Shown here one piece after another: positions 1 to 64,000 of a DNA stretch of 64,000 nucleotides. The stretch is taken from NCBI RefSeq assembly GCF_001750725.1, contig NZ_CP017279.1, forward strand, positions 2,170,001 to 2,234,000, given 5' to 3'. The notes under the pieces were generated by a model that saw only the letters and a list, made by a program, of their open reading frames with translations, did no database searches and was not told the origin of the DNA. The position numbers and the translations under genes are program-made. The DNA is from Enterobacter ludwigii (GTDB taxonomy: Bacteria > Pseudomonadota > Gammaproteobacteria > Enterobacterales > Enterobacteriaceae). Numbering within the stretch: position 1 is the stretch's first letter; every line of letters begins with the position of its first letter.

Positions 1-162
1 GGAGATATACGCATCTTCCAGTACCACCACCTCTCGCCAGGTCAGGAGCGTGGAAAATATCAGTACGATGAGAAAACAGAGATTAACAATCAACCCCGGA
101 TTGCTACGCATATGCAGCCATTGCAGAAAAGATCGTCTTACAACAAAGGTCTCGCGCTGCAC
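1..162 (-). CDS. dgcQ: Diguanylate cyclase DgcQ (YedQ), N-terminal fragment
   Basis: The reverse strand from 162 encodes the first 54 residues of a membrane protein that runs off the left edge. It contains a hydrophobic segment ([17 protein letters not shown]) followed by [14 protein letters not shown], which matches my memory of the first transmembrane helix and start of the periplasmic sensor region of E. coli DgcQ. The chosen start is GTG at 162 (MQRET, compare MQHET in E. coli), with a GGAG-type ribosome site just upstream. The full protein would synthesise cyclic di-GMP through a C-terminal GGDEF domain, which is not in the window. Its place beside yodC is as in E. coli. Confidence 0.85.
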
Positions 163-203
163 ACACACTCCCTGATTACTGCCCGACGCCGGATACGGAA
201 GGT

Positions 204-229
204 AAAAACGCCCGGCAAAGCCGGGCGTT
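204..229 (-). terminator. Rho-independent terminator after yodC
   Basis: A perfect 10-bp stem (AACGCCCGGC / GCCGGGCGTT, 207-216 and 220-229) with an AAA loop is followed on the minus strand by a short T run. It begins 7 bases past the yodC stop codon and would end the yodC transcript before dgcQ. Confidence 0.8.
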
Positions 230-235
230 ATGTCA

Positions 236-418
236 TTAAGCCTTGTCTCGCTTGCGCTGCCCGTCTCCCGGCTGAAGCTCATCTTCACGGAACGCTTCCC
301 GCTTGATGCTATAACCGTCGTGCCACCGGCATTCCACCATACCGCTGGAATACCCGGTGACAATCATACGTGGGCCGCCCTTCTTAGGCTTAACTTCATC
401 ACTGACCAAAAAGACCAT
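236..418 (-). CDS. yodC: YodC family small protein
   Basis: A 60-residue protein that closely matches E. coli YodC over its length, including [19 protein letters not shown]. It has no signal peptide or membrane segment. The family is small, conserved in enterics and of unknown function; the charged C-terminal tail resembles other YodC proteins. An AGGCAGG-type ribosome site lies just upstream of the ATG. It stands alone between dgcQ and yedI, as in E. coli. Confidence 0.9.
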
Positions 419-496
419 ACCTGCCTCCTGTATCAGGGTGAAACGTTTTCAATTTAGACGAGGAATGATCTTTTTGCACCCCGCAACAGGTAACAA

Positions 497-1408
497 TTAG
501 TGCGACGTTCCGCGGATTTTTTCGACCAGTTTTACGGCCCCAACCACGATAATGCCAATGATAAAGCCCAGCACAAGATTAAGCAGCGTGGGCAGAATTG
601 CCGCCACTATGCTGCCCTGCGCCGAGGCGAAATGTTCAATAGCATGATGCAGCGGCGCGATACCGTGAACCACAATACCGCCTCCGACAAGGAACATCGC
701 CAGCGTACCAACCACTGACAGGCTCTTCATCAGCCAGGGCGCGGTCACCAGCAGGCTTTTACCGATACCTTTGGCGATAGCGCTCGATTTTTCTTCCAGC
801 CAGTAGCCGATATCATCCAGCTTAACGATAAGCCCCACCAGCCCGTACACCCCCACCGTGACCAGAATGGCGATCCCGGAGAGGATCAGGACCTGGTTCA
901 GAAGCGGTGCTTCAGAGACAATACCTAACGTAATGGCCACGATCTCCGCCGACAGAATAAAGTCGGTACGAATGGCACCTTTCACCTTATCACGCTCGAA
1001 GGTTTTAGGATCCTGCGCGGCCAGCGCCTCAAGACGCTGCTGGCGCATTTCCGGCGTGTCGCTGTTCTTACGTGCGGCGAACGAGTGCAGGATTTTCTCA
1101 GCGCCTTCGAAGCATAAAAATGCGCCGCCAATCATCAGCAACGGCGTGATCGCCCAAGGGATAAACGCGCTGATCAGCAGCGCAAGCGGCACCAGGATCA
1201 CCTTATTCAGGAATGAACCCTTCGCTACGCCCCATACCACCGGTAATTCACGGTTGGCCCGAACGCCGCTCACCTGCTGGGCGTTGAGCGATAAATCGTC
1301 TCCCAGAACCCCGGCGGTTTTCTTCGCCGCCAGTTTCCCCATCACCGAAATGTCATCCAGTAAGGTGGCAATATCATCCAGTAATGTTAATAAGCTACTT
1401 CCTGCCAA
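497..1408 (-). CDS. yedI: YedI, DUF808 family inner-membrane protein
   Basis: About 303 residues, nearly the same as E. coli YedI from [20 protein letters not shown] to the C-terminus. The family carries several hydrophobic helices (for example around [21 protein letters not shown] and near the C-terminus) and is annotated as an inner-membrane protein of unknown function. An open frame extends upstream to 1480, but the extra residues have no counterpart in E. coli. The TTG at 1408 is preceded by AAGGAA at good spacing, so I take TTG as the start. Confidence 0.88.
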
Positions 1409-1586
1409 AATCTCATTCCTTCTTTTTTTGGTAATTAAGTGAATAGTATGGAGCAAAAGTGTAAACCCGGAAACAGGCACCTCGCGTCAACAAAAAATTC
1501 ACATCAACTACACAATTAAAGCGCTCGCCAGGCCGATAGTTTTGGCGTTTACTGTCAGCGACCTTTTCATTTTGTCGCGAGGGATT

Positions 1587-2501
1587 ATGCGTTTCCGGCA
1601 ACTGCTACCGCTCATTGGGGCACTTTTTTCGCTGTATATCATCTGGGGTTCCACCTACTTTGTCATTCGTATCGGCGTGGAGAGCTGGCCGCCGCTCATG
1701 ATGGCGGGCGTACGCTTTCTCTCGGCGGGCGTGTTACTGATGGCCTTCCTGCTGTTACGGGGCCATAAGCTGCCTCCGCTTCGCCCGATGCTCAATGCCG
1801 CTCTGATTGGCCTGCTGCTACTGGCCATAGGGAATGGGTTTGTGACGGTCGCCGAGCACCAGAACGTGCCGTCCGGAATTGCCGCCGTCGTGGTCGCGAC
1901 CGTCCCGCTGTTTACCCTGTGCTTTAGCCGTCTTTTCGGCCTCCGCACCCGCAAGCTCGAATGGGTAGGGATTGGGATCGGGCTTGCCGGGATCATCCTG
2001 CTCAACAGCGGCGGTAACCTGAGCGGAAATCCATGGGGCGCAGTGATTATCCTGATCGGCTCCATGAGCTGGGCATTTGGGTCGGTATACGGTTCACGAA
2101 TTGAGCTACCGACCGGCATGATGGCGGGCGCGATTGAGATGCTCGCGGCGGGAATTGTGCTGCTGATTGCCTCAACGCTGACGGGCGAAAAACTGACAGC
2201 CATGCCGGACCTTTCGGGCTTCCTGGCCGTGGGTTACCTGGCTCTATTTGGCTCTGTCATCGCCATTAACGCCTATATGTTCTTGATCCGCAATGTCTCG
2301 CCGGCGATCGCGACCAGCTACGCTTACGTGAACCCGGTGGTTGCCGTACTGCTGGGCACCAGCTTTGCGGGCGAAACGTTATCTCCCGTGGAATGGCTGG
2401 CGCTGGGCGTGATTGTCTTTGCCGTTGTGCTGGTAACGCTGGGGAAATATCTGCTTCCTGCGAAGCCGGTTGTTACGCCGTGTGAGGTGGAGAAGCCGTA
2501 A
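1587..2501 (+). CDS. yedA: YedA, EamA-family drug/metabolite transporter
   Basis: A 304-residue, ten-helix inner-membrane transporter with two EamA repeats; IIWGSTYFVIRIGVE marks the first and AINAYMFLIRNVSPAIATSY lies in the second. It matches E. coli YedA along its length. Substrate is not established for the family. The ATG at 1587 follows a GAGGG site; the frame is open 15 codons further upstream but that part is not conserved. The last 29 bases overlap the 3' end of vsr on the opposite strand. Confidence 0.92.
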   Translation: MRFRQLLPLIGALFSLYIIWGSTYFVIRIGVESWPPLMMAGVRFLSAGVLLMAFLLLRGHKLPPLRPMLNAALIGLLLLAIGNGFVTVAEHQNVPSGIAAVVVATVPLFTLCFSRLFGLRTRKLEWVGIGIGLAGIILLNSGGNLSGNPWGAVIILIGSMSWAFGSVYGSRIELPTGMMAGAIEMLAAGIVLLIASTLTGEKLTAMPDLSGFLAVGYLALFGSVIAINAYMFLIRNVSPAIATSYAYVNPVVAVLLGTSFAGETLSPVEWLALGVIVFAVVLVTLGKYLLPAKPVVTPCEVEKP

Positions 2502-2964
2502 GCGGGTGAATACCCTGGGTGTCGATCTGCGCGGCCTGCCCGCCGCCGCAGATCCACTCTTCCAGCCGTTCTGTCAGGTCGGCATCGTTACGTCTTAATC
2601 TGCCGCGCAGCGCGCACTCCCAGACAATCAACACCCGCCAGCCCTGCGCGAGAAGCGTGCTAAGGTCACGGTTGTCCCGCGCGACGTTCTTGCCAATCTT
2701 CTCCAGCCAGAAATCCGTACGCGTCGCGGGAACCTTAAACAGGTAGCAGTCGTGGTGATGCCAGAAACAGCCGTGGGTAAAGATGATGCATTGATACGCA
2801 TCGATAACGAAATCCGGACGGCCCGCAAGCGCGGCATCCTGCACGCGGAAATCAAACCCCGCCTCGGTCAGCAGCCCGGCTAGCCGCTTTTCAATGGCGG
2901 TATCACGCGTGCCGATGGCACGCATGTTTTTACTGCGCGTCGCCTTATCGTGAACATCCGTCAT
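2473..2964 (-). CDS. vsr: Very short patch repair endonuclease Vsr
   Basis: A 163-residue endonuclease that nicks 5' of the T in T:G mismatches created when the 5-methylcytosine of a Dcm site deaminates. The catalytic Asp51 (GRPDFV) and the [10 protein letters not shown] cluster (His64, Cys66, His69, His71, Cys73) that binds metal and zinc are present at the same positions as in E. coli Vsr. The start at 2964 ([15 protein letters not shown]) matches E. coli. It overlaps the 3' end of dcm by 20 bases in another frame, which couples methylation and repair. Its C-terminus is a few residues longer than the E. coli protein. Confidence 0.96.
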
Positions 2965-4378
2965 TGACGGCCTCACTCTCACGTAACGCCACGGCCTGTC
3001 TGATGCGGGAGGCCAGCAGTTTTGCCACCGCCGCAAACGCGGGAACGACCACCGAGTTACCAAACTGCCGATAAGCCTGGGTGTCCGACACCGGAATGCG
3101 GAAGGTGTACCCCTGCGGGGTCTCAAACCCCATCAGCCGAGCGCATTCACGCGGCGTTAAGCGGCGCGGACGGTGACGCTGGTTATCGGGATCGTCAAAA
3201 TCTTTCTCCCCCAGCGCTTTGTCCCAGCCCCGGTCGATCAGGATCTCTGCGCCATCTTTATAGTAGCGAGCGGACAACGTGCGCGTCACACAGTGCGGAT
3301 CGTTCGGATTAACCATCCCGAAGCCAAAACCGTTGCCTTTGGCCTGGTGTTTTTTCGCATAGCGGTAAAGGTATTTCCACAGCACCGGGGTGAGGATAAA
3401 TTTCGCGTCGACGACAGGTTCCAGCAGGTCGGCCACGGTTGGGCGACGCGCAGGATATAAAGAGGGAATATCCCGCAGGGTAAAATCCCCCTTCAGGTTG
3501 AGATCGCGGCGAAAACCAACCAGCACAATGCGTTCGCGGTGCTGCGGCAGGAAATGTTTACCGTCGATGATTTTCGGGTCATCCGCGCCCATATGCTGAG
3601 CGTCCGCTACGTCATACCCCAGCTCATCGAGCGTTTGCATGATAATGCGGAAGGTCTTTCCGCCGTCATGGCTCTTGAGATTCTTGACGTTCTCCAGCAC
3701 GAAAATCGCCGGTCGACGGGCGTCGATAATGCGGACAACATCAAAGAACAGCGTGCCTTGCGTATCGCAGGCAAAACCGTGGGCGCGTCCGAGGGCATTC
3801 TTTTTCGACACGCCGGCCAGCGAGAAAGGCTGGCACGGGAAACCCGCCAGCAGGACATCATGGGCCGGAATTGACTGGCGAATGTGCTCAGCCGCCTCTT
3901 CATCACTCACGCCGCTTTTGTGGCTCAGCGTAACATCACGGATATCGGCGTTGAAACGGTGTTCATGGGGATCGCAGTACCAGTTGGCTTTGTAGGTACG
4001 GACCGCATGTTTGTTCCACTCGCTGGTAAACACACACTGCCCGCCAATGGCCTCAAACCCGTGTCGAATGCCGCCAATGCCGGCAAACAGATCGATAAAA
4101 CGGAAGGCATAGTTCGGGTGCGTAGCTGAAGGACGCGGAAGCAGGTTTTGCAGGTAACGAAACTCGCCCTCACTCAGACGCTGCCCTGCCCGCTCGCTGG
4201 TCAGCAGTCTCTTCAGGATTGCCGGGCTCCAGTGGCTCTCACCGTGCGCCACCAGCTGATTCGCCAGCGTTTTAGCATCATAGATATCCAGCAGCTGGCG
4301 CAATAAAGCCTGCACCGTTGCCGTTGATTTCTCAGCCTGCTCTGGCGCGGGCTCACTCACTGATCGATTTTCCTGCAT
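2945..4378 (-). CDS. dcm: DNA cytosine-5 methyltransferase Dcm
   Basis: 477 residues (E. coli 472). This methyltransferase modifies the internal cytosine of CCWGG. The S-adenosylmethionine motif [16 protein letters not shown] (about 94-109), the catalytic [11 protein letters not shown] with Cys182, the ENV motif and the C-terminal [10 protein letters not shown] motif are all visible. No cognate restriction endonuclease is nearby, so it is an orphan methylase as in other enterics. It is followed by the overlapping vsr gene. Confidence 0.97.
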
Positions 4379-4421
4379 TCTTTTAACCGGAGAATAAAGA
4401 CTGGAAACAGATTACCACAGT

Positions 4422-5123
4422 TCACTCGCTCAAACTGCGACGGAAGCGGCTCAGCACCTGGCTATCCAGCCCCAGGCAGTCGCCCTGTAATTCGGCACTT
4501 AATTTCGCCATAAACTGGATGAGAAAATCGGCGTTATGTTGCGCAAGTTCGCGCCCCACGTCTGTGTGCATTGTATCAGGCAAGCGCAGCAGCTTGGTCT
4601 GAAAATGGTCGAGGGCAAAGGCGCGGTCATTAAGGGTGCGCGCGTCGGCAAACGGGTCTTCAGCGTTAAAGAGCGCCACGCCCAGCGCCCCCGATACCGC
4701 AAAGACGCGCGCAAGACCAATAGCACCAAGCGCTTCCAGCCGGTCAGCATCCTGAACAATTTTGGCTTCAAGACTGTGCGGCGTGATACCGGCGCTAAAA
4801 CTGTGCGCTTCAATGGCATGCTCCACGGCTGCATAGCGTTCAGAGGCGAAATCCGGAAAATCGCGACGCAGAATGTCGAGCGTCTTGCTGGCCGCCAGAC
4901 GTGATGACTGGCTGCGTTGGGGATGGTTTTTCGGCAGGCTGACAATGTCATGAAAATAACAGGCGGTCAGTACCACCAGTGAATCGACCGCCTGGTTCGC
5001 CATGATTTTTTGCGCCGTCATCCAGACACGACGAAAGTGCGAAATATCATGCGCGGCGTCGTGGGTCGCGTGGTTTTCATCGAGCCAACGCTCAAAGCAA
5101 GACTGCCACTGCGTAAGTTCCAT
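4422..5123 (-). CDS. yedJ: YedJ, HD-domain phosphohydrolase
   Basis: A 233-residue cytoplasmic protein with an HD domain: AAHDISHF near residue 24, CYFHDIV with the His58-Asp59 pair, and the later [17 protein letters not shown] motif. HD proteins are metal-dependent phosphohydrolases, often acting on nucleotides; the substrate of YedJ is not known. Three start codons lie in a row (GTG-ATG-ATG). I chose the ATG at 5123 because its distance from AGGA is best and MELTQWQ matches E. coli MDLQHWQ. Confidence 0.9.
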
Positions 5124-5475
5124 CATCACGTCCTGTTGTTAAAACGGCTACAATAGCAACTTTCCCCGCCGCTATCACGGCTTGTCCTGACAGGGACGCG
5201 TGTACCCTGCATTCCCGAGGAAATATATTTAATATCAATTGGAGATATTAAATAATATTGCCGCTAAATACTTAATGATAATTTATTTCTATATATCCTA
5301 AACTCTAATTCACCAGAAAAATAAAGCGACAAATAGAAATGTTTTGCAATATTTCTACGATTTTAATTACATTTATTTTTGAACCAAAATGACATTGCGT
5401 AGAATAGTATCAATTCTGTAATGACAGAGAGTGATTACATATATTCATATTAATTATCTTTAAAGGGAATATATA
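5124..5475. promoter_or_regulatory. AT-rich region upstream of the porin gene
   Basis: About 350 bases between divergent yedJ and the porin gene, strongly AT-rich in the last 260. No open frame is convincing. A TTTTGAACCAAAATGACATT stretch near 5378 resembles an OmpR-type site, as expected for an OmpC/OmpF porin, but I cannot define the boxes or the start site. A clear ribosome site (AAAGGGAA) precedes the porin ATG. Confidence 0.4.
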
Positions 5476-6642
5476 ATGAAAAGAAAAGTTCTGGCAATTC
5501 TCGTACCCGCGTTATTAATGGCTGGCGCAGCACATGCAGCTGAAATGTATAACAAAAACGGCAATAAAGTTGATCTGTACGGTAAGATCGATGCGCGTCA
5601 TACCTTCTCTGATCACCCTGGGGATGATGGCGATGAAACCTATGTACAAATTGGTTTCAAAGGCGAAACACAAATCACTAACGATGTTATTGGTTATGGC
5701 CAGTGGGAATATAAAACCTACGCCAATAACACCGAAGACGCCGGTGATACTTCTTTTAACCGTCTGGCGTACGCTGGCCTGAAATATGGCGAATACGGTT
5801 CGTTCGATTACGGTCGTAATTACGGCGTCGTGTATGATGTTGAAGCCTGGACCGATATGCTGCCCGTATTTGGGGGCGATTCTTATACATGGACCGACAA
5901 CTTCATGGTCGGCCGTGCAAACGGTGTGGCGACCTACCGTAATGCCGATTTCTTCGGCCTGGTTGAGGGTCTGAATTTTGCGCTGCAGTATCAGGGGGCA
6001 AACGAAGGTCAGGACGCAACAGAAGATCAGGAAGGGACCAAGAACGGTCATGACGACGTGCGTTTCCAGAACGGTGACGGCTTCGGTATGTCCACTAGCT
6101 ATGATTTCTCCGGCGATCTGTCTGGCCTGACCTTAGGCGCGGCCTACTCCTCTTCTGACCGTACCAATGAGCAGGAAGCGAAGGGTATACAAGACAGCGC
6201 ACGTTTCGCCGGCGGTAAGACTGCGGAAGCGTGGACCGTTGGCGCGAAATATGATGCCAACAGCGTTTATCTGGCGATGATGTATGCGCAAACCCGTAAT
6301 ATGACGCCATATGGCGATACCGGGATTGCGGATGAGACGCAGAACTTTGAAGCCGTAGCGCAATACCAGTTCGACTTCGGCCTGCGTCCGTCCCTGGCAT
6401 GGGTTTACTCCAAAGGCAAGGACATGACTTATCCTGGCAATGCGGGTAACCCACAGGGCCAGCATGGCGACATGGATCTGGTTAACTATATCGACGTCGG
6501 TATGACCTACAACTTTAACAAAAACTTCTCCACCTATGTTGATTACAAAATCAACATGCTGGACAACGACGAAAGCTTCTACGAAGCAAACGGCATCTCT
6601 ACAGATGACATCGTTGGCGTAGGTATGACGTACCAGTTCTAA
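5476..6642 (+). CDS. OmpC/OmpF-family general porin (YedS/OmpS1-like)
   Basis: 388 residues with a 21-residue signal peptide (cleavage after AHA), mature [19 protein letters not shown], alternating beta-strand pattern and a C-terminal GMTYQF with terminal Phe, as needed for outer-membrane assembly. It is a trimeric 16-strand porin for small hydrophilic solutes. Position next to yedJ matches E. coli yedS and Salmonella ompS1. The constriction loop reads [10 protein letters not shown] where general porins usually have PEFGGD, so one eyelet acid is replaced by valine at about mature residue 110; the neighbouring Asp is kept. A monocistronic unit with its own terminator. Confidence 0.9.
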
Positions 6643-6656
6643 CTTCCCACTATGAT

Positions 6657-6684
6657 AAAAGCCCGCATCGCGGGCTTTTTTTTA
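6657..6684. terminator. Rho-independent terminator, porin / MurQ-like convergent genes
   Basis: Stem AAAAGCCCGC (6657-6666) pairs with GCGGGCTTTT (6670-6679), loop ATC, followed by TTTTATT. The A run on the left side means it can work on both strands, ending the porin transcript and the leftward MurQ-like transcript. Confidence 0.85.
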
Positions 6685-6699
6685 TTCAACAGAGAAATG

Positions 6700-7563
6700 T
6701 TACGGAGCTTCCTGCAGTGCCAGACGAATAAAGCCGTTGTTCTGCGCCAGCAGTTCATGCGCCTTCCAGGCATCCAGCCCTGTCAGCACCATCAGCACCG
6801 CTGTTTTACAGTTATGGTTGCAGCTCTCCAGCGCGGCTTTCGCCGCTGACCGGGTGCATCCCCCCGCTTCCATGACGATGGCAATTTGTCGTTCAGACCA
6901 TTTGGTGTTGCTGGCGTCCAGATCCACGCGCAGGTTGCTGAACACGCGTCCGGTTCGAACCGCCAGGCCGGTGGTTATCATGGTCAGGATCATTTTTTGT
7001 GCGATCCCGGCTTTGGTATTGATATAACCCGCGATCGCGTCCGCGCCAAGCTCCGGGGCAATCACCATGCTCGCCAGCTGCGCGGCTTCACTTTGCGCGT
7101 CATCCGTAATAGCCGCGACCGGGGAACCCAACGACCACGCATGGCGCATCGCGCCCCAGACCCACGGTGTTTTGCCGCTGACGGTGACCGCCAGCATCAT
7201 ATCCTGTTCACCAAATTTGATGGCCTGCAGGTCGGCGACACCGCGCTCGTAGCTGCCCGCCTCCTCTCCCGCCGTTATGGCGATGACAGGCGTTTTTCCC
7301 GGGGCATACTCATCGGCTGCCTGCTGCGCGACACGGCCTGACGGGCCGGCGCCAACAATGACCAGACGACCACCGTGACTCAGGGTCGCAGCGGCGTTAT
7401 CCACCACGCGGGCGATCGTTGTTAAACATGGGGTTATTGCAGCGGAGATGAGGGCATCATCCTGGTGAATGACTTTCAGCATGTCCAGCGTGGACAATCT
7501 ATCGATATTCATCGTGCTGGCGTGCCGTCTTTCCTTGACCGAACCGGTAAGCGTAATGCTCAT
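6700..7563 (-). CDS. MurQ-like SIS-domain protein (possible N-acetylmuramic acid 6-phosphate etherase)
   Basis: 287 residues with the MurQ layout: N-terminal IDRLSTLDMLKVIHQDD, SIS sugar-phosphate motif GGRLVIVGAGPSGRVAQQ, ADEYAP where MurQ has ASECPP (the catalytic Glu is kept), and MEAGGCTRSAAKAALE at the C-terminus. MurQ cleaves the lactyl ether of N-acetylmuramic acid 6-phosphate in cell-wall recycling. The second catalytic-Glu region is shorter and diverged (EEAGSYERG), and no murP or murR is nearby, so the substrate may differ. The start at 7563 follows AAGGAGG. It is transcribed away from dcuS, with a 164-base shared promoter region. Confidence 0.75.
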   Translation of the reverse strand: MSITLTGSVKERRHASTMNIDRLSTLDMLKVIHQDDALISAAITPCLTTIARVVDNAAATLSHGGRLVIVGAGPSGRVAQQAADEYAPGKTPVIAITAGEEAGSYERGVADLQAIKFGEQDMMLAVTVSGKTPWVWGAMRHAWSLGSPVAAITDDAQSEAAQLASMVIAPELGADAIAGYINTKAGIAQKMILTMITTGLAVRTGRVFSNLRVDLDASNTKWSERQIAIVMEAGGCTRSAAKAALESCNHNCKTAVLMVLTGLDAWKAHELLAQNNGFIRLALQEAP

Positions 7564-7727
7564 AAACAACCTCCTTATTATGAGTACCCCTACACTATAA
7601 AGTGTTTTAGACAGGTGACCTGCGAGGAGGGTCACGAAAAGAGGACCGAATCCATGCCTTTACATGGCTTTAAGAAACGCGCGTCATCGGCGATAATTAC
7701 CCCTTTCTTAATCATCGCGGAGTTTTG

Positions 7728-9344
7728 ATGAGCGATTTGCAGCCCTTCCCCCTGACGCGCAAGCGCCCCATGAAACTGAACACCCTGGTCACGTTAATGG
7801 TGTGCGCGATTATCGGTTCTGTGCTGCTGTTGGTATTTGCGCTCTATTCCGTCCAAATCACCCGTGCCACCCGCGATGATGTTAAGGATACGGCCCTTGG
7901 GATCGCGCGAACGCTGGCCGACAGTCCCGAAATTCAACGCGGTCTGATGCAGGCTCCCCAGGCGGATATTATTCAGCCCATCGCCCAGGCGGTCACCAGG
8001 CGCAACGACCTGCTCTTCACCGTCGTCACCGACATGCGCGGTATTCGTTACTCGCACCCGAACGAAGCCCTGCTAGGTCTGCACTTTATCGGCGATGACC
8101 TGACGCCCGCGCTGGAAGGAAAGGAGCATGTCGCCGTTAACCGGGGTGCCCTCGCGGAAGCGCTTCGCGTCTTCACTCCCGTCTTTGATAGCCAGCACGA
8201 GCAGATCGGCGTAGTGGTGGTCGGTATCTCCCTTAAAAAAGTGGAAGATCAGATTGCCCGCGGGCGGCTTAACGCCGTCTGGACCATATTATTCAGTATA
8301 TTGATGAGCTCGCTGGCCATCTGGGGTCTGGTTCGCGTGCTCAAACGTATCCTGTTCGGCCTTGAGCCGTATGAGATCTCGGCGCTGTTCGAACAGCGGC
8401 AGGCGATGCTGCAGTCGCTTCGCGAAGGGGTACTGGCCGTGGATATTCAGGGGCGGGTGACGATGATTAACCACACCGCCAGAGAAATATTGCTTCTGCC
8501 TTCCGGCAAACAGACCGAAAATGTCAGTGCTCCCCTGCTGGCAAGCCTGCGGGAAGTCTCGAAGAGCGGCATTGCGCGCAAGGATCAGGAGATCAGCTGC
8601 AACGGGCGACTCTTGCTGTGCAACATGGTGCCTGTTAAAAGCCAGGAGCGGGTTATTGGTGCCATCACCACTTTTCGCGATAAAACGGAAATCAGCCAGC
8701 TGATGCAGCGCATCGATGGCATGGTCAATTATGTCGATGCCCTGCGCTCCCATACGCACGAGTTTATGAACAAACTGCACGTGATCCTCGGTCTGCTGCA
8801 TATGAAGCGCTACGACAAACTTGAAGAGTACATCATCCAGACGGCGCATAATTATCAGACCGATATTGGTACCATTCAGAGCAAAGTTAAATCTCCGGTG
8901 ATAGCCGGGTTCCTGCTGGGTAAAATCAACCGGGCTAAGGAAGCAGGGATCGCCCTGACGCTGGCCGATGAGTGCCAGATACCGGATACCGCCAACGAAG
9001 AGCAGGTTGCGGTGCTGATTACCGTGCTGGGTAACCTCATTGAAAACGCGCTCGACGCGATGGAAGGACAGCAGGAAGGCGAAATTGGCCTGCTGCTACA
9101 TTATCAGAATGGCTGGCTCAGTTGCGAAGTCAGCGACGATGGCCCCGGTATTGATCCGGCTCAGCTCGAGGCTGTTTTTACAAAGGGCTTCTCAACCAAA
9201 GGCGAAAATCGCGGCGTTGGGCTGTTCCTTGCTCGTCAGCAGATCCAGAACCTGGGCGGAGACATTACCGTCGAGTCTGAGCCTGGTGTATTTACCCAAT
9301 TTTTTGTTCACATCCCCTGGGATAGCGAGAGGAATATCGCGTGA
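7728..9344 (+). CDS. dcuS: Sensor histidine kinase DcuS (C4-dicarboxylate/citrate sensor)
   Basis: 538-residue membrane kinase. Order: TM1 (about 21-42), periplasmic PAS/Cache sensor, TM2 (about 183-204), cytoplasmic PAS, then kinase core with phosphorylated His344 (THEFMNKLHV), N box NLIENALDAM and G boxes DDGPGID and GVGLFL. Periplasmic ligand residues known for E. coli DcuS, Arg107 and His110 (RYSHP) and Arg147/Phe149 (RVF), are at identical numbers, which supports binding of fumarate/succinate or citrate. The ATG at 7728 follows GCGGAG. It overlaps dcuR by 4 bases and sits beside fumarate-metabolism genes it probably controls. Confidence 0.93.
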   Translation: MSDLQPFPLTRKRPMKLNTLVTLMVCAIIGSVLLLVFALYSVQITRATRDDVKDTALGIARTLADSPEIQRGLMQAPQADIIQPIAQAVTRRNDLLFTVVTDMRGIRYSHPNEALLGLHFIGDDLTPALEGKEHVAVNRGALAEALRVFTPVFDSQHEQIGVVVVGISLKKVEDQIARGRLNAVWTILFSILMSSLAIWGLVRVLKRILFGLEPYEISALFEQRQAMLQSLREGVLAVDIQGRVTMINHTAREILLLPSGKQTENVSAPLLASLREVSKSGIARKDQEISCNGRLLLCNMVPVKSQERVIGAITTFRDKTEISQLMQRIDGMVNYVDALRSHTHEFMNKLHVILGLLHMKRYDKLEEYIIQTAHNYQTDIGTIQSKVKSPVIAGFLLGKINRAKEAGIALTLADECQIPDTANEEQVAVLITVLGNLIENALDAMEGQQEGEIGLLLHYQNGWLSCEVSDDGPGIDPAQLEAVFTKGFSTKGENRGVGLFLARQQIQNLGGDITVESEPGVFTQFFVHIPWDSERNIA

Positions 9345-10060
9345 TAAATGTGTTAATTGTCGATGATGACGCCATGGTGGCCGACCTCAACCGTCTGTAT
9401 GTCAACCGTGTTGAAGGCTTTAGCTGCTGCGGCGTCGCCTCCACGCTCAACCAGGCCAGGGCCATCATTAACGACCCCGGCCAGCCTGTCGATCTGGTGC
9501 TGCTGGATGTCTATATGCAGCAGGATAACGGGCTGGATCTCCTTCCCGTCATCCGTGCCTCAGGCCGGCCGATCGATGTCATTATGATCTCCTCCGCCGC
9601 CGATGCCGCCACCATCCAGACCTCCATCCATTACGGTGTGGTGGATTATCTGATTAAACCGTTCCAGTTCCCGCGTTTTGAAGAGGCGCTGAACGGCTGG
9701 AAGGCAAAGCACAGCCTGATGGGATCGCATCAGTACTATGAGCAGGCCGACGTCGACAGATTGATCCACGGCGGTGCGCCGGAACTGGCGGACAGTAAAA
9801 AACTGCCGAAAGGGTTAACGCCGCAAACGCTGCGTACGATTTGTCAGTGGATTGATGCGCACCCGGAGACGGAGTTTTCCACCGATGATCTGGCAAACGC
9901 GGTTAATATCTCGCGCGTGTCCTGTCGCAAATACCTGATCTGGCTGGCGCAAATCAACATTCTGTTCACCAGCATTCATTACGGTGCCACCGGCCGGCCA
10001 GTGTATCGCTATCGCCTGCAGCCCGAACAGACGGCACTGCTCAAGCAGTACTGTCAGTAA
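9341..10060 (+). CDS. dcuR: Response regulator DcuR
   Basis: 239 residues with a receiver domain (acidic pocket IVDDDAMVADL, phospho-acceptor Asp in LVLLDVYMQQDNG, Lys in DYLIKPFQ) and the C-terminal helix-turn-helix typical of the CitB/DcuR family (FSTDDLANAVNISRVSCRKYL). It matches E. coli DcuR along its length. Starts at a GTG overlapping the dcuS stop (GTGA), so the pair is translationally coupled. It likely activates the divergent fumarate genes nearby. The last 20 bases overlap the 3' end of apbE on the other strand. Confidence 0.94.
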   Translation: MINVLIVDDDAMVADLNRLYVNRVEGFSCCGVASTLNQARAIINDPGQPVDLVLLDVYMQQDNGLDLLPVIRASGRPIDVIMISSAADAATIQTSIHYGVVDYLIKPFQFPRFEEALNGWKAKHSLMGSHQYYEQADVDRLIHGGAPELADSKKLPKGLTPQTLRTICQWIDAHPETEFSTDDLANAVNISRVSCRKYLIWLAQINILFTSIHYGATGRPVYRYRLQPEQTALLKQYCQ

Positions 10061-11003
10061 CGCGGTAGCTGTTATCCAGCAAGGTAAAATGGAAGTGGTG
10101 CGCTGAAGAGAGCACCACTTCTTTTGTTTTGGTCACGAAGATTGCTTCAATGTCGGGTCGTGCACGCAGCGCTGAACAGCCTTTACTGACGCCCATGCCG
10201 TACATCAGCGTGGTCCAGATATCACCGTCAATGGAGTTTTTCGAAATGATGGTGACGCTGTCCAGTTCGTTATCCAGCGGATAGCCGGTACGCGGGTCAA
10301 GTATGTGGTGATAACGCCTGCCATTTTGCTCAAAAAAGCGTTCGTAGGTACCCGATGTCACCACCGACATGTTCTCTACGGTCATCGTACCGATCAGCGC
10401 CTCCCCGGCGAACGGTTTTTTGAGCCCCACGCTCCAGCCCCCTTCAGGTGAACCCAGCGTCTGGATATTACCGCCAAGATTAATAAGCCCCAGTTGAGCG
10501 CCCTCTTTACGCAGGTAATCGCGCACTCTGTCGGCGATATAGCCTTTGGCGATGGCCCCCAGATCAATCTCCATGCCCGCCCGGGTCAGGAACACGCTGC
10601 TGCTGGCCTCATCAAGGACCACATCCTCAGGATGGGTAATGGCGAGCAACGACGCGATTTCATCGGCAGGCGGAACGCTATCTCCCCGAAAACCGATTTT
10701 CCAGCGTTTCACCAGCGGGCCGATGGCCAGGTTAAATGCGCTGTCCTTGAGCTGGCTTGCCGCTTTCGCACAGCGGATAAGCTCAAAAACCGGGCGACTG
10801 ACGGTGACAGGATGCTGACCGGCAGCATGGTTGATATCCATCACCTGCGAGCTGGCACGGTTGACGGTCAGCAGGTCTTCATACTGTTTAATCAGTCTAA
10901 AAACGCGAGAAGCGAGGGCTTCATCATGAGAGAAAAGCTTCAGGAGAATGGGCGATCCCATCAGAACGGCGGAGTAACTGTAGACGCGGTGGTCAGAAGA
11001 CAT
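10041..11003 (-). CDS. apbE: Cytoplasmic FAD:protein FMN transferase, ApbE family
   Basis: 320 residues with ApbE motifs: DLGAIAKGY (147-155), INLGGNI (174-180), HILDPRTGYP (233-242) and the metal-site region SIDGDIWTT (257-265). ApbE moves FMN from FAD onto a Ser/Thr of target flavoproteins. There is no signal peptide or lipobox, unlike periplasmic ApbE, so it should act in the cytoplasm. The gene lies 65 bases downstream of the fumarate reductase gene, whose product carries the FMN-attachment motif and is the obvious substrate; Klebsiella has a comparable apbE next to a soluble fumarate reductase. Confidence 0.92.
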   Translation of the reverse strand: MSSDHRVYSYSAVLMGSPILLKLFSHDEALASRVFRLIKQYEDLLTVNRASSQVMDINHAAGQHPVTVSRPVFELIRCAKAASQLKDSAFNLAIGPLVKRWKIGFRGDSVPPADEIASLLAITHPEDVVLDEASSSVFLTRAGMEIDLGAIAKGYIADRVRDYLRKEGAQLGLINLGGNIQTLGSPEGGWSVGLKKPFAGEALIGTMTVENMSVVTSGTYERFFEQNGRRYHHILDPRTGYPLDNELDSVTIISKNSIDGDIWTTLMYGMGVSKGCSALRARPDIEAIFVTKTKEVVLSSAHHFHFTLLDNSYRVTDSTA

Positions 11004-11024
11004 GGTGCAAGCTCCCTGGTTGAA

Positions 11025-11053
11025 ATGCCGGATACACGGCGCGTATCCGGCAT
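11025..11053. repeat. REP-type palindrome between frd-like gene and apbE
   Basis: An 11-bp perfect stem, ATGCCGGATAC and GTATCCGGCAT, with a 7-base loop. It resembles enteric REP (repetitive extragenic palindrome) units (GCCGGATACGGCG type). Located in the 65-base gap of the fumarate reductase-apbE operon, where it could stabilise the upstream message and lower apbE expression. Confidence 0.7.
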
Positions 11054-11068
11054 ACCCTTACGGCTGAC

Positions 11069-13849
11069 TTACGCCCTTTTCGCGCGCATCGCCGCCTGAT
11101 GTCCGGCAAGCGTACCAAAAATAATGATATCTGCCACCGCGTTACCCCCGATGCGGTTACCACCGTGGATACCACCGACCACTTCACCGGCCGCAAATGC
11201 CCCTGGCAGCACGTTGTGGTTGCTGTCCAGTACGCAGGTTTCGGTGTTAATGGTCACACCGCCCATGGTGTGGTGCACGCCCGGCGCAATCTGAATGGCA
11301 TAGAATGGCCCTTCGTTGATTGGCGCACGCAGCGCGGTCGTACGGCCAAAATCGTCATCGTGCTGTTTTTCAACAAAGCCGTTGTAACGCTCCAGGGTCG
11401 CCAGGAAAGCGTGGTAATCCATACCCAGGGCTTCAGCCAGCGCTTTAGGTGAGCTGGCGCTGGTGACAAACCCTTTGGCGATGTACTCATCTGCCGCTTT
11501 GTTTTTGGCGCGGACATGCTCATCAAAGACGATGTAAGCGTATTTCTCCGGCAGGGCGATAATCTGTGCAGAGACTTTATCGCGGGTTTCCATCTCGTTG
11601 AAGAAACGGTTCCCCTGCTGGTTCACCAGAATCGCCCCGCCACCGCGGATGGATTCGGAAATCAGGTACGAGGTTTTCTGCTCAACGGTTGGGTGGATCT
11701 GGATTTCACCCATATCGACCGTACCGGCGCCAATACGCTCCAGCAGCGCGATACCGCCCCCTGTCGCCCCTTTGTGGTTGGTGGTCACGAAACCTTCCAG
11801 GTCAGGACGGTACTTCACCACCATCTGGCTATTGGCGCTGAAACCACCGGTAGCCACAATGACGCTTTTGGTTGCTACGGTAAGGGTTTCGTTTTCTTCC
11901 GTGGTCAGACGTACGCCGGTGACTTCGCCGTTCTCGAAGAGAATGTCGCTGACCGACGTATCGAGCATGACCTCGATGTTGCGTTTGTTGACGTTACGCA
12001 CCAGGCCGCTAATCAGATAGCCGCCCACCGCAGAACCGTCTTTTGGACGGTGAGTACGGTCGATGCTCATCCCGCCGGTGGTGGTGATGTCGTTGAGCAT
12101 AATGCCGCGGGTCGCCAGCCACTCGATCGCCTGCGGGGCATTTTCAACAAAGCGGCGCAACAGTTCCGGGTTGTTCTTGTTTTTACCGCCTTTCAGGCTT
12201 TCCTGATAGAACAGCTCTTTGCTGTCCTGAATTCCTTTCACCCGCTGGAAGCGTGTTTCCGCGGCGTTCATCCCCGCAGACGCTTTAATGGTGTTACCGC
12301 CGATGGAGGGCATTTTCTCAACAATCAGCACGCTTGCGCCTTCGTCATGCGCCTGGATTGCTGCGGCCAGACCCGCGCCACCGCTACCGACCACCACAAC
12401 GTCAACGCTTCGGGTCTCGTTCGGGTCGACACCCTCTTCGGCTGCCAGCGCTTTGCTGGATTTCAGCATGGCTTTGGACACCGCTTTTTTGACCGCTTCA
12501 CTCTGGCTGGTTGCACCGGTAATGGCATCCACGTGCGGGGTGTTTGCATCCAGAATACGGGTGCGGATCTCTTCGAAGCTGGTGACAAACTCAACGTCCT
12601 GGGTCGGGCCAGAAGCCAGTTCAATGTCGGCGATGCGGTCGGTCTCCAGGCTGACGTTAATCACCAGTTCGTTGCTATCGTCCCGAACATTCTCAATAAA
12701 CATGCCCGGTTTAAATTTCGATTCACCCATGCTCATATCGCGGATCATCGCCTCCACCAGCGAGAAACGCCACAGCGGCCCAGGGATGCTTAGCGCTTCG
12801 CGTCGGGTGCTGTCCATAAACAGTTCCAGCGTTTCTCCCGCCGCGATGCGGTCTGTCCAGTCCGGATAGGCGATGGTGGCGCGGCCTACGGCGATAAGAT
12901 CGTAGCCATGTTCCAGCGCCTCGTTCGCATCCGCGGCATTGACCACGCCACCGACGCCCATGACCGGCACCTGCGCCAGCGTGTCAGAACGCATTGCGCG
13001 GTATTTTTCGATAAGCGGGGTCGGATCCTGCGTGTCGACAATAGAAGGACGCAGGGTTGCGCCAACGGAGAAGTGCAGATAATCCACACCGCGCGCGGCC
13101 AGCTTTTCCAGCAGGTACATGGTGTCTTCAAAGCGGATGCCCGGCTCTTCCAGCTCTTCAGGGGAGAAGCGATAGCCGATGATAAAGGCGTCATCGGCGT
13201 ACTGGCGCACCATTTTATGGGTGATGTCGAGCACGGCCAGCGGGAATTTCGCGCGGTTATCGCGGCTGCCACCCCACTCGTCGTCACGCTGGTTAGAGTT
13301 TGGAGAGTAGAACTGCTGAATCAAATAGGTGTTGGCCCCATGGATTTCAACGCCATCGAAACCCGCCTGAATCGCACGGCGTACTGCTTCACCGAACTTA
13401 CCGATCATCCCTTCGACTTCTTCCCCCGTCAGGGCAACCGGCGTGGCGGCGCCGTCACGTGGCGCGGCAACGGCACTTGGCCCCACCGGGGTGCGGCCAC
13501 CTATCAGTTTCGGATCAACCATGCGGCCGCCGTGGTAGATCTGCAGCAGCGCTTTAGATCCTTTGGACTTAATCGCCTCAGCGATCTTCGCCAGCCCGGC
13601 GATTTTCTCGTCGTTATCAATGCCAATCGCCCCCGGGAAGGCGAGACCGAGATCGTCAACAAAGCAGCACTCAACAATAATGGTACCAATACTGCCTGAG
13701 CGGGCACGATAGTACTCAACCAGCTCGCTGGTCACCGTACCGTCGTAATAACCGGTACAGGTCGTCATAGGGGCCATTAACAAACGGTTTTTCAGTTCGG
13801 TACCATTCGGTAATGTGAAGGGGCTTAGAATACGTTCGTTAGTGCTCAT
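11069..13849 (-). CDS. Soluble NADH:fumarate reductase-type flavoprotein (OYE + FMN-bind + FAD domains)
   Basis: 926 residues in three parts. Residues 1-370 are an Old Yellow Enzyme-like FMN barrel (NRLLMAPMTT, GVEIHGANTYLIQQF, GYDLIAVGRATIAYPDW). Residues about 375-465 are an FMN-bind domain with the flavinylation motif DAITGATSQS (441-450), where Thr447 is the expected acceptor. Residues 482-926 are a fumarate-reductase FAD domain (VVVVGSGGAGLAAA, IHPTVEQ, HHTMGGVTI, GGIHGGNRIGGNA). No signal peptide. The same layout is known from a cytoplasmic NADH:fumarate oxidoreductase of Klebsiella pneumoniae, so it probably reduces fumarate to succinate using NADH. Forms an operon with apbE; the start follows TTTGGAG. 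Confidence 0.9.
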   Translation of the reverse strand: MSTNERILSPFTLPNGTELKNRLLMAPMTTCTGYYDGTVTSELVEYYRARSGSIGTIIVECCFVDDLGLAFPGAIGIDNDEKIAGLAKIAEAIKSKGSKALLQIYHGGRMVDPKLIGGRTPVGPSAVAAPRDGAATPVALTGEEVEGMIGKFGEAVRRAIQAGFDGVEIHGANTYLIQQFYSPNSNQRDDEWGGSRDNRAKFPLAVLDITHKMVRQYADDAFIIGYRFSPEELEEPGIRFEDTMYLLEKLAARGVDYLHFSVGATLRPSIVDTQDPTPLIEKYRAMRSDTLAQVPVMGVGGVVNAADANEALEHGYDLIAVGRATIAYPDWTDRIAAGETLELFMDSTRREALSIPGPLWRFSLVEAMIRDMSMGESKFKPGMFIENVRDDSNELVINVSLETDRIADIELASGPTQDVEFVTSFEEIRTRILDANTPHVDAITGATSQSEAVKKAVSKAMLKSSKALAAEEGVDPNETRSVDVVVVGSGGAGLAAAIQAHDEGASVLIVEKMPSIGGNTIKASAGMNAAETRFQRVKGIQDSKELFYQESLKGGKNKNNPELLRRFVENAPQAIEWLATRGIMLNDITTTGGMSIDRTHRPKDGSAVGGYLISGLVRNVNKRNIEVMLDTSVSDILFENGEVTGVRLTTEENETLTVATKSVIVATGGFSANSQMVVKYRPDLEGFVTTNHKGATGGGIALLERIGAGTVDMGEIQIHPTVEQKTSYLISESIRGGGAILVNQQGNRFFNEMETRDKVSAQIIALPEKYAYIVFDEHVRAKNKAADEYIAKGFVTSASSPKALAEALGMDYHAFLATLERYNGFVEKQHDDDFGRTTALRAPINEGPFYAIQIAPGVHHTMGGVTINTETCVLDSNHNVLPGAFAAGEVVGGIHGGNRIGGNAVADIIIFGTLAGHQAAMRAKRA

Positions 13850-14460
13850 AATAGAAACTCCAAACTTTAAAATTAAGAATTCGTTATCGGGCTCAGTTTT
13901 ATTTCGATTTTTTACTCCGATGTCATAATACTAATATAATGATTTTTTTAGTTTCTAAAGCTATTACGTTAGTTAAAAAACTATTTAATCCCTTCAATAA
14001 CATTAATAACACATTGGTGTTAGCAATATTAATTACTCTATTCACAATCCTTTAAACACTGTTAACGTATCAATGAACTTTTCACGATCCCAAGAGACAA
14101 AGACAAACCATTAAAAACAAAGAGTTATATGAAAATGGCTATTTGAAATGTTAACAACATTGAGTAAAATCCATATCAAAATAAATAATACCCACATACG
14201 CCAGAGTGGTTATTATCAACTGAACAAAAACACCCCCGCAATTCTATTTTTTTGATCACGATCAAGCATCGAGACAGTCAAAGGCGCAATATATAAATAT
14301 CATCAATTTTTAATTTAGCGCATCAAAAATGCGTTAAATCGCTATTACTGAAATAGCAAATGCGCACCTTTAGTAACTAAATAAAATAAAAACAAACTAA
14401 AGAAAGCAAATGAATATTTCAGCGCATAACCGAATTCCTGACAACTTAAGACGCGAAACT
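13850..14460. promoter_or_regulatory. Divergent regulatory region of the fumarate reductase and dicarboxylate transporter genes
   Basis: About 600 AT-rich bases with no convincing gene. It should hold the leftward promoter of the reductase gene and the rightward promoter of the transporter gene. It contains a consensus-perfect FNR box (listed separately) and several direct TTAAT/TAATA repeats of the sort DcuR may bind; the latter cannot be assigned by eye. Confidence 0.55.
14252..14265. promoter_or_regulatory. FNR binding site (TTGAT-N4-ATCAA)
   Basis: TTGATCACGATCAA matches the FNR consensus at all ten fixed positions. A TATAAA-like -10 element at about 14292-14297 would place the box centre near -41 to -44 relative to a rightward start around 14300, the class II activation position. 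It would turn on the transporter-fumarase genes without oxygen. The site is about 400 bases from the reductase gene. Confidence 0.85.
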
Positions 14461-15969
14461 ATGAATACAAAAACTGCTGTAACGCCCCCTGTGGCGAGTC
14501 AAGCATCCAACGGAAAGGCAAAACGTCTGCTAATGATGTCATTGCCCGTTGTCGTTGCCGTGCTGTTACTGTTTGTTCCGGTCCCGGAAGGGCTTCCTCC
14601 TTACGCGTGGCACTACTTCGCTATCTTTGTCGGCGTGATTGTCGGTTTGATCTTCGAACCGCTGCCAGGCGCGGTCATTGGCCTGACCGGCGTCGTGGCG
14701 ATTGCGCTCTGCAGCCAGTGGGTGTTGTTCAGCCCGGAACAATTGGCTGACCCGAAATTCAAACTGGCGGGTGCCTCCTTTAAATGGGCCGTGAGCGGTT
14801 TTGGTAACTCTACCGTATGGCTGATTTTCGGTGCCTTCATGTTTGCCGCAGGCTATGACAAAACCCGCTTCGGCCGCCGTCTGGCGCTGATTCTGGTGAA
14901 ATATCTGGGTCGTCGCAGCCTGACGCTCGGTTACGCTATCACCTTCGCGGACCTGCTGCTGGCACCGTTTACACCTTCCAACACCGCGCGTAGCGGCGGG
15001 ACCATCTATCCGATTATCGCTAACCTGCCGCCGCTGTATGGTTCGAAACCGAACGATCCAAGCGCGCGTAAAATTGGTTCTTACCTGATGTGGGTGGCGA
15101 TCACCGCGGCCTGTATTACCAGCTCAATGTTCCTGTCTGCCCTCGCGCCGAACCTGCTGGCGCTGGCGCTGGTGAAAAGCACCGTGGGGATCGACATCTC
15201 CTGGGGCACCTGGTTTATCGCATTCCTGCCGCTGGGCGTGCTGCTGATTCTGACCATGCCGCTGCTGGCCTACTGGTTCTACCCGCCTGAAGTTAAAGTG
15301 AACAACGAAGTGCCACTGTGGGCGACCCGTGAACTGGAAAAACTGGGCAAACTGTCCCGTAACGAAATCCTGCTGCTGATTTTCGTCTGCTGTGCGCTGC
15401 TGATGTGGATCTTCGCCGCCGCGTGGATTGAACCGGCAATGGCTGCACTGTTAATCGTGGGTCTGATGCTGTGGACCGGGGTGCTGGAGTGGAACGATAT
15501 CACCGGGAATAAAGCCGCCTGGAACACCTTCGTCTGGTTCGCCACCCTGGTTGCACTGGCGGATGGCCTCTCCTCCACGGGCTTCATTAGCTGGCTGGGT
15601 AAAGAAGGCGGTCTGCTGATGAGCGGTATCTCGCCGGGTGTTGCCACCATCGTACTGCTGCTGGCGTTCTACCTGCTGCACTACCTGTTTGCCAGCACCA
15701 CCGCACACACAACAGCGCTGCTGCCAGCGATGCTGACCATCGCCTCTACCATTCCGGGCATGAATATGGAGGTGTTCGTCCTGCTGATGGTGACCTCCCT
15801 GGGTGTCATGGGGATTATCACCCCTTACGGTACCGGCCCTAGCCCTATCTACTACGGTAGCGGCTACCTGCCAACCAAAGACTACTGGCGCCTCGGCACC
15901 ATCTTTGGTGCCATCTTCCTGGCGGCCCTGCTGCTGATTGGTTATCCGTGGATGTCCATGATGTTCTGA
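14461..15969 (+). CDS. DASS-family (CitT/TtdT-like) dicarboxylate/citrate:succinate antiporter
   Basis: 502 residues with 11-13 hydrophobic segments. Family motifs include PVPEGLPPYAWHYFAIF, FTPSNTARSGGTIYPI, FASTTAHTTALLPAM and GIITPYGTGPSPIYYGSGYL, the last close to E. coli TtdT. DASS exchangers import tartrate, citrate or fumarate against succinate. With fumarase and fumarate reductase alongside, uptake of malate, citrate or fumarate with succinate export is likely; exact substrate is uncertain. An in-frame ATG at 14410 would add 17 residues; neither start has a strong ribosome site and I prefer the shorter form. Likely FNR-activated. Confidence 0.86.
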   Translation: MNTKTAVTPPVASQASNGKAKRLLMMSLPVVVAVLLLFVPVPEGLPPYAWHYFAIFVGVIVGLIFEPLPGAVIGLTGVVAIALCSQWVLFSPEQLADPKFKLAGASFKWAVSGFGNSTVWLIFGAFMFAAGYDKTRFGRRLALILVKYLGRRSLTLGYAITFADLLLAPFTPSNTARSGGTIYPIIANLPPLYGSKPNDPSARKIGSYLMWVAITAACITSSMFLSALAPNLLALALVKSTVGIDISWGTWFIAFLPLGVLLILTMPLLAYWFYPPEVKVNNEVPLWATRELEKLGKLSRNEILLLIFVCCALLMWIFAAAWIEPAMAALLIVGLMLWTGVLEWNDITGNKAAWNTFVWFATLVALADGLSSTGFISWLGKEGGLLMSGISPGVATIVLLLAFYLLHYLFASTTAHTTALLPAMLTIASTIPGMNMEVFVLLMVTSLGVMGIITPYGTGPSPIYYGSGYLPTKDYWRLGTIFGAIFLAALLLIGYPWMSMMF

Positions 15970-15975
15970 TCCCTG

Positions 15976-16010
15976 ACCGCCGGACTACCCCTCCGGCGGT
16001 TTTATTTTTT
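15976..16010 (+). terminator. Terminator/attenuator between transporter and fumarase genes
   Basis: Stem ACCGCCGG (15976-15983) and CCGGCGGT (15993-16000), 9-base loop, then TTTATTTTTT. It is a strong intrinsic terminator and sits directly before the GGAG ribosome site of the fumarase gene. Fumarase expression must depend on readthrough; no separate promoter fits in the gap. Confidence 0.85.
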
Positions 16011-16024
16011 TGGAGCAATACGCT

Positions 16025-17674
16025 ATGTCAAACAAACCGTTTTACTACCAGAACCCCTTCCCTCTCGCACACGACGATACCGAATACTATCTGCTGACCA
16101 AAGAACACGTCTCTGTTGCCGAATTTGAGGGTCAGGAGATCCTGAAAGTGGAACCCGAAGCGCTGACGCTGCTGGCACAGCAGGCTTTCCACGACGCCGC
16201 CTTTATGCTGCGCCCTTCGCATCAGAAACAGGTTGCCGCGATTCTTAACGACCCACAAGCCAGCGAAAATGATAAATACGTTGCCCTGCAGTTCCTGCGC
16301 AACTCTGAAATCGCGGCCAAAGGCGTGCTGCCCACCTGCCAGGATACCGGCACGGCGATCATCATGGGTAAAAAAGGCCAGCGCGTCTGGACCGGTGGCG
16401 GTGACGAAGCCGCGCTGAGTCAGGGTGTCTATAACACCTACATCGAAGATAACCTGCGTTATTCCCAGAATGCCGCGCTGGATATGTATAAAGAGGTCAA
16501 TACCGGCACTAACCTGCCTGCGCAGATCGATCTCTACAGCGTCGACGGGGACGAGTATAAATTCCTGTGCATGGCAAAAGGCGGCGGTTCCGCGAATAAA
16601 ACCTACCTCTATCAGGAAACCAAAGCGCTGATTACCCCGGCGAAGCTGAAAAACTACCTGGTTGAGAAAATGCGTACCCTGGGTACCGCGGCCTGCCCGC
16701 CTTACCATATTGCCTTCGTGATTGGGGGAACGTCGGCTGAAGCGACGCTGAAAACCGTTAAGCTCGCCTCAACGCGCTATTACGACGCGCTGCCCACCGA
16801 AGGCAACGAACACGGTCAGGCGTTCCGTGATGTTCAGCTCGAACAGGAACTGCTTCAGGAAGCACAGAACCTCGGCCTGGGCGCACAGTTTGGCGGGAAA
16901 TACTTCGCCCATGATATTCGCGTGATCCGTCTGCCGCGCCACGGTGCCTCCTGCCCCATTGGCATGGGCGTCTCCTGCTCCGCTGACCGCAACATCAAAG
17001 CCAAAATCAACCGCGACGGTATCTGGATTGAAAAACTGGAGCACAATCCGGGCCAGTATATTCCAGAATCCCTGCGTCAACAGGGTGAAGGCGACGTGGT
17101 CAGCATCAATCTGAATAAGCCGATGAAGGAGATCCTGGCCCAGCTTTCCGCGCACCCGGTTTCTACCCGCCTGTCGCTGAACGGCACCATCATCGTGGCG
17201 CGCGACATTGCCCACGCGAAGCTGAAAGAGCTGCTCGACAACGGTGAAGAACTGCCGCAGTACGTCAAAGACCATCCAATCTACTACGCAGGCCCGGCCA
17301 AGACTCCGGAAGGCTATGCATCAGGCTCTCTCGGCCCAACCACGGCTGGACGGATGGATTCGTACGTCGACCTGCTGCAGTCTCACGGTGCGAGCATGAT
17401 CATGCTGGCGAAAGGCAACCGTAGCCAGCAGGTGACCGATGCCTGTCATAAGCACGGCGGTTTCTACCTCGGCAGCATCGGCGGCCCGGCGGCGGTACTG
17501 GCACAAAACAGCATCAAGCGTCTGGAGTGCGTGGCCTATCCTGAGCTGGGTATGGAAGCCATCTGGAAAATCGAAGTGGAAAACTTCCCGGCGTTTATCC
17601 TGGTGGATGACAAAGGTAACGACTTCTTCCAGCAGATCCAGAATCAGCAGTGCAATGGGTGTTCACAGCGCTGA
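16025..17674 (+). CDS. fumB: Class I [4Fe-4S] fumarate hydratase (FumB/FumA type)
   Basis: 549 residues, very close to E. coli FumB throughout. It interconverts malate and fumarate with an oxygen-labile [4Fe-4S] cluster; the three cluster cysteines are seen in LPTCQDTG (Cys105), TAACPPYH and GASCPIGMG. The start at 16025 ([13 protein letters not shown]) matches FumB; an upstream in-frame ATG is not conserved. Linked to a dicarboxylate transporter and DcuSR, it fits the anaerobic (FumB) role, feeding fumarate to the neighbouring reductase. FumA is the alternative name by sequence alone. Confidence 0.92.
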
Positions 17675-18568
17675 GTTTTTCCACAACGCCGGTAACAGCG
17701 ACAGCGTTTCAGCGATCCTCTCTCGCTTGTTGCTTCCCGGCTTCCAGATGGTCACCATCGTCTGACTTATCCCCTGGCTGCCCACTTCGGTGTGCAGCCT
17801 TTTTACCTTTTTCCACCCGGTCGGCTGGAAATGCGTCGGTAAGAATCCCCAGCCGCATCCCTGCTCCAGCAGGCCCCGCAACATCTCCAGCTCATTGGTG
17901 AAAAGGGTGTGCCCCGAAATCTGCAGACGACGCGCCACCGGCTCATCCGAGGCGGCGTGCATAATCACCTGCGGCACTAGCGACAACTCAAGCAGCGACA
18001 GCGGCTGCGTGGCTTCAGCGAACAGCGTGTTGCAGGCGTAGAAATCCATATCGATCGCCCCGAGCGCCCGCCACTCCATTTCATTACCCACACTGCGATT
18101 ACGTGCCTGGCAAATGCCCAGATCCGCCTGCCCGCTGGCCAGCATCGCTTCAGCCTCATCCCGGGAGGCGCTGACCAGGCTCAGACGTAAATGTCGCTTC
18201 GCCATCTCGCCAATCAGCGCCTGCAAAAATGGCCTTGAGGTAAAGGGATCGTAAACCAGCGTGATGTCCTGCGTAGCACGCTCCGGTACCGCGCTGGCAA
18301 ATGCCTCAAAGGCTTTCACCTGGCGCATCAGCAGGTGCGCCTGCCGCTGCAGCTGCTCGCCCTCAGGGGTCAGACGCAGCGTGCGTCCTTCACGCATAAA
18401 CAGCCTGTACCCTAATCCATCTTCGAGAAAATCAATCAGGTCGCGCAGCGTCGTACGATCTTTCCCGAGCTTCATCGCCGCTTTTGCCAGGCCACCGTAT
18501 TCCACCACGGCGGTAAACGCTTCCAGTTGGGCAAAGGAATAAATTACCGTCGACACGCCACTCTCCAT
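17663..18568 (-). CDS. LysR-family transcriptional regulator
   Basis: 301 residues: N-terminal winged helix-turn-helix ([40 protein letters not shown]) followed by a periplasmic-binding-like effector domain. The recognition helix departs from the usual LysR pattern ([11 protein letters not shown] in place of S-SAVSRQI), so its operator may be unusual. The 3' end overlaps the fumarase gene by 12 bases on the opposite strand. It is divergent from the serine hydrolase gene across a 92-base gap, which it may control; effector unknown. Confidence 0.85.
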
Positions 18569-18660
18569 TCAGTTTTCGGGGGGAATTTCCCCCATTACGC
18601 GTTTTTTATTATAAGTCGCGGGTTCTTAAACTGAAGGCGTTCCTAATCACAGCGAGAAAA

Positions 18661-19971
18661 ATGATGAATTATCCTTCACTGAACCGCACGCTGCTGGCGG
18701 GCGTTGTAATTAGCCTGTGCAGCGGTCTGTTTGCGCCTGTCGCGCTGGCTGCCTGCGACGGTACTGACCTGGACACCTGCCCTGCTCCGTTCGACAAACA
18801 GCTTCCTGACACGCACAAGATGCTCACCTGGAGCCAGGCGGATCGCGTGGTCGGCTTTCGAAATGACTACCGCAACTACGCGGGAGATGTGTTCCATCAC
18901 GGCAACGCCACGCCGCTGCTCAGCACAGAGAAACCGCTCACTGACGCCCGCTATCAGGTCAACGGCAAGACCTATAACCTGCAGGACTACCTGAAACGTC
19001 AGAACGTGAGCGGCATGCTGGTACTGAAAGACGGCAAAATCGCGTGGAAATATCTCGGCGAAGGCAATACGGATACGACGTTCTGGACCTCCCGTTCGGT
19101 CGGGAAATCCGTGGTCTCAACGCTGGTTGGCGTGGCTCTCAAAGAGGGAAAAATTCGCTCACTCGACGACCTGGTCACGCAATACGAGCCAGACCTGAAA
19201 GGAACCGCCTGGGACGGCGTGACGTTAAAACAGCTGATCACCCACACCTCCGGCGTGGCATGGAACGAAGACTACACCAATCCCGCCTCCGATTTCGCGC
19301 AGCTCACCGAGTGTGAAGCGAAACCAGGCACCTATGACTGCGTGCGTAAACTGGTGTCCGGGCTGAAACGCGAACACCCGGCAGGCCAGCACTGGTCTTA
19401 CTCCTCCGGTGGCGCCTGGCTGTTGGGTGACGTGCTTGAGCGTGCAACGGGCATGACCCTGGCCGCCTATCTTGAGAAGAGCATCTGGCAGCCGTACGGC
19501 ATGGCGAGCGACGGTGTATGGCATGCCTACCGTAAAGGTCAGCATGATGTCGGCGCGCATGGCTTTAACGCCACGTTGGAAGACTGGGGACGCTTCGGGG
19601 AATTTATCCTGCATAACGGCACACTACCGAACGGCAAACAGATCCTGCCCGACAACTGGGTGAAAGACGCCTCACGCTGGACGCAGGCTGATGGCTCTGT
19701 CTCTGACGCACACCCGACCGGCTTGTACGGCTATCAGTGGTGGAACAACGAAGTGCCCGTCACGGCCACGAAGGTGGTGCCCGCGGCAAATGAGTCGCTG
19801 AAAGGCTCGCTCTGGGCGCTGGGGATCTTTGGGCAGATGATCATGGTAAACCAGGCGGAAAATCTGGTGATCGTTCAGTGGTCCACCTGGCCGCAGGCCG
19901 AACCGTCGTTTAGCGCACAGCCGCTGGAAGCCTCACTGATGTTCAGTGCGATTGCCAACGCGTTGCGGTAA
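18661..19971 (+). CDS. Secreted beta-lactamase-fold serine hydrolase
   Basis: 436 residues with a signal peptide (cleavage near VALAA, residue 30) and a class C beta-lactamase/penicillin-binding fold. The catalytic S-x-x-K is Ser146-Val-Gly-Lys149 (TSRSVGKS) and the tyrosine motif is Tyr247-Ser-Ser in HWSYSSGGAWLLG. This resembles the 6-aminohexanoate-dimer hydrolase/esterase branch rather than true AmpC enzymes, which have YAN. It probably hydrolyses an ester or amide in the periplasm; substrate unknown. Start choice: ATG at 18661 or the next codon at 18664. Followed by a terminator. Confidence 0.85.
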   Translation: MMNYPSLNRTLLAGVVISLCSGLFAPVALAACDGTDLDTCPAPFDKQLPDTHKMLTWSQADRVVGFRNDYRNYAGDVFHHGNATPLLSTEKPLTDARYQVNGKTYNLQDYLKRQNVSGMLVLKDGKIAWKYLGEGNTDTTFWTSRSVGKSVVSTLVGVALKEGKIRSLDDLVTQYEPDLKGTAWDGVTLKQLITHTSGVAWNEDYTNPASDFAQLTECEAKPGTYDCVRKLVSGLKREHPAGQHWSYSSGGAWLLGDVLERATGMTLAAYLEKSIWQPYGMASDGVWHAYRKGQHDVGAHGFNATLEDWGRFGEFILHNGTLPNGKQILPDNWVKDASRWTQADGSVSDAHPTGLYGYQWWNNEVPVTATKVVPAANESLKGSLWALGIFGQMIMVNQAENLVIVQWSTWPQAEPSFSAQPLEASLMFSAIANALR

Positions 19972-19993
19972 GTCGCGGTAAGTCATCGTTAAC

Positions 19994-20015
19994 AGCCAGG
20001 CATCGCCTGGCTTTT
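19994..20015 (+). terminator. Rho-independent terminator after the serine hydrolase gene
   Basis: Stem AGCCAGG (19994-20000) and CCTGGCT (20006-20012), 5-base loop, then TTTG. The rest of the gap to 20266 (about 250 bases) is AT-rich and should hold the promoter of the symporter operon; no clear operator was found. Confidence 0.75.
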
Positions 20016-20266
20016 GTATTCGCTGCAAACAAGGGTGCGTCTGCGCGATGTCACAAAACGGCAATATCAGTGACTTACCCAAACTGGTGAATAAAAAATC
20101 AATTAATTGTTAAGTTGTTGTTACGACAATCACTCCAGATCGACCACGCGCTATTGATGCGTTAAATGCATCAGTCCATGTATTAATTGCGCTTATAAAT
20201 TTGGGGTTCTTGATCCAGTTTTCAGAAACAGACGAGCAAAACGTCAACAATAAACTGGAGATAACC

Positions 20267-21580
20267 ATGTTTTCCTCAACCTCACCTGCAACCGTTCGCT
20301 CGAAAGCGGGCGCGATACTTCGCGTGACGTCCGGCAACTTTCTCGAGCAATTCGACTTCTTTCTCTTCGGCTTTTATGCGACCTACATCGCGCATACCTT
20401 TTTCCCGGCGAGCAGTGAATTTGCTTCCCTGATGATGACGTTTGCCGTCTTCGGCGCAGGATTTTTAATGCGCCCCATCGGGGCAATCGTACTGGGTGCC
20501 TATATCGACAAGGTTGGGCGCAGAAAAGGACTCATCGTGACCCTGTCGATTATGGCGGCGGGTACCTTCCTGATCGTGCTTATTCCGTCTTATCACAGCA
20601 TAGGTCTGTGGGCACCGTTACTGGTACTGACTGGCCGACTGTTGCAGGGGTTTTCTGCCGGAGCGGAGCTGGGTGGCGTATCGGTCTATCTGGCCGAAAT
20701 TGCCACGCCCGGCCGCAAAGGTTTTTACACCAGCTGGCAGTCTGGCAGCCAGCAGGTCGCGATTATGGTTGCGGCAGCCATGGGGTTTGCGCTGAATGCG
20801 CTGATGGCAGAGAGCGCCATTCGTGAATGGGGCTGGCGTATCCCGTTCCTGGTCGGCTGTTTAATCGTACCGTTTATCTTTTTCCTGCGCCGCAAGCTGG
20901 AAGAGACAGAGGAGTTCAACGCACGCCGCCATCATCTGGAGATGCATCAGGTCTTTAAAACCCTGCTCGGTAACTGGCAGGTGGTCATTGCCGGCATGCT
21001 GATGGTGGCAATGACCACCACGGCCTTTTATCTGATCACCGTTTACGCGCCGACTTTCGGGAAAAAAGTGCTGATGCTCAGCGCTTCGGACAGCCTGCTG
21101 GTTACGCTTCTGGTGGCAATTTCCAACTTTATCTGGCTGCCGGTAGGCGGTGCGTTGTCGGACCGCTTTGGGCGTAAACCGGTGCTTATCGCCATGACGC
21201 TGCTGGCTCTGGCGACGAGCTACCCGGCACTGACGCTGCTGGCGCAGGCACCGAGCTTCTCAATGATGCTGAGCGTCCTGCTGTGGCTCTCTTTCCTCTA
21301 TGGCCTGTACAACGGTGCGATGATCCCGGCGCTCACGGAGATCATGCCTTCTGAAGTTCGGGTGGCGGGGTTCTCTCTGGCCTACAGTCTGGCAACGGCG
21401 GTATTTGGAGGGTTCACGCCGGTAATGTCTACCGCGCTGATTGAATATACCGGGGATAAAGCCTCTCCCGGCTACTGGATGAGTTTCGCCGCGGTGTGTG
21501 CCCTGCTGGCAACACTCTACCTGTACCGTCGTCGTGCAGTGACGCTGCAAAATACCGTGAAATCAGAGGGGGCGGCATGA
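20267..21580 (+). CDS. citA: MFS citrate/tricarboxylate:proton symporter (CitA/CitH type)
   Basis: 437 residues, 12 transmembrane helices, with the metabolite:H+ symporter signatures [21 protein letters not shown] (first helix) and [12 protein letters not shown] (loop 2-3). These match Salmonella/Klebsiella CitA/CitH and TcuC citrate or tricarballylate symporters. It imports citrate with protons through the inner membrane. The ATG at 20267 follows CTGGAG; the longer frame upstream is not conserved. Its stop overlaps the next start (ATGA), so both are co-translated. Confidence 0.87.
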
Positions 21581-22365
21581 GACTGATTCCTCGACTGACC
21601 ACCAGCGCGTTGATACTGACCGTCCTGAGCTTCAGTGCCTCAGCGAAAGAGGTGACGGTCATGATCTCAGGCGGTTTTAAAGCCGCCCTTGAAAAGCTGG
21701 CAACGGAATATGAACGCCAGACCGGAGATAATATTGTGCTCATTCCCGGCCCGTCTATGGGAACGACTCCGCAGGCAATTCCTAACCGGCTTGCGCGCGG
21801 GGAAAAAGCCGACGTGGTGATCATGGTGGGCGATGCGCTGGCAACACTTGAAAAGGACAACCTGACTCAGCCTGGCTCGCGCACGGAACTTGCGGACTCC
21901 CCTGTCGGTATGGTGGTAAAAAAAGGCGCTGACGTCCCGGATATCAGTAACGAGGCGAAACTTCGCCATACGCTGCTTCAGGCGGAGTCCATCGCCTACT
22001 CCGACAGCGCCAGCGGCAGATACGTCAGCCAGACGCTGTTCAAAACGCTGGGGATTGAAAAAGAGGTAATGGGTAAAGCAACGAAGGTTGAGCGCATCCC
22101 CGTCGCCGAAGAAGTGGCGAAAGGGAAATATGCGGTAGGTTTCCAGCAGGTCAGCGAACTGCTGCCGATTCCAGGGGTGACGTTTGTTGGCAAACTCCCG
22201 GACAACCTGCAATACATCACCCGCTTTGCTGGTGCCGTGACCCGCCACGCCGACCATCCTGGCGAAGGGAAAGCGCTGCTGGATTACCTTTCCTCGACAC
22301 AGTCCAGCGCCGTGATTCGCGACACGGGGATGAGCCCCGTCACGTCCCGCGGTACTGCTCAGTAA
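21577..22365 (+). CDS. Periplasmic substrate-binding protein (ModA-like, SBP_bac_11)
   Basis: 262 residues with a signal peptide (cleavage after SASA) and a ModA-type fold: [68 protein letters not shown]. Such proteins bind oxyanions or small acids in the periplasm. No ABC permease or ATPase accompanies it; instead it is fused by a 4-base overlap to the citrate symporter, which suggests a role in capturing or sensing tricarboxylates. The 3' end overlaps the convergent lysR gene by 26 bases. Confidence 0.82.
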
Positions 22366-23239
22366 TGTGTTTTTCCAGTTCAGCCGCAATGTAAGACTGG
22401 ATACGCCCCCGGCGTCGAATCAACCCCACAGTGCGTTTCACCTCCGGTGCCACGAGCGGGACAGACGTCAGTAGCGAGTGCTCTGACGTCGGCATCGACA
22501 TGGCGGGCACGGCAGCAATGCCGATGCCCGCCTCTACCATACCGAGCATCGTGGTCACATGGCGCGTTTCGCAAACGCTGGGACGCTCAGGCACGATATC
22601 CCCCAGCATCCGGTCGAGCAGGTTACGGTTGCCTGACGTTTTGTCGAGGATGATATAGTCCTGCTGATAAAACGCCTGCCACGTCAGGTGAGTCTTTTTT
22701 GCCAGAGGGTGATCGCGCCTGCACGCGGCGACATAGCTATCTTCCACAAGGGGGAAAAACTCGATTTCAGAGGGCAAACTCCCGGCGAAACAGATCCCGA
22801 AATCCGCCTGGCTACGGGCAACCGCATCAATGACATTCCCCGCGCTACTGTCGATGAGCTTAATCCGGACACGCGGATAACGGGACTGAAAGCGACGAAT
22901 GACATCCGGCATAAAGTAATAGGCCGCAGACGGTACCGTAGCGACGGTAATCAGCCCGGTCCGCTCTTCACTCACTTTATCAATATCAGCCAGCATGGAC
23001 TCAACGTTATCGAGCAACTGCGCTGAACGTTCAGCAAAGTTCTGTCCGTACAGTGTCAGAGCCACGTGGCGGGTGGTCCGGTCAAACAGCTTCGCGCCCA
23101 GCGCCGCCTCCAGTTTTTCAATCCTGCGGCTCAGTGCTGACGGGGACAAACAGATAGATTCAGCAGCAACCCGAAAGTTGCCGTATTCCACTAACGCTCT
23201 GAAAGCATAAAGATCGTTAAGGTCAAAATTTACGGGCAT
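22340..23239 (-). CDS. LysR-family transcriptional regulator
   Basis: 299 residues: canonical helix-turn-helix (DLNDLYAFRALVEYGNFRVAAESICLSPSALSRRIEKLE) and a type 2 effector domain. It converges on the symporter/binding-protein operon and is the likely regulator of citrate or tricarballylate uptake (compare TcuR of Salmonella). The promoter lies in the 134-base gap before cheW. Confidence 0.87.
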   Translation of the reverse strand: MPVNFDLNDLYAFRALVEYGNFRVAAESICLSPSALSRRIEKLEAALGAKLFDRTTRHVALTLYGQNFAERSAQLLDNVESMLADIDKVSEERTGLITVATVPSAAYYFMPDVIRRFQSRYPRVRIKLIDSSAGNVIDAVARSQADFGICFAGSLPSEIEFFPLVEDSYVAACRRDHPLAKKTHLTWQAFYQQDYIILDKTSGNRNLLDRMLGDIVPERPSVCETRHVTTMLGMVEAGIGIAAVPAMSMPTSEHSLLTSVPLVAPEVKRTVGLIRRRGRIQSYIAAELEKHITEQYRGT

Positions 23240-23332
23240 AGTATCGACGTTTCTCCGTTTTGATGACGATCATCATGACGGGTTGACGCACATTTTAACA
23301 GGCCCTTAACGTTTCAACCTAACGTACAGCGG

Positions 23333-23362
23333 CAAAACGCCAGGCTGTTCTCTGGCGTTTTG
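23333..23362. terminator. Terminator after cheW
   Basis: Stem CAAAACGCCAG (23333-23343) with CTGGCGTTTTG (23352-23362), 8-base loop. The run GTTTTG on each strand makes it usable in both directions. It marks the end of the motAB-cheAW transcript; no cheR, cheB, cheY or cheZ follows. Confidence 0.75.
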
Positions 23363-23373
23363 CGTCAGGGACT

Positions 23374-23880
23374 TCACCCGGCAAACGACTCAGTGACGGC
23401 GTCGACAAGTTCCATCTCTTCCCGGCTCAGGAGCATTTCGATATTGACGAGAATAATCATGCGGGTATCGAGTACGCCCAGCCCAAGCAGATAGCGTCCG
23501 GACAGCACCGAGGCCACGTCCGGCGTCGGTTTAATCTGCTCGACGCCCATCGACAGAACATCAACCACGCCGTCGACAACAATGCCCACCACCCTATCGT
23601 TGAGATTAAGCACAATCACGACCGTACTTTCATCCTGCGAGGGGTCGGGCAGATCAAACCGCACGCGCAAATCGACGATCGGGACAATCACGCCGCGCAG
23701 ATTGGTTACACCGGTAATGAAGTTTGGCGCGTTTGGAATTCGCGTCAGGCGATCGCAGCCGCGGATCTCCTGCACTTTCAAAATATCGATGCCATATTCT
23801 TCGTCTCCCAGGCGGAATACCAGGTACTCCTGAGCAATGGCATCGGTACTGGTCGGTTTTGTGGCGGTTGCTACGGTCAT
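23374..23880 (-). CDS. cheW: Chemotaxis coupling protein CheW
   Basis: 168 residues (E. coli 167). Couples receptors to the CheA kinase in signalling arrays. The CheW domain is complete: [45 protein letters not shown], and the [11 protein letters not shown] strand. Overlaps cheA by 4 bases. It is the last gene of this operon; in E. coli the tar-tap-cheRBYZ genes would follow. Confidence 0.96.
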
Positions 23881-25811
23881 GCTTTTACCCCCTCCCTTCG
23901 GGGTTGTGGAACGTTGAGCGTTGAGAGTTCAACCACGTCAAGGATCAGCGCCACGCTGCCATCGCCAAGGATGGTTGCCGCTGAGACGCCCGGAACTTTG
24001 CGGTAGTTCTGTTCAAGATTTTTCACCACGACCTGCTGCTGACCAATAAGCTGGTCAACCCACAGCGCATAGCGGCAGCCCGCGCTTTGTACGATCACAA
24101 CAATGCCGTCATCGGCGGGTACCTCTCCCGCCACGCTGAGCCGCTGGCGCAGCAGAACGAGTGGCAGATACTCACCGCGCACCTGCAACAACCGTTCCTC
24201 ACCGACAAAGCGGCACAGCATCTCTTCGTTCGGACGGAGCGATTCCATTACCGCGCCCAGCGGCAGGACATAAATCTCGTCGCCCACTTTCACCAGCATG
24301 CCGTCGAGAATTGCCAGCGTCAGCGGCAGAATAATGCGAATGGTGGTGCCCGTGCCCGGCGTGGAAAGCACATCGACGTGCCCGCCCATCGCCAGAATAT
24401 TTCGTCGTACCACGTCCATGCCGACGCCGCGTCCGGAGACGTCCGTCACGCTTTCTGCGGTCGAGAAACCGGCGGCAAAAATCAGCATCCACACGTCTTC
24501 ATCGCTCATTGAGTCGCTGAGCGTCATCCCCTGGGCTCGTGCTTTGGCGAGAATTTTCTCGCGATTAAGTCCTGCGCCGTCGTCGCTGACTTCAATCACG
24601 ATGTTGCCACCATGGTGCTCAGCCGACAGCGTCAGATTCCCGACCTCAGATTTCCCTTTTGCCACGCGCATCTCTTTCTCTTCGATGCCATGGTCCAGGC
24701 TGTTACGTACCAGATGCGTGAGCGGGTCGATGATGCGTTCAATCAGGCTTTTATCCAGCTCGGCGGAGCCGCCCTTGAGCGTCAGTTCAACCTGTTTATT
24801 CAGGCGGGACCCGAGGTCATGCACCAGGCGCGGGAAGCGGCTAAAGACATAATCCATGGGCATCATACGGATTGACATCACCGACTCCTGCAGCTCGCGG
24901 GTATTGCGCTCCATCTGCGCAACACAGCCGGAAAGCAGATCGTAGCTGGCCGGGTCGAGCGTTCGCGATAGCTGCGAGAGCATGGCCTGTGTGATGATCA
25001 GTTCGCCGACCTGATTAATAATCTGATCGACCTTACTGACCGCCACACGAATGCTACCCGACTCCTGATTTGCCGCACGAGGCGCCGCGGCGATTTTTCT
25101 GGCCACCGGGGCGGGCGTAGGTTTTTCCGCAACAGGCGGCGACGCAATGGCTTGCGTCTGAGCGGCTGGTGTGACCTTAATCTGTTCAGCCTCCAGCACA
25201 AAGCAAAGCACGGCAGTGATGTCGTCGGCCGACGCACTGGTCATCAGCGTTACCGTCAGGCTGTCCGCGCTGGCCTCCGCGGCCACCAGCTCCCCTATAT
25301 GGGTTAGCTCTTCACGTAACATCGCCTGCTCGTGGGCATCCACGTTACTGAGCGTTATCAGTAGCGCGACGTCTTCGTCTGCCCCCACCTGCGGGACGGG
25401 TTCCGGGGCTGGCGCAACGGATGCTTTACTGTCCAGCGCGATCTCTCTTAAAGCCTCGCAAATATAGCGAAAGCTTGCTTCATCAGGCTCCTGCGAAGAC
25501 TGATAGGCTTCCAGCTGCGCTTGCATAATGTCCTTACATTCCAGAAAAAGGTTAACGATCGTCCGGCTCAACGCGCGCTCACCGGCCCTCGCCTGATCGA
25601 GCAAGTTCTCGAGAAGGTGCGTTGTCTCCTGTAATGCGCTAAAACCGAAGGTGGCTGCGCCCCCTTTCAGTGAGTGCGCGGCGCGAAAAATGGCGTTCAG
25701 TTGCTCCTGGTCGGGAGAAGCAACATCGAGCTGTAAAAGCTCCTGTTCCATTTCGGCAAGCAGTTCTTCTGCTTCGGTAAAGAAGATCTGCGAGAAATCA
25801 TTCATGTCCAT
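23877..25811 (-). CDS. cheA: Chemotaxis histidine kinase CheA
   Basis: 644 residues with all five CheA domains: P1 with phosphorylated His46 ([16 protein letters not shown]), P2 (about 150-225, for CheY/CheB docking), dimerisation P3, kinase P4 ([28 protein letters not shown]) and CheW-like P5. A Met near residue 95 could give a short form as in E. coli. It overlaps motB by 14 bases. Its usual phosphorelay partner CheY is not encoded in the window. Confidence 0.97.
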
Positions 25812-26703
25812 CGGTATAACCCTGCACGTTTTGCAGATTCACGTCGCTCAGCACGCTTTCTGCACGCTGTGACTGCGTATCTTCCAGACGGATCGCCTGC
25901 TCTTTTGAACGACTGAGGATCAGGATGCTGATTCGGCGGTTCACCGCACTGTCAGGAGACGTATTTTCCAGCGGCATGCGGCTGGCGGTACCAATGACGC
26001 GCAGAAATCGCTCGTCATTCAACCCGGCGCGAACCAGCACGCGCCTGGCCGCGTTAGCACGTCCGGCGGAGAGTTCCCAGTTACTGTATCCTCCCTCACC
26101 GCCGGCATACGGCAGCGAGTCGGTATGTCCCGTCAGGCTGAGCGCATTGGGCAACTCCTGAAGCAGCGGCACCAGCGCCTGCAGGATCCCGTTCATATAG
26201 GATTCTGGCAGCTCGCTTCCCACACGGAACATAGGGCGATCCTGCGAGTCCGTAATCTGAATCAACAGCCCGTCGTTGGTGAGGTTCAGCAGGATATTTG
26301 ACTTGAAATTGTTAAGCCGCGGATCCGTTTCAATCATCCGCTGTAGCTTATCTTTGGCCTGCTGAAGACTTTCAAAGCGCTTATGCTTATCGAGGGCATT
26401 GATCTGGCTTTTAAACACGTCCCCCTGCTGCTTGAGGATGTCATCCCCGCCGCCGGGGATGACGCTGTCGCTCAGGCTGGTTTTATTGCCATTGGACATG
26501 GAGGGCTTGATCGGCATACGGAAATAATCGGCAATCAGCTCTCTCTCCATGTCCGTGGACTGCGCCAGCAGCCACATCACCAGAAAGAAGGCCATCATGG
26601 CGGTCATAAAGTCCGCATAGGCAATCTTCCACGTCCCGCCGTGGTGCGCGTGTTTTTTCTTTTTGCGCTTACGTGAAATGATGACAGGCGTGACGTTTTT
26701 CAT
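25798..26703 (-). CDS. motB: Flagellar stator protein MotB
   Basis: 301 residues. One N-terminal membrane helix carrying the proton-binding Asp31 (WKIAYADFMTAMMAFFLVMWLL), then an OmpA-like peptidoglycan-binding domain (LSLTGHTDSLPY, NWELSAGRANAARRVL). Anchors the stator to the cell wall. ATGA overlap with motA. Confidence 0.97.
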   Translation of the reverse strand: MKNVTPVIISRKRKKKKHAHHGGTWKIAYADFMTAMMAFFLVMWLLAQSTDMERELIADYFRMPIKPSMSNGNKTSLSDSVIPGGGDDILKQQGDVFKSQINALDKHKRFESLQQAKDKLQRMIETDPRLNNFKSNILLNLTNDGLLIQITDSQDRPMFRVGSELPESYMNGILQALVPLLQELPNALSLTGHTDSLPYAGGEGGYSNWELSAGRANAARRVLVRAGLNDERFLRVIGTASRMPLENTSPDSAVNRRISILILSRSKEQAIRLEDTQSQRAESVLSDVNLQNVQGYTDGHE

Positions 26704-27596
26704 GCTGCGTTGTCCGCCGATTTAGTTTTCAGCGTGGCGTTGGATTTCACCTCACGAACGTGCTCCTCCAGCTCCTCAAACGACGGACGTTCACTGGTAA
26801 AAATGGTCTTACGGCCGAATTCCACAGCAATTTGCGGGGCATAGCCGTTCAGGCTGGAAAGCAACGTCACTTTAATACACTGTAAAATCTTGACCTGATC
26901 GGAGCTCTTCTGGCGCAGCAGCGTTGCCAGCGGTAACACAAAGCCATAGGCAATCAGAATGCCGAGGAAGGTACCCACCAGCGCATGGCCAATCAACATT
27001 CCCAGCTCTGCGGCAGGGCGATCGGCGGACCCCAGGGCGTTCACCACCCCCATCACCGCTGCGACAATCCCAAACGCCGGAAACGCGTCGCCCACGGTAT
27101 TCAGGCTGTGCGCCGGAACTTCCAGCTCCTCTTCACAGGTTTCGATCTCTTCATCCATTAAGGCTTCGATTTCGTGTGAATTCATGCTGCCGCCAATCAT
27201 CAGGCGGAAATAGTCGAGGATAAAGTTGCTGAGCATCGGGTCGCTCATCAGGCGCGGATAAGCATTAAAAATGTCGCTGTTCTGCGGATCTTCAATGTCC
27301 TTCTCAAGTGACATCAGCCCGTGAACACGGCTTTGCGACAGCAGCAGGAACATTAACGCCATCAGGTCCATATAGACCGCTTTGTTGTACCGTTTACCGA
27401 CAAACAATTTCACCAGCGCTTTGCCGGTGGCTTTGAGTGATTTGACGTTGTTGCCGACGATAAAGGCACCGACCCCGGCACCGCCGATAATCAGCAGCTC
27501 CAGCGGCTGGAACAGCGACATAATATTGCCGCCGGAAAGGATAAAACCACCAAAAACGGTCAGTATGACAACAAGATAGCCAACAATAACTAACAC
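26700..27596 (-). CDS. motA: Flagellar stator protein MotA
   Basis: 298 residues, four membrane helices with a large cytoplasmic loop. Arg90 and Glu98, which contact FliG in E. coli MotA, are at the same positions (SQSRVHGLMSLEKD). Proton-driven type, not sodium PomA. Start is GTG at 27596 after AAGGAGAGA. It lies 84 bases downstream of flhC; I found no good sigma28 promoter in that gap, so it may be read from flhDC. Confidence 0.96.
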   Translation of the reverse strand: MLVIVGYLVVILTVFGGFILSGGNIMSLFQPLELLIIGGAGVGAFIVGNNVKSLKATGKALVKLFVGKRYNKAVYMDLMALMFLLLSQSRVHGLMSLEKDIEDPQNSDIFNAYPRLMSDPMLSNFILDYFRLMIGGSMNSHEIEALMDEEIETCEEELEVPAHSLNTVGDAFPAFGIVAAVMGVVNALGSADRPAAELGMLIGHALVGTFLGILIAYGFVLPLATLLRQKSSDQVKILQCIKVTLLSSLNGYAPQIAVEFGRKTIFTSERPSFEELEEHVREVKSNATLKTKSADNAA

Positions 27597-27622
27597 ACTC
27601 TCTCCTTTAACTTTATTCGACC

Positions 27623-27643
27623 GATGCCGGTCATCCCGGCATC
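27623..27643 (-). other. Hairpin in the flhC-motA gap
   Basis: Inverted repeat GATGCCGG (27623-27630) and CCGGCATC (27636-27643) with a 5-base loop, not followed by a T run. It may be an RNA-processing or attenuation site that separates flhDC from motAB-cheAW expression. Confidence 0.5.
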
Positions 27644-27680
27644 AGGTAAACGCCATCTTGCGCATAGCCGCCGTTCAGGT

Positions 27681-28256
27681 TTACGCCGTCATGATTTCCG
27701 GGGCGGCAAAGGTTCCACGCAACCCGGAATGGCTCACCTGGGATTTTTTAAGCGCACGCGATGGCGGGCTGCACAAACTGCAGGTAAATGGATTTTTAAT
27801 AAATTCCGTGGTAACGATAAAACCGCCGCCACACGTACTGCAGGCTTTGCGGGAAATAATGCCGCAGTCGATAAAACGTAATAATGTCCAGGCACGCGTC
27901 AGCCCCAGGACCGGCTTCTCATCAGCACAGGTGCTACATTGCTCAAGATAAAGACGATAGGTCTTCATCAGCATTTCAATTGAACGGCCCTGCTCGGTCT
28001 TTTTCAGATACAGATAAATGTTGTAGAACATGGATGAGTGGATATTCTGTTCCCAGGACATAAACCAGTCTTCCGAAAAGGGCAGCATACCTTTCGGCGG
28101 CGGACAACCACGCAACTCTTTATATAATCGTAAAAGACGACGGCGGCTCAGCGACGTTTCAGATTCCAGTACCTGCATTCTTGCGCCGAGTGAAATTAAC
28201 CCCATCGCGATGTTGATTTCGTCAATTTCCTGCAGCAGACTTTTTTCACCACACAT
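27681..28256 (-). CDS. flhC: Flagellar master regulator subunit FlhC
   Basis: 191 residues; with FlhD it forms the FlhD4C2 activator of early flagellar genes. ETSLSRRRLLRLYKELRGCPPPKGMLPFSEDWFMSWEQN is highly conserved, and the four zinc cysteines are present in CSTCGGGF and CSLCSPPS. Start at 28256 (MCGEKSLLQE, compare MSEKSIVQE), one base after the flhD stop. Sequence is clearly diverged from E. coli FlhC outside the core, fitting a second flagellar system. Confidence 0.95.
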   Translation of the reverse strand: MCGEKSLLQEIDEINIAMGLISLGARMQVLESETSLSRRRLLRLYKELRGCPPPKGMLPFSEDWFMSWEQNIHSSMFYNIYLYLKKTEQGRSIEMLMKTYRLYLEQCSTCADEKPVLGLTRAWTLLRFIDCGIISRKACSTCGGGFIVTTEFIKNPFTCSLCSPPSRALKKSQVSHSGLRGTFAAPEIMTA

Positions 28257-28257
28257 A

Positions 28258-28608
28258 TTATGCCTCCTCCGCTGCAGCCGCAGTTTCTTCGCTAAGCCCA
28301 TTCAGAAGATTGGTCGACAAAATAATGCCCGTGTGAATCTGTTGTAGCGCTTCAATACGAGAATCTTTGGTGAGATTTTCAATGACAACTTCATCGTCCA
28401 CGCGCAGACGACAAATAAGCTGGTTCGTTGTTGCCAGTTTCATTAACTGCGGCAACGAAAGCTCTTTAAGATTGTCAATGGTTCCCTCGGACAGTCCGAG
28501 GCGAAAACCGGCCGCAAATTTATCCTGGCGAATAAGCTGCTGCGCCAGCAGTAAATAGGACAGGTTGATATCATGGATATTCTGCAGATACTCGTCGAAA
28601 TTGGACAC
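28258..28608 (-). CDS. flhD: Flagellar master regulator subunit FlhD
   Basis: 116 residues. DINLSYLLLAQQLIRQDK and DSRIEALQQIHTGIILSTNLLN match FlhD; intermediate parts are diverged. Start is GTG at 28608 with GGGAG upstream. Together with flhC it heads the leftward operon. Confidence 0.94.
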   Translation of the reverse strand: MSNFDEYLQNIHDINLSYLLLAQQLIRQDKFAAGFRLGLSEGTIDNLKELSLPQLMKLATTNQLICRLRVDDEVVIENLTKDSRIEALQQIHTGIILSTNLLNGLSEETAAAAEEA

Positions 28609-28967
28609 AGGTGAAAACTCCCAATGTTATCCAGCCAATAAATGGCATGTCAGTTTAGAGATATAAAACTACCGAACTGATGCAGAGAGTCTTTTGGTAT
28701 TGATATTCACTGAAGTAAATCTGTGTTCTTCAGAAAATGCGTTATTACCTTGTCAATGCCAAAGGAGGCTGCATCACAAAACTGGCAAAATCATAAACAT
28801 TAAGTATTTTTCGAACAAGCGACAGAAATCGCCACAAATCATCGAATTGATGTTAACTACATGATTAACATAAAATTAATACCTTTGTTAAACGTTATTA
28901 AACCTGATAATCACTGCTCATCCCGCTGGCTTTAACATATTAAAACTGTGAATACTCAAATACACCT
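28609..28967 (-). promoter_or_regulatory. flhDC promoter/leader region
   Basis: 359 AT-rich bases between the end of fliA and flhD, with no gene. By analogy to E. coli it should carry the flhDC promoter and a long leader open to global regulators. TGTGA half-sites occur on the minus strand (for example TTTTGTGATGCAG near 28775) but no full CRP palindrome was seen. Confidence 0.5.
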
Positions 28968-29693
28968 TTATCTTGAAGACGATTCCATCCGGCTTCTCAA
29001 TCTTTTGAGTGCCAGACTGTGCAACTGACTCACACGCGTTTCCGTGATGCCGAACACCAGCCCAATCTCTTTCATGTTCATATCCTGAAGATAATAAAGC
29101 TGAAGTAAGACCTGCTCTCGTTCAGGTATGTACTGCAAATGTTCTGTAATTTGCTCAATTAAATTTTGCCTGACAGCATGATGGACAGGATTAAGCGACT
29201 CATTTTCATCGTCGCAGGACTCCCAGCTGTCGGAAAAATTCTCCTGTAACTCATCGATAGAATACATTTGGCTGTTGTTATTATCCGCCAGCATTTGCTG
29301 AAACTCTTTTAGCGACACGCCCATACGCCCGGCAATATCCGCTTCGGTGGCCTCCCCCCCTTTTTCCTGCTCGATTTGTTGAATAATACTGACAATTTCT
29401 CGCGTATGCGTTCTTACCCGTCGCGGGACCCAGTCACTTTCTCTCAACTCATCTAACAATGCCCATTTTACGCGTTGTGTTATCCACGCGCTGAGCGCTA
29501 TTCCTTTTTTCGGATCGAAGGTTTCTACCGCGTTTAAAAAACCCATCGAACCTGCCTGAATCAAATCATCCAGCTCCACGCTGGCAGGAAGCCGCTTATG
29601 TAGACGCAATGCTTCCTGCCGCACAAGATAATGATATTTTGACCAGACGACTGTTTTGTCTTCCAGCCCTTCGGCTGTATATATACCATCCAC
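28968..29693 (-). CDS. fliA: Flagellar sigma factor FliA (sigma28)
   Basis: 241 residues with sigma regions 2 (LPASVELDDLIQAGSMGFLNAVETFDP), 3 (about 105-140) and 4 (YIPEREQVLLQLYYLQDMNMKEIGLVFGITETRVSQLHS). It directs RNA polymerase to late flagellar promoters. Region 2.4, SAWITQRVKWALLDELRESDWVPRRVR, differs from E. coli [27 protein letters not shown] at -10 contact positions, in line with the altered promoter motif in this cluster. Start is GTG. It sits directly upstream of flhDC, not next to fliC, and fliZ is absent. Confidence 0.94.
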   Translation of the reverse strand: MDGIYTAEGLEDKTVVWSKYHYLVRQEALRLHKRLPASVELDDLIQAGSMGFLNAVETFDPKKGIALSAWITQRVKWALLDELRESDWVPRRVRTHTREIVSIIQQIEQEKGGEATEADIAGRMGVSLKEFQQMLADNNNSQMYSIDELQENFSDSWESCDDENESLNPVHHAVRQNLIEQITEHLQYIPEREQVLLQLYYLQDMNMKEIGLVFGITETRVSQLHSLALKRLRSRMESSSR

Positions 29694-29851
29694 GATTGCA
29701 TTCCACCCGCTATTCTCTCAGAGAATTATCCGGTGAAATTAATCATTCAAATAGTGCAATAAGCCTTTATAAAAATGCGCATTCCGTTACTTCATTTAAT
29801 ATCACGCCCAGACAATGAATAAGGCGTTAATACTGGCGGTATTTCACCTGT

Positions 29852-31480
29852 TTAAAAGGTTTCCCACTGCGCAAGAGCAGAATCATCTTTTTGACGCTGT
29901 GGTCTACTGGATACAGGCAATACTTTTGCAGCGGCACTGCCTTCATTCAGCCTGAATTGTGAGACCAGTTTTTCCAGGGAATCAGATTGTGCTTCAAGAT
30001 CACCGGCGGCGAGGGCCGCCTCTTCAACCATCGCGGCGTTTTGCTGCGTCACCAAATCCATTTCATTTACCGCTTGCGAAATCTGATTAATCCCCGCGCT
30101 CTGTTCATCAGATGCAGAGGTGATCTCGCCCATAATTTGGGTCACCTGCGCCACCGATGTCACAATTTCCTGCATCACGTTACTGGCCTGCCCGACCTGG
30201 CGTGAACCGGTATCAATATTATTGACGCTGGTATTGATGAGCTGATTAATCTCTTTGGCAGCGTCCGCGCTGCGTTTAGCCAGATTACGCACCTCTTCTG
30301 CAACCACGGCAAAACCACGCCCCTGTTCACCGGCGCGTGCTGCTTCTACCGCCGCGTTCAGGGCAAGAATATTGGTCTGGTTCGCAATGCTGTCGATTAC
30401 GCCGTTAATGTCGGCGATCTGTCGGGAACTGGTGGTGATCTGCGCCATGATTTGCTCAAGACTGTGCATGACTTCGCCACCGTTATGGGCATTGGTACTG
30501 GCGCTTTCCGCCAGCTCACGGGCCGCATGCGCGTTATCGGCATTCTGACGCACGGTAGTTTTGATCTGCTCCATGCTGGCCGCTGTCTCCTGCAGCGCGG
30601 CCGCCTGCTCTTCCGTACGGGAAGAGAGATCGTTATTACCGTGGGCAATTTCCTGGGCGTTACTGTGAATGCGCTGCACGCTTTCACGAATGCCCAGAAT
30701 GGTGCTGGTCAGGGAAGTGCGCATCGTTTCCAGCTCGGACAGCATGCTGCCAATTTCATTCTGGCTTCCGCTTTCGATCGCCTGACTCAGATCGCCCGCT
30801 GCCACGCGACGCAGCGTCTCCACCGTGGTTTCCATACGACGGACCAGGGTATTGCGCAGCCAGAAGCGAACGGCAAACAGCATTCCCACACCGAGCAGAA
30901 TCACGACCAGCCCAACGCCGAGCATAATCTTGTAGCCACGCTCTGATTCATGAATATAACTTTCATTCAGGCGGGCACTGGCATCCGTATACTGCTCAAC
31001 CTTATTACGCAGCTCCGTGCGCAGGTTCATGTCGTGCTCCAGTGAGCCGGTATAGCCTGTCGGATTGTTCAGGTAGCCAAGCTTCGCTTCTGCCGCTTTG
31101 TAGACTTCGTTAAACGCCGCATTCACTTCCGCCGCAAGACGACTCTCCTCCGGCGTATTGAACGGCGATGCCATAAAGTCATCCATATTCCGGCGAGCAA
31201 ATTTCACGACATTTTGCGTGTGTGTCGTCACGTTCTGCGAGACCGGATTACCCATCGCAGCCTGGAGCATTAAGCCGTTGGTGTTGGCCATTACGGCGCT
31301 GATGTTATAGACCGCATCACGCATCTGATCGTTATTTTCAGAGGCGACAACAATACGTTTAAAATTATTGTTATTTTTGACGGCGTCATAAACTGAATAG
31401 ACGGTAATACCAAACAGCAAGGCAGCAAACAGCCCAATAATAAGGCTGACCGCGGTATAGATTTTAAGTTTCGTTAACAT
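29852..31480 (-). CDS. Methyl-accepting chemotaxis protein with CheR pentapeptide
   Basis: 542 residues in Tar/Tsr layout: TM1 (about 7-30), four-helix periplasmic sensor, TM2 (about 186-208), HAMP, and a full cytoplasmic hairpin ([36 protein letters not shown]). It ends in QWETF, the tail that tethers CheR and CheB in high-abundance receptors. Ligand unknown; the sensor domain has no recognisable Asp or Ser pocket. It is the gene before fliA on the same strand. Confidence 0.95.
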   Translation of the reverse strand: MLTKLKIYTAVSLIIGLFAALLFGITVYSVYDAVKNNNNFKRIVVASENNDQMRDAVYNISAVMANTNGLMLQAAMGNPVSQNVTTHTQNVVKFARRNMDDFMASPFNTPEESRLAAEVNAAFNEVYKAAEAKLGYLNNPTGYTGSLEHDMNLRTELRNKVEQYTDASARLNESYIHESERGYKIMLGVGLVVILLGVGMLFAVRFWLRNTLVRRMETTVETLRRVAAGDLSQAIESGSQNEIGSMLSELETMRTSLTSTILGIRESVQRIHSNAQEIAHGNNDLSSRTEEQAAALQETAASMEQIKTTVRQNADNAHAARELAESASTNAHNGGEVMHSLEQIMAQITTSSRQIADINGVIDSIANQTNILALNAAVEAARAGEQGRGFAVVAEEVRNLAKRSADAAKEINQLINTSVNNIDTGSRQVGQASNVMQEIVTSVAQVTQIMGEITSASDEQSAGINQISQAVNEMDLVTQQNAAMVEEAALAAGDLEAQSDSLEKLVSQFRLNEGSAAAKVLPVSSRPQRQKDDSALAQWETF

Positions 31481-31555
31481 AGATTTTCACCTGCCGCGCA
31501 CGAATTCATCGTACGCGGCGACGCCTGAAGAAAAGTGAATTAAACAGTTATGTAC

Positions 31556-32449
31556 TCACATATTAAACAGATTCATCTTCTGCATATTTTTGTAGACGTA
31601 CATAGAGGCATTAAAGGCGAGCTCGGACATCTGTGACTCCGACACCAGCGTCACCAGCATGCTGGTATCGGCGCCGATGGCATCCTGCACTTTGACAATG
31701 GTGTCGTTAATCAACACGTCTCCGGTGAGATCCAGCGCGTCAAGTTGCTGCAGGTTCGTCCCCAGTTCGGCCTGGGCTTTGCCAAGGCGGTCAATACCCG
31801 CATCGATGGCGTTGCTGGCCGCGCTAAGTGCCGCATCCAGCATGGCGTCATCAATCGGCTCCATCGTTAATGCGGCGACGGCATCGTTCAATACCCTAAA
31901 AATATCATCAAATATCTCATCGCCGAGATGGCCCGTTTGCATTTCCGTTCCATCGGCAACGGTCTGTGTACGCGCTTCATTACCGCCACGATAATTACCG
32001 ACTTCATCAAAAGCAGGCGTATCGGTTTTAAATCCGGAGAAAATATAGCGGCCGCTACTGTCACGACTGTTTGCTAAATCCAGCAGATTTTCGCGGATCC
32101 CTTTTATCTCTTCACCCAGTGCCCGACGATCTTCATCAGAATAGGTATCGCTTTTTGCCGCAATGATTTTTTCTTTCAGGGTGGTTGTCATAAGATTACC
32201 GACACCGTTCAGAATATTGTCCTGAAACTCCAGTGCGCTGCGCGCGCGGGAGCGCACGCTGCTGTACATCTCAAGCTTCGCCAGCGCGTCCTGATGTTTT
32301 ACCGCATCGGTTGCGGCGGTCGGGTCGTCTGAGGCTTTGAGTAGCGTTTTACCTGCTGACATCCGCAGATAAGCGTCGTTACTCTGACTCATGCGCTTTG
32401 TCATCGACTCCGAACTTTGCTTGTACATATAAAGCGTACTTAATCGCAT
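31556..32449 (-). CDS. flgL: Hook-filament junction protein FlgL (HAP3)
   Basis: 297 residues (E. coli 317). Flagellin-like N-terminus (MRLSTLYMYKQSSESMTKRM) and C-terminus (AFNASMYVYKNMQKMNLFN). Joins FlgK to the filament. Of two adjacent ATGs the one at 32449 has better distance from AAGGA. It follows flgK by 10 bases. Confidence 0.94.
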   Translation of the reverse strand: MRLSTLYMYKQSSESMTKRMSQSNDAYLRMSAGKTLLKASDDPTAATDAVKHQDALAKLEMYSSVRSRARSALEFQDNILNGVGNLMTTTLKEKIIAAKSDTYSDEDRRALGEEIKGIRENLLDLANSRDSSGRYIFSGFKTDTPAFDEVGNYRGGNEARTQTVADGTEMQTGHLGDEIFDDIFRVLNDAVAALTMEPIDDAMLDAALSAASNAIDAGIDRLGKAQAELGTNLQQLDALDLTGDVLINDTIVKVQDAIGADTSMLVTLVSESQMSELAFNASMYVYKNMQKMNLFNM

Positions 32450-32459
32450 CATCTTTTCC

Positions 32460-34103
32460 TTATCGGATGGCCAGCAGGGCATCAAACATGGCGGTCGCCG
32501 TTTTCAGCAGCTGCGCGTTGCCGTTGTAGTACTGACGGAACATGTCCAGGTTGATATATTCCTCGTCCATGTTGACCCCTGAGAGCGCCTGTTTGGTGTT
32601 ATATTTGGTCTCCAGCTCGGTATATGCGCTGCTGGCATAGGATTTCACCTCGCGGGCGCTTTCACCGATCTTGCCCGCCAGGCTCGCATAGGCCGCACTC
32701 AGCGTGTCGTTGCCGATCAGCGCCTCCTCCTGGATTTTCAGCATTTCCTGGAGGTTTTTGTTATTTCCCGGCCCGTCCGTCGCGTTGTCAGATGCCGCAA
32801 ACTCCTGACCATTGGTTATCTTACGGCTGATGCCTTCGGCGGCCCCGGCCATAGGATTAAGAGTGAATTTATCCCCCGCTTCGGCAGTTGAAGGGGTGGG
32901 AAGGGTAATTTCGATGCCCTCAAACTTTAGCACCCCTAATGGCGCGGCGGGATCGAGAGGGATGATACGACCATCGGCTCCTTTCACGACCCAGTCTGTA
33001 CCATCGAAACTGATGTCATAATTTTCCGACTTCACCTCTTTGAAATCAGTGACCCTGATATTATCCAGCGCATCAGTACCCCTGTTTTTGGCGTTCGCGA
33101 TGGCTTTGATATCCGGCAGAGAGAAGAGATCGCCACCCGCCTCACCTTCTGGGGTGAATCCTGCGCGGTTCTGCTCGTTCATCCGGTGCGCCATCATAAA
33201 GGCGATCTGATCCAGATCCTGACGCGCGACGGTAAGATCCTCATTGCGGAATTTGAACAGCCCACCCAGACGCCCTTTGGTAATGGTGTTTTCATCCAGC
33301 GGCGATGCTTTGCCGTTAGCATCCACGTAGGAGACAATGGTCTTGTTGGGATCGGCATCCGACGGCGAGGTTTGCAGTTTATACGCGGTGCCGCCAGAGA
33401 CCAGTGGACGCCCATCAGCCAGCGTGACGCTCACGCGGCCAGAAACATGATCCTCGGTGACGGTAATACCCAGATGCTCGCTCAGCCCTTCCAGCAGCGC
33501 GTCACGCTGGTCAAGCAGATCGGCGGGCGGCGTGCCATTTCCCTGTACGCGCTCCAGCTGTTTGTTGATCTCTGCCAGCTGTTCGGTGAAGCTGTTAATC
33601 TCCTTGGCGCTGCGCTCAATCTGGGTATTGGTGCTTTTTTCAAGGCCGGACAGGCGCTTGGCGCTGGCGTTATAGCGGTTCGCCAGCACGTCGAGGGAAG
33701 TAAATACCGCCGCACGCGCCGGGCCATCCGCCGGATCGCCGCTCAGCGTCGCCATATCCTTAAACAGCTTGCCCAGTGAAACAGAGACGTTATCCGACTC
33801 GTCCGCCAGCATGTTGTCGATATCCGCCAGCTGCTCCATCCGTCCGGTCAGGGAGGCGTAGCCGGACAGCGAATCCCGCAGTTGATTGTTGGCGAACGCA
33901 TCATAGGCACGCTCGACACCGCTGGCACGGGCGCCATAGCCATAAAAGCCCTGCGCGGTCGACATGCCGCCGAGCTCACCGATAATCAGGTTGCGACGAC
34001 TGTAGTGGGTAGACATACCGTTGGTCAGGTTATCGCCGGTCACCCGGATCGCAGCCTGCGCCACGCTGATGCCGTTTCTGGCTAAATTAAATAGGTTATT
34101 CAT
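32460..34103 (-). CDS. flgK: Hook-filament junction protein FlgK (HAP1)
   Basis: 547 residues, same length class as E. coli. N-terminal NLFNLARNGISVAQAAIRVTGDNLTN and C-terminal SGVNMDEEYINLDMFRQYYNGNAQLLKTA are conserved. First junction zone protein on the hook, exported by the flagellar type III system. Preceded by a sigma28-type promoter, so flgKL can be made late. Confidence 0.96.
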   Translation of the reverse strand: MNNLFNLARNGISVAQAAIRVTGDNLTNGMSTHYSRRNLIIGELGGMSTAQGFYGYGARASGVERAYDAFANNQLRDSLSGYASLTGRMEQLADIDNMLADESDNVSVSLGKLFKDMATLSGDPADGPARAAVFTSLDVLANRYNASAKRLSGLEKSTNTQIERSAKEINSFTEQLAEINKQLERVQGNGTPPADLLDQRDALLEGLSEHLGITVTEDHVSGRVSVTLADGRPLVSGGTAYKLQTSPSDADPNKTIVSYVDANGKASPLDENTITKGRLGGLFKFRNEDLTVARQDLDQIAFMMAHRMNEQNRAGFTPEGEAGGDLFSLPDIKAIANAKNRGTDALDNIRVTDFKEVKSENYDISFDGTDWVVKGADGRIIPLDPAAPLGVLKFEGIEITLPTPSTAEAGDKFTLNPMAGAAEGISRKITNGQEFAASDNATDGPGNNKNLQEMLKIQEEALIGNDTLSAAYASLAGKIGESAREVKSYASSAYTELETKYNTKQALSGVNMDEEYINLDMFRQYYNGNAQLLKTATAMFDALLAIR

Positions 34104-34128
34104 ACGTTCTGGATATTCCCTGATTGCG

Positions 34129-34151
34129 GGCCCGGCATTCGCATCCGGGCC
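34129..34151 (-). other. Hairpin in the flgJ-flgK gap (flgK leader)
   Basis: Inverted repeat GGCCCGG (34129-34135) and CCGGGCC (34145-34151), 9-base loop, no T run. Lies between the flgK promoter and the flgK start, so it is in the flgK leader RNA and may stabilise it or regulate translation. Confidence 0.5.
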
Positions 34152-34175
34152 AGAAAGTTCATGGCTCTGTTTATT

Positions 34176-34202
34176 TCATCGGTGATTCAAAAAATCTCTA
34201 AA
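34176..34202 (-). promoter_or_regulatory. Sigma28-type promoter of flgKL
   Basis: On the minus strand: TTTAGAGA, 11 bases, ACCGATGA. Spacing equals the sigma28 consensus (TAAAGTTT-N11-GCCGATAA). From the spacer to the -10 the sequence is nearly identical to the flgM promoter (TTTTTTGAATC vs TTTTGTGAATC, both then ACCGATGAAA). Confidence 0.75.
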
Positions 34203-34211
34203 ACATCTTTT

Positions 34212-35132
34212 TCAGAAAATTTTGTCGATATCGTTTTTATAGGCATTTACGCCCTGCTGAATATCGCCTTTCACCTTCTGAATAATGGTGATGAGCTTTT
34301 TGGCGTAGGCCGGGTCTGTCGCATAGCCCCCCGCCTGCAGCGCTTTCGCTCCCTGCTCCGGTGAAGCAGACTGCGCCACACCGCGATAGCGAGGATTTTT
34401 GGTCAACAGTGCCGCGTAGTCTTTCAGCGCATGCTCATAGGAGTCATAGACGCGGAATGCCGCCTTCACCTTCTGCTTCACGCCGTTGATGTATTCCGTC
34501 GTGGTAATCTCGGTGGTTTTTCCGCGCCAGTCGCCGGTGGCCTTTATGCCGAACAGGTTGTGGCTCGGGGAGCCGTCGGCGGCCGGAATTTCACGTTTCC
34601 CCCAGCCGGACTCCAGCGCTGCCTGGGCCAGAATCAGATGCGGGTGCAGCCCGCTCTGGGCTGCCGCCTCCTGTGCCGGGCGCAACAGGCGCGAGATAAA
34701 CGGATGCGCGCCTTCAACTGGCTTCGCGAACGATACCGGGGCAGGCAAGCGCAGCGGCCCGGTAGCCGGAGCAGAAGAAAGTCCTGGACGTGAAAAATCG
34801 CGTCCCGGCGTGCTTACGACAGGCGCATCGCTCTCGCCACCCAGTTGACGGACGATAAGATCGGCAAAGCCGAGCTGACCACTCCCGGCAATATTTTGTG
34901 CAACCTGCTGATCGTGCATGGCGGTATACATCTCGGCGGACTGGCTGTTCATCAGTTCGTCCTTAAAGGTGGCGTCGCGCATGCTTTTCATCATCATCTG
35001 CACGAAGATCCCCTCCATCTGCTTCGCCGCCGCCTTCAGTGCGCCGGGCGATTGCCGCCCGGCCTCCCGTTTCAGGTGGTCCAGCGAACGGACGTCAAAG
35101 GCGGGATGGTCGAACTTATCGAAGGCGTTCAT
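34212..35132 (-). CDS. flgJ: FlgJ: rod cap and flagellum-specific peptidoglycan hydrolase
   Basis: 306 residues. N-terminal rod-scaffold domain (about 20-95: KQMEGIFVQMMMKSMR), linker rich in Pro/Ser, then a glucosaminidase domain (about 140-306: LILAQAALESGWGKRE with catalytic Glu174, NLFGIKATGDW). Opens the murein layer for rod passage. Start at 35132 overlaps the flgI stop (TAATG). Confidence 0.95.
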   Translation of the reverse strand: MNAFDKFDHPAFDVRSLDHLKREAGRQSPGALKAAAKQMEGIFVQMMMKSMRDATFKDELMNSQSAEMYTAMHDQQVAQNIAGSGQLGFADLIVRQLGGESDAPVVSTPGRDFSRPGLSSAPATGPLRLPAPVSFAKPVEGAHPFISRLLRPAQEAAAQSGLHPHLILAQAALESGWGKREIPAADGSPSHNLFGIKATGDWRGKTTEITTTEYINGVKQKVKAAFRVYDSYEHALKDYAALLTKNPRYRGVAQSASPEQGAKALQAGGYATDPAYAKKLITIIQKVKGDIQQGVNAYKNDIDKIF

Positions 35133-36253
35133 TAGTTCACCTCCAGCTTCGCACGCAGGCAACCGGCGTTTTTCATCGCCTGCAGAACCGACATCAGTTC
35201 GTTTGGCGTGGCACCCAGGCTGTTCAGGGCGCGAATCACCGCGTTCAGATCGGTGCTGCTGCGCACGTGCTGCAGCGAACCGCCGCTGTCGCGCACGGAG
35301 ATGTCCGTCTGCGGCACCACCACCGTTTCACCGCCACCAAACGGTGTATCCGGCTGGCTGATAATGTTGTTCTGCATCACTTCTACCGTCAGCGAGCCGT
35401 GCGCCACCGCGCAGGAGTCCAGCGACACGTGGCGGTTCATTACCACCGATCCGGTTCGGGAATTCACGATGACTTTCGCATCCTGCACATTCACCCGCAG
35501 GGGAATGTCCTGGATGTTCGCCAGAAAACGCACGCGCGAGGGGCCATCCGGCGGTGCAAAGAGGCGCACGGTACGCGCATCTTCCGGGATAGCCGCCCCG
35601 CCGCTGTAGCGCTGATTAATGGCGTCGCTGATCTGCTGTGCCAGCGAGAAATCGCTCTCGTTAAGCTGCAACCGGACAATGCTCTGGGTGGCAAAATCGT
35701 TCGGCACCTCGCGCTCGACGGTCGCCCCGCCGCTGATACGCCCGCCGTTGAGCTGGTTGACCTGCACGCGACTGCCGCCCGCCTGCGCGCCTGCGCCGGA
35801 AATCAGGATGTTGCCCTGGGCAATGGCGTAGATCTGGTTATCCGCACCTTTCAGCGGGGTCATCAGCAGCGTGCCGCCGCGCAGGCTTTTGGCGTTACCG
35901 ACCGAGGAGACCACGATGTCCAGCTTGTCGCCGGGACGGGCAAACGGCGGCAGCTCGGCGGTGACCATCACCGCCGCGATATTTTTCAGCTGCATGTTGG
36001 TGCCCGCCGGCACGGTGATCCCCAGCTGCGAGAGCATATTGTTGAGGCTTTGCCCGGTAAACGGTGCCTGCATGGTCTGGTCGCCCGTGCCGTCCAGACC
36101 CACGATCAGGCCATAGCCCATCAGGGAGTTGGAGCGCACGCCCTGCACCGTCGCCAGATCGCGAATGCGCTCCGCGCTGGCGGTTTTGGGCACGACCAGC
36201 ATCATGCCGTAGAGCAGGATGCTGAGGAAAAACAGGATAGATTCTTTTTTCAT
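35132..36253 (-). CDS. flgI: Flagellar P-ring protein FlgI
   Basis: 373 residues with a signal peptide (cleavage near [11 protein letters not shown]). Conserved [25 protein letters not shown], and a C-terminal half with [11 protein letters not shown]. Assembles the peptidoglycan ring bushing in the periplasm. Overlaps flgJ by one base. Confidence 0.97.
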
Positions 36254-36260
36254 GGTCTTA

Positions 36261-36974
36261 TCAGAATGGAGAAAGGTTCAGGAACAGGCGCTGCAGCCAG
36301 CCCATGTTCTGCGCTTCGTTGATGTAGCCGTTGCCGACATACTCGATCCGCGCGTCCGCCACCTGGGTGGAGGGCACGGTATTCCCGCCACTGATAAACC
36401 GCGGATTCACCACGCCGGAAAAACGGATAAATTCCGTGCCCTGGTTAATGGCGATCTGCTTTTCGCCCACCACACGCAGGTTACCGTTAGGCAGAAGCTC
36501 GTTTACGGTCACGGTGATCGTCCCGGTAAAGGTGTTTCGCGCCGCGGCGCCGCCCTTGCCGGAAAAATCATTTTTGCCTTCGGCTTCAAAATCCGCTTTG
36601 CCGTCACCCAGCCAGCTGTTGAGCTTTGTGGGTACCGCGATAAGCCCCATCCCGGCCGATCCATTACGGTTGGCACTGGCGGAGGAACTTTTGCTGGCGC
36701 TCACGTTCTCCTGCAGCAGGATCGTCAGCGTATCGCCTACGTTACGCGGGCGACGGTCTTCGAACATCGGCTGATAGCCGTAGTTCATGCCCTGCCCCGC
36801 CTGAAACAGCGAGCCGCCGGTCGCTGCCGGTGCCATCGGTAATGGTGTTGCCGTCGTCGGACCTTCAACGAGCTTGTTTTGCATAATGTGCGCGCAGCCG
36901 CTCAACAGCAGCACGCTCGCCGCCAGTGCGCAACGACGCGCGACGACAGGGGTATTCATTAAGAGTGTTTTCAT
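36261..36974 (-). CDS. flgH: Flagellar L-ring lipoprotein FlgH
   Basis: 237 residues with a lipoprotein signal peptide (LLLSGCAH; lipidated Cys27). Conserved [25 protein letters not shown] and [20 protein letters not shown]. Forms the outer-membrane ring of the rod bushing. Seven bases before flgI. Confidence 0.97.
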
Positions 36975-37023
36975 TTCAGTGTCGATAAAATATCTGGCCG
37001 CTCGCGCGGCCAGAAAGAGGACA

Positions 37024-37806
37024 TTACAGCTGGGAAAGACGCTGCAGCATCTGGTCCGATGCTGAAACCGCTTTGCTGTTGATTTCGTAGGCGCGCTGCA
37101 CCTGAATCATCGTCACCAGCTCTTCCGCCACGTTGACGTTGGAGGTTTCCACATAGCTCTGCTTCAGCGTGCCCGCGCTTTCCATGCCTGGGTTTAGTTC
37201 ATTCGGCGCGCCGGAAGACTGGGTCTCTTTGTAGAGATTGCCGCCGATGCTTTCGAGCCCCGCGTTGTTGACGAAGGTGGTCAGCGTCAGCTGGCCGATC
37301 TGTTGCTCTTCAGCCTGACCGGGCACTTTCACGCTGACGATACCGTCGCTGCCAATCGTTAGCTTTTGCGCATCCTGAGGAATAACGATGCCCGGCTGGA
37401 TCGGATAACCTTCTGCATTCGTTAACTGCCCGTCAGGGCTTTTGCCAAAATGCCCATCGCGGGTGTAGGCGGTGCTGCCGTCTGGCATCTGCACCTGGAA
37501 GAAACCTTCCCCTTCGATAGCCACGTCATACTCGTCACCGGTCGAGTTCATTCCCCCCTGAGTGTGTACCCGCTGGGTGGAAACAGGACGCACGCCGGTA
37601 CCCAGTTGCAGACCACTCGGCAGGGTGTTCTGCTCGGTGGACTGGGCGCCAGGCTGGCGCATGTTCTGATAGAGCAGATCCTGGAACACGGCGCGCTGGC
37701 GCTTAAAGCCGTTGGTATTGACGTTCGCCAGGTTGTTGGAAATAACGTCCATATTGAGCTGCTGTGCTTCCAGCCCGGTTTTCGCGATCCATAAAGAACG
37801 AATCAT
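37024..37806 (-). CDS. flgG: Distal rod protein FlgG
   Basis: 260 residues, same as E. coli. [31 protein letters not shown] at the N-terminus and [31 protein letters not shown] at the C-terminus are almost invariant. It builds the distal rod between the rings. Confidence 0.98.
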
Positions 37807-37827
37807 GTTGTGACTCCTTGCGCGAAT

Positions 37828-38565
37828 TTAGCTCACGCTTAATAGCTGGTTAGCCTTCTGGGCATTTTCGTCGGCGGTGCGGATGACCTTCATGTTCATG
37901 TCAAAGCCACGGGAGTTGGCGATCATCTGGGTCATCGCGTGCACCGGACTGACGTTGCTGCCTTCGATGGCTTCCGGCGTCAGGCGCAGGGTTTCATCCT
38001 GTGCCAGCACATCGCCCGCGGCTGACCGAAACAGACCGTCGTCGCCGTGCTGCAGGGCATTGATTTCCGCGTTGACCAGCTTAATGCGCCCGACAGGGAC
38101 CAGAGCCGTGGGGTCATCGCCCATACCGAGCGCGGAGACGGTGCCGTCCGTACCGATAGTGATATGTGACTGCGGCGGCACTTCCAGCGGGCCGCCATCA
38201 CCCATTAGCGGACGGCCGTTGACGCTGAGCGCTCCGTCTTGATCCACCTCGATTGCGCCGTTGCGGGTATAACCTTCGCTGCCGTCATCCAGCGCCACCG
38301 CCAGCCAGCCATTTTGCGGCAGTGCCACGTCCAGGCTGCGTCCGGTATGGGTGATGGGCCCCATGGTGGTGTCGTGAAAGGGGGTGGATTCCGCCACCAG
38401 CGCGCGCGTACGCAGGGTTTCGCCTTCGATGGGTACCGAGCGAAACGCGGCAAGCTGAGAGCGGAAACCGGCGGTAGAGCTGTTCGCCAGATTATTTGAG
38501 GTGACCGCCTGGCGGTTGAGCGCCGCGTTGGCGGCACTCATGGCGGTATAGATAGCGCGATCCAT
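37828..38565 (-). CDS. flgF: Proximal rod protein FlgF
   Basis: 245 residues (E. coli 251). N-terminal AIYTAMSAANAALNRQAVTSNNLANSSTAGF and C-terminal PVHAMTQMIANSRGFDMNMKVIRTADEN are typical. A GTG just upstream of the ATG is in frame; ATG at 38565 is better placed. Follows flgE by 9 bases. Confidence 0.96.
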   Translation of the reverse strand: MDRAIYTAMSAANAALNRQAVTSNNLANSSTAGFRSQLAAFRSVPIEGETLRTRALVAESTPFHDTTMGPITHTGRSLDVALPQNGWLAVALDDGSEGYTRNGAIEVDQDGALSVNGRPLMGDGGPLEVPPQSHITIGTDGTVSALGMGDDPTALVPVGRIKLVNAEINALQHGDDGLFRSAAGDVLAQDETLRLTPEAIEGSNVSPVHAMTQMIANSRGFDMNMKVIRTADENAQKANQLLSVS

Positions 38566-38574
38566 CACTCAGCC

Positions 38575-39777
38575 TTAACGCAGGTTAACCAGCGTCTGCA
38601 GGATCTCAGACTGGGTTTTGATGGTTTGCGAGTTGGACTGGTAGTTACGCTGGTAGACGATCATGTTGACCATCTCGTCGCCCAGGTTCACGTTGGAGGA
38701 CTCCAGCATACCGCCATCGATATCTCCGAAGCTGCCGGTGCCCGATGTTCCCAGAAACGGCTGGCCGGACTGCACGGTTTCCGCCCACAGGTTGTTGCCC
38801 TGCTGCTCAAGGCCGCCCGCGTTAGCAAAGTCTGCCAGCACCACCTGCGCGACGGTCTGACGCTTGCCGTTACCGTAGATGGCAATCACTTCGCCCGTGT
38901 CACTGACCTGATAAGTATTAAATTTACCCGGAGCCTGACCGTCAATTTCGTCAAGCATCACCTGGGTATCGCTGGCGTTTTGGGTAATATCCAGATCAAG
39001 CGTCAGATCCAGCGCCGCTGAGCCGTTGTAAGCCGCCCCTTTGACGTTCAATGTCACCGGCGCGGTAAGTTTGCCATCGGTCCCAAACCTAAGCGTCTGC
39101 ACACTCCACTCCTCCGCCCCCGCGCCCGGTGCGGTAGAATCCTGGGCATGTGCCTGCCACTCACCTTCCGCGGTATGCACGTAGTAGACCTTAATTGCAT
39201 GCTTATTACCCAGGCTGTCGGTGGCGGTGACTTCACTGACATAGTTGTAGGTGTCTGCATTGTCAGGATCAAAGACCGGTGTCGCGGGGATAATTTTATC
39301 ATCAGACTTCAGGTTGCCGGTCACGGAGCCTGCGGTTGACGCTGCTGGCGGCATGTCGTCCTTTGGAATGCGGATCGGCCCCACCTGCGCGCCCGGGTTG
39401 ATCACCCCGTCCGTCGCCTGGTAGCCGGTTAAAAACATCCCGTTGGTTTTGTTGACGATAAAGCCATTCTGGTCTTGCTCAAACTGACCGTTACGGCCAT
39501 AGAACACGCTGCCCGCCTGATCGACCATGCGGAAAAAGCCGCGACCGGAAATCCCCATATCCAGCGGGGAGGCGCCGTTCATTAGCCCGCCGTCGCCCAT
39601 ATTCTGGTTGACGCCCGCAACCTGCACCCCCATCCCGGTCGAACCGGCAAAGATATCGGCGAAGGAGACGGAGCCTGCTTTAAACCCTACGGTCTGGGAG
39701 TTGGCAATATTGTTACCCACGACATCCAGCGCTTTTGCTGCGGCACTCAGACCGCTAAGACCTTGTGAAAAACCCAT
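38575..39777 (-). CDS. flgE: Flagellar hook protein FlgE
   Basis: 400 residues (E. coli 402). GFSQGLSGLSAAAKALDVVGNNIANSQTVGFK and a C-terminal NLGDEMVNMIVYQRNYQSNSQTIKTQSEILQTL are conserved, with a variable middle domain exposed on the hook. Polymerises into the universal joint under the FlgD cap. Confidence 0.97.
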   Translation of the reverse strand: MGFSQGLSGLSAAAKALDVVGNNIANSQTVGFKAGSVSFADIFAGSTGMGVQVAGVNQNMGDGGLMNGASPLDMGISGRGFFRMVDQAGSVFYGRNGQFEQDQNGFIVNKTNGMFLTGYQATDGVINPGAQVGPIRIPKDDMPPAASTAGSVTGNLKSDDKIIPATPVFDPDNADTYNYVSEVTATDSLGNKHAIKVYYVHTAEGEWQAHAQDSTAPGAGAEEWSVQTLRFGTDGKLTAPVTLNVKGAAYNGSAALDLTLDLDITQNASDTQVMLDEIDGQAPGKFNTYQVSDTGEVIAIYGNGKRQTVAQVVLADFANAGGLEQQGNNLWAETVQSGQPFLGTSGTGSFGDIDGGMLESSNVNLGDEMVNMIVYQRNYQSNSQTIKTQSEILQTLVNLR

Positions 39778-39800
39778 AATTAATTTCCAGAAAGTAATGA

Positions 39801-40508
39801 CTATTTTTGAATGACAACAACCTGGCCCATGCCGATCGGATCGTTGTTCACCAGATGCAGAATCGGCCCGTTCGGATCCATCGTGACGCCCTGCACCTGG
39901 TCCGGTACCAGACCAACCACTTCCGGTTTTTCCCCCTCAGGGTTGCTGGCTTCAAAGGAGAGGGTGTATTCCCTGTCATGCGGCGGCCCCGGCTCCGGCT
40001 TGAAGTTTTCCAGGTCGTCGAGGTTGTAGGTATTAATCCCCTTCTTCACATTTTTCAGCTCTGCGGTATACGCCTTGTCGCCGTCGTGCAGGGTGACGGT
40101 CACCGTTTCGGCATCACCCGCTAATACGAAGTGGAAGTCGTCCGAGCCGCCAGGACGATCCGCACCGACCTGATGAATACCAATGCCCTCTGGCTCGCCG
40201 AAGGAGACCTTCGCCTCCCCTTCAATCAGCACGCTGCGCCCTACCCAGGAGGAGGCGCTCATGCTACCGAGCTGAACCATCATCGCCTGCACACCCGCCA
40301 CGGAGCTGTTAAGTTTCTCCACACCCGCAGTCATGTTGATCTGCGCCAGCTGCGAGGTGAGCTGGTTGTTATCCATCGGGTTGGTGGGATCCTGATTTTT
40401 CATCTGCGCGACCAGCAGGGTCATAAACTGATTCGACAGATCTGCCGCGCTGTTGCCGCTACCAATGCCACTTGAGCCGTCGTTGTTGTTAATTGAAGAG
40501 ACCGCCAT
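39801..40508 (-). CDS. flgD: Hook cap/scaffold protein FlgD
   Basis: 235 residues. N-terminal FMTLLVAQMKNQDPTNPMDNNQLTSQLAQINMTAGVEKLN is the FlgD signature, followed by a beta-rich part with GRSVLIEGEAKVSFGEPEG. Required for hook polymerisation and discarded afterwards. Upstream of flgE in the operon. Confidence 0.96.
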   Translation of the reverse strand: MAVSSINNNDGSSGIGSGNSAADLSNQFMTLLVAQMKNQDPTNPMDNNQLTSQLAQINMTAGVEKLNSSVAGVQAMMVQLGSMSASSWVGRSVLIEGEAKVSFGEPEGIGIHQVGADRPGGSDDFHFVLAGDAETVTVTLHDGDKAYTAELKNVKKGINTYNLDDLENFKPEPGPPHDREYTLSFEASNPEGEKPEVVGLVPDQVQGVTMDPNGPILHLVNNDPIGMGQVVVIQK

Positions 40509-40516
40509 ATGCGTCC

Positions 40517-40921
40517 TTACTGACCAAGAGTTAATGTTTTCAGCAGCAGACTTTTGGCGGAGTTCATCACTTCCACGTTGGCCTGGTAGCTGCGGGAAGC
40601 CGAAATGGTGTTGACCATCTCGTTCATGACGTTAACGTTCGGCATGCGGACATAGCCCTGCTCGTCGGCCAGCGGATTGCCCGGCTCGTAGACCAGACGA
40701 TCCGGTGCGCTGCTTTCCACCACGTCACTCACCTCAACGCCGCCGATCTCCTGCCCGACAGCGTTGTCGACACGGAAAACCACCTGACGGGCGCGATACG
40801 GCTGGCCGTCTGGCCCCGCCACGCTGTCAGCGTTCGCCATGTTACTGGCGCTGACGTTGAGGCGTCGGGACTGGGCAGCCATTGCCGATCCCGAAATATC
40901 AAATACGCTAAAAAGCGACAT
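40517..40921 (-). CDS. flgC: Proximal rod protein FlgC
   Basis: 134 residues, same length as E. coli. [43 protein letters not shown] and [30 protein letters not shown] are conserved rod motifs. Confidence 0.97.
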
Positions 40922-40927
40922 CGTTTA

Positions 40928-41338
40928 TTACCCCTGACTTAATACTGTCATCATTTTCTTAATATCCGCGCCCAGGAAGGTCAGGCTCGACTGGTATTTC
41001 ATGGCGTTATCCGCGAAATTCACACGCTCACGATCCATATCCACGGTATTACCATCGGCGCTCGGCTGATCCGGCACGCGATAAAGCAGTTGACTGTCAT
41101 CAAAAGGCTTTGCTTTCGCTTCAATATGCCGCTGAGACGTCAACGAAAGTGAGACCGGTGATTTGGCCATCGAATTATTTTCCATGGCCTGTTTTAACTG
41201 CCCGGTAAAATCGATATCTCGCGCCTGATAGCCTGGCGTATCCGCATTTGCAATATTCGACGCCAGAATATCCTGACGGCGCGACAGCAAACCTAATGCC
41301 TGCTGCTGAAAGCGAAAGGCGTCATCGAGTTTATTCAT
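40928..41338 (-). CDS. flgB: Proximal rod protein FlgB
   Basis: 136 residues. FRFQQQALGLLSRRQDILASNIANADTPGYQARDIDF and DGNTVDMDRERVNFADNAMKYQSSL match FlgB. The start at 41338 (MNKLDDAFRF) fits E. coli MLDKLDAALRF; the frame is open 8 codons further. First gene of flgBCDEFGHIJ. Confidence 0.95.
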   Translation of the reverse strand: MNKLDDAFRFQQQALGLLSRRQDILASNIANADTPGYQARDIDFTGQLKQAMENNSMAKSPVSLSLTSQRHIEAKAKPFDDSQLLYRVPDQPSADGNTVDMDRERVNFADNAMKYQSSLTFLGADIKKMMTVLSQG

Positions 41339-41587
41339 AACGATAGAGTTCCTGCTTCGCATTATTTAAACTGCGTTAGTGTAGTCACCGTGGGTGAAAT
41401 ATCACACTGCAAAGACCCGACACAAATAGGCGCATTTAGGGAAATAGAACGAGCCAGAGAAAAGTTAAAACAATGATTAATTTAATTACCGCCAAAGATG
41501 TCACTATTTAATTCAATAAAACCCCTCGCGGAACGTATATAATTTATCCACTTTTTTATTATCATCCCGCTCTATAAAGGCAATACG
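41339..41587. promoter_or_regulatory. Divergent flgB/flgA promoter region
   Basis: About 250 bases, AT-rich, between the leftward flgB operon and rightward flgA. By analogy with E. coli it should bind FlhD4C2 and carry both class 2 promoters. I cannot place the binding site by eye. Confidence 0.5.
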
Positions 41588-42286
41588 ATGAAGTTGCGAT
41601 TATTCAGCCCGACAGTAGCCGTTTTACTGTGTTCGGCCTCCGCCCTCGCCAGCGTTCCGTCAACCCAAACGGCAAAACAGCGCCTGTTGCTCAAGCTAGA
41701 TGCCTTGATTCAGCAACCCGAATCGGGGCCTGATATCGTCCGCACGGTTTCGCTGCTCGCCACCCCCGCGCAGCTGGAGGCCGTCTGCGATAACCCGGAA
41801 CTGAGCCTGGTCGGGCGTGACAGTCGCCTTACCGGCAAACGCACCGTGCTGGCGCAGTGTGGGCCTCGTCGCCACTTCCTTCCCGTGCGCCTCAGTGCTC
41901 AGGGCACATGGTGGATTGCCAGTCAGAGTCTGCCAGGCGGGGCCATTGTTCAGCGCAGCGATATTGAGCCCGTCACTGGCAATCTTGACCACCAGCCCGC
42001 CGGCCTGATCTTCAATCCCGATGAGATCGTGGGCCAGCGCCTGACGCGCGCTGTTGTCGCCGGCAAACCGCTGCTGGAAAGCCAGCTCCGACAGCAATGG
42101 CGGCTGCGCGCCGGGCAAACGGTAGACCTGGTCACCACCGGCTCCGGCTTTCGTATTCGCAGCCAGGGAAAGGCGTTAAACAACGCGGCGGTGGATGAGA
42201 CGCTGAAAGTGAAAACAGCTGGCGGGCGCACCGTGAGCGGAAAAGTCGATTCGTCAGGACAGGTCATCATTATTTCACAACAATAA
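41588..42286 (+). CDS. flgA: P-ring assembly chaperone FlgA
   Basis: 232 residues (E. coli 219) with a signal peptide (cleavage near ALAS). The C-terminal SAF domain is clear: RSDIEPVTGNL, VGQRLTRAVVAGKPLLESQL, GSGFRIRSQGKALNNAAV. Periplasmic helper for FlgI ring formation. The N-terminal half is much diverged from E. coli. Confidence 0.92.
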   Translation: MKLRLFSPTVAVLLCSASALASVPSTQTAKQRLLLKLDALIQQPESGPDIVRTVSLLATPAQLEAVCDNPELSLVGRDSRLTGKRTVLAQCGPRRHFLPVRLSAQGTWWIASQSLPGGAIVQRSDIEPVTGNLDHQPAGLIFNPDEIVGQRLTRAVVAGKPLLESQLRQQWRLRAGQTVDLVTTGSGFRIRSQGKALNNAAVDETLKVKTAGGRTVSGKVDSSGQVIIISQQ

Positions 42287-42288
42287 AT

Positions 42289-42315
42289 TTTAGGTTTTTT
42301 GTGAATCACCGATGA
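42289..42315 (+). promoter_or_regulatory. Sigma28-type promoter of flgMN
   Basis: TTTAGGTT, 11 bases, ACCGATGA, immediately after the flgA stop and 43 bases before flgM. Matches the flgK promoter of this cluster in -35, spacer length and -10. Confidence 0.75.
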
Positions 42316-42358
42316 AAGAAGTATCAGTCACATAAAATCATTATCTGTGAGGACAATT

Positions 42359-42658
42359 ATGAGCATCTCCAGCAGCCAGAACACTGCGCCGATTACGAAA
42401 ATCGCGCCCACTCAGGATTTGCGCGCGCGCATTCACCCTCAGGACGGCGACGTGTCAGCTAACGTGACGCAGCCGCGTCAGGATGACAAAACCGACGTCA
42501 CCCTGACCACACTGACGAAAAAGATCCAGAACGATGACAGCCGCGATATTGACTACGCGCGCGTCGAGGCGATCCGCACCGCGCTGGCGACAGGGTCGCT
42601 GCGCATAGAGCCTGAGAAAATTGCGCAGGCCATGGTGCAGGATATCTTTCAGTTTTAA
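42359..42658 (+). CDS. flgM: Anti-sigma28 factor FlgM
   Basis: 99 residues (E. coli 97), disordered-looking N-terminal half and the conserved C-terminal sigma-binding half (DYARVEAIRTALATGSLRIEPEKIAQAM). It holds FliA inactive until hook completion and is then exported. The ATG at 42359 follows GAGGACA. With the cluster's own fliA it makes an independent checkpoint pair. Confidence 0.95.
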   Translation: MSISSSQNTAPITKIAPTQDLRARIHPQDGDVSANVTQPRQDDKTDVTLTTLTKKIQNDDSRDIDYARVEAIRTALATGSLRIEPEKIAQAMVQDIFQF

Positions 42659-42675
42659 CCGCAAGCAGGACCGTT

Positions 42676-43119
42676 ATGGACAAGCTTTATCCCATTCTCA
42701 CGCAAATGAAAACGTCTCTGGATGAACTGGAGGCGATCATGATTGAAGAGGTCAATCAGCTCAACCGTGCGCAGATAAACCCGGTTTCTCTGCAGGTGCT
42801 GGCAGATAATAAAAATCAGCTTCTGACGACCATTCAATATTATGACGACATGCGCCGCCAGCAGGAGCAGCACAGTGCCACGCAGGCCCCCTACCCTGGC
42901 CACGGAAAACTGTTCTCGAGCTGGCAGCAGGTCAATGAAAAAGTGCGCAACACGAAAGCGCTCAATCAACAGGTGGAATCGCTGCTGCAGAGTCATATGA
43001 AGAAAAACCAGCACATTCAAAAAGCGATTGACCACGTAGGGCGCAGCAGTTCGCTTTACGGCCCGGCGGGGGAATCCAGCCAGGTTTCTGGCGGCCACAA
43101 ATACAACATAAGCATCTGA
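42676..43119 (+). CDS. flgN: FlgK/FlgL export chaperone FlgN
   Basis: 147 residues, all-helical (LYPILTQMKTSLDELEAIMIEEVNQLNRAQINPVSLQVLADNK), as expected for FlgN (138 in E. coli). Holds junction proteins before export. Seventeen bases after flgM, with a terminator 26 bases further on. Confidence 0.9.
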   Translation: MDKLYPILTQMKTSLDELEAIMIEEVNQLNRAQINPVSLQVLADNKNQLLTTIQYYDDMRRQQEQHSATQAPYPGHGKLFSSWQQVNEKVRNTKALNQQVESLLQSHMKKNQHIQKAIDHVGRSSSLYGPAGESSQVSGGHKYNISI

Positions 43120-43145
43120 CCCATTCTGTCTGCGTTGTCCTCTTT

Positions 43146-43170
43146 GCTCGCCTCTGGCGAGCTTTTTTTT
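43146..43170 (+). terminator. Rho-independent terminator after flgN
   Basis: Stem GCTCGCC (43146-43152), loop TCT, GGCGAGC (43156-43162), then eight T. Ends the flgAMN transcript before the convergent fliDST genes. Confidence 0.9.
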
Positions 43171-43251
43171 ATCCGGGAAGCAGGAACAGATGACCCTCCC
43201 CCAAAGGAGGGGAAGGCCATCCGTGCATGTTTTTTGAAACAAAGAGAGGAA

Positions 43252-43572
43252 TTAAACCGCGGTATACGCTTTCGCCGAGGCGCTGGATTTACGCATGGTG
43301 GACAGTTCGGTGCCAAGCGTGGAGAGGCGGTCCTGAATGGCACGCGAGAGGCGTGCATCGACATCCAGCAACTGCCCCAGCTGCCCCACCACCTGCTGTT
43401 TATTGTGTTGTGCCAGCTGGGTCAAATCGATTTCACACAGCGTTCTCATGCCGATGGAATAGGCCGCCGACTCCTCTACAAATGCGTCCCACTCACCGTC
43501 TTCGGCCTGTCGCAGGAGCGTCGCATTGCTCACCAGCATCTGCTCAATAAGTGACAGTACTGCGTTATCCAT
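43252..43572 (-). CDS. fliT: Flagellar chaperone FliT
   Basis: 106 residues, helical, weakly similar to FliT (SLIEQMLVSNATLLRQAEDGEWDAFVEESAAYS). In Salmonella FliT is the FliD chaperone and an FlhDC antagonist. Position last in fliDST supports the name; it overlaps fliS by 8 bases. Confidence 0.85.
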   Translation of the reverse strand: MDNAVLSLIEQMLVSNATLLRQAEDGEWDAFVEESAAYSIGMRTLCEIDLTQLAQHNKQQVVGQLGQLLDVDARLSRAIQDRLSTLGTELSTMRKSSASAKAYTAV

Positions 43573-43972
43573 GTTTCACCTGCTTGTTTTCCGGGTTGAT
43601 GGCCTGCCAGGTTTCCTGCATCTCCGTCATCAGCGAAATCAGATGCGGCAGATTTTCACCGGATTTGTTGAGATTCGCCTCCAGCAGCGTGCGCGAAATA
43701 TATTCGTACAGGCTCTCCAGCTCGGCGGCAATCTGCCCGCCCTTTTCGTGGTCCAGCCCGGCACGCAGGCCGTTGTCGATAATGTTAATCGCGCGGGAGA
43801 TCATCTCCCCACGGCGAGCAATATTGCCGGACTGAAAGTAGATTTCCGCCCGGCGCATGGCGTTGATGGCACCGTCATACAGCAAGACAATCAGTTGATG
43901 CGGTGTGGCGCCCGCAATCTGGCTGTCCAGCGAGACAGCGGTATAGGCGTTATAGCCATTATTGGTGTACAT
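43565..43972 (-). CDS. fliS: Flagellin chaperone FliS
   Basis: 135 residues (E. coli 136). YNAYTAVSLDSQIAGATPHQLIVLLYDGAINAMRRAE and SKSLYEYI-like helix are family hallmarks. Binds the C-terminus of flagellin until export. A GC-rich hairpin sits directly upstream of its ribosome site. Confidence 0.95.
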   Translation of the reverse strand: MYTNNGYNAYTAVSLDSQIAGATPHQLIVLLYDGAINAMRRAEIYFQSGNIARRGEMISRAINIIDNGLRAGLDHEKGGQIAAELESLYEYISRTLLEANLNKSGENLPHLISLMTEMQETWQAINPENKQVKHG

Positions 43973-43984
43973 CGTAAAATCCTG

Positions 43985-44004
43985 CCGGGCAGCGCGCTGC
44001 CCGG
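43985..44004 (-). other. GC-rich palindrome directly upstream of the fliS ribosome site
   Basis: CCGGGCAGC and GCTGCCCGG form a 9-bp stem with a 2-base loop (20 bases in all). On the minus strand it is followed at once by CAGGATTTTACG-ATG, the fliS ribosome site and start. Could lower fliS/fliT expression relative to fliD, or act as a processing point. Confidence 0.6.
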
Positions 44005-44017
44005 ATTATGATAAAAA

Positions 44018-45487
44018 TTAAATCAACCCTGCCAGCGAACCCTGTAGCTGACTGCTCATGTTGTTCATATCGCTTATCACCTTGTCGAGACGCTGAAACT
44101 CTTTTTCCTTGCGCGCCATAGCCTCTTCAATACGCCGTTCCATAGCCGTGATTTGTTTGCCGATACGTTTATCCTGCTCTCGCAGCGACTCAAGGGCGGT
44201 TTCGATCACGCCCTCTTTTTTGGTGATGGCGTCTTTATCCCCGAGGTAGGTATCAAAAATACCCTCCATGCGATCTTTGATACCCTCTTTTCCGTCTTTG
44301 CCCAGGAACAGCGCTTCCACCGCTTTAGGGTTGTCTTTCAGCGCCGCATCCAGCTTTTTGGTATCAATCGACAACTCCCCCAGATTCCCGCCACGCTCGT
44401 CGCCAATCTTGCCATCAAACTTCACGGTAATACCGATACTGCCGAGCGACTGTATAACGGCATCGGCATCGGGATAGTTCCCCCCCACGGTCGCTTTAAG
44501 CTGGCTGGTGAGGCGGCGAAGCGAGCCATCGCTGAAGAGCGCGCCGTTGGTAGTTGCGGGAGCCGTTGACTGGCTGTCGCGATCCGGGGCGGTATATTTG
44601 GTGGCACTGGCGACGGTGCTGAGGTAGCTGTTGTAATTCTTTACGAACTCCTCAATCAGCGTTTTCACTTTTGAGGTGTCTTCGGTGATGGTGAGAGATT
44701 CGGTTTTGTAGCTCTGCGGGTCGTCTGCGGGGAGTCCAGGGTCCTTCAATTCGGAGACTTCTCGTAGTTCCAGCGTCACACCGGTGATCATATCGTTGAT
44801 GGTGTTTGAACTGCGGGTAACGAGTTTTCCGTTCAGAACAAGTTCGGCATTCTGCGATTCGGTTTCAACGTCCGCACCTTCGAGCTTCTTCTTAAAATCA
44901 ATATCAGTGCTCGTCACGTTGATAGTCATATCACCGGCCTCACCGGTTTTTTTCGAGGTCAGCACCAGCTTATGCTTCCCGTCCTCGAGGGTGATTACTT
45001 CCGCAACCACATCACCTTTCTGCTCATTAATTTTTTTTGCAATCTGGTCGAGAGAGGTTTCATCCTGCGCTAAATCCACCTCCAGCGGTTTTTCACCCTC
45101 GTTCAGGGTGATTGTCACCTTCGCACTCGCCTTACCCATCGGTTTATCACGCGTGTCATTCTCAACCGCCAACTGATGCGCTTTCGCCAGCTGTTTTACG
45201 GCAACAGAATAGCTGTTAGGGATCGCCCCGCTGCCTGCCGTGGCCTTAAAGGTTTTATTGTCGCTGACGCTGACGCCGTTGAACCCTTCGTCCTCAAGCT
45301 TGCCGAGATTGTCCTTCATCGTACTCAACGCGCTGGAGATAGACCCCCAGGCGGAAATCTGCCCCTGAAAGGTGCTTTGCTTTTGCAAATAGGGGTTCAG
45401 CTTTTGGCTAATACCCTCACGCTCCACCGCCAGCCACTGGTCGAACGGCAGGTTAGAACCAACGCCTAAGAAATTGGTTGATGCCAT
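44018..45487 (-). CDS. fliD: Filament cap protein FliD (HAP2)
   Basis: 489 residues (E. coli 468). N-terminal LGVGSNLPFDQWLAVERE is unusual for FliD (E. coli has SLGVGSGLDL), but the body is typical: AIPNSYSVAVKQLAKAHQ, LVLTSKKTGEAGDMTI and the coiled-coil C-terminus (REQDKRIGKQITAMERRIEEAM). Pentameric cap that inserts flagellin at the tip. Confidence 0.94.
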   Translation of the reverse strand: MASTNFLGVGSNLPFDQWLAVEREGISQKLNPYLQKQSTFQGQISAWGSISSALSTMKDNLGKLEDEGFNGVSVSDNKTFKATAGSGAIPNSYSVAVKQLAKAHQLAVENDTRDKPMGKASAKVTITLNEGEKPLEVDLAQDETSLDQIAKKINEQKGDVVAEVITLEDGKHKLVLTSKKTGEAGDMTINVTSTDIDFKKKLEGADVETESQNAELVLNGKLVTRSSNTINDMITGVTLELREVSELKDPGLPADDPQSYKTESLTITEDTSKVKTLIEEFVKNYNSYLSTVASATKYTAPDRDSQSTAPATTNGALFSDGSLRRLTSQLKATVGGNYPDADAVIQSLGSIGITVKFDGKIGDERGGNLGELSIDTKKLDAALKDNPKAVEALFLGKDGKEGIKDRMEGIFDTYLGDKDAITKKEGVIETALESLREQDKRIGKQITAMERRIEEAMARKEKEFQRLDKVISDMNNMSSQLQGSLAGLI

Positions 45488-45529
45488 AATAAAATGTTCC
45501 TCTTGAAATAGGTTAGCCTGTCACTATTC

Positions 45530-45556
45530 CTATCGGGTAATAGAGACGTAAGTTTA
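45530..45556 (-). promoter_or_regulatory. Sigma28-type promoter of fliDST
   Basis: Minus strand: TAAACTTA, 11 bases, CCCGATAG. This is the closest of the four to the E. coli consensus in the -35 element. About 43 bases before the fliD start. Confidence 0.75.
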
Positions 45557-45698
45557 ATTTTTCATTTATACGTCAACAATGATTACCCTTCCCCAGAACA
45601 GAAGTGCGGGCTTATTACGCCATTGCGTTGAGCTATTTGTGTAATTGGAAACAGATATGCGTGCATTTCTTTGGTTTATAAAAAATCTAAAAAAATAA

Positions 45699-45725
45699 TT
45701 TAGTCATTTTTATTTCCCCCGATGA
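45699..45725 (+). promoter_or_regulatory. Sigma28-type promoter of fliC
   Basis: TTTAGTCA, 11 bases, CCCGATGA, about 65 bases before fliC. Same -35 TTTAG and -10 CCGATGA as flgK and flgM. Confidence 0.7.
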
Positions 45726-45790
45726 ATTCAGTATGCGCATCAACGAACGCATAGCACATACAGTTATTATCACTTAAAAGGATATAAACA

Positions 45791-47299
45791 ATGGCACAGG
45801 TCATTAATACCAACGCATTGAGCCTGATGGCTCAGAACAACCTGAACAAATCCCAGTCTTCTCTGGGCACCGCTATTCAGCGCCTCTCTTCCGGTATGCG
45901 TATCAACAGCGCAAAAGACGATGCGGCAGGCCTGGCGATTTCTAACCGCTTCACCTCTTCCATCCGCGGTATGACTCAGGCGGCGCGTAACGCCAACGAC
46001 GGTATCTCCCTGGCGCAGACCACCGAAGGCGCGCTGGAAGAAGTGACCGAAAACATGCAGCGTATCCGCGAACTGACCGTGCAGGCGAAAAACGGTACCA
46101 ACTCCGCCAGCGACCTGGACTCCATCAAGAAAGAGATCGGTACCCGTCTGGAAGAGATCAGCCGTGTGGCAGACGTGACCAACTTCAACGGCGTGAAAGT
46201 GTTTGACGGTTCTAAAGAAAAAATCACCATCCAGATCGGTGATAAAGATGCTGATACCATCGACATTAAACTGAACAAACTGGACATGGAAACTCTGGGT
46301 CTGGACGAGTTCCTGGACGACTTTGCGGGTATTGGTATTACCGTGAATGGTGCTGGTACGCTAAGTAGTCAGTTTAAAGAAAAAGGTGCCCTAGCTCCGG
46401 TAGACAAGACATTTAAAGCCGCCGATTTGGGTCTTGATCCAACAGCTCCAGATTATAAACTGGTCACAGCCGATCGCGATGCCATTATCGCAGCAGCAGA
46501 TCAGGTTGGTGATAAAACTACAGCAACAGTATTGACGTACCAGGAAGACGGTAACACGCGTTTCTTCGTGAAAGGCGCTGACGGGATACAAGAAATTACG
46601 ACCAGCTTCAAGGTCACTACAGGGACGCCTGATAAAGTTGAATTCGCTTCCACTCCTGCAGCTGGGGATAAGCTCAGCGCTGCAGATGCCGACATGCTGG
46701 AGTTCGGCCCAACAGCACTGAAAGACACTGACACCAAACGCATTAAAGCGGGTGATTCTGTCAACGTAGGCGGAAATCCTGTTACCCTCGATGCTGCTGC
46801 ACTGGATGCAATTTCTGTTGCCGCGTTTGGTGACGATGCCAAAACTGCGGGAATGCGTATGTATTCCGTGGCTGGAGCACCGCCAGATACATTCTATGCT
46901 ATCAATAGCGCAGGCGAAGTTAAACAGTTTGCTCTTGATGCGGCAGGTGTTGTAACTGGCGCTGTTACGGACGCCCGTCCTGCTGATGCCGAGTTCATCA
47001 CCAAAGAATCTAGCCGTCTGGCTGCTGAAGACCTGCTGGAACGCCTCGATGATTCTCTGACTCAGGTTGCCGACTTCCGTGCCGACCTGGGTGCCGTTCA
47101 AAACCGCTTTAGCTCCATCATTGCGAACCTGAACACCAACATCATTAACACCACCGAAGCGCGTTCTCGTATTCAGGACGCTGACTTCTCCGTGGAAGTG
47201 TCCGCCATGAGCCGTGCCAACATCCTGCAGCAGGCTGGCGTGTCCGTACTGGCCCAGGCCAACCAGGTTCCGCAGAACGTACTGTCCCTGCTGCGTTAA
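45791..47299 (+). CDS. fliC: Flagellin FliC
   Basis: 502 residues. The N-terminal 180 and C-terminal 95 residues are classic flagellin D0/D1 ([38 protein letters not shown] with the TLR5-recognised segment, and [18 protein letters not shown]). The middle, about 180-400, is a surface-exposed variable region of low similarity to common flagellins. Codon choice in the ends is strongly biased (CTG, CGT, GGT, AAC), the middle is less so. Only one flagellin gene is present in the window. Confidence 0.97.
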
Positions 47300-47348
47300 T
47301 CTGCGTAACCACCTCAAACACTTACGCGCATCTCCTCCATGCGCGGTT

Positions 47349-47375
47349 GCCCTCCCTGGTGGAGGGCTTTTTTTA
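47349..47375 (+). terminator. Rho-independent terminator after fliC
   Basis: Stem GCCCTCC (47349-47355), loop CTGGT, GGAGGGC (47361-47367), then a run of T. A strong terminator as expected after a highly expressed gene. Confidence 0.9.
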
Positions 47376-47487
47376 TTCTATAAACGCTACGCCTTCTTGC
47401 GTGCGTATCCAGCGCGGGAACTTCAGTCGTTCGGCAAAATAGCCGGTCAGGTCATAGAGTAAATCCATCATCACCCGTGCGCTATTG

Positions 47488-47805
47488 TCAGAGAGCCCCC
47501 CCCAGCAGCTGTTGGGTAATCACTTCGCAGTAGTGGCAAAGCTGATCGGTTTCCGGGTTAAATTCCGGGTACGTTACGGGTTCACTGTCTACAGTCAAAA
47601 AGTCTACCAGATGGGGCGGAACCGGATCGGTTAGCGTCGGTTTAAGTAGGGCCAGACAGGCGCCTAAGCGACCGCATAATGCTGCTTTTACGACGGGATC
47701 GCGCTCTTCCAACAGCGCATCGCAAAAGCGCTCGCAGTGGTCGGCAAGATCGGTGAAATCGGTGTGGTGGTCGAACGGGGTGGTGAAGAGATGATGTAAA
47801 GCCAT
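47488..47805 (-). CDS. Hypothetical protein downstream of fliC, probably frameshifted
   Basis: 105 residues as read, from the ATG at 47805 (good GGAGG site). Not recognised. The sequence is acidic and cysteine-containing (MALHHLFTTPFDHHTDFTDL; ERFCDALLEERDPVVKAALC; DQLCHYCEVITQQLLGG). It stops soon after a run of eight G. Removing one G opens a further 38 codons to a stop at 47373 (…SARVMMDLLYDLTGYFAERL… then FPRWIRTQEGVAFIE), ending close to the fliC terminator and giving about 143 residues. The longer form reads like real coding sequence, so this is a pseudogene, a slippage-controlled gene or a base-call error. A flagellar accessory role is only inferred from place. Confidence 0.6.
   Translation of the reverse strand: MALHHLFTTPFDHHTDFTDLADHCERFCDALLEERDPVVKAALCGRLGACLALLKPTLTDPVPPHLVDFLTVDSEPVTYPEFNPETDQLCHYCEVITQQLLGGAL
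47496..47503 (-). other. Homopolymer tract (eight G on the coding strand)
   Basis: Eight C on the plus strand, inside the hypothetical gene. The reading frame is short with G8 and extended by 38 codons with G7. A candidate slippage or phase-variation site. Confidence 0.6.
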
Positions 47806-48010
47806 AGCGTAACCTCCAGAAAACAGTATGCGTTGTCCCCAGTGCATTTTTCAGGAGGTCAATCCCGACGCCAGTTGTGGCTGACGTGAGCACACCTTAC
47901 GCCCGGCGATAAGGGATGAACAGAGGGTCATTAGGGAGAAATTTAATCTTGCGAGGCGTCTTGAGAAAAGCGAAAAAATGGGATGAAAAGCATGAAGTCT
48001 GGCGCTGTAT

Positions 48011-48136
48011 TTTCCCCCTCACCCCAGCCCTCTCCCTCAAGGGAGAGGGAGTAATCTGTGCCAGGCTGTACTTCCCCCCCAAGGGAGAGGGGGAGTCTGT
48101 GCCAGGGTGTACTTCCCCCCCCAAGGGAGAGGGGGT
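48011..48136. repeat. Direct repeats of about 42 bases with inner palindromes
   Basis: Two and a half units built on AAGGGAGAGGG...TCTGTGCCAGG-TGTACTTCCCCCCC (starting near 48039, 48081 and 48123), preceded by CCCTCACCCCAGCCCTCTCC, which pairs with the first GGGAGAGGG. The region between the hypothetical gene and the receptor gene (47806-48191) holds these repeats, a REP and no other gene. The palindromic unit looks like a proteobacterial intergenic element of the CCCTCACCC...GAGAGGG class. Confidence 0.75.
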
Positions 48137-48154
48137 ATTCGGTGCAGTTCGTCG

Positions 48155-48180
48155 GCCGGGCAAGCGCAGCGCCGCCCGGC
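48155..48180. repeat. REP-type palindrome
   Basis: GCCGGGC (48155-48161) and GCCCGGC (48174-48180) flank AAGCGCAGC-rich sequence, the usual look of enteric REP units. Lies 12 bases past the end of the receptor gene on the minus strand and could protect its message. Confidence 0.7.
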
Positions 48181-48191
48181 AAAAACGAAAA

Positions 48192-50087
48192 TTAAACGTT
48201 AAACCGCTTCACCACGCTTTCCAGCTCCATGGACTGCTCTTCCATCGCTTTCGCCGCCGACGACAGTTCCGCTACCAGTGTCGTATTCTGCTGGGTCGCC
48301 CCTTCGAGCTGGCAAACCGCGACGTTGACCTGTTCGATACCCGCACGCTGTTCGCGGCTGGCGGTCTTGACCTCTTCCATCAGGGTGGAGACCTCCCCCA
48401 CGGACGTTACCAGCGCATTCATCGTCTCTCCGGCATCCTGCACCAGGCGACTGCCGTCCTGTACGCCGCTCACGGCCTCGTTGATCAGCTCGCGGATCTC
48501 CTTCGCGGAGCTGGAGGAACGTAAGGCGAGGTTACGGACTTCTGTTGCCACCACGGCAAACCCGCGTCCCTGCTCACCGGCACGCGCGGCCTCCACCGCC
48601 GCATTCAGCGCCAGAATATTGGTCTGGTAGGCGATACCGTCAATCACGCCGACAATATCCGCCACCCGCGCTGAAGACGATTCAATATGGCCCATTTTGT
48701 CCACCGCCGCGTTCATTAGCGCTGCGCCGCGCCGGGCAATTCCTGCCGCCTGCGTCGCCAGCCTGTCGGCATGCTCCGCGTTATCCGCATTGTTGGCCAC
48801 GATACCGGCTATCTCCTCCATCGACGCTGCCGTTTGCGTGAGCGAAGCAGACTGCTCTTCGGTACGCGACGAAAGCGACAGGTTGCCGTCGGCAATCTGG
48901 TGCGACGCCGCGGCAATGGTCCGAGTGCTGGCCCCGACCTGTTGCAAAAGTCCCTGGAGATAATTCATAAACGTGTTCACGTGGGTGGCAATCGCGTTCA
49001 GCTCCTGTGTACCGCTCTCAGGAAGACGGCGCGTCAAATCGGCACCGCCAGCAGAGAGCGCAGCGAGACGCTCTCCCACCCCCTGAAGATTACGCATCAG
49101 GATGCGAACGCTCAGGAGCAGTACGCCAGCCAGCAGAAGCAGAAGCGGGATCTGCACCATCGCCAGACGCACTAAAATATCGCGGGTCTGCTTGCTTAGC
49201 ACGCTGCTCCGGGTATCGGTCGCCACAAACCACGGACTGCCGGCAATCGGATAGAGAAAGATGGTGTGTTCGCCATCCTCAGCGTCATAGGTTTGCTCAC
49301 TGTGACCGTCCACCTGCCGGCTTAACATCGCCTGCAGCAGGGCAATCTCTTTGCCGGGGATCTCGCTGATGTTTTTCAGCGCCGGCGTATTATCCGTTGC
49401 ACGGCTGTAAGCCACAATTTTGCCGCTGGCCTCTACAATCAGCACGCCACCTTCCAGAGGTTCAGCCATTTTACGGGCAAGCTGATTGAAGAAGCCCAGC
49501 GTGACGTCAAGCGTCGCCACTCCCCATAGCTGGCCATCACGATAAATGGGCATCGCGCAGTTGGTGCGCGGCTGAGGACTCGCCGCATCCATATAGGCCT
49601 CAGCCCAGGCGCATTGTCCTTTCGCCGCGCGCATCCCCGCCTTAAACCACGGCTGCTGCCAGTAGGCCGGGGCATCAGGCTGATTCCAGGTGGTATTCAG
49701 ACGCAGCGTTTTTTGCGCGTCGCGGGCAAAGAAGGTGCTGTACTTTTCGACACCAGGCTCTCGCTTCCCCGGCAGCGGCCACACGCCGCCGCCAAAGAGA
49801 GTGGCATCGCCGTACTGATCAACCAGCGCAGGGAGCAAACGATCGATATCCGCGCTATCCAGCCGCGAGACGGCTTCAGTAATAGTGCGCTGCTGCGCCT
49901 CTACGCGAGACATCAGTTGCGTAATGGCGGCAGCCTGCTCACCAATCTCATGGTGGACGCGCCGGTATTCGTTTTTCAGCAATTGGGGGGCGACAAAATT
50001 CAGCACGACCCAGACGGTGAGTGCCGTAAGCAATAAAAAGAAAGCAGAGACCAGTAAGAAGGCTCTACTTTGAAGTGACGTAAACAT
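48192..50087 (-). CDS. Methyl-accepting chemotaxis protein, Cache-type sensor
   Basis: 631 residues. TM1 (about 8-32), a long periplasmic dCache-like sensor ([18 protein letters not shown]..., [32 protein letters not shown]), TM2 (about 292-314), HAMP and a complete hairpin ([36 protein letters not shown]). No NWETF tail. Small polar ligand likely, identity unknown. ATG at 50087 preferred over a TTG 9 bases upstream. Paralogue of the next gene. Confidence 0.93.
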
Positions 50088-50139
50088 AAATAACAACTCT
50101 AAAAGAAAAAATTTAAGGTGGAATTATTGATGGCGAGGA

Positions 50140-51303
50140 TTAGCCCTTCACCCGCTGCGTTAACGCATTCGCCACCGTATACACTTCTTCAATCAACACG
50201 CTGTTGTTATGCGCAACGGATGGCACACCGCTTTGTGCCTGCATCATCGCATCGTCAATTAAGGCTCTGAGCTCTTTCGAAGAGCGCGCGCAACGGCTGG
50301 CTAGATTGCGTGACTCCACAGCAAAAACACTCTCTTCATTATCCATCGAGTAGCTGTAGGCCCGGCTGGCAAGCTGTACCAGCGTGCCGCTGCTGTTGGC
50401 AATGTTCAGAGCAGCATCATTCAACGCCCCCATCGCCTGGACGACATGGGTCGCACTTTCGCTCAGCGTTGCCAGGGTATTCGCATTGGCCTCAGGGACC
50501 CGCAGCAAACGCTCATTTTCCTGGGCAATGGTCATGGCAGCGCGTGCAATCACATTCACCTGCTCGCCGATATCTTTCATCAGCGGTGGTAAATGCGCTC
50601 CCTGATCGCTTTTTAACTGTGCGGGGAGTTCTTCATTCAGACGAGAAAGATGAAGGTTGAGGCTTCGCAGCAGCGTAAGCGTAGACACCAGCAGCAGGGC
50701 CGCCAGCGGCCAGGGCTTGTGCAGGAGAATCCCAGGTCGTTCCCCCATGCGACGGGTGGGTACGTCAATGGCCAGCTGCCACGGCGTATCAGCAATTGGC
50801 ACGACCACCAGCGTATGTTCACCGCTGGCGCTACGAAAACGGGTATGTCGCAACCCCTCTCCGGACTGAGCCAGAAGCGAACGTAGCGGCACTGCCATCG
50901 GCAGGTCGGTATCGTTAAGGGATTGCACATTGGGCGCCCCTGCGGCATCACCAATAATGCGTCCCGTATCCTCCACCATCCAGGCCCGGCCCCCCAGACG
51001 CTCGCCCATCTCTTTAACCAGCGCATTGAAGAACTGACGATGGCTCCCCGCCTCTTCCGCCACGTCGGTTTCCCCCGGAGGCCCCTTGTCCATGGCGAAG
51101 CTTTTCAGGGTCACGACACTTTCGGTCACCGTGCGCTGCTGTGCTTCAACACGATCGAGCTGTTCACGTAACTGGGTCGCGAGGGTATCAACCTGCGTGC
51201 GCAGGCGCTGCCCTTCGGTGCGGATAAACCAGGGCATAATGCCGGTCTGCACCAGAATCAGGAGTGTAATAAAGATAATGATCAGTATGACTGTGAAAAC
51301 CAT
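50140..51303 (-). CDS. Receptor-like membrane protein lacking the MCP hairpin tip
   Basis: 387 residues, clearly related to the gene downstream: TM1 at the extreme N-terminus, shared VEAQQRTVTESV, GEHTLVVVPIADTPWQLAIDV against [23 protein letters not shown]2 (about 197-212), then a shortened cytoplasmic part. Where MCPs have the [19 protein letters not shown] tip, it has AYSYSMDNEESVFAVESRNL (315-334), then resumes ASRCARSSKELRALIDDA. The CheA/CheW contact region is therefore missing. It keeps an open frame, so it may be a modulator or decoy rather than a dead gene. First gene of the two-receptor unit. Confidence 0.85.
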   Translation of the reverse strand: MVFTVILIIIFITLLILVQTGIMPWFIRTEGQRLRTQVDTLATQLREQLDRVEAQQRTVTESVVTLKSFAMDKGPPGETDVAEEAGSHRQFFNALVKEMGERLGGRAWMVEDTGRIIGDAAGAPNVQSLNDTDLPMAVPLRSLLAQSGEGLRHTRFRSASGEHTLVVVPIADTPWQLAIDVPTRRMGERPGILLHKPWPLAALLLVSTLTLLRSLNLHLSRLNEELPAQLKSDQGAHLPPLMKDIGEQVNVIARAAMTIAQENERLLRVPEANANTLATLSESATHVVQAMGALNDAALNIANSSGTLVQLASRAYSYSMDNEESVFAVESRNLASRCARSSKELRALIDDAMMQAQSGVPSVAHNNSVLIEEVYTVANALTQRVKG

Positions 51304-51416
51304 GTATTTAGCGCCTGTACGTTAAACGGCAGCACGACGCTGCCTCAACAGGGCTATTTTATTATGCGGGGGTCAGGAAATATGCTCTTCAAACCGTTGA
51401 TAACAGCGCATTCCTG

Positions 51417-51908
51417 TTATCCATCGATAAAAATAATTTTGCGCACACTCTGCCAGCGCTTAACCAGCCAGCCATCGACGCTATAGCAGGTTCCGCCCAG
51501 GCTCATCAGTACCAGCCCCAGAACGATATAAAGCGCTTCTGGCAGGTAAAAGAGCCAGCTCAGCCAGGCTATCAGGTTAAGCCCCGGTGGAATAGTGTAA
51601 ATACCAATCGTGACCAGTGCGACGCTGCTGATTATCATCAGCGTCAGTGCACTAAAACGGGTGAATAAACCCAGCGTTAACAGCAACCCCATAAAACATT
51701 CAAGAAATGCCACGACCACCGCCATCACCGCAGGAAAAGGAATACCGGCATCGTGCAGGGTATCCAGCATCAGCAACTGGTTCTCAGGAACAAATAACTT
51801 ATTAAACCCGGCCGTAAAGAAAAAGACCCCCATCACCAGGCGGCAAATAAAGACCGGCAACATCGCAGAGGTATCTGACGTCTGTAAACAACGCGTGAGA
51901 GTGAACAT
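51417..51908 (-). CDS. DoxX-family inner-membrane protein
   Basis: 163 residues with four hydrophobic helices (FICRLVMGVFFFTAGFNKLF, MAVVVAFLECFMGLLLTLGLFTRFSAL, MIISSVALVTIGIYTI, LYIVLGLVLMSLGG). Matches the DoxX family, some members of which take part in thiol or quinone redox. No direct flagellar link is known; here it stands alone among flagellar genes. Confidence 0.85.
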   Translation of the reverse strand: MFTLTRCLQTSDTSAMLPVFICRLVMGVFFFTAGFNKLFVPENQLLMLDTLHDAGIPFPAVMAVVVAFLECFMGLLLTLGLFTRFSALTLMIISSVALVTIGIYTIPPGLNLIAWLSWLFYLPEALYIVLGLVLMSLGGTCYSVDGWLVKRWQSVRKIIFIDG

Positions 51909-52359
51909 TAGCCTTCCTTGTAAAATATTTACTGTTTAATAAATTCAATGACATGTGTTTACAACAGTATAAATTGATGGTCTTCTTGCGCAACCATTCC
52001 CATACACTCTTCCCTACAATTAATAATCTTTGTCATATTAATTTTTATTAACTCAAGACATTTATTACCTCTCTCCAGCTAAGCCTTGCGCCTGGCGGCC
52101 TGAGCGCACCAAAGGTAAGCAATTGGTTTTAATATGATTAAAATTAAATTCACTTCACCAGACAATTAGCAAGGTTATTTTACCACCGATTAATAACCTT
52201 AAAGTGGGTATGGCTGTTATTACTTAGTGGTTGCAAAAAAATGAAGTACGACATAAAAAGCATGTCGCTCTGACCACTCGCTAGCAATAAAGTGGAATCA
52301 TTACTATTAATTACAATAGCCAACAGCGATACCCATTACACCAGAAGAATCAAATAACT
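51909..52359. promoter_or_regulatory. AT-rich intergenic region upstream of the ToxR-like gene
   Basis: 450 bases with no credible gene. It should hold divergent promoters for the DoxX gene and the regulator. A small inverted repeat, CGACAT (52249-52254) and ATGTCG (52262-52267), lies about 100 bases before the regulator start and could be an autoregulatory operator. Confidence 0.45.
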
Positions 52360-53166
52360 ATGCTCAATTACATCGCGATTGGAACAGGCGTGACGCTGGA
52401 TCTTCAGACGCGCACGCTTGCCCGCACGGACCGGGAAGCCAACGTCACGCTCCCCCAAAGCGCCTGCCTGTGCCTCGCCGCCATGGCGGAAGCACAGGGC
52501 GAGGTGCTGTCTCAGGAACAGCTGATGGATATAGGCTGGCGCAGCGCTGGCGTGGAAGTCACAGAAAACAGTGTGCGAGTGATGATAACAAAACTTCGCC
52601 GCGCATTTGCCCAGCTTGAGGTGCACGAAACAGTCACCCTCGTCGCCGTGACGCGCAGCGGTTACCGGCTGGTCGTACGGGAAAACGGTGCGGAACAACC
52701 TGCACCAGACGCGAAGTCACCTGTGCTGCTCGCCGAAACAGACACGACAACACCCCCAACCGTTACCCCTGCCCTACCGCGCGCACGTCAATCCATTACG
52801 CTTGCTGTGGGTGTCACCCTCGCCGGTCTGTTCGCGGGCGTGGGCCTGGCTATTTTACTGCGAAACCTTTTCTTCTTTAGCCCAATCCCTGTGCATTTTG
52901 TCCCGTGGAATGGACCCGGCATACCGCCTGGTGCGGAAGTGCTGGTTCAGCAGAGCGACCAGAACAAACAAGCGCTTATTGAAGCCACGCTGCAAACCTA
53001 TAAGCAACACGTGCTGGACAGACGCGCAGATGAACAATCTGCCCCGGTGCTTTACGTCACGACCGGCTCAGAAAAAATGAGCAAGTTCCAGGGGCTGATT
53101 GCCTGTCAACAACGCTTAAAGGACTCAGGGAATGACTGTGAATCGTTCTATTTTCGCCTCTACTAA
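52360..53166 (+). CDS. ToxR/CadC-like membrane-bound transcriptional regulator
   Basis: 268 residues: N-terminal OmpR/PhoB-type winged helix (TLPQSACLCLAAMAEAQGEVLSQEQLMDIGWRSAGVEVTENSVRVMITKLRRAF, then AVTRSGYRLV), a Pro/Thr-rich linker, one transmembrane helix (ITLAVGVTLAGLFAGVGLAILL, about 147-168) and a 100-residue periplasmic part with paired cysteines (CQQRLKDSGNDC). Such regulators sense the periplasm and bind DNA directly. It overlaps the next gene by 35 bases, recalling ToxR-ToxS and MarT-FidL pairs. Confidence 0.88.
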   Translation: MLNYIAIGTGVTLDLQTRTLARTDREANVTLPQSACLCLAAMAEAQGEVLSQEQLMDIGWRSAGVEVTENSVRVMITKLRRAFAQLEVHETVTLVAVTRSGYRLVVRENGAEQPAPDAKSPVLLAETDTTTPPTVTPALPRARQSITLAVGVTLAGLFAGVGLAILLRNLFFFSPIPVHFVPWNGPGIPPGAEVLVQQSDQNKQALIEATLQTYKQHVLDRRADEQSAPVLYVTTGSEKMSKFQGLIACQQRLKDSGNDCESFYFRLY

Positions 53167-53656
53167 ATTCAGGCTCGCGCTGCTGTTCACCGCTGGCGCG
53201 TTAGTGGGACTTGGCGGGAAAGTATTTTACGGGATTTATTATTCGCCGTTTAAATCCACGTGCGTCGCGCCAACCTCCTATTACACCATTGAGGACGCTA
53301 ACAATGCGACACTGGTACGCGGGATATATCGTTCGTATCGCGACAGTCTCTTTAGCGGGCACACCACCTATATTGGCAGTCTTAGCCACTTTAAGGAGGG
53401 TAAGCTGGCAGGACGACCCACGGCGATACACCGTGAAGTGCGTTTTGACACGGATGTGGAAGGGAAACGCATCCACCTGACGGTCACGAGCCAGCACCGC
53501 AAGCTGGGGGATCAGAGTAGCGATCGGGAAGTCAAAGACTATGTCTACCCGCATATAGACCGGGGAGAGGTTGCAACCAGCACCATCTATATGCTGGATA
53601 ATAAAGTGCTGGCCAGTGGTACCGAATCCGTTGCCCGTATCGTCTGCACCAACTGA
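53132..53656 (+). CDS. FidL-like single-pass membrane protein
   Basis: 174 residues with an N-terminal signal anchor (FRLALLFTAGALVGLGGKVFYGIYY) and a periplasmic beta-rich domain containing two cysteines. No enzymatic motif. Size and place directly after a ToxR-like gene suggest a FidL/ToxS-type partner that stabilises or modulates the regulator in the periplasm. Out-of-frame 35-base overlap with it indicates coupled translation. Its 3' end is convergent with fliR (5-base gap). Confidence 0.75.
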   Translation: MTVNRSIFASTKFRLALLFTAGALVGLGGKVFYGIYYSPFKSTCVAPTSYYTIEDANNATLVRGIYRSYRDSLFSGHTTYIGSLSHFKEGKLAGRPTAIHREVRFDTDVEGKRIHLTVTSQHRKLGDQSSDREVKDYVYPHIDRGEVATSTIYMLDNKVLASGTESVARIVCTN

Positions 53657-53661
53657 CGCCG

Positions 53662-54441
53662 CTACACCAGCGCCTGAATCAGCTGTGCCACGTGCTCAAA
53701 CCCTGTCGCCATCAGACGCTCAAAGAACGGTGCCAGGGTTTGCGCGAGTAAAAACAGCGCCAGCATGCCGAAGGTCAGCGTTAGCGGGAAGCCAATCACA
53801 AAAATGGAGAGTTGCGGCGTCAGGCGGTTTAATAGCCCGAGAACGAAGTTGATGCACAGCAGCAGCGAAACGATCGGCAGGCCGAGCATCAGCCCCTGGC
53901 TGAAGATCAGCCCGGCGTGCGTCACCAGGTACAGAAAACCCCCGGCGTGCAGTGGCGTGGCGTTGACTGGCAGGGTCTCGAACGTTTCGGCGAGCATCGC
54001 CAAAAGCCAGAGATGACCGTTAAAGACCAGAAACAGCAGCGTCACCAGTAAATTGAGAAAGCGCGAAATAACCGGGCTGTTCCCCGCTCCGGGATCAAAG
54101 AAGGTGGCGAACGATAAGCCCATTTGCATACCGATGATTTCACCCGACATGCGTACGGCAGCGAACAGCAGCTGAAGCGTGAGCCCCATTGCGGCACCAA
54201 TAATCACCTGCTTTGCCAGCACCCACACGCCTTCCCAGGAGTACAGACCCACCTGCGCATCGGGCAGCGCCCCCCCGATCAGGATGGCAATCAGCAGTGC
54301 CAGACACGCACGCAGCCGCGCGCTGATCGCTTTTTCGCTGAATACTGGCGCAACGTGCAGCAGCGCACCAATGCGCACCATGATAAAAAAGTAGTGGCTG
54401 ACCAGCCCGTAAAGCTGATCGAGGGGAAGTCCAAAGGCCAT
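53662..54441 (-). CDS. fliR: Flagellar export protein FliR
   Basis: 259 residues (E. coli 261), six membrane helices; GLVSHYFFIMVRIGALLHVAPVFSEKAISARLR and GMQMGLSFATFFDPGAGNSPVISRFLNLL are conserved. Part of the export gate with FliP and FliQ. Start overlaps the fliQ stop by one base. Last gene of the fliF-R run. Confidence 0.96.
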   Translation of the reverse strand: MAFGLPLDQLYGLVSHYFFIMVRIGALLHVAPVFSEKAISARLRACLALLIAILIGGALPDAQVGLYSWEGVWVLAKQVIIGAAMGLTLQLLFAAVRMSGEIIGMQMGLSFATFFDPGAGNSPVISRFLNLLVTLLFLVFNGHLWLLAMLAETFETLPVNATPLHAGGFLYLVTHAGLIFSQGLMLGLPIVSLLLCINFVLGLLNRLTPQLSIFVIGFPLTLTFGMLALFLLAQTLAPFFERLMATGFEHVAQLIQALV

Positions 54442-54710
54442 CAGCCGATCACATAAGGAATGCTGGCGAACACTGCGCGGGTATATTCAATAAAGATTTT
54501 CATCATCCACGGGCCGAGCGCCACCGCGATCCCGACAATCATCAGGATTTTCGGAATGAACGTCATGGTCATTTCATTGACCTGCGTCGCGGCCTGCAAA
54601 ATGCTGATAATCAGGCCGGTGACCAGCGCCGCGACCAGCAACGGGCCTGATACCATCAGCCCCACCTTGATGGCCTGCATGCCAATCACCATGACACTTT
54701 CAGGGGTCAT
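54441..54710 (-). CDS. fliQ: Flagellar export protein FliQ
   Basis: 89 residues, identical in length to E. coli, two membrane helices; SVMVIGMQAIKVGLMVSGPLLVAALVTGLIISILQAATQVNEMT is typical. Confidence 0.96.
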   Translation of the reverse strand: MTPESVMVIGMQAIKVGLMVSGPLLVAALVTGLIISILQAATQVNEMTMTFIPKILMIVGIAVALGPWMMKIFIEYTRAVFASIPYVIG

Positions 54711-54719
54711 CTGGGTCTC

Positions 54720-55460
54720 CTAACTGTAAAAGCTCTGGGCAAGCGATCCCACCAGCAGCTGCCAGCCATCCACCAGCACAAACAGCATCAGCTTGAACGG
54801 CAGCGCAATCGTGGTCGGCGGAACCATCATCATCCCCAGCGCCATCAGAATGCTGGCGACCACCAGATCGATAATCAGGAACGGAATAAAAATGGTGAAG
54901 CCTATCTGAAATGCCGTTTTTAGCTCGCTGGTGATAAACGCCGGGATCAGAATGCTCAACGGCACCTCTTCAGGGGAAGCGATGTCCGGTGCTTTCGCAA
55001 TCCGGGCAAACATCGCCAGATCGCTTTCACGGGTCTGATCGAGCATAAAGGCCTTCAGCGGCTTAACCCCTTCCGTCAGCGCCACCTCCATGGTGATTTT
55101 GTTTTCCTGCAGCGGCTGCCAGGCCTTTTCATAGATCTGGCTAAACACAGGCGACATCACAAAGAAGGTCAAAAAGAGCGATAGCCCCACCAGCACCTGG
55201 TTTGGCGGTGCGGTGGGGGTGCCGAGGGCGCTGCGCATTAATCCCAGTACGATGATGATGCGGGTAAAGCCGGTCATCATCAGCAGGACAGCCGGGATAA
55301 AGGTAAAGCCGCTCAGCAGCAGAAGGGTTTGCACCGGCAGCGTCCAGCCGCCCTCACCCGTGGGTTGACCAAGGGTGATATCGGCATTGGCCGCCGTCGC
55401 ACAGGCAGCGGGCAGTAGCAGACCGGTAGCCAGCAACAGGCGTAACGCAACGGGATTCAC
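54720..55460 (-). CDS. fliP: Flagellar export protein FliP
   Basis: 246 residues with a signal peptide and four helices; [33 protein letters not shown] and the C-terminal [37 protein letters not shown] are almost invariant. Core of the export gate. GTG start overlaps the fliO stop (GTGA). Confidence 0.97.
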
Positions 55461-55828
55461 CGATCACCTCCCTGACGATACGTCTGGCGCAGCTTTTCCA
55501 GCATCAGCGGAAATGTTGCCGCCGGCGCCGTTGTCTGCGGAGCATTTTCCGGACGCGGCTGCGTCGTGAGACACGCAATCTGCGAGGCGGTAACGCCCAG
55601 CACCAGGCGCTGCTCGCCCACATCCACCACGACCAGCCGCTCTCGCGGCCCCAGCGACTGCGTTGCCACCAGAGTTATCGTGCCCTGAGCCGGGTTCAGA
55701 CGACGCGTCAGTCCACTGCGGCGGACGGCCCAGGCCAGTACGACCATCAGCAGGACAATCAGGGCCAGCGCGCCGGTTACCGTCATCAGTACCGAGCCAG
55801 TGGCCGGGAGGGAATCTGTTGCGTTCAT
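55457..55828 (-). CDS. fliO: Flagellar export gate assembly protein FliO
   Basis: 123 residues, one N-terminal membrane helix ([26 protein letters not shown]) and a cytoplasmic part with [24 protein letters not shown]. Helps FliP assemble. TAATG overlap with fliN. Confidence 0.93.
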
Positions 55829-56211
55829 TAGCGGCTCAGGCGATGCATGCGCTCAGACGGGGTTATAATATCCGTGATACGGATACCGAATTTATCGGAA
55901 ACCACCACCACTTCACCCTGCGCAATCAGATAACCGTTGATCAAGATATCCAGCGGTTCACCCGCCAGCCCGTCCAGCGAGACCACCGAGCCCTGGCTTA
56001 AGCGCAGCAGCTCTTTGATGGTCATCTTGGTGCGTCCCAGCTCAACGGTCATTTTTACCGGGATATCCAGGATCAGGTTCATCTCATCAGAAAATTGTGG
56101 TGCACCCATTGTGTCGGTAATTCCCGCAGCGTGCTGTTCGGTCATGGCCTCACCCCAAAGATTATCAATGGACTGATCGTCAGAACCCGATGAGGTGTTC
56201 ATGTCGCTCAT
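55828..56211 (-). CDS. fliN: Motor switch protein FliN
   Basis: 127 residues (E. coli 137). SpoA domain: LDIPVKMTVELGRTKMTIKELLRLSQGSVVSLDGLAGEPLDILINGYLIAQGEVVV. Lower C-ring component. Confidence 0.96.
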   Translation of the reverse strand: MSDMNTSSGSDDQSIDNLWGEAMTEQHAAGITDTMGAPQFSDEMNLILDIPVKMTVELGRTKMTIKELLRLSQGSVVSLDGLAGEPLDILINGYLIAQGEVVVVSDKFGIRITDIITPSERMHRLSR

Positions 56212-56218
56212 GGGGAAA

Positions 56219-57211
56219 TTACTCCTTGTTTAATGATAGTAATGAAGGCTGAATCATCTGCTCGACCTTCAGGGCATATTGATTATTTACGGCACCGTAT
56301 CTAGCCGTGAAGACCGGCACGCCACCCACGCTGGCTTCGATCAGCTCCTGTTTATCCAGGCCGATGATGTCGCCTTTCTTCATCTGCATGACGTTCGACA
56401 GCCGGGTGCCGATATCCGCGAAGCGCGCCGCAAGTTCGAGCTCCGTTTCGCGCATCTGGCTTGCGAGCATGCCGCGCCAGTGGGTATCTTCATGCCGGGA
56501 ATTGTCCATCGGCGGATTACTCAGCAGCTCGCGCAGCGGCTCGATGGTGCTGAAGGGAATACAGATATTGAACTCCCCCCGGTGCGAGCCAATCTCCACT
56601 GAAAACGGCGTGGTCACCACCACATCGTTTGGCGATGAGGTGATATTGGTGAATTTCACCTGAATTTCAGAACGGATATATTCCGTTTTGATTTTATAGA
56701 TAGAGCTCCAGGCAAATTCATACGCCTCACGCGCCATCGACAACATGCGGTGGATCACGCGCTGCTCGGTGGGGGTGAATTCGCGTCCATCCGCTTTTGT
56801 TGGAAAGCGTCCGTCGCCACCAAACAGGTTATCCACGGCCATAAACACCAGGCCCGGTGAAAATGCCATCAGCGAGGTTCCGCGCAGCGGGTTAAGGTGC
56901 AGCAGGTTCAGGTTTGTCGGCACCGGCAGGTTACGGGCAAACTCGTGATACGGCTGAATCTTGATATTTCCCGCCGTAATATCCGGGCTACGGCGCAGCA
57001 AATTAAACAACCCCATCCGAAACTGACGGGCAAAACGTTCGTTTATAATTTCCAGCGAATGCAGACGTTCACGAATAACACGACGCTGGGTATGCGGATC
57101 GTACGGTTTTATGCCGCCATCGCTCCGGCTGTTATGCAGCTCACTGCTGCTCTCTGCATCTGCGTTCAGCAGCCGGTCGATCTCATCCTGGGATAAAAAG
57201 CTGTCAGCCAT
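56219..57211 (-). CDS. fliM: Motor switch protein FliM
   Basis: 330 residues (E. coli 334). N-terminal LSQDEIDRLLN is the CheY-binding motif, so the motor should respond to phospho-CheY even though cheY is not in the window. Middle domain with NLLHLNPLRGTSLMAFSPGLVFMAVDNLFGGDGRFPTK, C-terminal SpoA domain. Confidence 0.97.
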   Translation of the reverse strand: MADSFLSQDEIDRLLNADAESSSELHNSRSDGGIKPYDPHTQRRVIRERLHSLEIINERFARQFRMGLFNLLRRSPDITAGNIKIQPYHEFARNLPVPTNLNLLHLNPLRGTSLMAFSPGLVFMAVDNLFGGDGRFPTKADGREFTPTEQRVIHRMLSMAREAYEFAWSSIYKIKTEYIRSEIQVKFTNITSSPNDVVVTTPFSVEIGSHRGEFNICIPFSTIEPLRELLSNPPMDNSRHEDTHWRGMLASQMRETELELAARFADIGTRLSNVMQMKKGDIIGLDKQELIEASVGGVPVFTARYGAVNNQYALKVEQMIQPSLLSLNKE

Positions 57212-57216
57212 AATAA

Positions 57217-57723
57217 TTACCGCAGAATAAATTCATTAATGAGCACGTCAGTGACGCGAATGGACTGGTTAAACGCCAGCGGTTTATTTAGCTCGTTTTG
57301 AATCGTTGTAATCAGATGGCGTTTTCCTTCATCCGTGGCTAAATCTTCATACGTCTGATGGGTCAGCAACATAAATATTCGGCTACGGTATTCCGGTAAA
57401 TATTTTTCCAGCACAGTAAGCGACTTCTGTTCTGCCACACGAATAGACAGCCCCAGATATAAAACACGATCCGATTCGTTTGCCGTCGGTTTCAGGCTCA
57501 CGGTAAAGGTATTCATCGAGGCATACAGAGGCTCAACGGGCACTGGTGCTGGCGGCTCTTTAACCGCGCCTTCCACTGCCACATCTGCGGGTTTCGCGAA
57601 TTTCATTTCCCAGAACAGGTAGCCGGAAATTCCGCACGCCGCAACGGCAGTCAAAAACAGGAACGTCATCAGAAGCGAACGAGAACCTCCGCCGCTGGCG
57701 ACCTTTTTATTTTTATTACTCAT
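57217..57723 (-). CDS. fliL: Flagellar basal-body protein FliL
   Basis: 168 residues (E. coli 154): short cytoplasmic tail, one helix (LLMTFLFLTAVAACGISGYLFW) and a periplasmic domain (YASMNTFTVSLKPT, LYLGLSIRVAEQK). Supports stator function. First gene after the fliK gap. Confidence 0.95.
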   Translation of the reverse strand: MSNKNKKVASGGGSRSLLMTFLFLTAVAACGISGYLFWEMKFAKPADVAVEGAVKEPPAPVPVEPLYASMNTFTVSLKPTANESDRVLYLGLSIRVAEQKSLTVLEKYLPEYRSRIFMLLTHQTYEDLATDEGKRHLITTIQNELNKPLAFNQSIRVTDVLINEFILR

Positions 57724-57740
57724 CGAACGTACACCTGATA

Positions 57741-57764
57741 AATAAGAGAAGGTAGCTCGCTACC
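57741..57764 (-). other. Hairpin in the fliK-fliL gap
   Basis: GGTAGC (57751-57756) and GCTACC (57759-57764) form a short stem followed on the minus strand by TTCTCTTATTT. A weak intrinsic terminator or attenuator in the 129-base gap between fliK and fliL; a palindrome CCTGATNATCAGG also lies there. The gap may carry a second promoter for fliLMNOPQR. Confidence 0.45.
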
Positions 57765-57852
57765 CTCAGTTCAATATGGCCGTTATTGTAGTCCATTTGA
57801 TCACCCTGATAATCAGGCGATAAAATTTCATTCATGAACGTAATTCAACACT

Positions 57853-58902
57853 TCAGGCGAAAGTATTTATTCCGTATATATTGCCCGGTGTGGTTGTTAA
57901 CAGTGTTGGGACGATTTCGGTATCAGCCTGCTCATCTTCGCCTTCATGCTGATGTGCATGCTCACCCTGCGCCGTCTCGCCGCGTTCACCTGTCGCGCCC
58001 TGGCCGTCCGCGCTGACGTTTGCCTGGCCCAGCTGGATACCCGAATCCGCCATGGCTGCACGCAGTTGCGGCATGGCCTGCTCCATCGCCTGACGAACAT
58101 GCGCATGATCGCTGACGATATGGATCTGCGCCTGGTCGTGCTGCATACGTAATGAAATATGCAGCGCGCCCAGTTCTTCCGGATGCAGACGGATCTCCGC
58201 ACTGTGCAGGCCGTTGCGACTAAACAGCGCAATATGCTGGCTAACAGACTGCTTCCACTCTGGCGTCTCGGGTGGATGGTTGACGGTCACCACCTGCTGT
58301 GGCGCATGGGCGACACTGGTACGCACTGCGGCAGGGAGCGGTGCAGCGTTGGGAACAGACGCGAACTCAGGCGCTACCGCAACGTCATTCGTAACGGGAA
58401 TGGGTTGTGAAAGCGGCGCAGCACTGTTTGCGGCTGGCGTTTTGTCAGTAGCCACCAGCGCTGTCGGCGCAGCAGCACTTTGTGCAGCGGGCTTATCACC
58501 GGACACCGTCGCCACCGGTTTAGCTGAATCAGGCCGCGCGGGCATCTCACTCCCGCTCACACTGCGCATAACCAGTTGCTGTAACTGCCACAATGGATTC
58601 TCTTCGCTCTCGCCATCACCCGACATCGCACCCGCCAGAACGTCTGTTATCTGTGGGTTCGCTGCCAGTAACTCACCGTCGACTGCGGGGAGGTCGGTCA
58701 TTGTCTGCCTGAGCGTCTCCTGCAACTGTCCTTCTACCGGTAACGCTGCCGCCAGCGCCTGAGGATCGAGACCGGGAAATACCTGGATCAGTTCCGTCAG
58801 TTTGTCATCCATCGCAAGGCTAAAACCTTCATCAGCAACCCTTCCCGCCTTTGGTTTACCCTGCGTTCCACCCAATAGCAGGGTGGCGATATCAATATTC
58901 AT
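57853..58902 (-). CDS. fliK: Hook-length control protein FliK
   Basis: 349 residues (E. coli 375). Ala/Pro-rich central part, typical of the molecular ruler, and a conserved C-terminal domain with LHSAEIRLHPEELGALHISLRMQHDQAQIHIVSDHAHVRQAMEQAMPQLRAAMADSGIQLG that switches export specificity. ATGA overlap with fliJ. Confidence 0.94.
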   Translation of the reverse strand: MNIDIATLLLGGTQGKPKAGRVADEGFSLAMDDKLTELIQVFPGLDPQALAAALPVEGQLQETLRQTMTDLPAVDGELLAANPQITDVLAGAMSGDGESEENPLWQLQQLVMRSVSGSEMPARPDSAKPVATVSGDKPAAQSAAAPTALVATDKTPAANSAAPLSQPIPVTNDVAVAPEFASVPNAAPLPAAVRTSVAHAPQQVVTVNHPPETPEWKQSVSQHIALFSRNGLHSAEIRLHPEELGALHISLRMQHDQAQIHIVSDHAHVRQAMEQAMPQLRAAMADSGIQLGQANVSADGQGATGERGETAQGEHAHQHEGEDEQADTEIVPTLLTTTPGNIYGINTFA

Positions 58903-59348
58903 AGTCTCTCTCTTTTCTGTCCGGCACGCTGGGCAAATTCATCCATCAGCTTTTGTTCATGCCGGCTTTCAACAAGCGCCTGCGCCGTCGCGCGACGGTC
59001 AATAAGGGTTTCAAATGCGTTCAGACGTTGTTTGTTTTGCATCCAGTTCTGTTTGACCTGGTCCACCGCCTTTTCACAGGCGTTAACGTGACCTTCCTGC
59101 TGTCTGACGACCTGTTTCAGCGATAAAATAAACGACTGATGATTCACCAGATCCGCCACCGACATGCCGTTGCCCATCATTCCCTGGCGCAGGGATTGCT
59201 GGTATTCCCGCTCGTAATTCTGCAATTGCTCATGCTGAACCACCGCTTGCTGTAGCTGCTGCTGAACGCCACCCAACGCGCGGGTGGTTTCCGTCAGCGT
59301 CTCTTGCGCCATGTCGCGCAGCAGAGCCATGGGATTATTAACGTTCAT
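58899..59348 (-). CDS. fliJ: Flagellar export chaperone FliJ
   Basis: 149 residues (E. coli 147), long coiled coil (ETTRALGGVQQQLQQAVVQHEQLQNYEREYQQSL). Sits in the FliI ring and links it to FlhA. Between fliI and fliK as in E. coli. Confidence 0.93.
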   Translation of the reverse strand: MNVNNPMALLRDMAQETLTETTRALGGVQQQLQQAVVQHEQLQNYEREYQQSLRQGMMGNGMSVADLVNHQSFILSLKQVVRQQEGHVNACEKAVDQVKQNWMQNKQRLNAFETLIDRRATAQALVESRHEQKLMDEFAQRAGQKRERL

Positions 59349-59361
59349 TCGCTCTCCACGA

Positions 59362-60726
59362 TTACGCGTTTAGGTTGGGAAAAAGCCCGCTGAGGGCGCG
59401 GACCGCCTCTTCATAGCCGCTGCGCTCGTGGATCGCCTGGTGGAGAAACGCCTCCAGAGAGGGGTAGCGCTCGATAGCCTGATCGAGTAAAGCGTCGCTT
59501 CCTTTCACGTAAGCCCCCACGCTCACCAGATCGCGGTTACGTTGCCAGGCAGAGAGCAGCTGCTTGAAGCGCTGCACCTGGCGGTACTGCGCGTGCGGGA
59601 TCAGCTCGGTCATGGCGCGGCTGATGGAGGCTTCAATATCGATAGCCGGATAGTGCCCCGCCTCGGCCAGACGACGTGACAAGACAATATGACCGTCGAG
59701 GATCGCACGCGCTGAGTCGGCAATCGGATCCTGCTGGTCGTCCCCTTCCGTCAGTACGGTGTAGAACGCGGTGATAGACCCGCCCCCCTTCACCCCATTA
59801 CCGGTACGTTCCACCAGCGCGGGCAGACGGGCAAAGACGGACGGCGGATAGCCTTTCGTCGCGGGTGGCTCACCAATCGCCAGCGCCACCTCACGCTGCG
59901 CCATGGCATAACGCGTCAGAGAATCCATAATCAGCAGCACGTTCAGGCCGCGTTCACGAAAATCTTCCGCAATGCGGGTGGCATAGACGGCGCCCTGCAT
60001 GCGCAGGATCGGTGATACATCGGCCGGTGCCGCCACCACAACCGCCCGCAACAGCCCCTGCTCGCCCAGGATGTTCTCAATAAAATCTTTTACCTCACGG
60101 CCACGCTCGCCAATCAGTCCGACCACGATGACATCCGCGGTGGTGAAACGTGCCATCATGCCGAGCAACACGCTTTTGCCCACGCCGGAACCGGCGAAAA
60201 GCCCCATACGCTGGCCCCGTCCGACCGTTAAGAGGCCATTGATTGCGCGTACGCCTACATCGAGCACCGTTTTAATCGGGTCGCGATGCAGCGGGTTTAA
60301 CGTGGGCGTAAAAAGCCCGGCGGTCGGTTTACCCGGTGCCGGACGACCATCCAGCGGCCGGCCCTGTGCATCCAGCACGCGACCAAGGAGGTGCGGGCCC
60401 ACGGGCAGTTGCTTGCCGGTATGGCTGTCTGTCTGCAGCGCGTAGATGCGTGCCCCCGGCAAAATGCCGTCGACATGTTCAAGCGGCATCAGATAGAGCG
60501 TCTCGCCGTTAAAGCCCACCACCTCGCTTTCTACCGCAATGATGCCTTTCTCAGTCTGCCGCTCGACAATACAGAGCGCACCGATGGGCAGCTTCAGCCC
60601 TACGGCCTCCATCACCAGCCCGGTGGCACGCGTTAACTTGCCGTACTGACGGTAATCGGGTACCTGAGTCAGTCTCTCCTCGACCCGATCAAGCGTTGAT
60701 AACCATGTTTTTAACTGCTGGCTCAT
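59362..60726 (-). CDS. fliI: Flagellar export ATPase FliI
   Basis: 454 residues (E. coli 457). Walker A AGSGVGKS (178-185), Walker [26 protein letters not shown], and the F1-beta-like fold. Energises export of flagellar subunits. ATGA overlap with fliH. Confidence 0.97.
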
Positions 60727-61427
60727 TGCGAGAGTTCCTCTCGCGCCAGCTGACAGAGCGCCTGCCAGCGTGTTTCCATGCTGGCATCCACTTCAACATC
60801 CGGTGAAACAACCCGACAACCGCCGGCTGCCAGCTGCGCGTCACGATGAAGCGTCCAGCCCATCGCCGTGAGCGTCTCGCCCAGCGCCTGTTCAACCGCC
60901 GGAAACTCTTCCGGGCTGACGTACAGCTGGAACGTGCCATTCAGCAGCGGATCCTGCTTCATGAGGGTGCGGATTTGGGTAACCAGCGCGTGGTTATCCG
61001 CAACACGGATCGAGCCATACAGCTGCTGTACTGCCGTCAGTGACAGCTGGACGAGGCGACCCGGGATCAGGCTGTCGAGGTTTTCCAGCGACAGTTTGAG
61101 GTTGCTCACCCACTCCCCGGCCTGGCGCAGCAGCGCCTGCTGCTCGACGCGCGCCTGTTCGACTCCCTGTGCAAATCCAGCGTCACGGCCCTCTTTTAGC
61201 CCAACTTCATAGCCTTGTTTGCGGCCCTCTTCCTGCCCCTGCTGTTGTCCCTGAGCAAATCCTTGCTGCTCCGCCTGCTTACGCAGGCGCGCCAGTTCTG
61301 CCTTCAGCTGTGCATCCGACTGGGTGTTATCCAGCGTTGGCAGGGGGGGCTCGGCAATATCACCGAGCAGGTTCTCCGGCTGCCAGCTGCGCCATCCCTG
61401 AGCGTTGTTATCATTAAACGTAGGCAT
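60723..61427 (-). CDS. fliH: Flagellar export regulator FliH
   Basis: 234 residues (E. coli 228). Gly/Gln repeats in the middle ([36 protein letters not shown]) give the GxxxG heptads of FliH. Binds FliI and docks it to the C-ring. The ATG at 61427 ([10 protein letters not shown]) follows GGAGG; a TTG 15 bases upstream is less likely. Overlaps fliG by 14 bases. Confidence 0.93.
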
Positions 61428-62400
61428 CGTCGCTGCCTCCAATCAGGATCTCGCCGGACTCGGCCAGACGACGCACCACGTTGAGGATCGTCTTCTGTTC
61501 GGCCTCGACCTGAGACAGACGCACCGGCCCGCGAGAGGCCAGATCGTCGGTCATCAGCTCGGCCTGCCGACGGGACATGTTGCGGAAGAACTTCATACGC
61601 AGCGGTTCGTCTGCCCCTTTCAGCGCCACGATAAGCGTCTCGCTTTCGATTTCCTGCAGCAGACGCTGAATGCTTCGGTCTTCCACATCCACCAGGTTTT
61701 CGAACAGGAACATCTCGTCGATGATTTTCTGCGCCAGCTCGCCGTCGAATTCGCGCACCGCTTCAATAGCAGCCTCTTCCTGCTGAGATTTCATCAGGTT
61801 GAGAATTTCGGCTGCCGGACGTACGCCGCCCATCTTGCTGCGTTTGAGGTTTTGCCCATGCAGCAGGTTATTCAGCACCTCTGTCAGCTCCTGCAACGCG
61901 GCAGGCTGTACACCACCGAAGGTCGCGATACGCAGCATAATGTCGTTACGCTCACGATCGTCGAACTTGCCCAGCACATCCGCAGCCTGATTACGTTTAA
62001 GGTGCACCAGAATGGTGGCGATAATCTGCGGGTGCTCCTCGCGAATAAGATCGAACACCGCCTGCGGATCCATAAAGTTCAGTGTCTCAATACCGTTGGT
62101 TCCCTGATGGGTATCCAGCAGATCTTCGAGCAGCGACGAGGCGCGCTCTTCGCCCAGCGCCTTCACCAGCACGCTGCGCAGATAGTCGTTGGTGTTAAGG
62201 CTCAGCGCGGCATACTCACTGGAATCGTTCTTAAACTCTTCCAGCACCGCAGCCATCTGATCGTGGGTAAAGCCCGCAATATTGACCATGGAGGCGCTGA
62301 TCTGCTTTACCTCGTGGGCGTTGAGGTGTTTAAACACCTCCGCAGCGAGGACATCTCCCAGCGTCAGCATGACGATGGCGCTTTTTTCTGAGGCATTCAT
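61414..62400 (-). CDS. fliG: Motor switch protein FliG
   Basis: 328 residues (E. coli 331). [30 protein letters not shown] at the N-terminus, [25 protein letters not shown] in the middle and the torque helix [36 protein letters not shown] at the C-terminus, with the charged residues that face MotA. TAATG overlap with fliF. Confidence 0.97.
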
Positions 62401-64000
62401 TATTTTGGCTCCTTACTCATCCACTGACGAATAACCAGGGCGATCACGCGTGGCTCCTGCTCCGCCAGCTCACGCAGCTGTTGACCATTGAGTTCGGTAT
62501 CCACCCGCTGCTGCGCGCGGTCGCGCATCTCTTTTTCGGCAGCACGCTTTTTCGCTGCCTGTTGCTCTTCGCGGGCCTCTTTCTCCATCTCCAGACGGCG
62601 AATCGTCGTTTCCTGATGACGGATCCAGGCCGGCTGCACCAGCTTGCGCCACATAATCCAGGCGATAATCGCAATTACCAGGTAACGGGCAATCGCCATA
62701 AGCAGCGTGTAGAAACTTTCCTGCTCCCAGAATGGCGGTACTGGCTCTTCCACCACGCCATTAAAGGCTGAGTTGAGAATGTTGACGCTGTCACCGCGCG
62801 TGGCGTTATAGCCAATCGCCTCTTTCACCAGCGCATTAATGCGGGTGAGCTCCGCCTCGCCGATCGGTCCCGGCTTGCCCTCTTCGCCCTGCGGTAAATG
62901 GTTGATAACCACCGCGACCGAGAGACGCTGGATACGTCCGGCATTGGATTTGGTGTGGGTCAGCGTGCGATCCACCTCAAAGTTCGTCGTTTCATCACTG
63001 CGGTTGTTATAAGGCTGCGCGGGTTCATTGCTGCTCCCGGTGCCTGCGGCTTTCTCTGTTTTGTCATCCGCGGGTGTGTTGAGCGGCTGCGTGATCGGCG
63101 CGGTGGCCGGGGCGGGCGGCGTATTACTCAACGCTCCCGGCACGCCTCCTGCGCCACGGCGGTTACCTTGTTCTGCGAGGCTTGCCTGGCGGCTGCGGAT
63201 TGCCATCTTTTGCGGATCGGCATTTGGCTGATACTGCTCCTGCGTCTGCTCCTGCTCGGTGAAATCAATCTGCGCCGTCACCTGTGCCCGAATGTTTTCA
63301 TCCCCCACCAGCGGTGCAAGAATGCGCTGGATACGCTGCTGATAGTCGCTCTCAATTTCATTGGTGTATTTAAGATGCGCCGTTTGCAGACCGCGCAAGC
63401 CGCTCTGGGTCAGAAGATTGCCGCGCTGATCGACAATGGTGACGCTCTCGGCGGCCAGCCCGGTAACCGCGCTGGAAATAAGATGGGTAATGGCGACCAC
63501 CTGGGCATCATCCAGAGTACGTCCCTGGAGCAGATTGACGGTGACCGATGCGGTCGGTTTTTTCTGTTCGCGCACAAACATCGACGGCTTCGGCGTCGCC
63601 AGATGGACGCGAGCACTCTGAATGGGTCCGAGGTTCTCAATAGTGCGAGCCAGTTCTCCTTCCAGCGCACGCTGATAGTTCACCTGCTCGGTAAACTGGC
63701 TGATGCCAAACTTTTCCTGATCCAGCAATTCAAAGCCTACCGAGCCGCCTTTTGGCAACCCCTGCTGGGCCAGCTTCATGCGCACCTCATGCACCTGCGA
63801 TCCCGGTACCATGATGACGCCACCCGGCGTGTCAATTCGGTAAGGGATATTGAGCTGCGTTAACTGCGCGACAATCGCACCGCCCTCTTCATCACTGATG
63901 TTGCTAAACAGCACCCGGTAATCCGGCTCTTTTGCCCAGAACATCAGGGCGATGATGACGGAAAGCGCCGCGGCGCCGCAAATCACCAGCAAGAGTTTCG
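62400..64000 (-). CDS. fliF: Flagellar MS-ring protein FliF (5' end outside the window)
   Basis: 533 residues visible; the N-terminus lies beyond base 64000. Opens in the first membrane helix ([25 protein letters not shown]), then [66 protein letters not shown], the variable loop, TM2 (about 420-445 of this part) and the FliG-binding tail ending [20 protein letters not shown]. Platform of the basal body. fliE would be expected upstream. Confidence 0.96.

Follow-up and report, generated by a model that had tools for sequence, protein, structure and literature searches.

A second flagellar and chemotaxis locus beside the primary system of Enterobacter ludwigii, with its own FlhDC, an altered sigma28 promoter signature and a candidate ToxR/ToxS-like regulator pair

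The primary (flag-1) flagellar system of Escherichia and Enterobacter works by the FlhDC-FliA-FlgM logic and has its own chemotaxis genes. A survey of enterobacterial flagella by De Maayer and colleagues in 2020 reportedly typed such loci by gene content and gene order, and the flag-3 and flag-4 loci consist of a full second locus with an FlhDC-type master regulator beside the primary system, patchily distributed across genera. The locus analyzed here has the same proteins and logic as flag-1 and, like flag-3 and flag-4, is a patchily distributed second full locus with an FlhDC-type master regulator, and we take it to be one of these supernumerary peritrichous loci of Enterobacterales. How one cell separates two homologous flagellar hierarchies is a question that every dual system raises.

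The window, that is, the whole stretch of 64,000 nucleotides analyzed, holds at 23374-64000 most of a 48-kb flagellar and chemotaxis block with the following features:

23374-23880, minus: cheW2 (PRK10612, 233 bits, under the cut-off of 260; 62% identical to primary)
23877-25811, minus: cheA2 (PRK10547, above cut-off; 61% to primary)
25798-26703, minus: motB2, stator (PRK09041, TIGR03818 for motB2/motA2)
26700-27596, minus: motA2, stator (same profiles)
27681-28301, minus: flhC2, master regulator (NF009365, NF002783 for flhC2/flhD2, above cut-off)
28258-28608, minus: flhD2, master regulator (same profiles)
28968-29693, minus: fliA2, sigma28 with altered residues W77, R92 and region 4.2 TET (PRK06986)
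29852-31480, minus: mcp1, Tar-like chemoreceptor (TarH, HAMP, MCPsignal)
31556-32485, minus: flgL2 (TIGR02550, TIGR02492 for flgL2/flgK2)
32460-34103, minus: flgK2 (same profiles)
34176-34202, minus: putative FliA2 promoter of flgK2, TTTAG-N15-CCGATGA (genome scan; exact in 12/12 loci)
34212-41362, minus: flgJ, flgI, flgH, flgG, flgF, flgE, flgD, flgC, flgB (FlgJ TIGR02541; blastp to the primary flg locus, 34-75%)
41588-42286, plus: flgA2 (TIGR03170, TIGR03824 for flgA2/flgM2)
42289-42315, plus: putative FliA2 promoter of flgM2, TTTAG-N15-CCGATGA (exact in 10/12 loci, 1 or 2 mismatches in the remaining two)
42347-42658, plus: flgM2, anti-sigma28 (same profiles as flgA2)
42676-43119, plus: flgN2 (Pfam FlgN, E 4e-11)
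43252-45487, minus: fliT2, fliS2, fliD2 (PRK10548 and PRK08032 both below cut-off, TIGR00208 above; blastp)
45530-45556, minus: putative sigma28-type promoter of fliD2, -35 TAAAC kept, -10 CCGATAG (promoter scans)
45699-45725, plus: putative FliA2 promoter of fliC2, TTTAG-N15-CCGATGA (promoter and genome scans)
45791-47299, plus: fliC2, flagellin (Flagellin_N/C)
48192-50096, minus: mcp2, dCache chemoreceptor (full length in 3/11 other window-type loci)
50140-51303, minus: MCP-derived 387-aa membrane protein without the CheA-coupling tip
51417-51908, minus: DoxX-like membrane protein (PF07681; in 9/11 other window-type loci)
52360-53166, plus: ToxR-like membrane-bound winged-helix regulator (PF00486)
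53132-53656, plus: ToxS/VtrC-fold periplasmic partner, its frame overlapping the regulator by 35 bases
53662-57723, minus: fliR, fliQ, fliP, fliO, fliN, fliM, fliL (blastp to primary; FliN and FliL profiles)
57853-62400, minus: fliK, fliJ, fliI, fliH, fliG (FliK and FliI profiles; blastp)
62400-64000, minus: fliF2, running on to 64079 (TIGR00206)

The gene order is cheW-cheA-motB-motA-flhC-flhD-fliA-mcp-flgLKJIHGFEDCB, flgA-flgM-flgN, fliT-fliS-fliD, fliC and, further on, fliR-fliQ-fliP-fliO-fliN-fliM-fliL-fliK-fliJ-fliI-fliH-fliG-fliF; a minus-strand frame at 42655-43242 was discarded as flgN, the true gene being that on the plus strand. A previous sequence-only reading had proposed a supercluster at 23374-64000 holding nearly all structural flagellar genes together with its own flhDC, fliA and flgM. 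Every family that it named was present as an open frame, and flhDC, fliA and flgM matched NCBIfam profiles in the window; the right end had to be moved outward, as fliF reaches 64079 and the locus continues for about 7.3 kb beyond the window with fliE, cheR, cheB, cheY, cheZ, flhB, flhA and flhE, to 71297 in continued window coordinates. The flhBA pair that the reading had asked for thus lies just beyond the window edge, and the whole chemotaxis set and two receptors also belong to the locus.

The source genome (G000), rated 100% complete, also encodes the whole primary system, including separate copies of flhDC, fliA, flgM, fliC and flhA, and a search of the genome returned 2 FlhC, 2 FlhA, 2 FliC, 2 FlgL and 2 FliA. 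The primary fliR end is at genome position 2165806, which is 4.2 kb before the window and 27.6 kb from the second locus, and the primary FlhC at G000:C1:2094254; the yedA-dcm-yedJ backbone said to lie nearby is real, with yedI-, yedA-, dcm- and yedJ-like genes at window 497-5129 (DUF808, EamA, C5-methylase, HD). By blastp in the same genome, every flagellar and chemotaxis protein of the second locus except FliA had a primary-locus partner at 28-83% identity (47% for FlgE2), while the stretches compared did not include the primary fliA, which was found separately, its product being 51% identical to FliA2. Because each protein has a partner in the primary loci, the gene set of the second locus is not due to chance. 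Compared with the primary system, the second locus forms one 48-kb block, has TTYAG promoters and a flagellin of 502 aa instead of 278 aa, and shows no conserved sigma28 site for either motA or the receptor.

In trees of FliF, FliA and FlhC, the window proteins all fell outside the primary clade (one primary row only in the FlhC tree; in the FliF tree, row L064 was mis-extracted, with a branch length of 10, yet kept, and seven genus loci were removed as presumed duplicates of named ones). Since the trees separate the second system from the primary copies, the earlier proposal of a supernumerary flagellum coexisting with a primary one is supported; it would have fallen with an absence of other flagellar genes and a clustering with primary Enterobacter proteins, neither of which was seen. 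The second locus is therefore supernumerary, complete and intact; it encodes a flagellar and chemotaxis system that shares the chromosome with the primary one and has an ancestry of its own, and by homology it would be FlhDC-run and of the peritrichous kind. All its genes are open, and it is under purifying selection, with dN/dS between the window and four genomes of 0.01-0.02 for fliG, 0.03-0.07 for fliA, 0.13-0.19 for the ToxR-like and 0.12-0.21 for the ToxS-like gene, many dS values being above 1. The second flagellum is probably made.

Across the genus, FliF identity to the window copy fell into three ranges: 31-36%, 52-55% (primary, with one fragment at 49%) and 82-100%. The lateral-type flag-2 systems, likewise extra flagellar loci and present in 16/61 genomes (their lateral status inferred from FliF identity), make up the 31-36% range, which rules out a flag-2 identity for the window locus; the latter has FlhDC, as primary systems do. 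All three FliF types occur together in genomes G018 and G045. The second locus occurs in 11/61 genus genomes. Two locus orders were seen, the window type and another type (5 stretches); the window order was identical in 11 other genomes, with fliT undetected in G437. A plasmid origin was considered and rejected, as the 115 records hit by tblastn with FliF2 among 72,556 plasmid records were all below 60% identity, and so was a tRNA-linked insertion: the window has no tRNA, and in three neighbouring stretches scanned the sole ones were two tRNA-Asn about 14 and 18 kb rightward.

In the source genome, the primary fliC, fliD, flgM, flgK, motA and tar promoters have 0-2 mismatches to canonical sigma28, with TAAAG, TAAAC or TCAAG at -35. 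The second locus does not place its late genes behind TAAAG-N15-CCGATAA: fliC2, flgM2 and flgK2 have TTTAG/CCGATGA, and the fliD2 site has 2 mismatches to the canonical pattern. Among 25 secondary loci including the window, TTYAG was present at -35 of fliC, flgM and flgK in 69 of the 71 sites found (75 gene slots; flgM of G121 and G193 and flgK of G313 and G193 not found; G103 flgK and G313 flgM, without a credible site, counted as misses; G009 fliC, with a 16-base spacer, missed by the fixed-spacer scan and counted from the alignment; G040 in the FliA tree, its promoters unread). In window-type loci, the -10 is CCGATGA where the primary has CCGATAA. The exact TTTAG-N15-CCGATGA occurs three times in the source genome, all within the second locus; 13 locus-bearing genomes gave 32 matches, 27 of them inside the locus, 10 genomes without the locus gave 1, and the reversed-pattern control gave 16 in the 23 genomes. 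The canonical exact pattern was present in all 23 genomes and in no secondary stretch read. Reading the secondary promoters as canonical sites was rejected: searched with the full 16-position consensus, the locus showed 18 sites at ≤4 mismatches, while five mononucleotide shuffles showed 3-11; the sole 3-mismatch site lay inside the fliA coding sequence, and the fliD2 and flgM2 sites were among the 4-mismatch ones. No conserved sigma28-type site was found upstream of motA2 and the chemotaxis genes in the promoter scans. An expectation set before looking was borne out by TTYAG at 7/7 sites found in G193, G356 and G446 (2 not found) and TAAAG at 1/1 in G307, these points not being independent, as G356 shares its genus with G190 and G446 with G326, and G193 falls into the group of the latter two.

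The -35 change tracks a change in sigma region 4.2. All 14 primary FliA rows have G77, S92 and GES, and secondary rows have W77 and R92 (26/26) and TET (25/26), so that the recognition-helix change is at G217 and S219 (GES to TET, 217-219); R74, D81 and R84, which read the -10, are unchanged in all 42 rows. The second sigma28 thus seems to read a changed promoter, and we infer that FliA2 would read TTYAG better than FliA1 does.

The ToxR-like regulator and its partner accompany window-type loci. The regulator has an OmpR-type winged helix, one membrane helix and a periplasmic domain; its best PDB sequence match is the ToxR DNA-binding domain, which is also its best fold match, tied with other OmpR-family domains, and the matches listed in the structure comparison all fell on the DNA-binding domain and none on the periplasmic part. 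The adjoining 174-aa partner gave no Pfam family even at E 10 and no real match in the PDB sequence search; by fold comparison it has the ToxS/VtrC lipocalin-like periplasmic fold. This layout, with a small overlapping partner, resembles ToxR/ToxS and VtrA/VtrC of Vibrio, although here the pair lies within an enteric flagellar locus and partner sequence identity is 5-10%. The pair was found in 11/11 other window-type stretches and in none of the 5 other-type stretches, and the ToxS-like gene in 11/61 genus genomes, exactly those with the second locus (Fisher p 2e-12).

We therefore propose, with considerable confidence in the explanation as a whole, a supernumerary flagellum that is self-contained, in part insulated through its sigma factor and probably under the control of a ToxR/S envelope gate. 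FlhDC2 would start its own cascade, and FliA2 would switch on a reduced late set (fliC, flgK, flgM and probably fliD) through a -35 TTYAG replacing TAAAG and, in window-type loci, a -10 CCGATGA replacing CCGATAA, with matching fixed changes in its recognition helix; stator and chemotaxis genes belong to the flhDC-motAB-cheAW and fliE-cheRBYZ-flhBAE runs. Given an own late promoter class and matched helix changes, the two circuits in one cell would be insulated in part at the level of sigma, and the membrane-bound regulator with its periplasmic partner would gate the second flagellum in response to a signal from the envelope or a surface. Completeness, coexistence, distinct ancestry, promoter signature, residue changes, co-occurrence and fold resemblance, on which the proposal draws, were all computed. 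The self-contained circuit proposed by the sequence-only reading is strengthened by two elements that this reading lacked, the promoter signature and the locus-bound pair. A stronger version, to which we give an even chance, predicts that in this clade a sigma28 with TET at 217-219 and W77/R92 is orthogonal, reading TTYAG and not TAAAG, so that two cascades would run without cross-firing late genes, and that in the window type a ToxR/ToxS-like membrane switch would decide building.

The two circuits might instead be uninsulated, both FliA proteins reading both promoter classes and TTYAG marking merely an alternative or weaker form of sigma28 promoter. That both classes share the CCGAT core and the 15-base spacing, that fliD2 keeps TAAAC and that R74, D81 and R84 are identical would agree with this, but a -35 difference kept in 69/71 found sites over many genera, the fixed changes in the recognition helix and the lack of any exact canonical site in the secondary stretches read make it improbable. 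Least probable by far is a recently acquired or decaying silent locus retained by chance: its patchy occurrence, the locus-free sites in G025 and G047 and a genus genome with fliF in two pieces are set against open genes, very low dN/dS, conserved promoters and the same psrA-like chromosomal neighbour in 9/10 genus loci read.

For the ToxR/ToxS-like pair, a passenger role, for example regulating the adjoining DoxX or receptor genes, is somewhat doubtful and the most plausible of these alternatives; ToxR/ToxS-type pairs control many functions, and in G128 the frames nearest to a related pair (partner 30% identical) include no recognised flagellar gene, whereas presence in every window-type stretch and, within the genus, only with the locus argues against a passenger. 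The pair would thus control the second locus, and most likely it would tie assembly of the second flagellum to a cue from the envelope or a surface.

The kind of locus itself is known; the apparently TTYAG-reading sigma28 and the locus-bound ToxR-like/ToxS-fold pair look new, and we know of no mention of the promoter switch or the pair in the 2020 survey. With the sigma step insulated, both flagella could operate in the same cell under separate control, and the sigma28 pair with matched helix and -35 changes is concrete, cheaply testable and a possible source of orthogonal sigma/promoter parts, while the locus-bound pair is a candidate signal input for the timing of the second flagellum. In addition, the MCP-derived membrane protein was present at 387-392 aa in 10 loci (the window and 9/11 others), with dN/dS of 0.06-0.09 in four comparisons.

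The second flagellar locus of the Enterobacter ludwigii genome G000 (4.95 Mb, two contigs, rated 100% complete) extends from window position 23374 through the right edge, as judged by gene calls, profile searches and blastp, and continues past it with fliE, cheR, cheB, cheY, cheZ, flhB, flhA and flhE to the continued coordinate 71297, forming one 48-kb block; the window itself spans G000:C1:2170001-2234000. This block encodes the rod, rings, hook, junction, cap, filament, export gate, ATPase, C-ring and stator, the regulators and chaperones FlhDC, FliA, FlgM, FlgN, FliS and FliT, and the chemotaxis proteins CheA, CheW, CheR, CheB, CheY and CheZ with two full chemoreceptors. Extra flagellar loci are already known in Enterobacterales. 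The sequence-only reading had proposed that this flagellum is supernumerary, and a separate primary system was indeed located elsewhere on the G000 chromosome: FlhC at 2094254, FlhA at 2072733, flgL at 949038, fliC at 2149550 (278 aa) and FliA at 2138357, the last 51% identical to the window FliA. A distance of 27.6 kb separates the end of the primary fliR (2165806) from the second locus. Protein identities between the two systems were lowest for FliT (28%, a partial match) and FlgM (30%) and highest for CheY (83%).

Two side observations concern gene content. About 10 kb separates the primary fliA from the short primary fliC of 278 aa (L013:2319-9041; G000:C1:2138357-2149969), and the genes in between are by eye glycosyltransferase-like and aminotransferase-like, which suggests that the primary flagellin is modified. 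On the minus strand of the second locus, window 50140-51303 encodes a membrane protein of 387 aa that descends from a dCache chemoreceptor but has lost both the first cache lobe and the CheA-coupling tip; its length is 387-392 aa in 10 loci and its dN/dS 0.06-0.09 in four comparisons. It is under strong constraint, yet probably incapable of the usual CheA signalling.

The distinct ancestry expected of a supernumerary system was borne out by the FliF, FliA and FlhC trees, all of which placed the window apart from primary rows. In the FliF tree, built by a quick method, a branch with 100% SH-aLRT separated 28 primary-type rows, with the window outside them; one side of a 100/99 branch in the FliA tree consisted of 26 secondary rows; and the FlhC tree, with several long branches and one primary row only, agreed. 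Among 61 genomes of the genus, 10 had an intact FliF2 copy (82-100% identity), and in G017 the secondary fliF was split over two overlapping frames (G017:C3:3354771-3356448), with the other genes of its locus found by tblastn. Sixteen of the 61 had FliF at just 31-36% identity, which we take as lateral-type; G018 and G045 possessed all three types together, a primary and a window-type FliF beside a third of 32-35% identity that we likewise count as lateral. Named relatives comprised 17 loci of 58-94% identity in records of Enterobacter, Lelliottia, Citrobacter, Pantoea, Erwinia, Buttiauxella, Kosakonia and one further Enterobacteriaceae. The window-type gene order was present in 11 other genomes and another order in five (G313, G134, G121, G062, G381). 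The same LysR (psrA-like) gene adjoined 9 of the 10 genus loci read, window counted, and mtfA bordered eight of those nine on the opposite side (in G014 with its end only) but was not seen in the G033 stretch; G039 had the locus with different flanks. The psrA and mtfA flanks were 1.9 kb apart in G025, where the locus was absent, as it was in G047. Part of the window fliC2 matched twice in the second locus of G024 (L070), which may have two flagellin genes. In the 2.8-Mb, 94% complete genome G193 (contig C32), the only FliA and FliF found were of secondary type, so a secondary-type system may serve alone there.

Both the late promoters and the FliA residues of the second system have demonstrably changed. 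The primary fliC, fliD, flgM, flgK, motA and tar of G000 had TAAAG-N15-CCGATAA at 0-2 mismatches, whereas footprints of 12 loci revealed a different conserved element 5' of fliC2, flgM2 and flgK2. Its form TTTAG-N15-CCGATGA was exact in flgK2 (12/12) and flgM2 (10/12); the fliC2 -35 was TTYAG in 12/12 loci (four exact TTTAG/CCGATGA, two with a 16-base spacer), and also in 13 further secondary loci from other genera. Altogether, TTYAG was present in 25/25 fliC, 22/23 flgM and 22/23 flgK sites found (75 gene slots, 4 without a site found). Outside the secondary sigma clade (G000 primary, G087, G307, G077 and G222, the last two placed there without reading their FliA), TTYAG occurred in 0/12 best sites of these genes, two of the 12 not being credible promoters. 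Genome-wide, TTTAG-N15-CCGATGA had three matches in G000, all of them the fliC2, flgM2 and flgK2 promoters; it had 32 matches in 13 locus-bearing genomes, 27 within the locus (one, G040, placed by contig only), one in 10 genomes without the locus, and 16 for the reversed control over all 23. The looser TTYAG pattern was less clean (5 matches in G000, 2 outside the locus; 48 in the 13 genomes, 9 in the 10, 26 in the reversed control). The canonical sigma28 pattern was present in 23/23 genomes, and none was found in the secondary stretches read.

In FliA (numbering of the E. coli chain of PDB 6pmi), primary rows had G77, S92 and GES at 217-219 in 14/14, and secondary rows had W77 and R92 in 26/26 and TET at 217-219 in 25/26 (exception: G400, SEV). 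Residues 217-219 align to sigma70 residues reading the -35. The G087/G307 pair combined W77 and R92 with GEP and had TAAAG fliC promoters, which points to region 4.2 rather than residues 77/92 as the -35 determinant. As expected before the promoters were read, TTYAG was present in 7/7 found sites of G193, G356 and G446 (2 not found) and TAAAG in 1/1 of G307.

Between the receptors and fliR lie two genes of 268 and 174 aa with a 35-base overlap. In the 268-aa regulator, a winged helix of OmpR type is followed by a hydrophobic helix and then by a domain carrying a pair of invariant cysteines; among PDB sequences the regulator matched the ToxR DNA-binding domain best (E 1.9e-5), and the best fold match of its model was ToxR on ompU DNA (E 6e-6), with other OmpR-family domains tied by Z. 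The partner has a hydrophobic helix and a beta domain, and the top five chains for its model were VtrC and ToxS (Z 8.4-9.6, next 5.3; a best Z of 7-8 is typical for models without clear match). It is fast-evolving but constrained (dN/dS 0.12-0.21). The pair was found in 11/11 other window-type stretches and not in the five other-type stretches; the partner was near fliR in 12/17 named loci and in 11/61 genus genomes, exactly the locus-bearing ones (p 2e-12). In a family sample, 4/392 genomes had the partner, one being G128 (30% identity), with no flagellar gene recognised alongside; there the distant ToxR/ToxS-like pair (L163:8643-10702) adjoins a regulator with, by eye, a LuxR-type helix-turn-helix.

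We propose that an envelope or surface cue would act on the ToxR/S-like pair; by homology, FlhDC2 would start the second cascade; as in known systems, FlgM2 would hold FliA2 until the hook is complete; and FliA2 would then fire fliC2, flgK2 and flgM2 from TTYAG promoters, which primary FliA is expected to read poorly. To our knowledge, neither the promoter switch nor the co-component pair linked to the locus features in the description of the known extra loci. Retention of a TAAAC -35 by fliD2 in 12/12 window-type loci argues against strict insulation of the two circuits.

Unlike primary motA and tar, each with a sigma28 site, motA2, mcp1 and cheA2 had no conserved sigma28-type site upstream in the promoter scan of the loci. 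No gap within the fliE-cheR-cheB-cheY-cheZ-flhB-flhA-flhE run exceeds 18 bases, and flhD-flhC-motA-motB-cheA-cheW overlap throughout apart from 84 bases between flhC and motA; from this layout, we infer that the stator and chemotaxis genes of the second locus are made with the early genes. The 84-base gap (window 27597-27680) contains an inverted repeat, TGCCGG...CCGGCA, conserved in most window-type loci, which could be a terminator or a regulator site. The second sigma28 may additionally drive a surface protein: in G018, a 711-aa gene adjoining flhE2 (L129:10070-12205, minus strand), autotransporter-like by eye, has TTCAG-N15-CCGATGA (G018:C15:341257-341283) 52-78 bases upstream, and similar sites were seen in G033 and G040.
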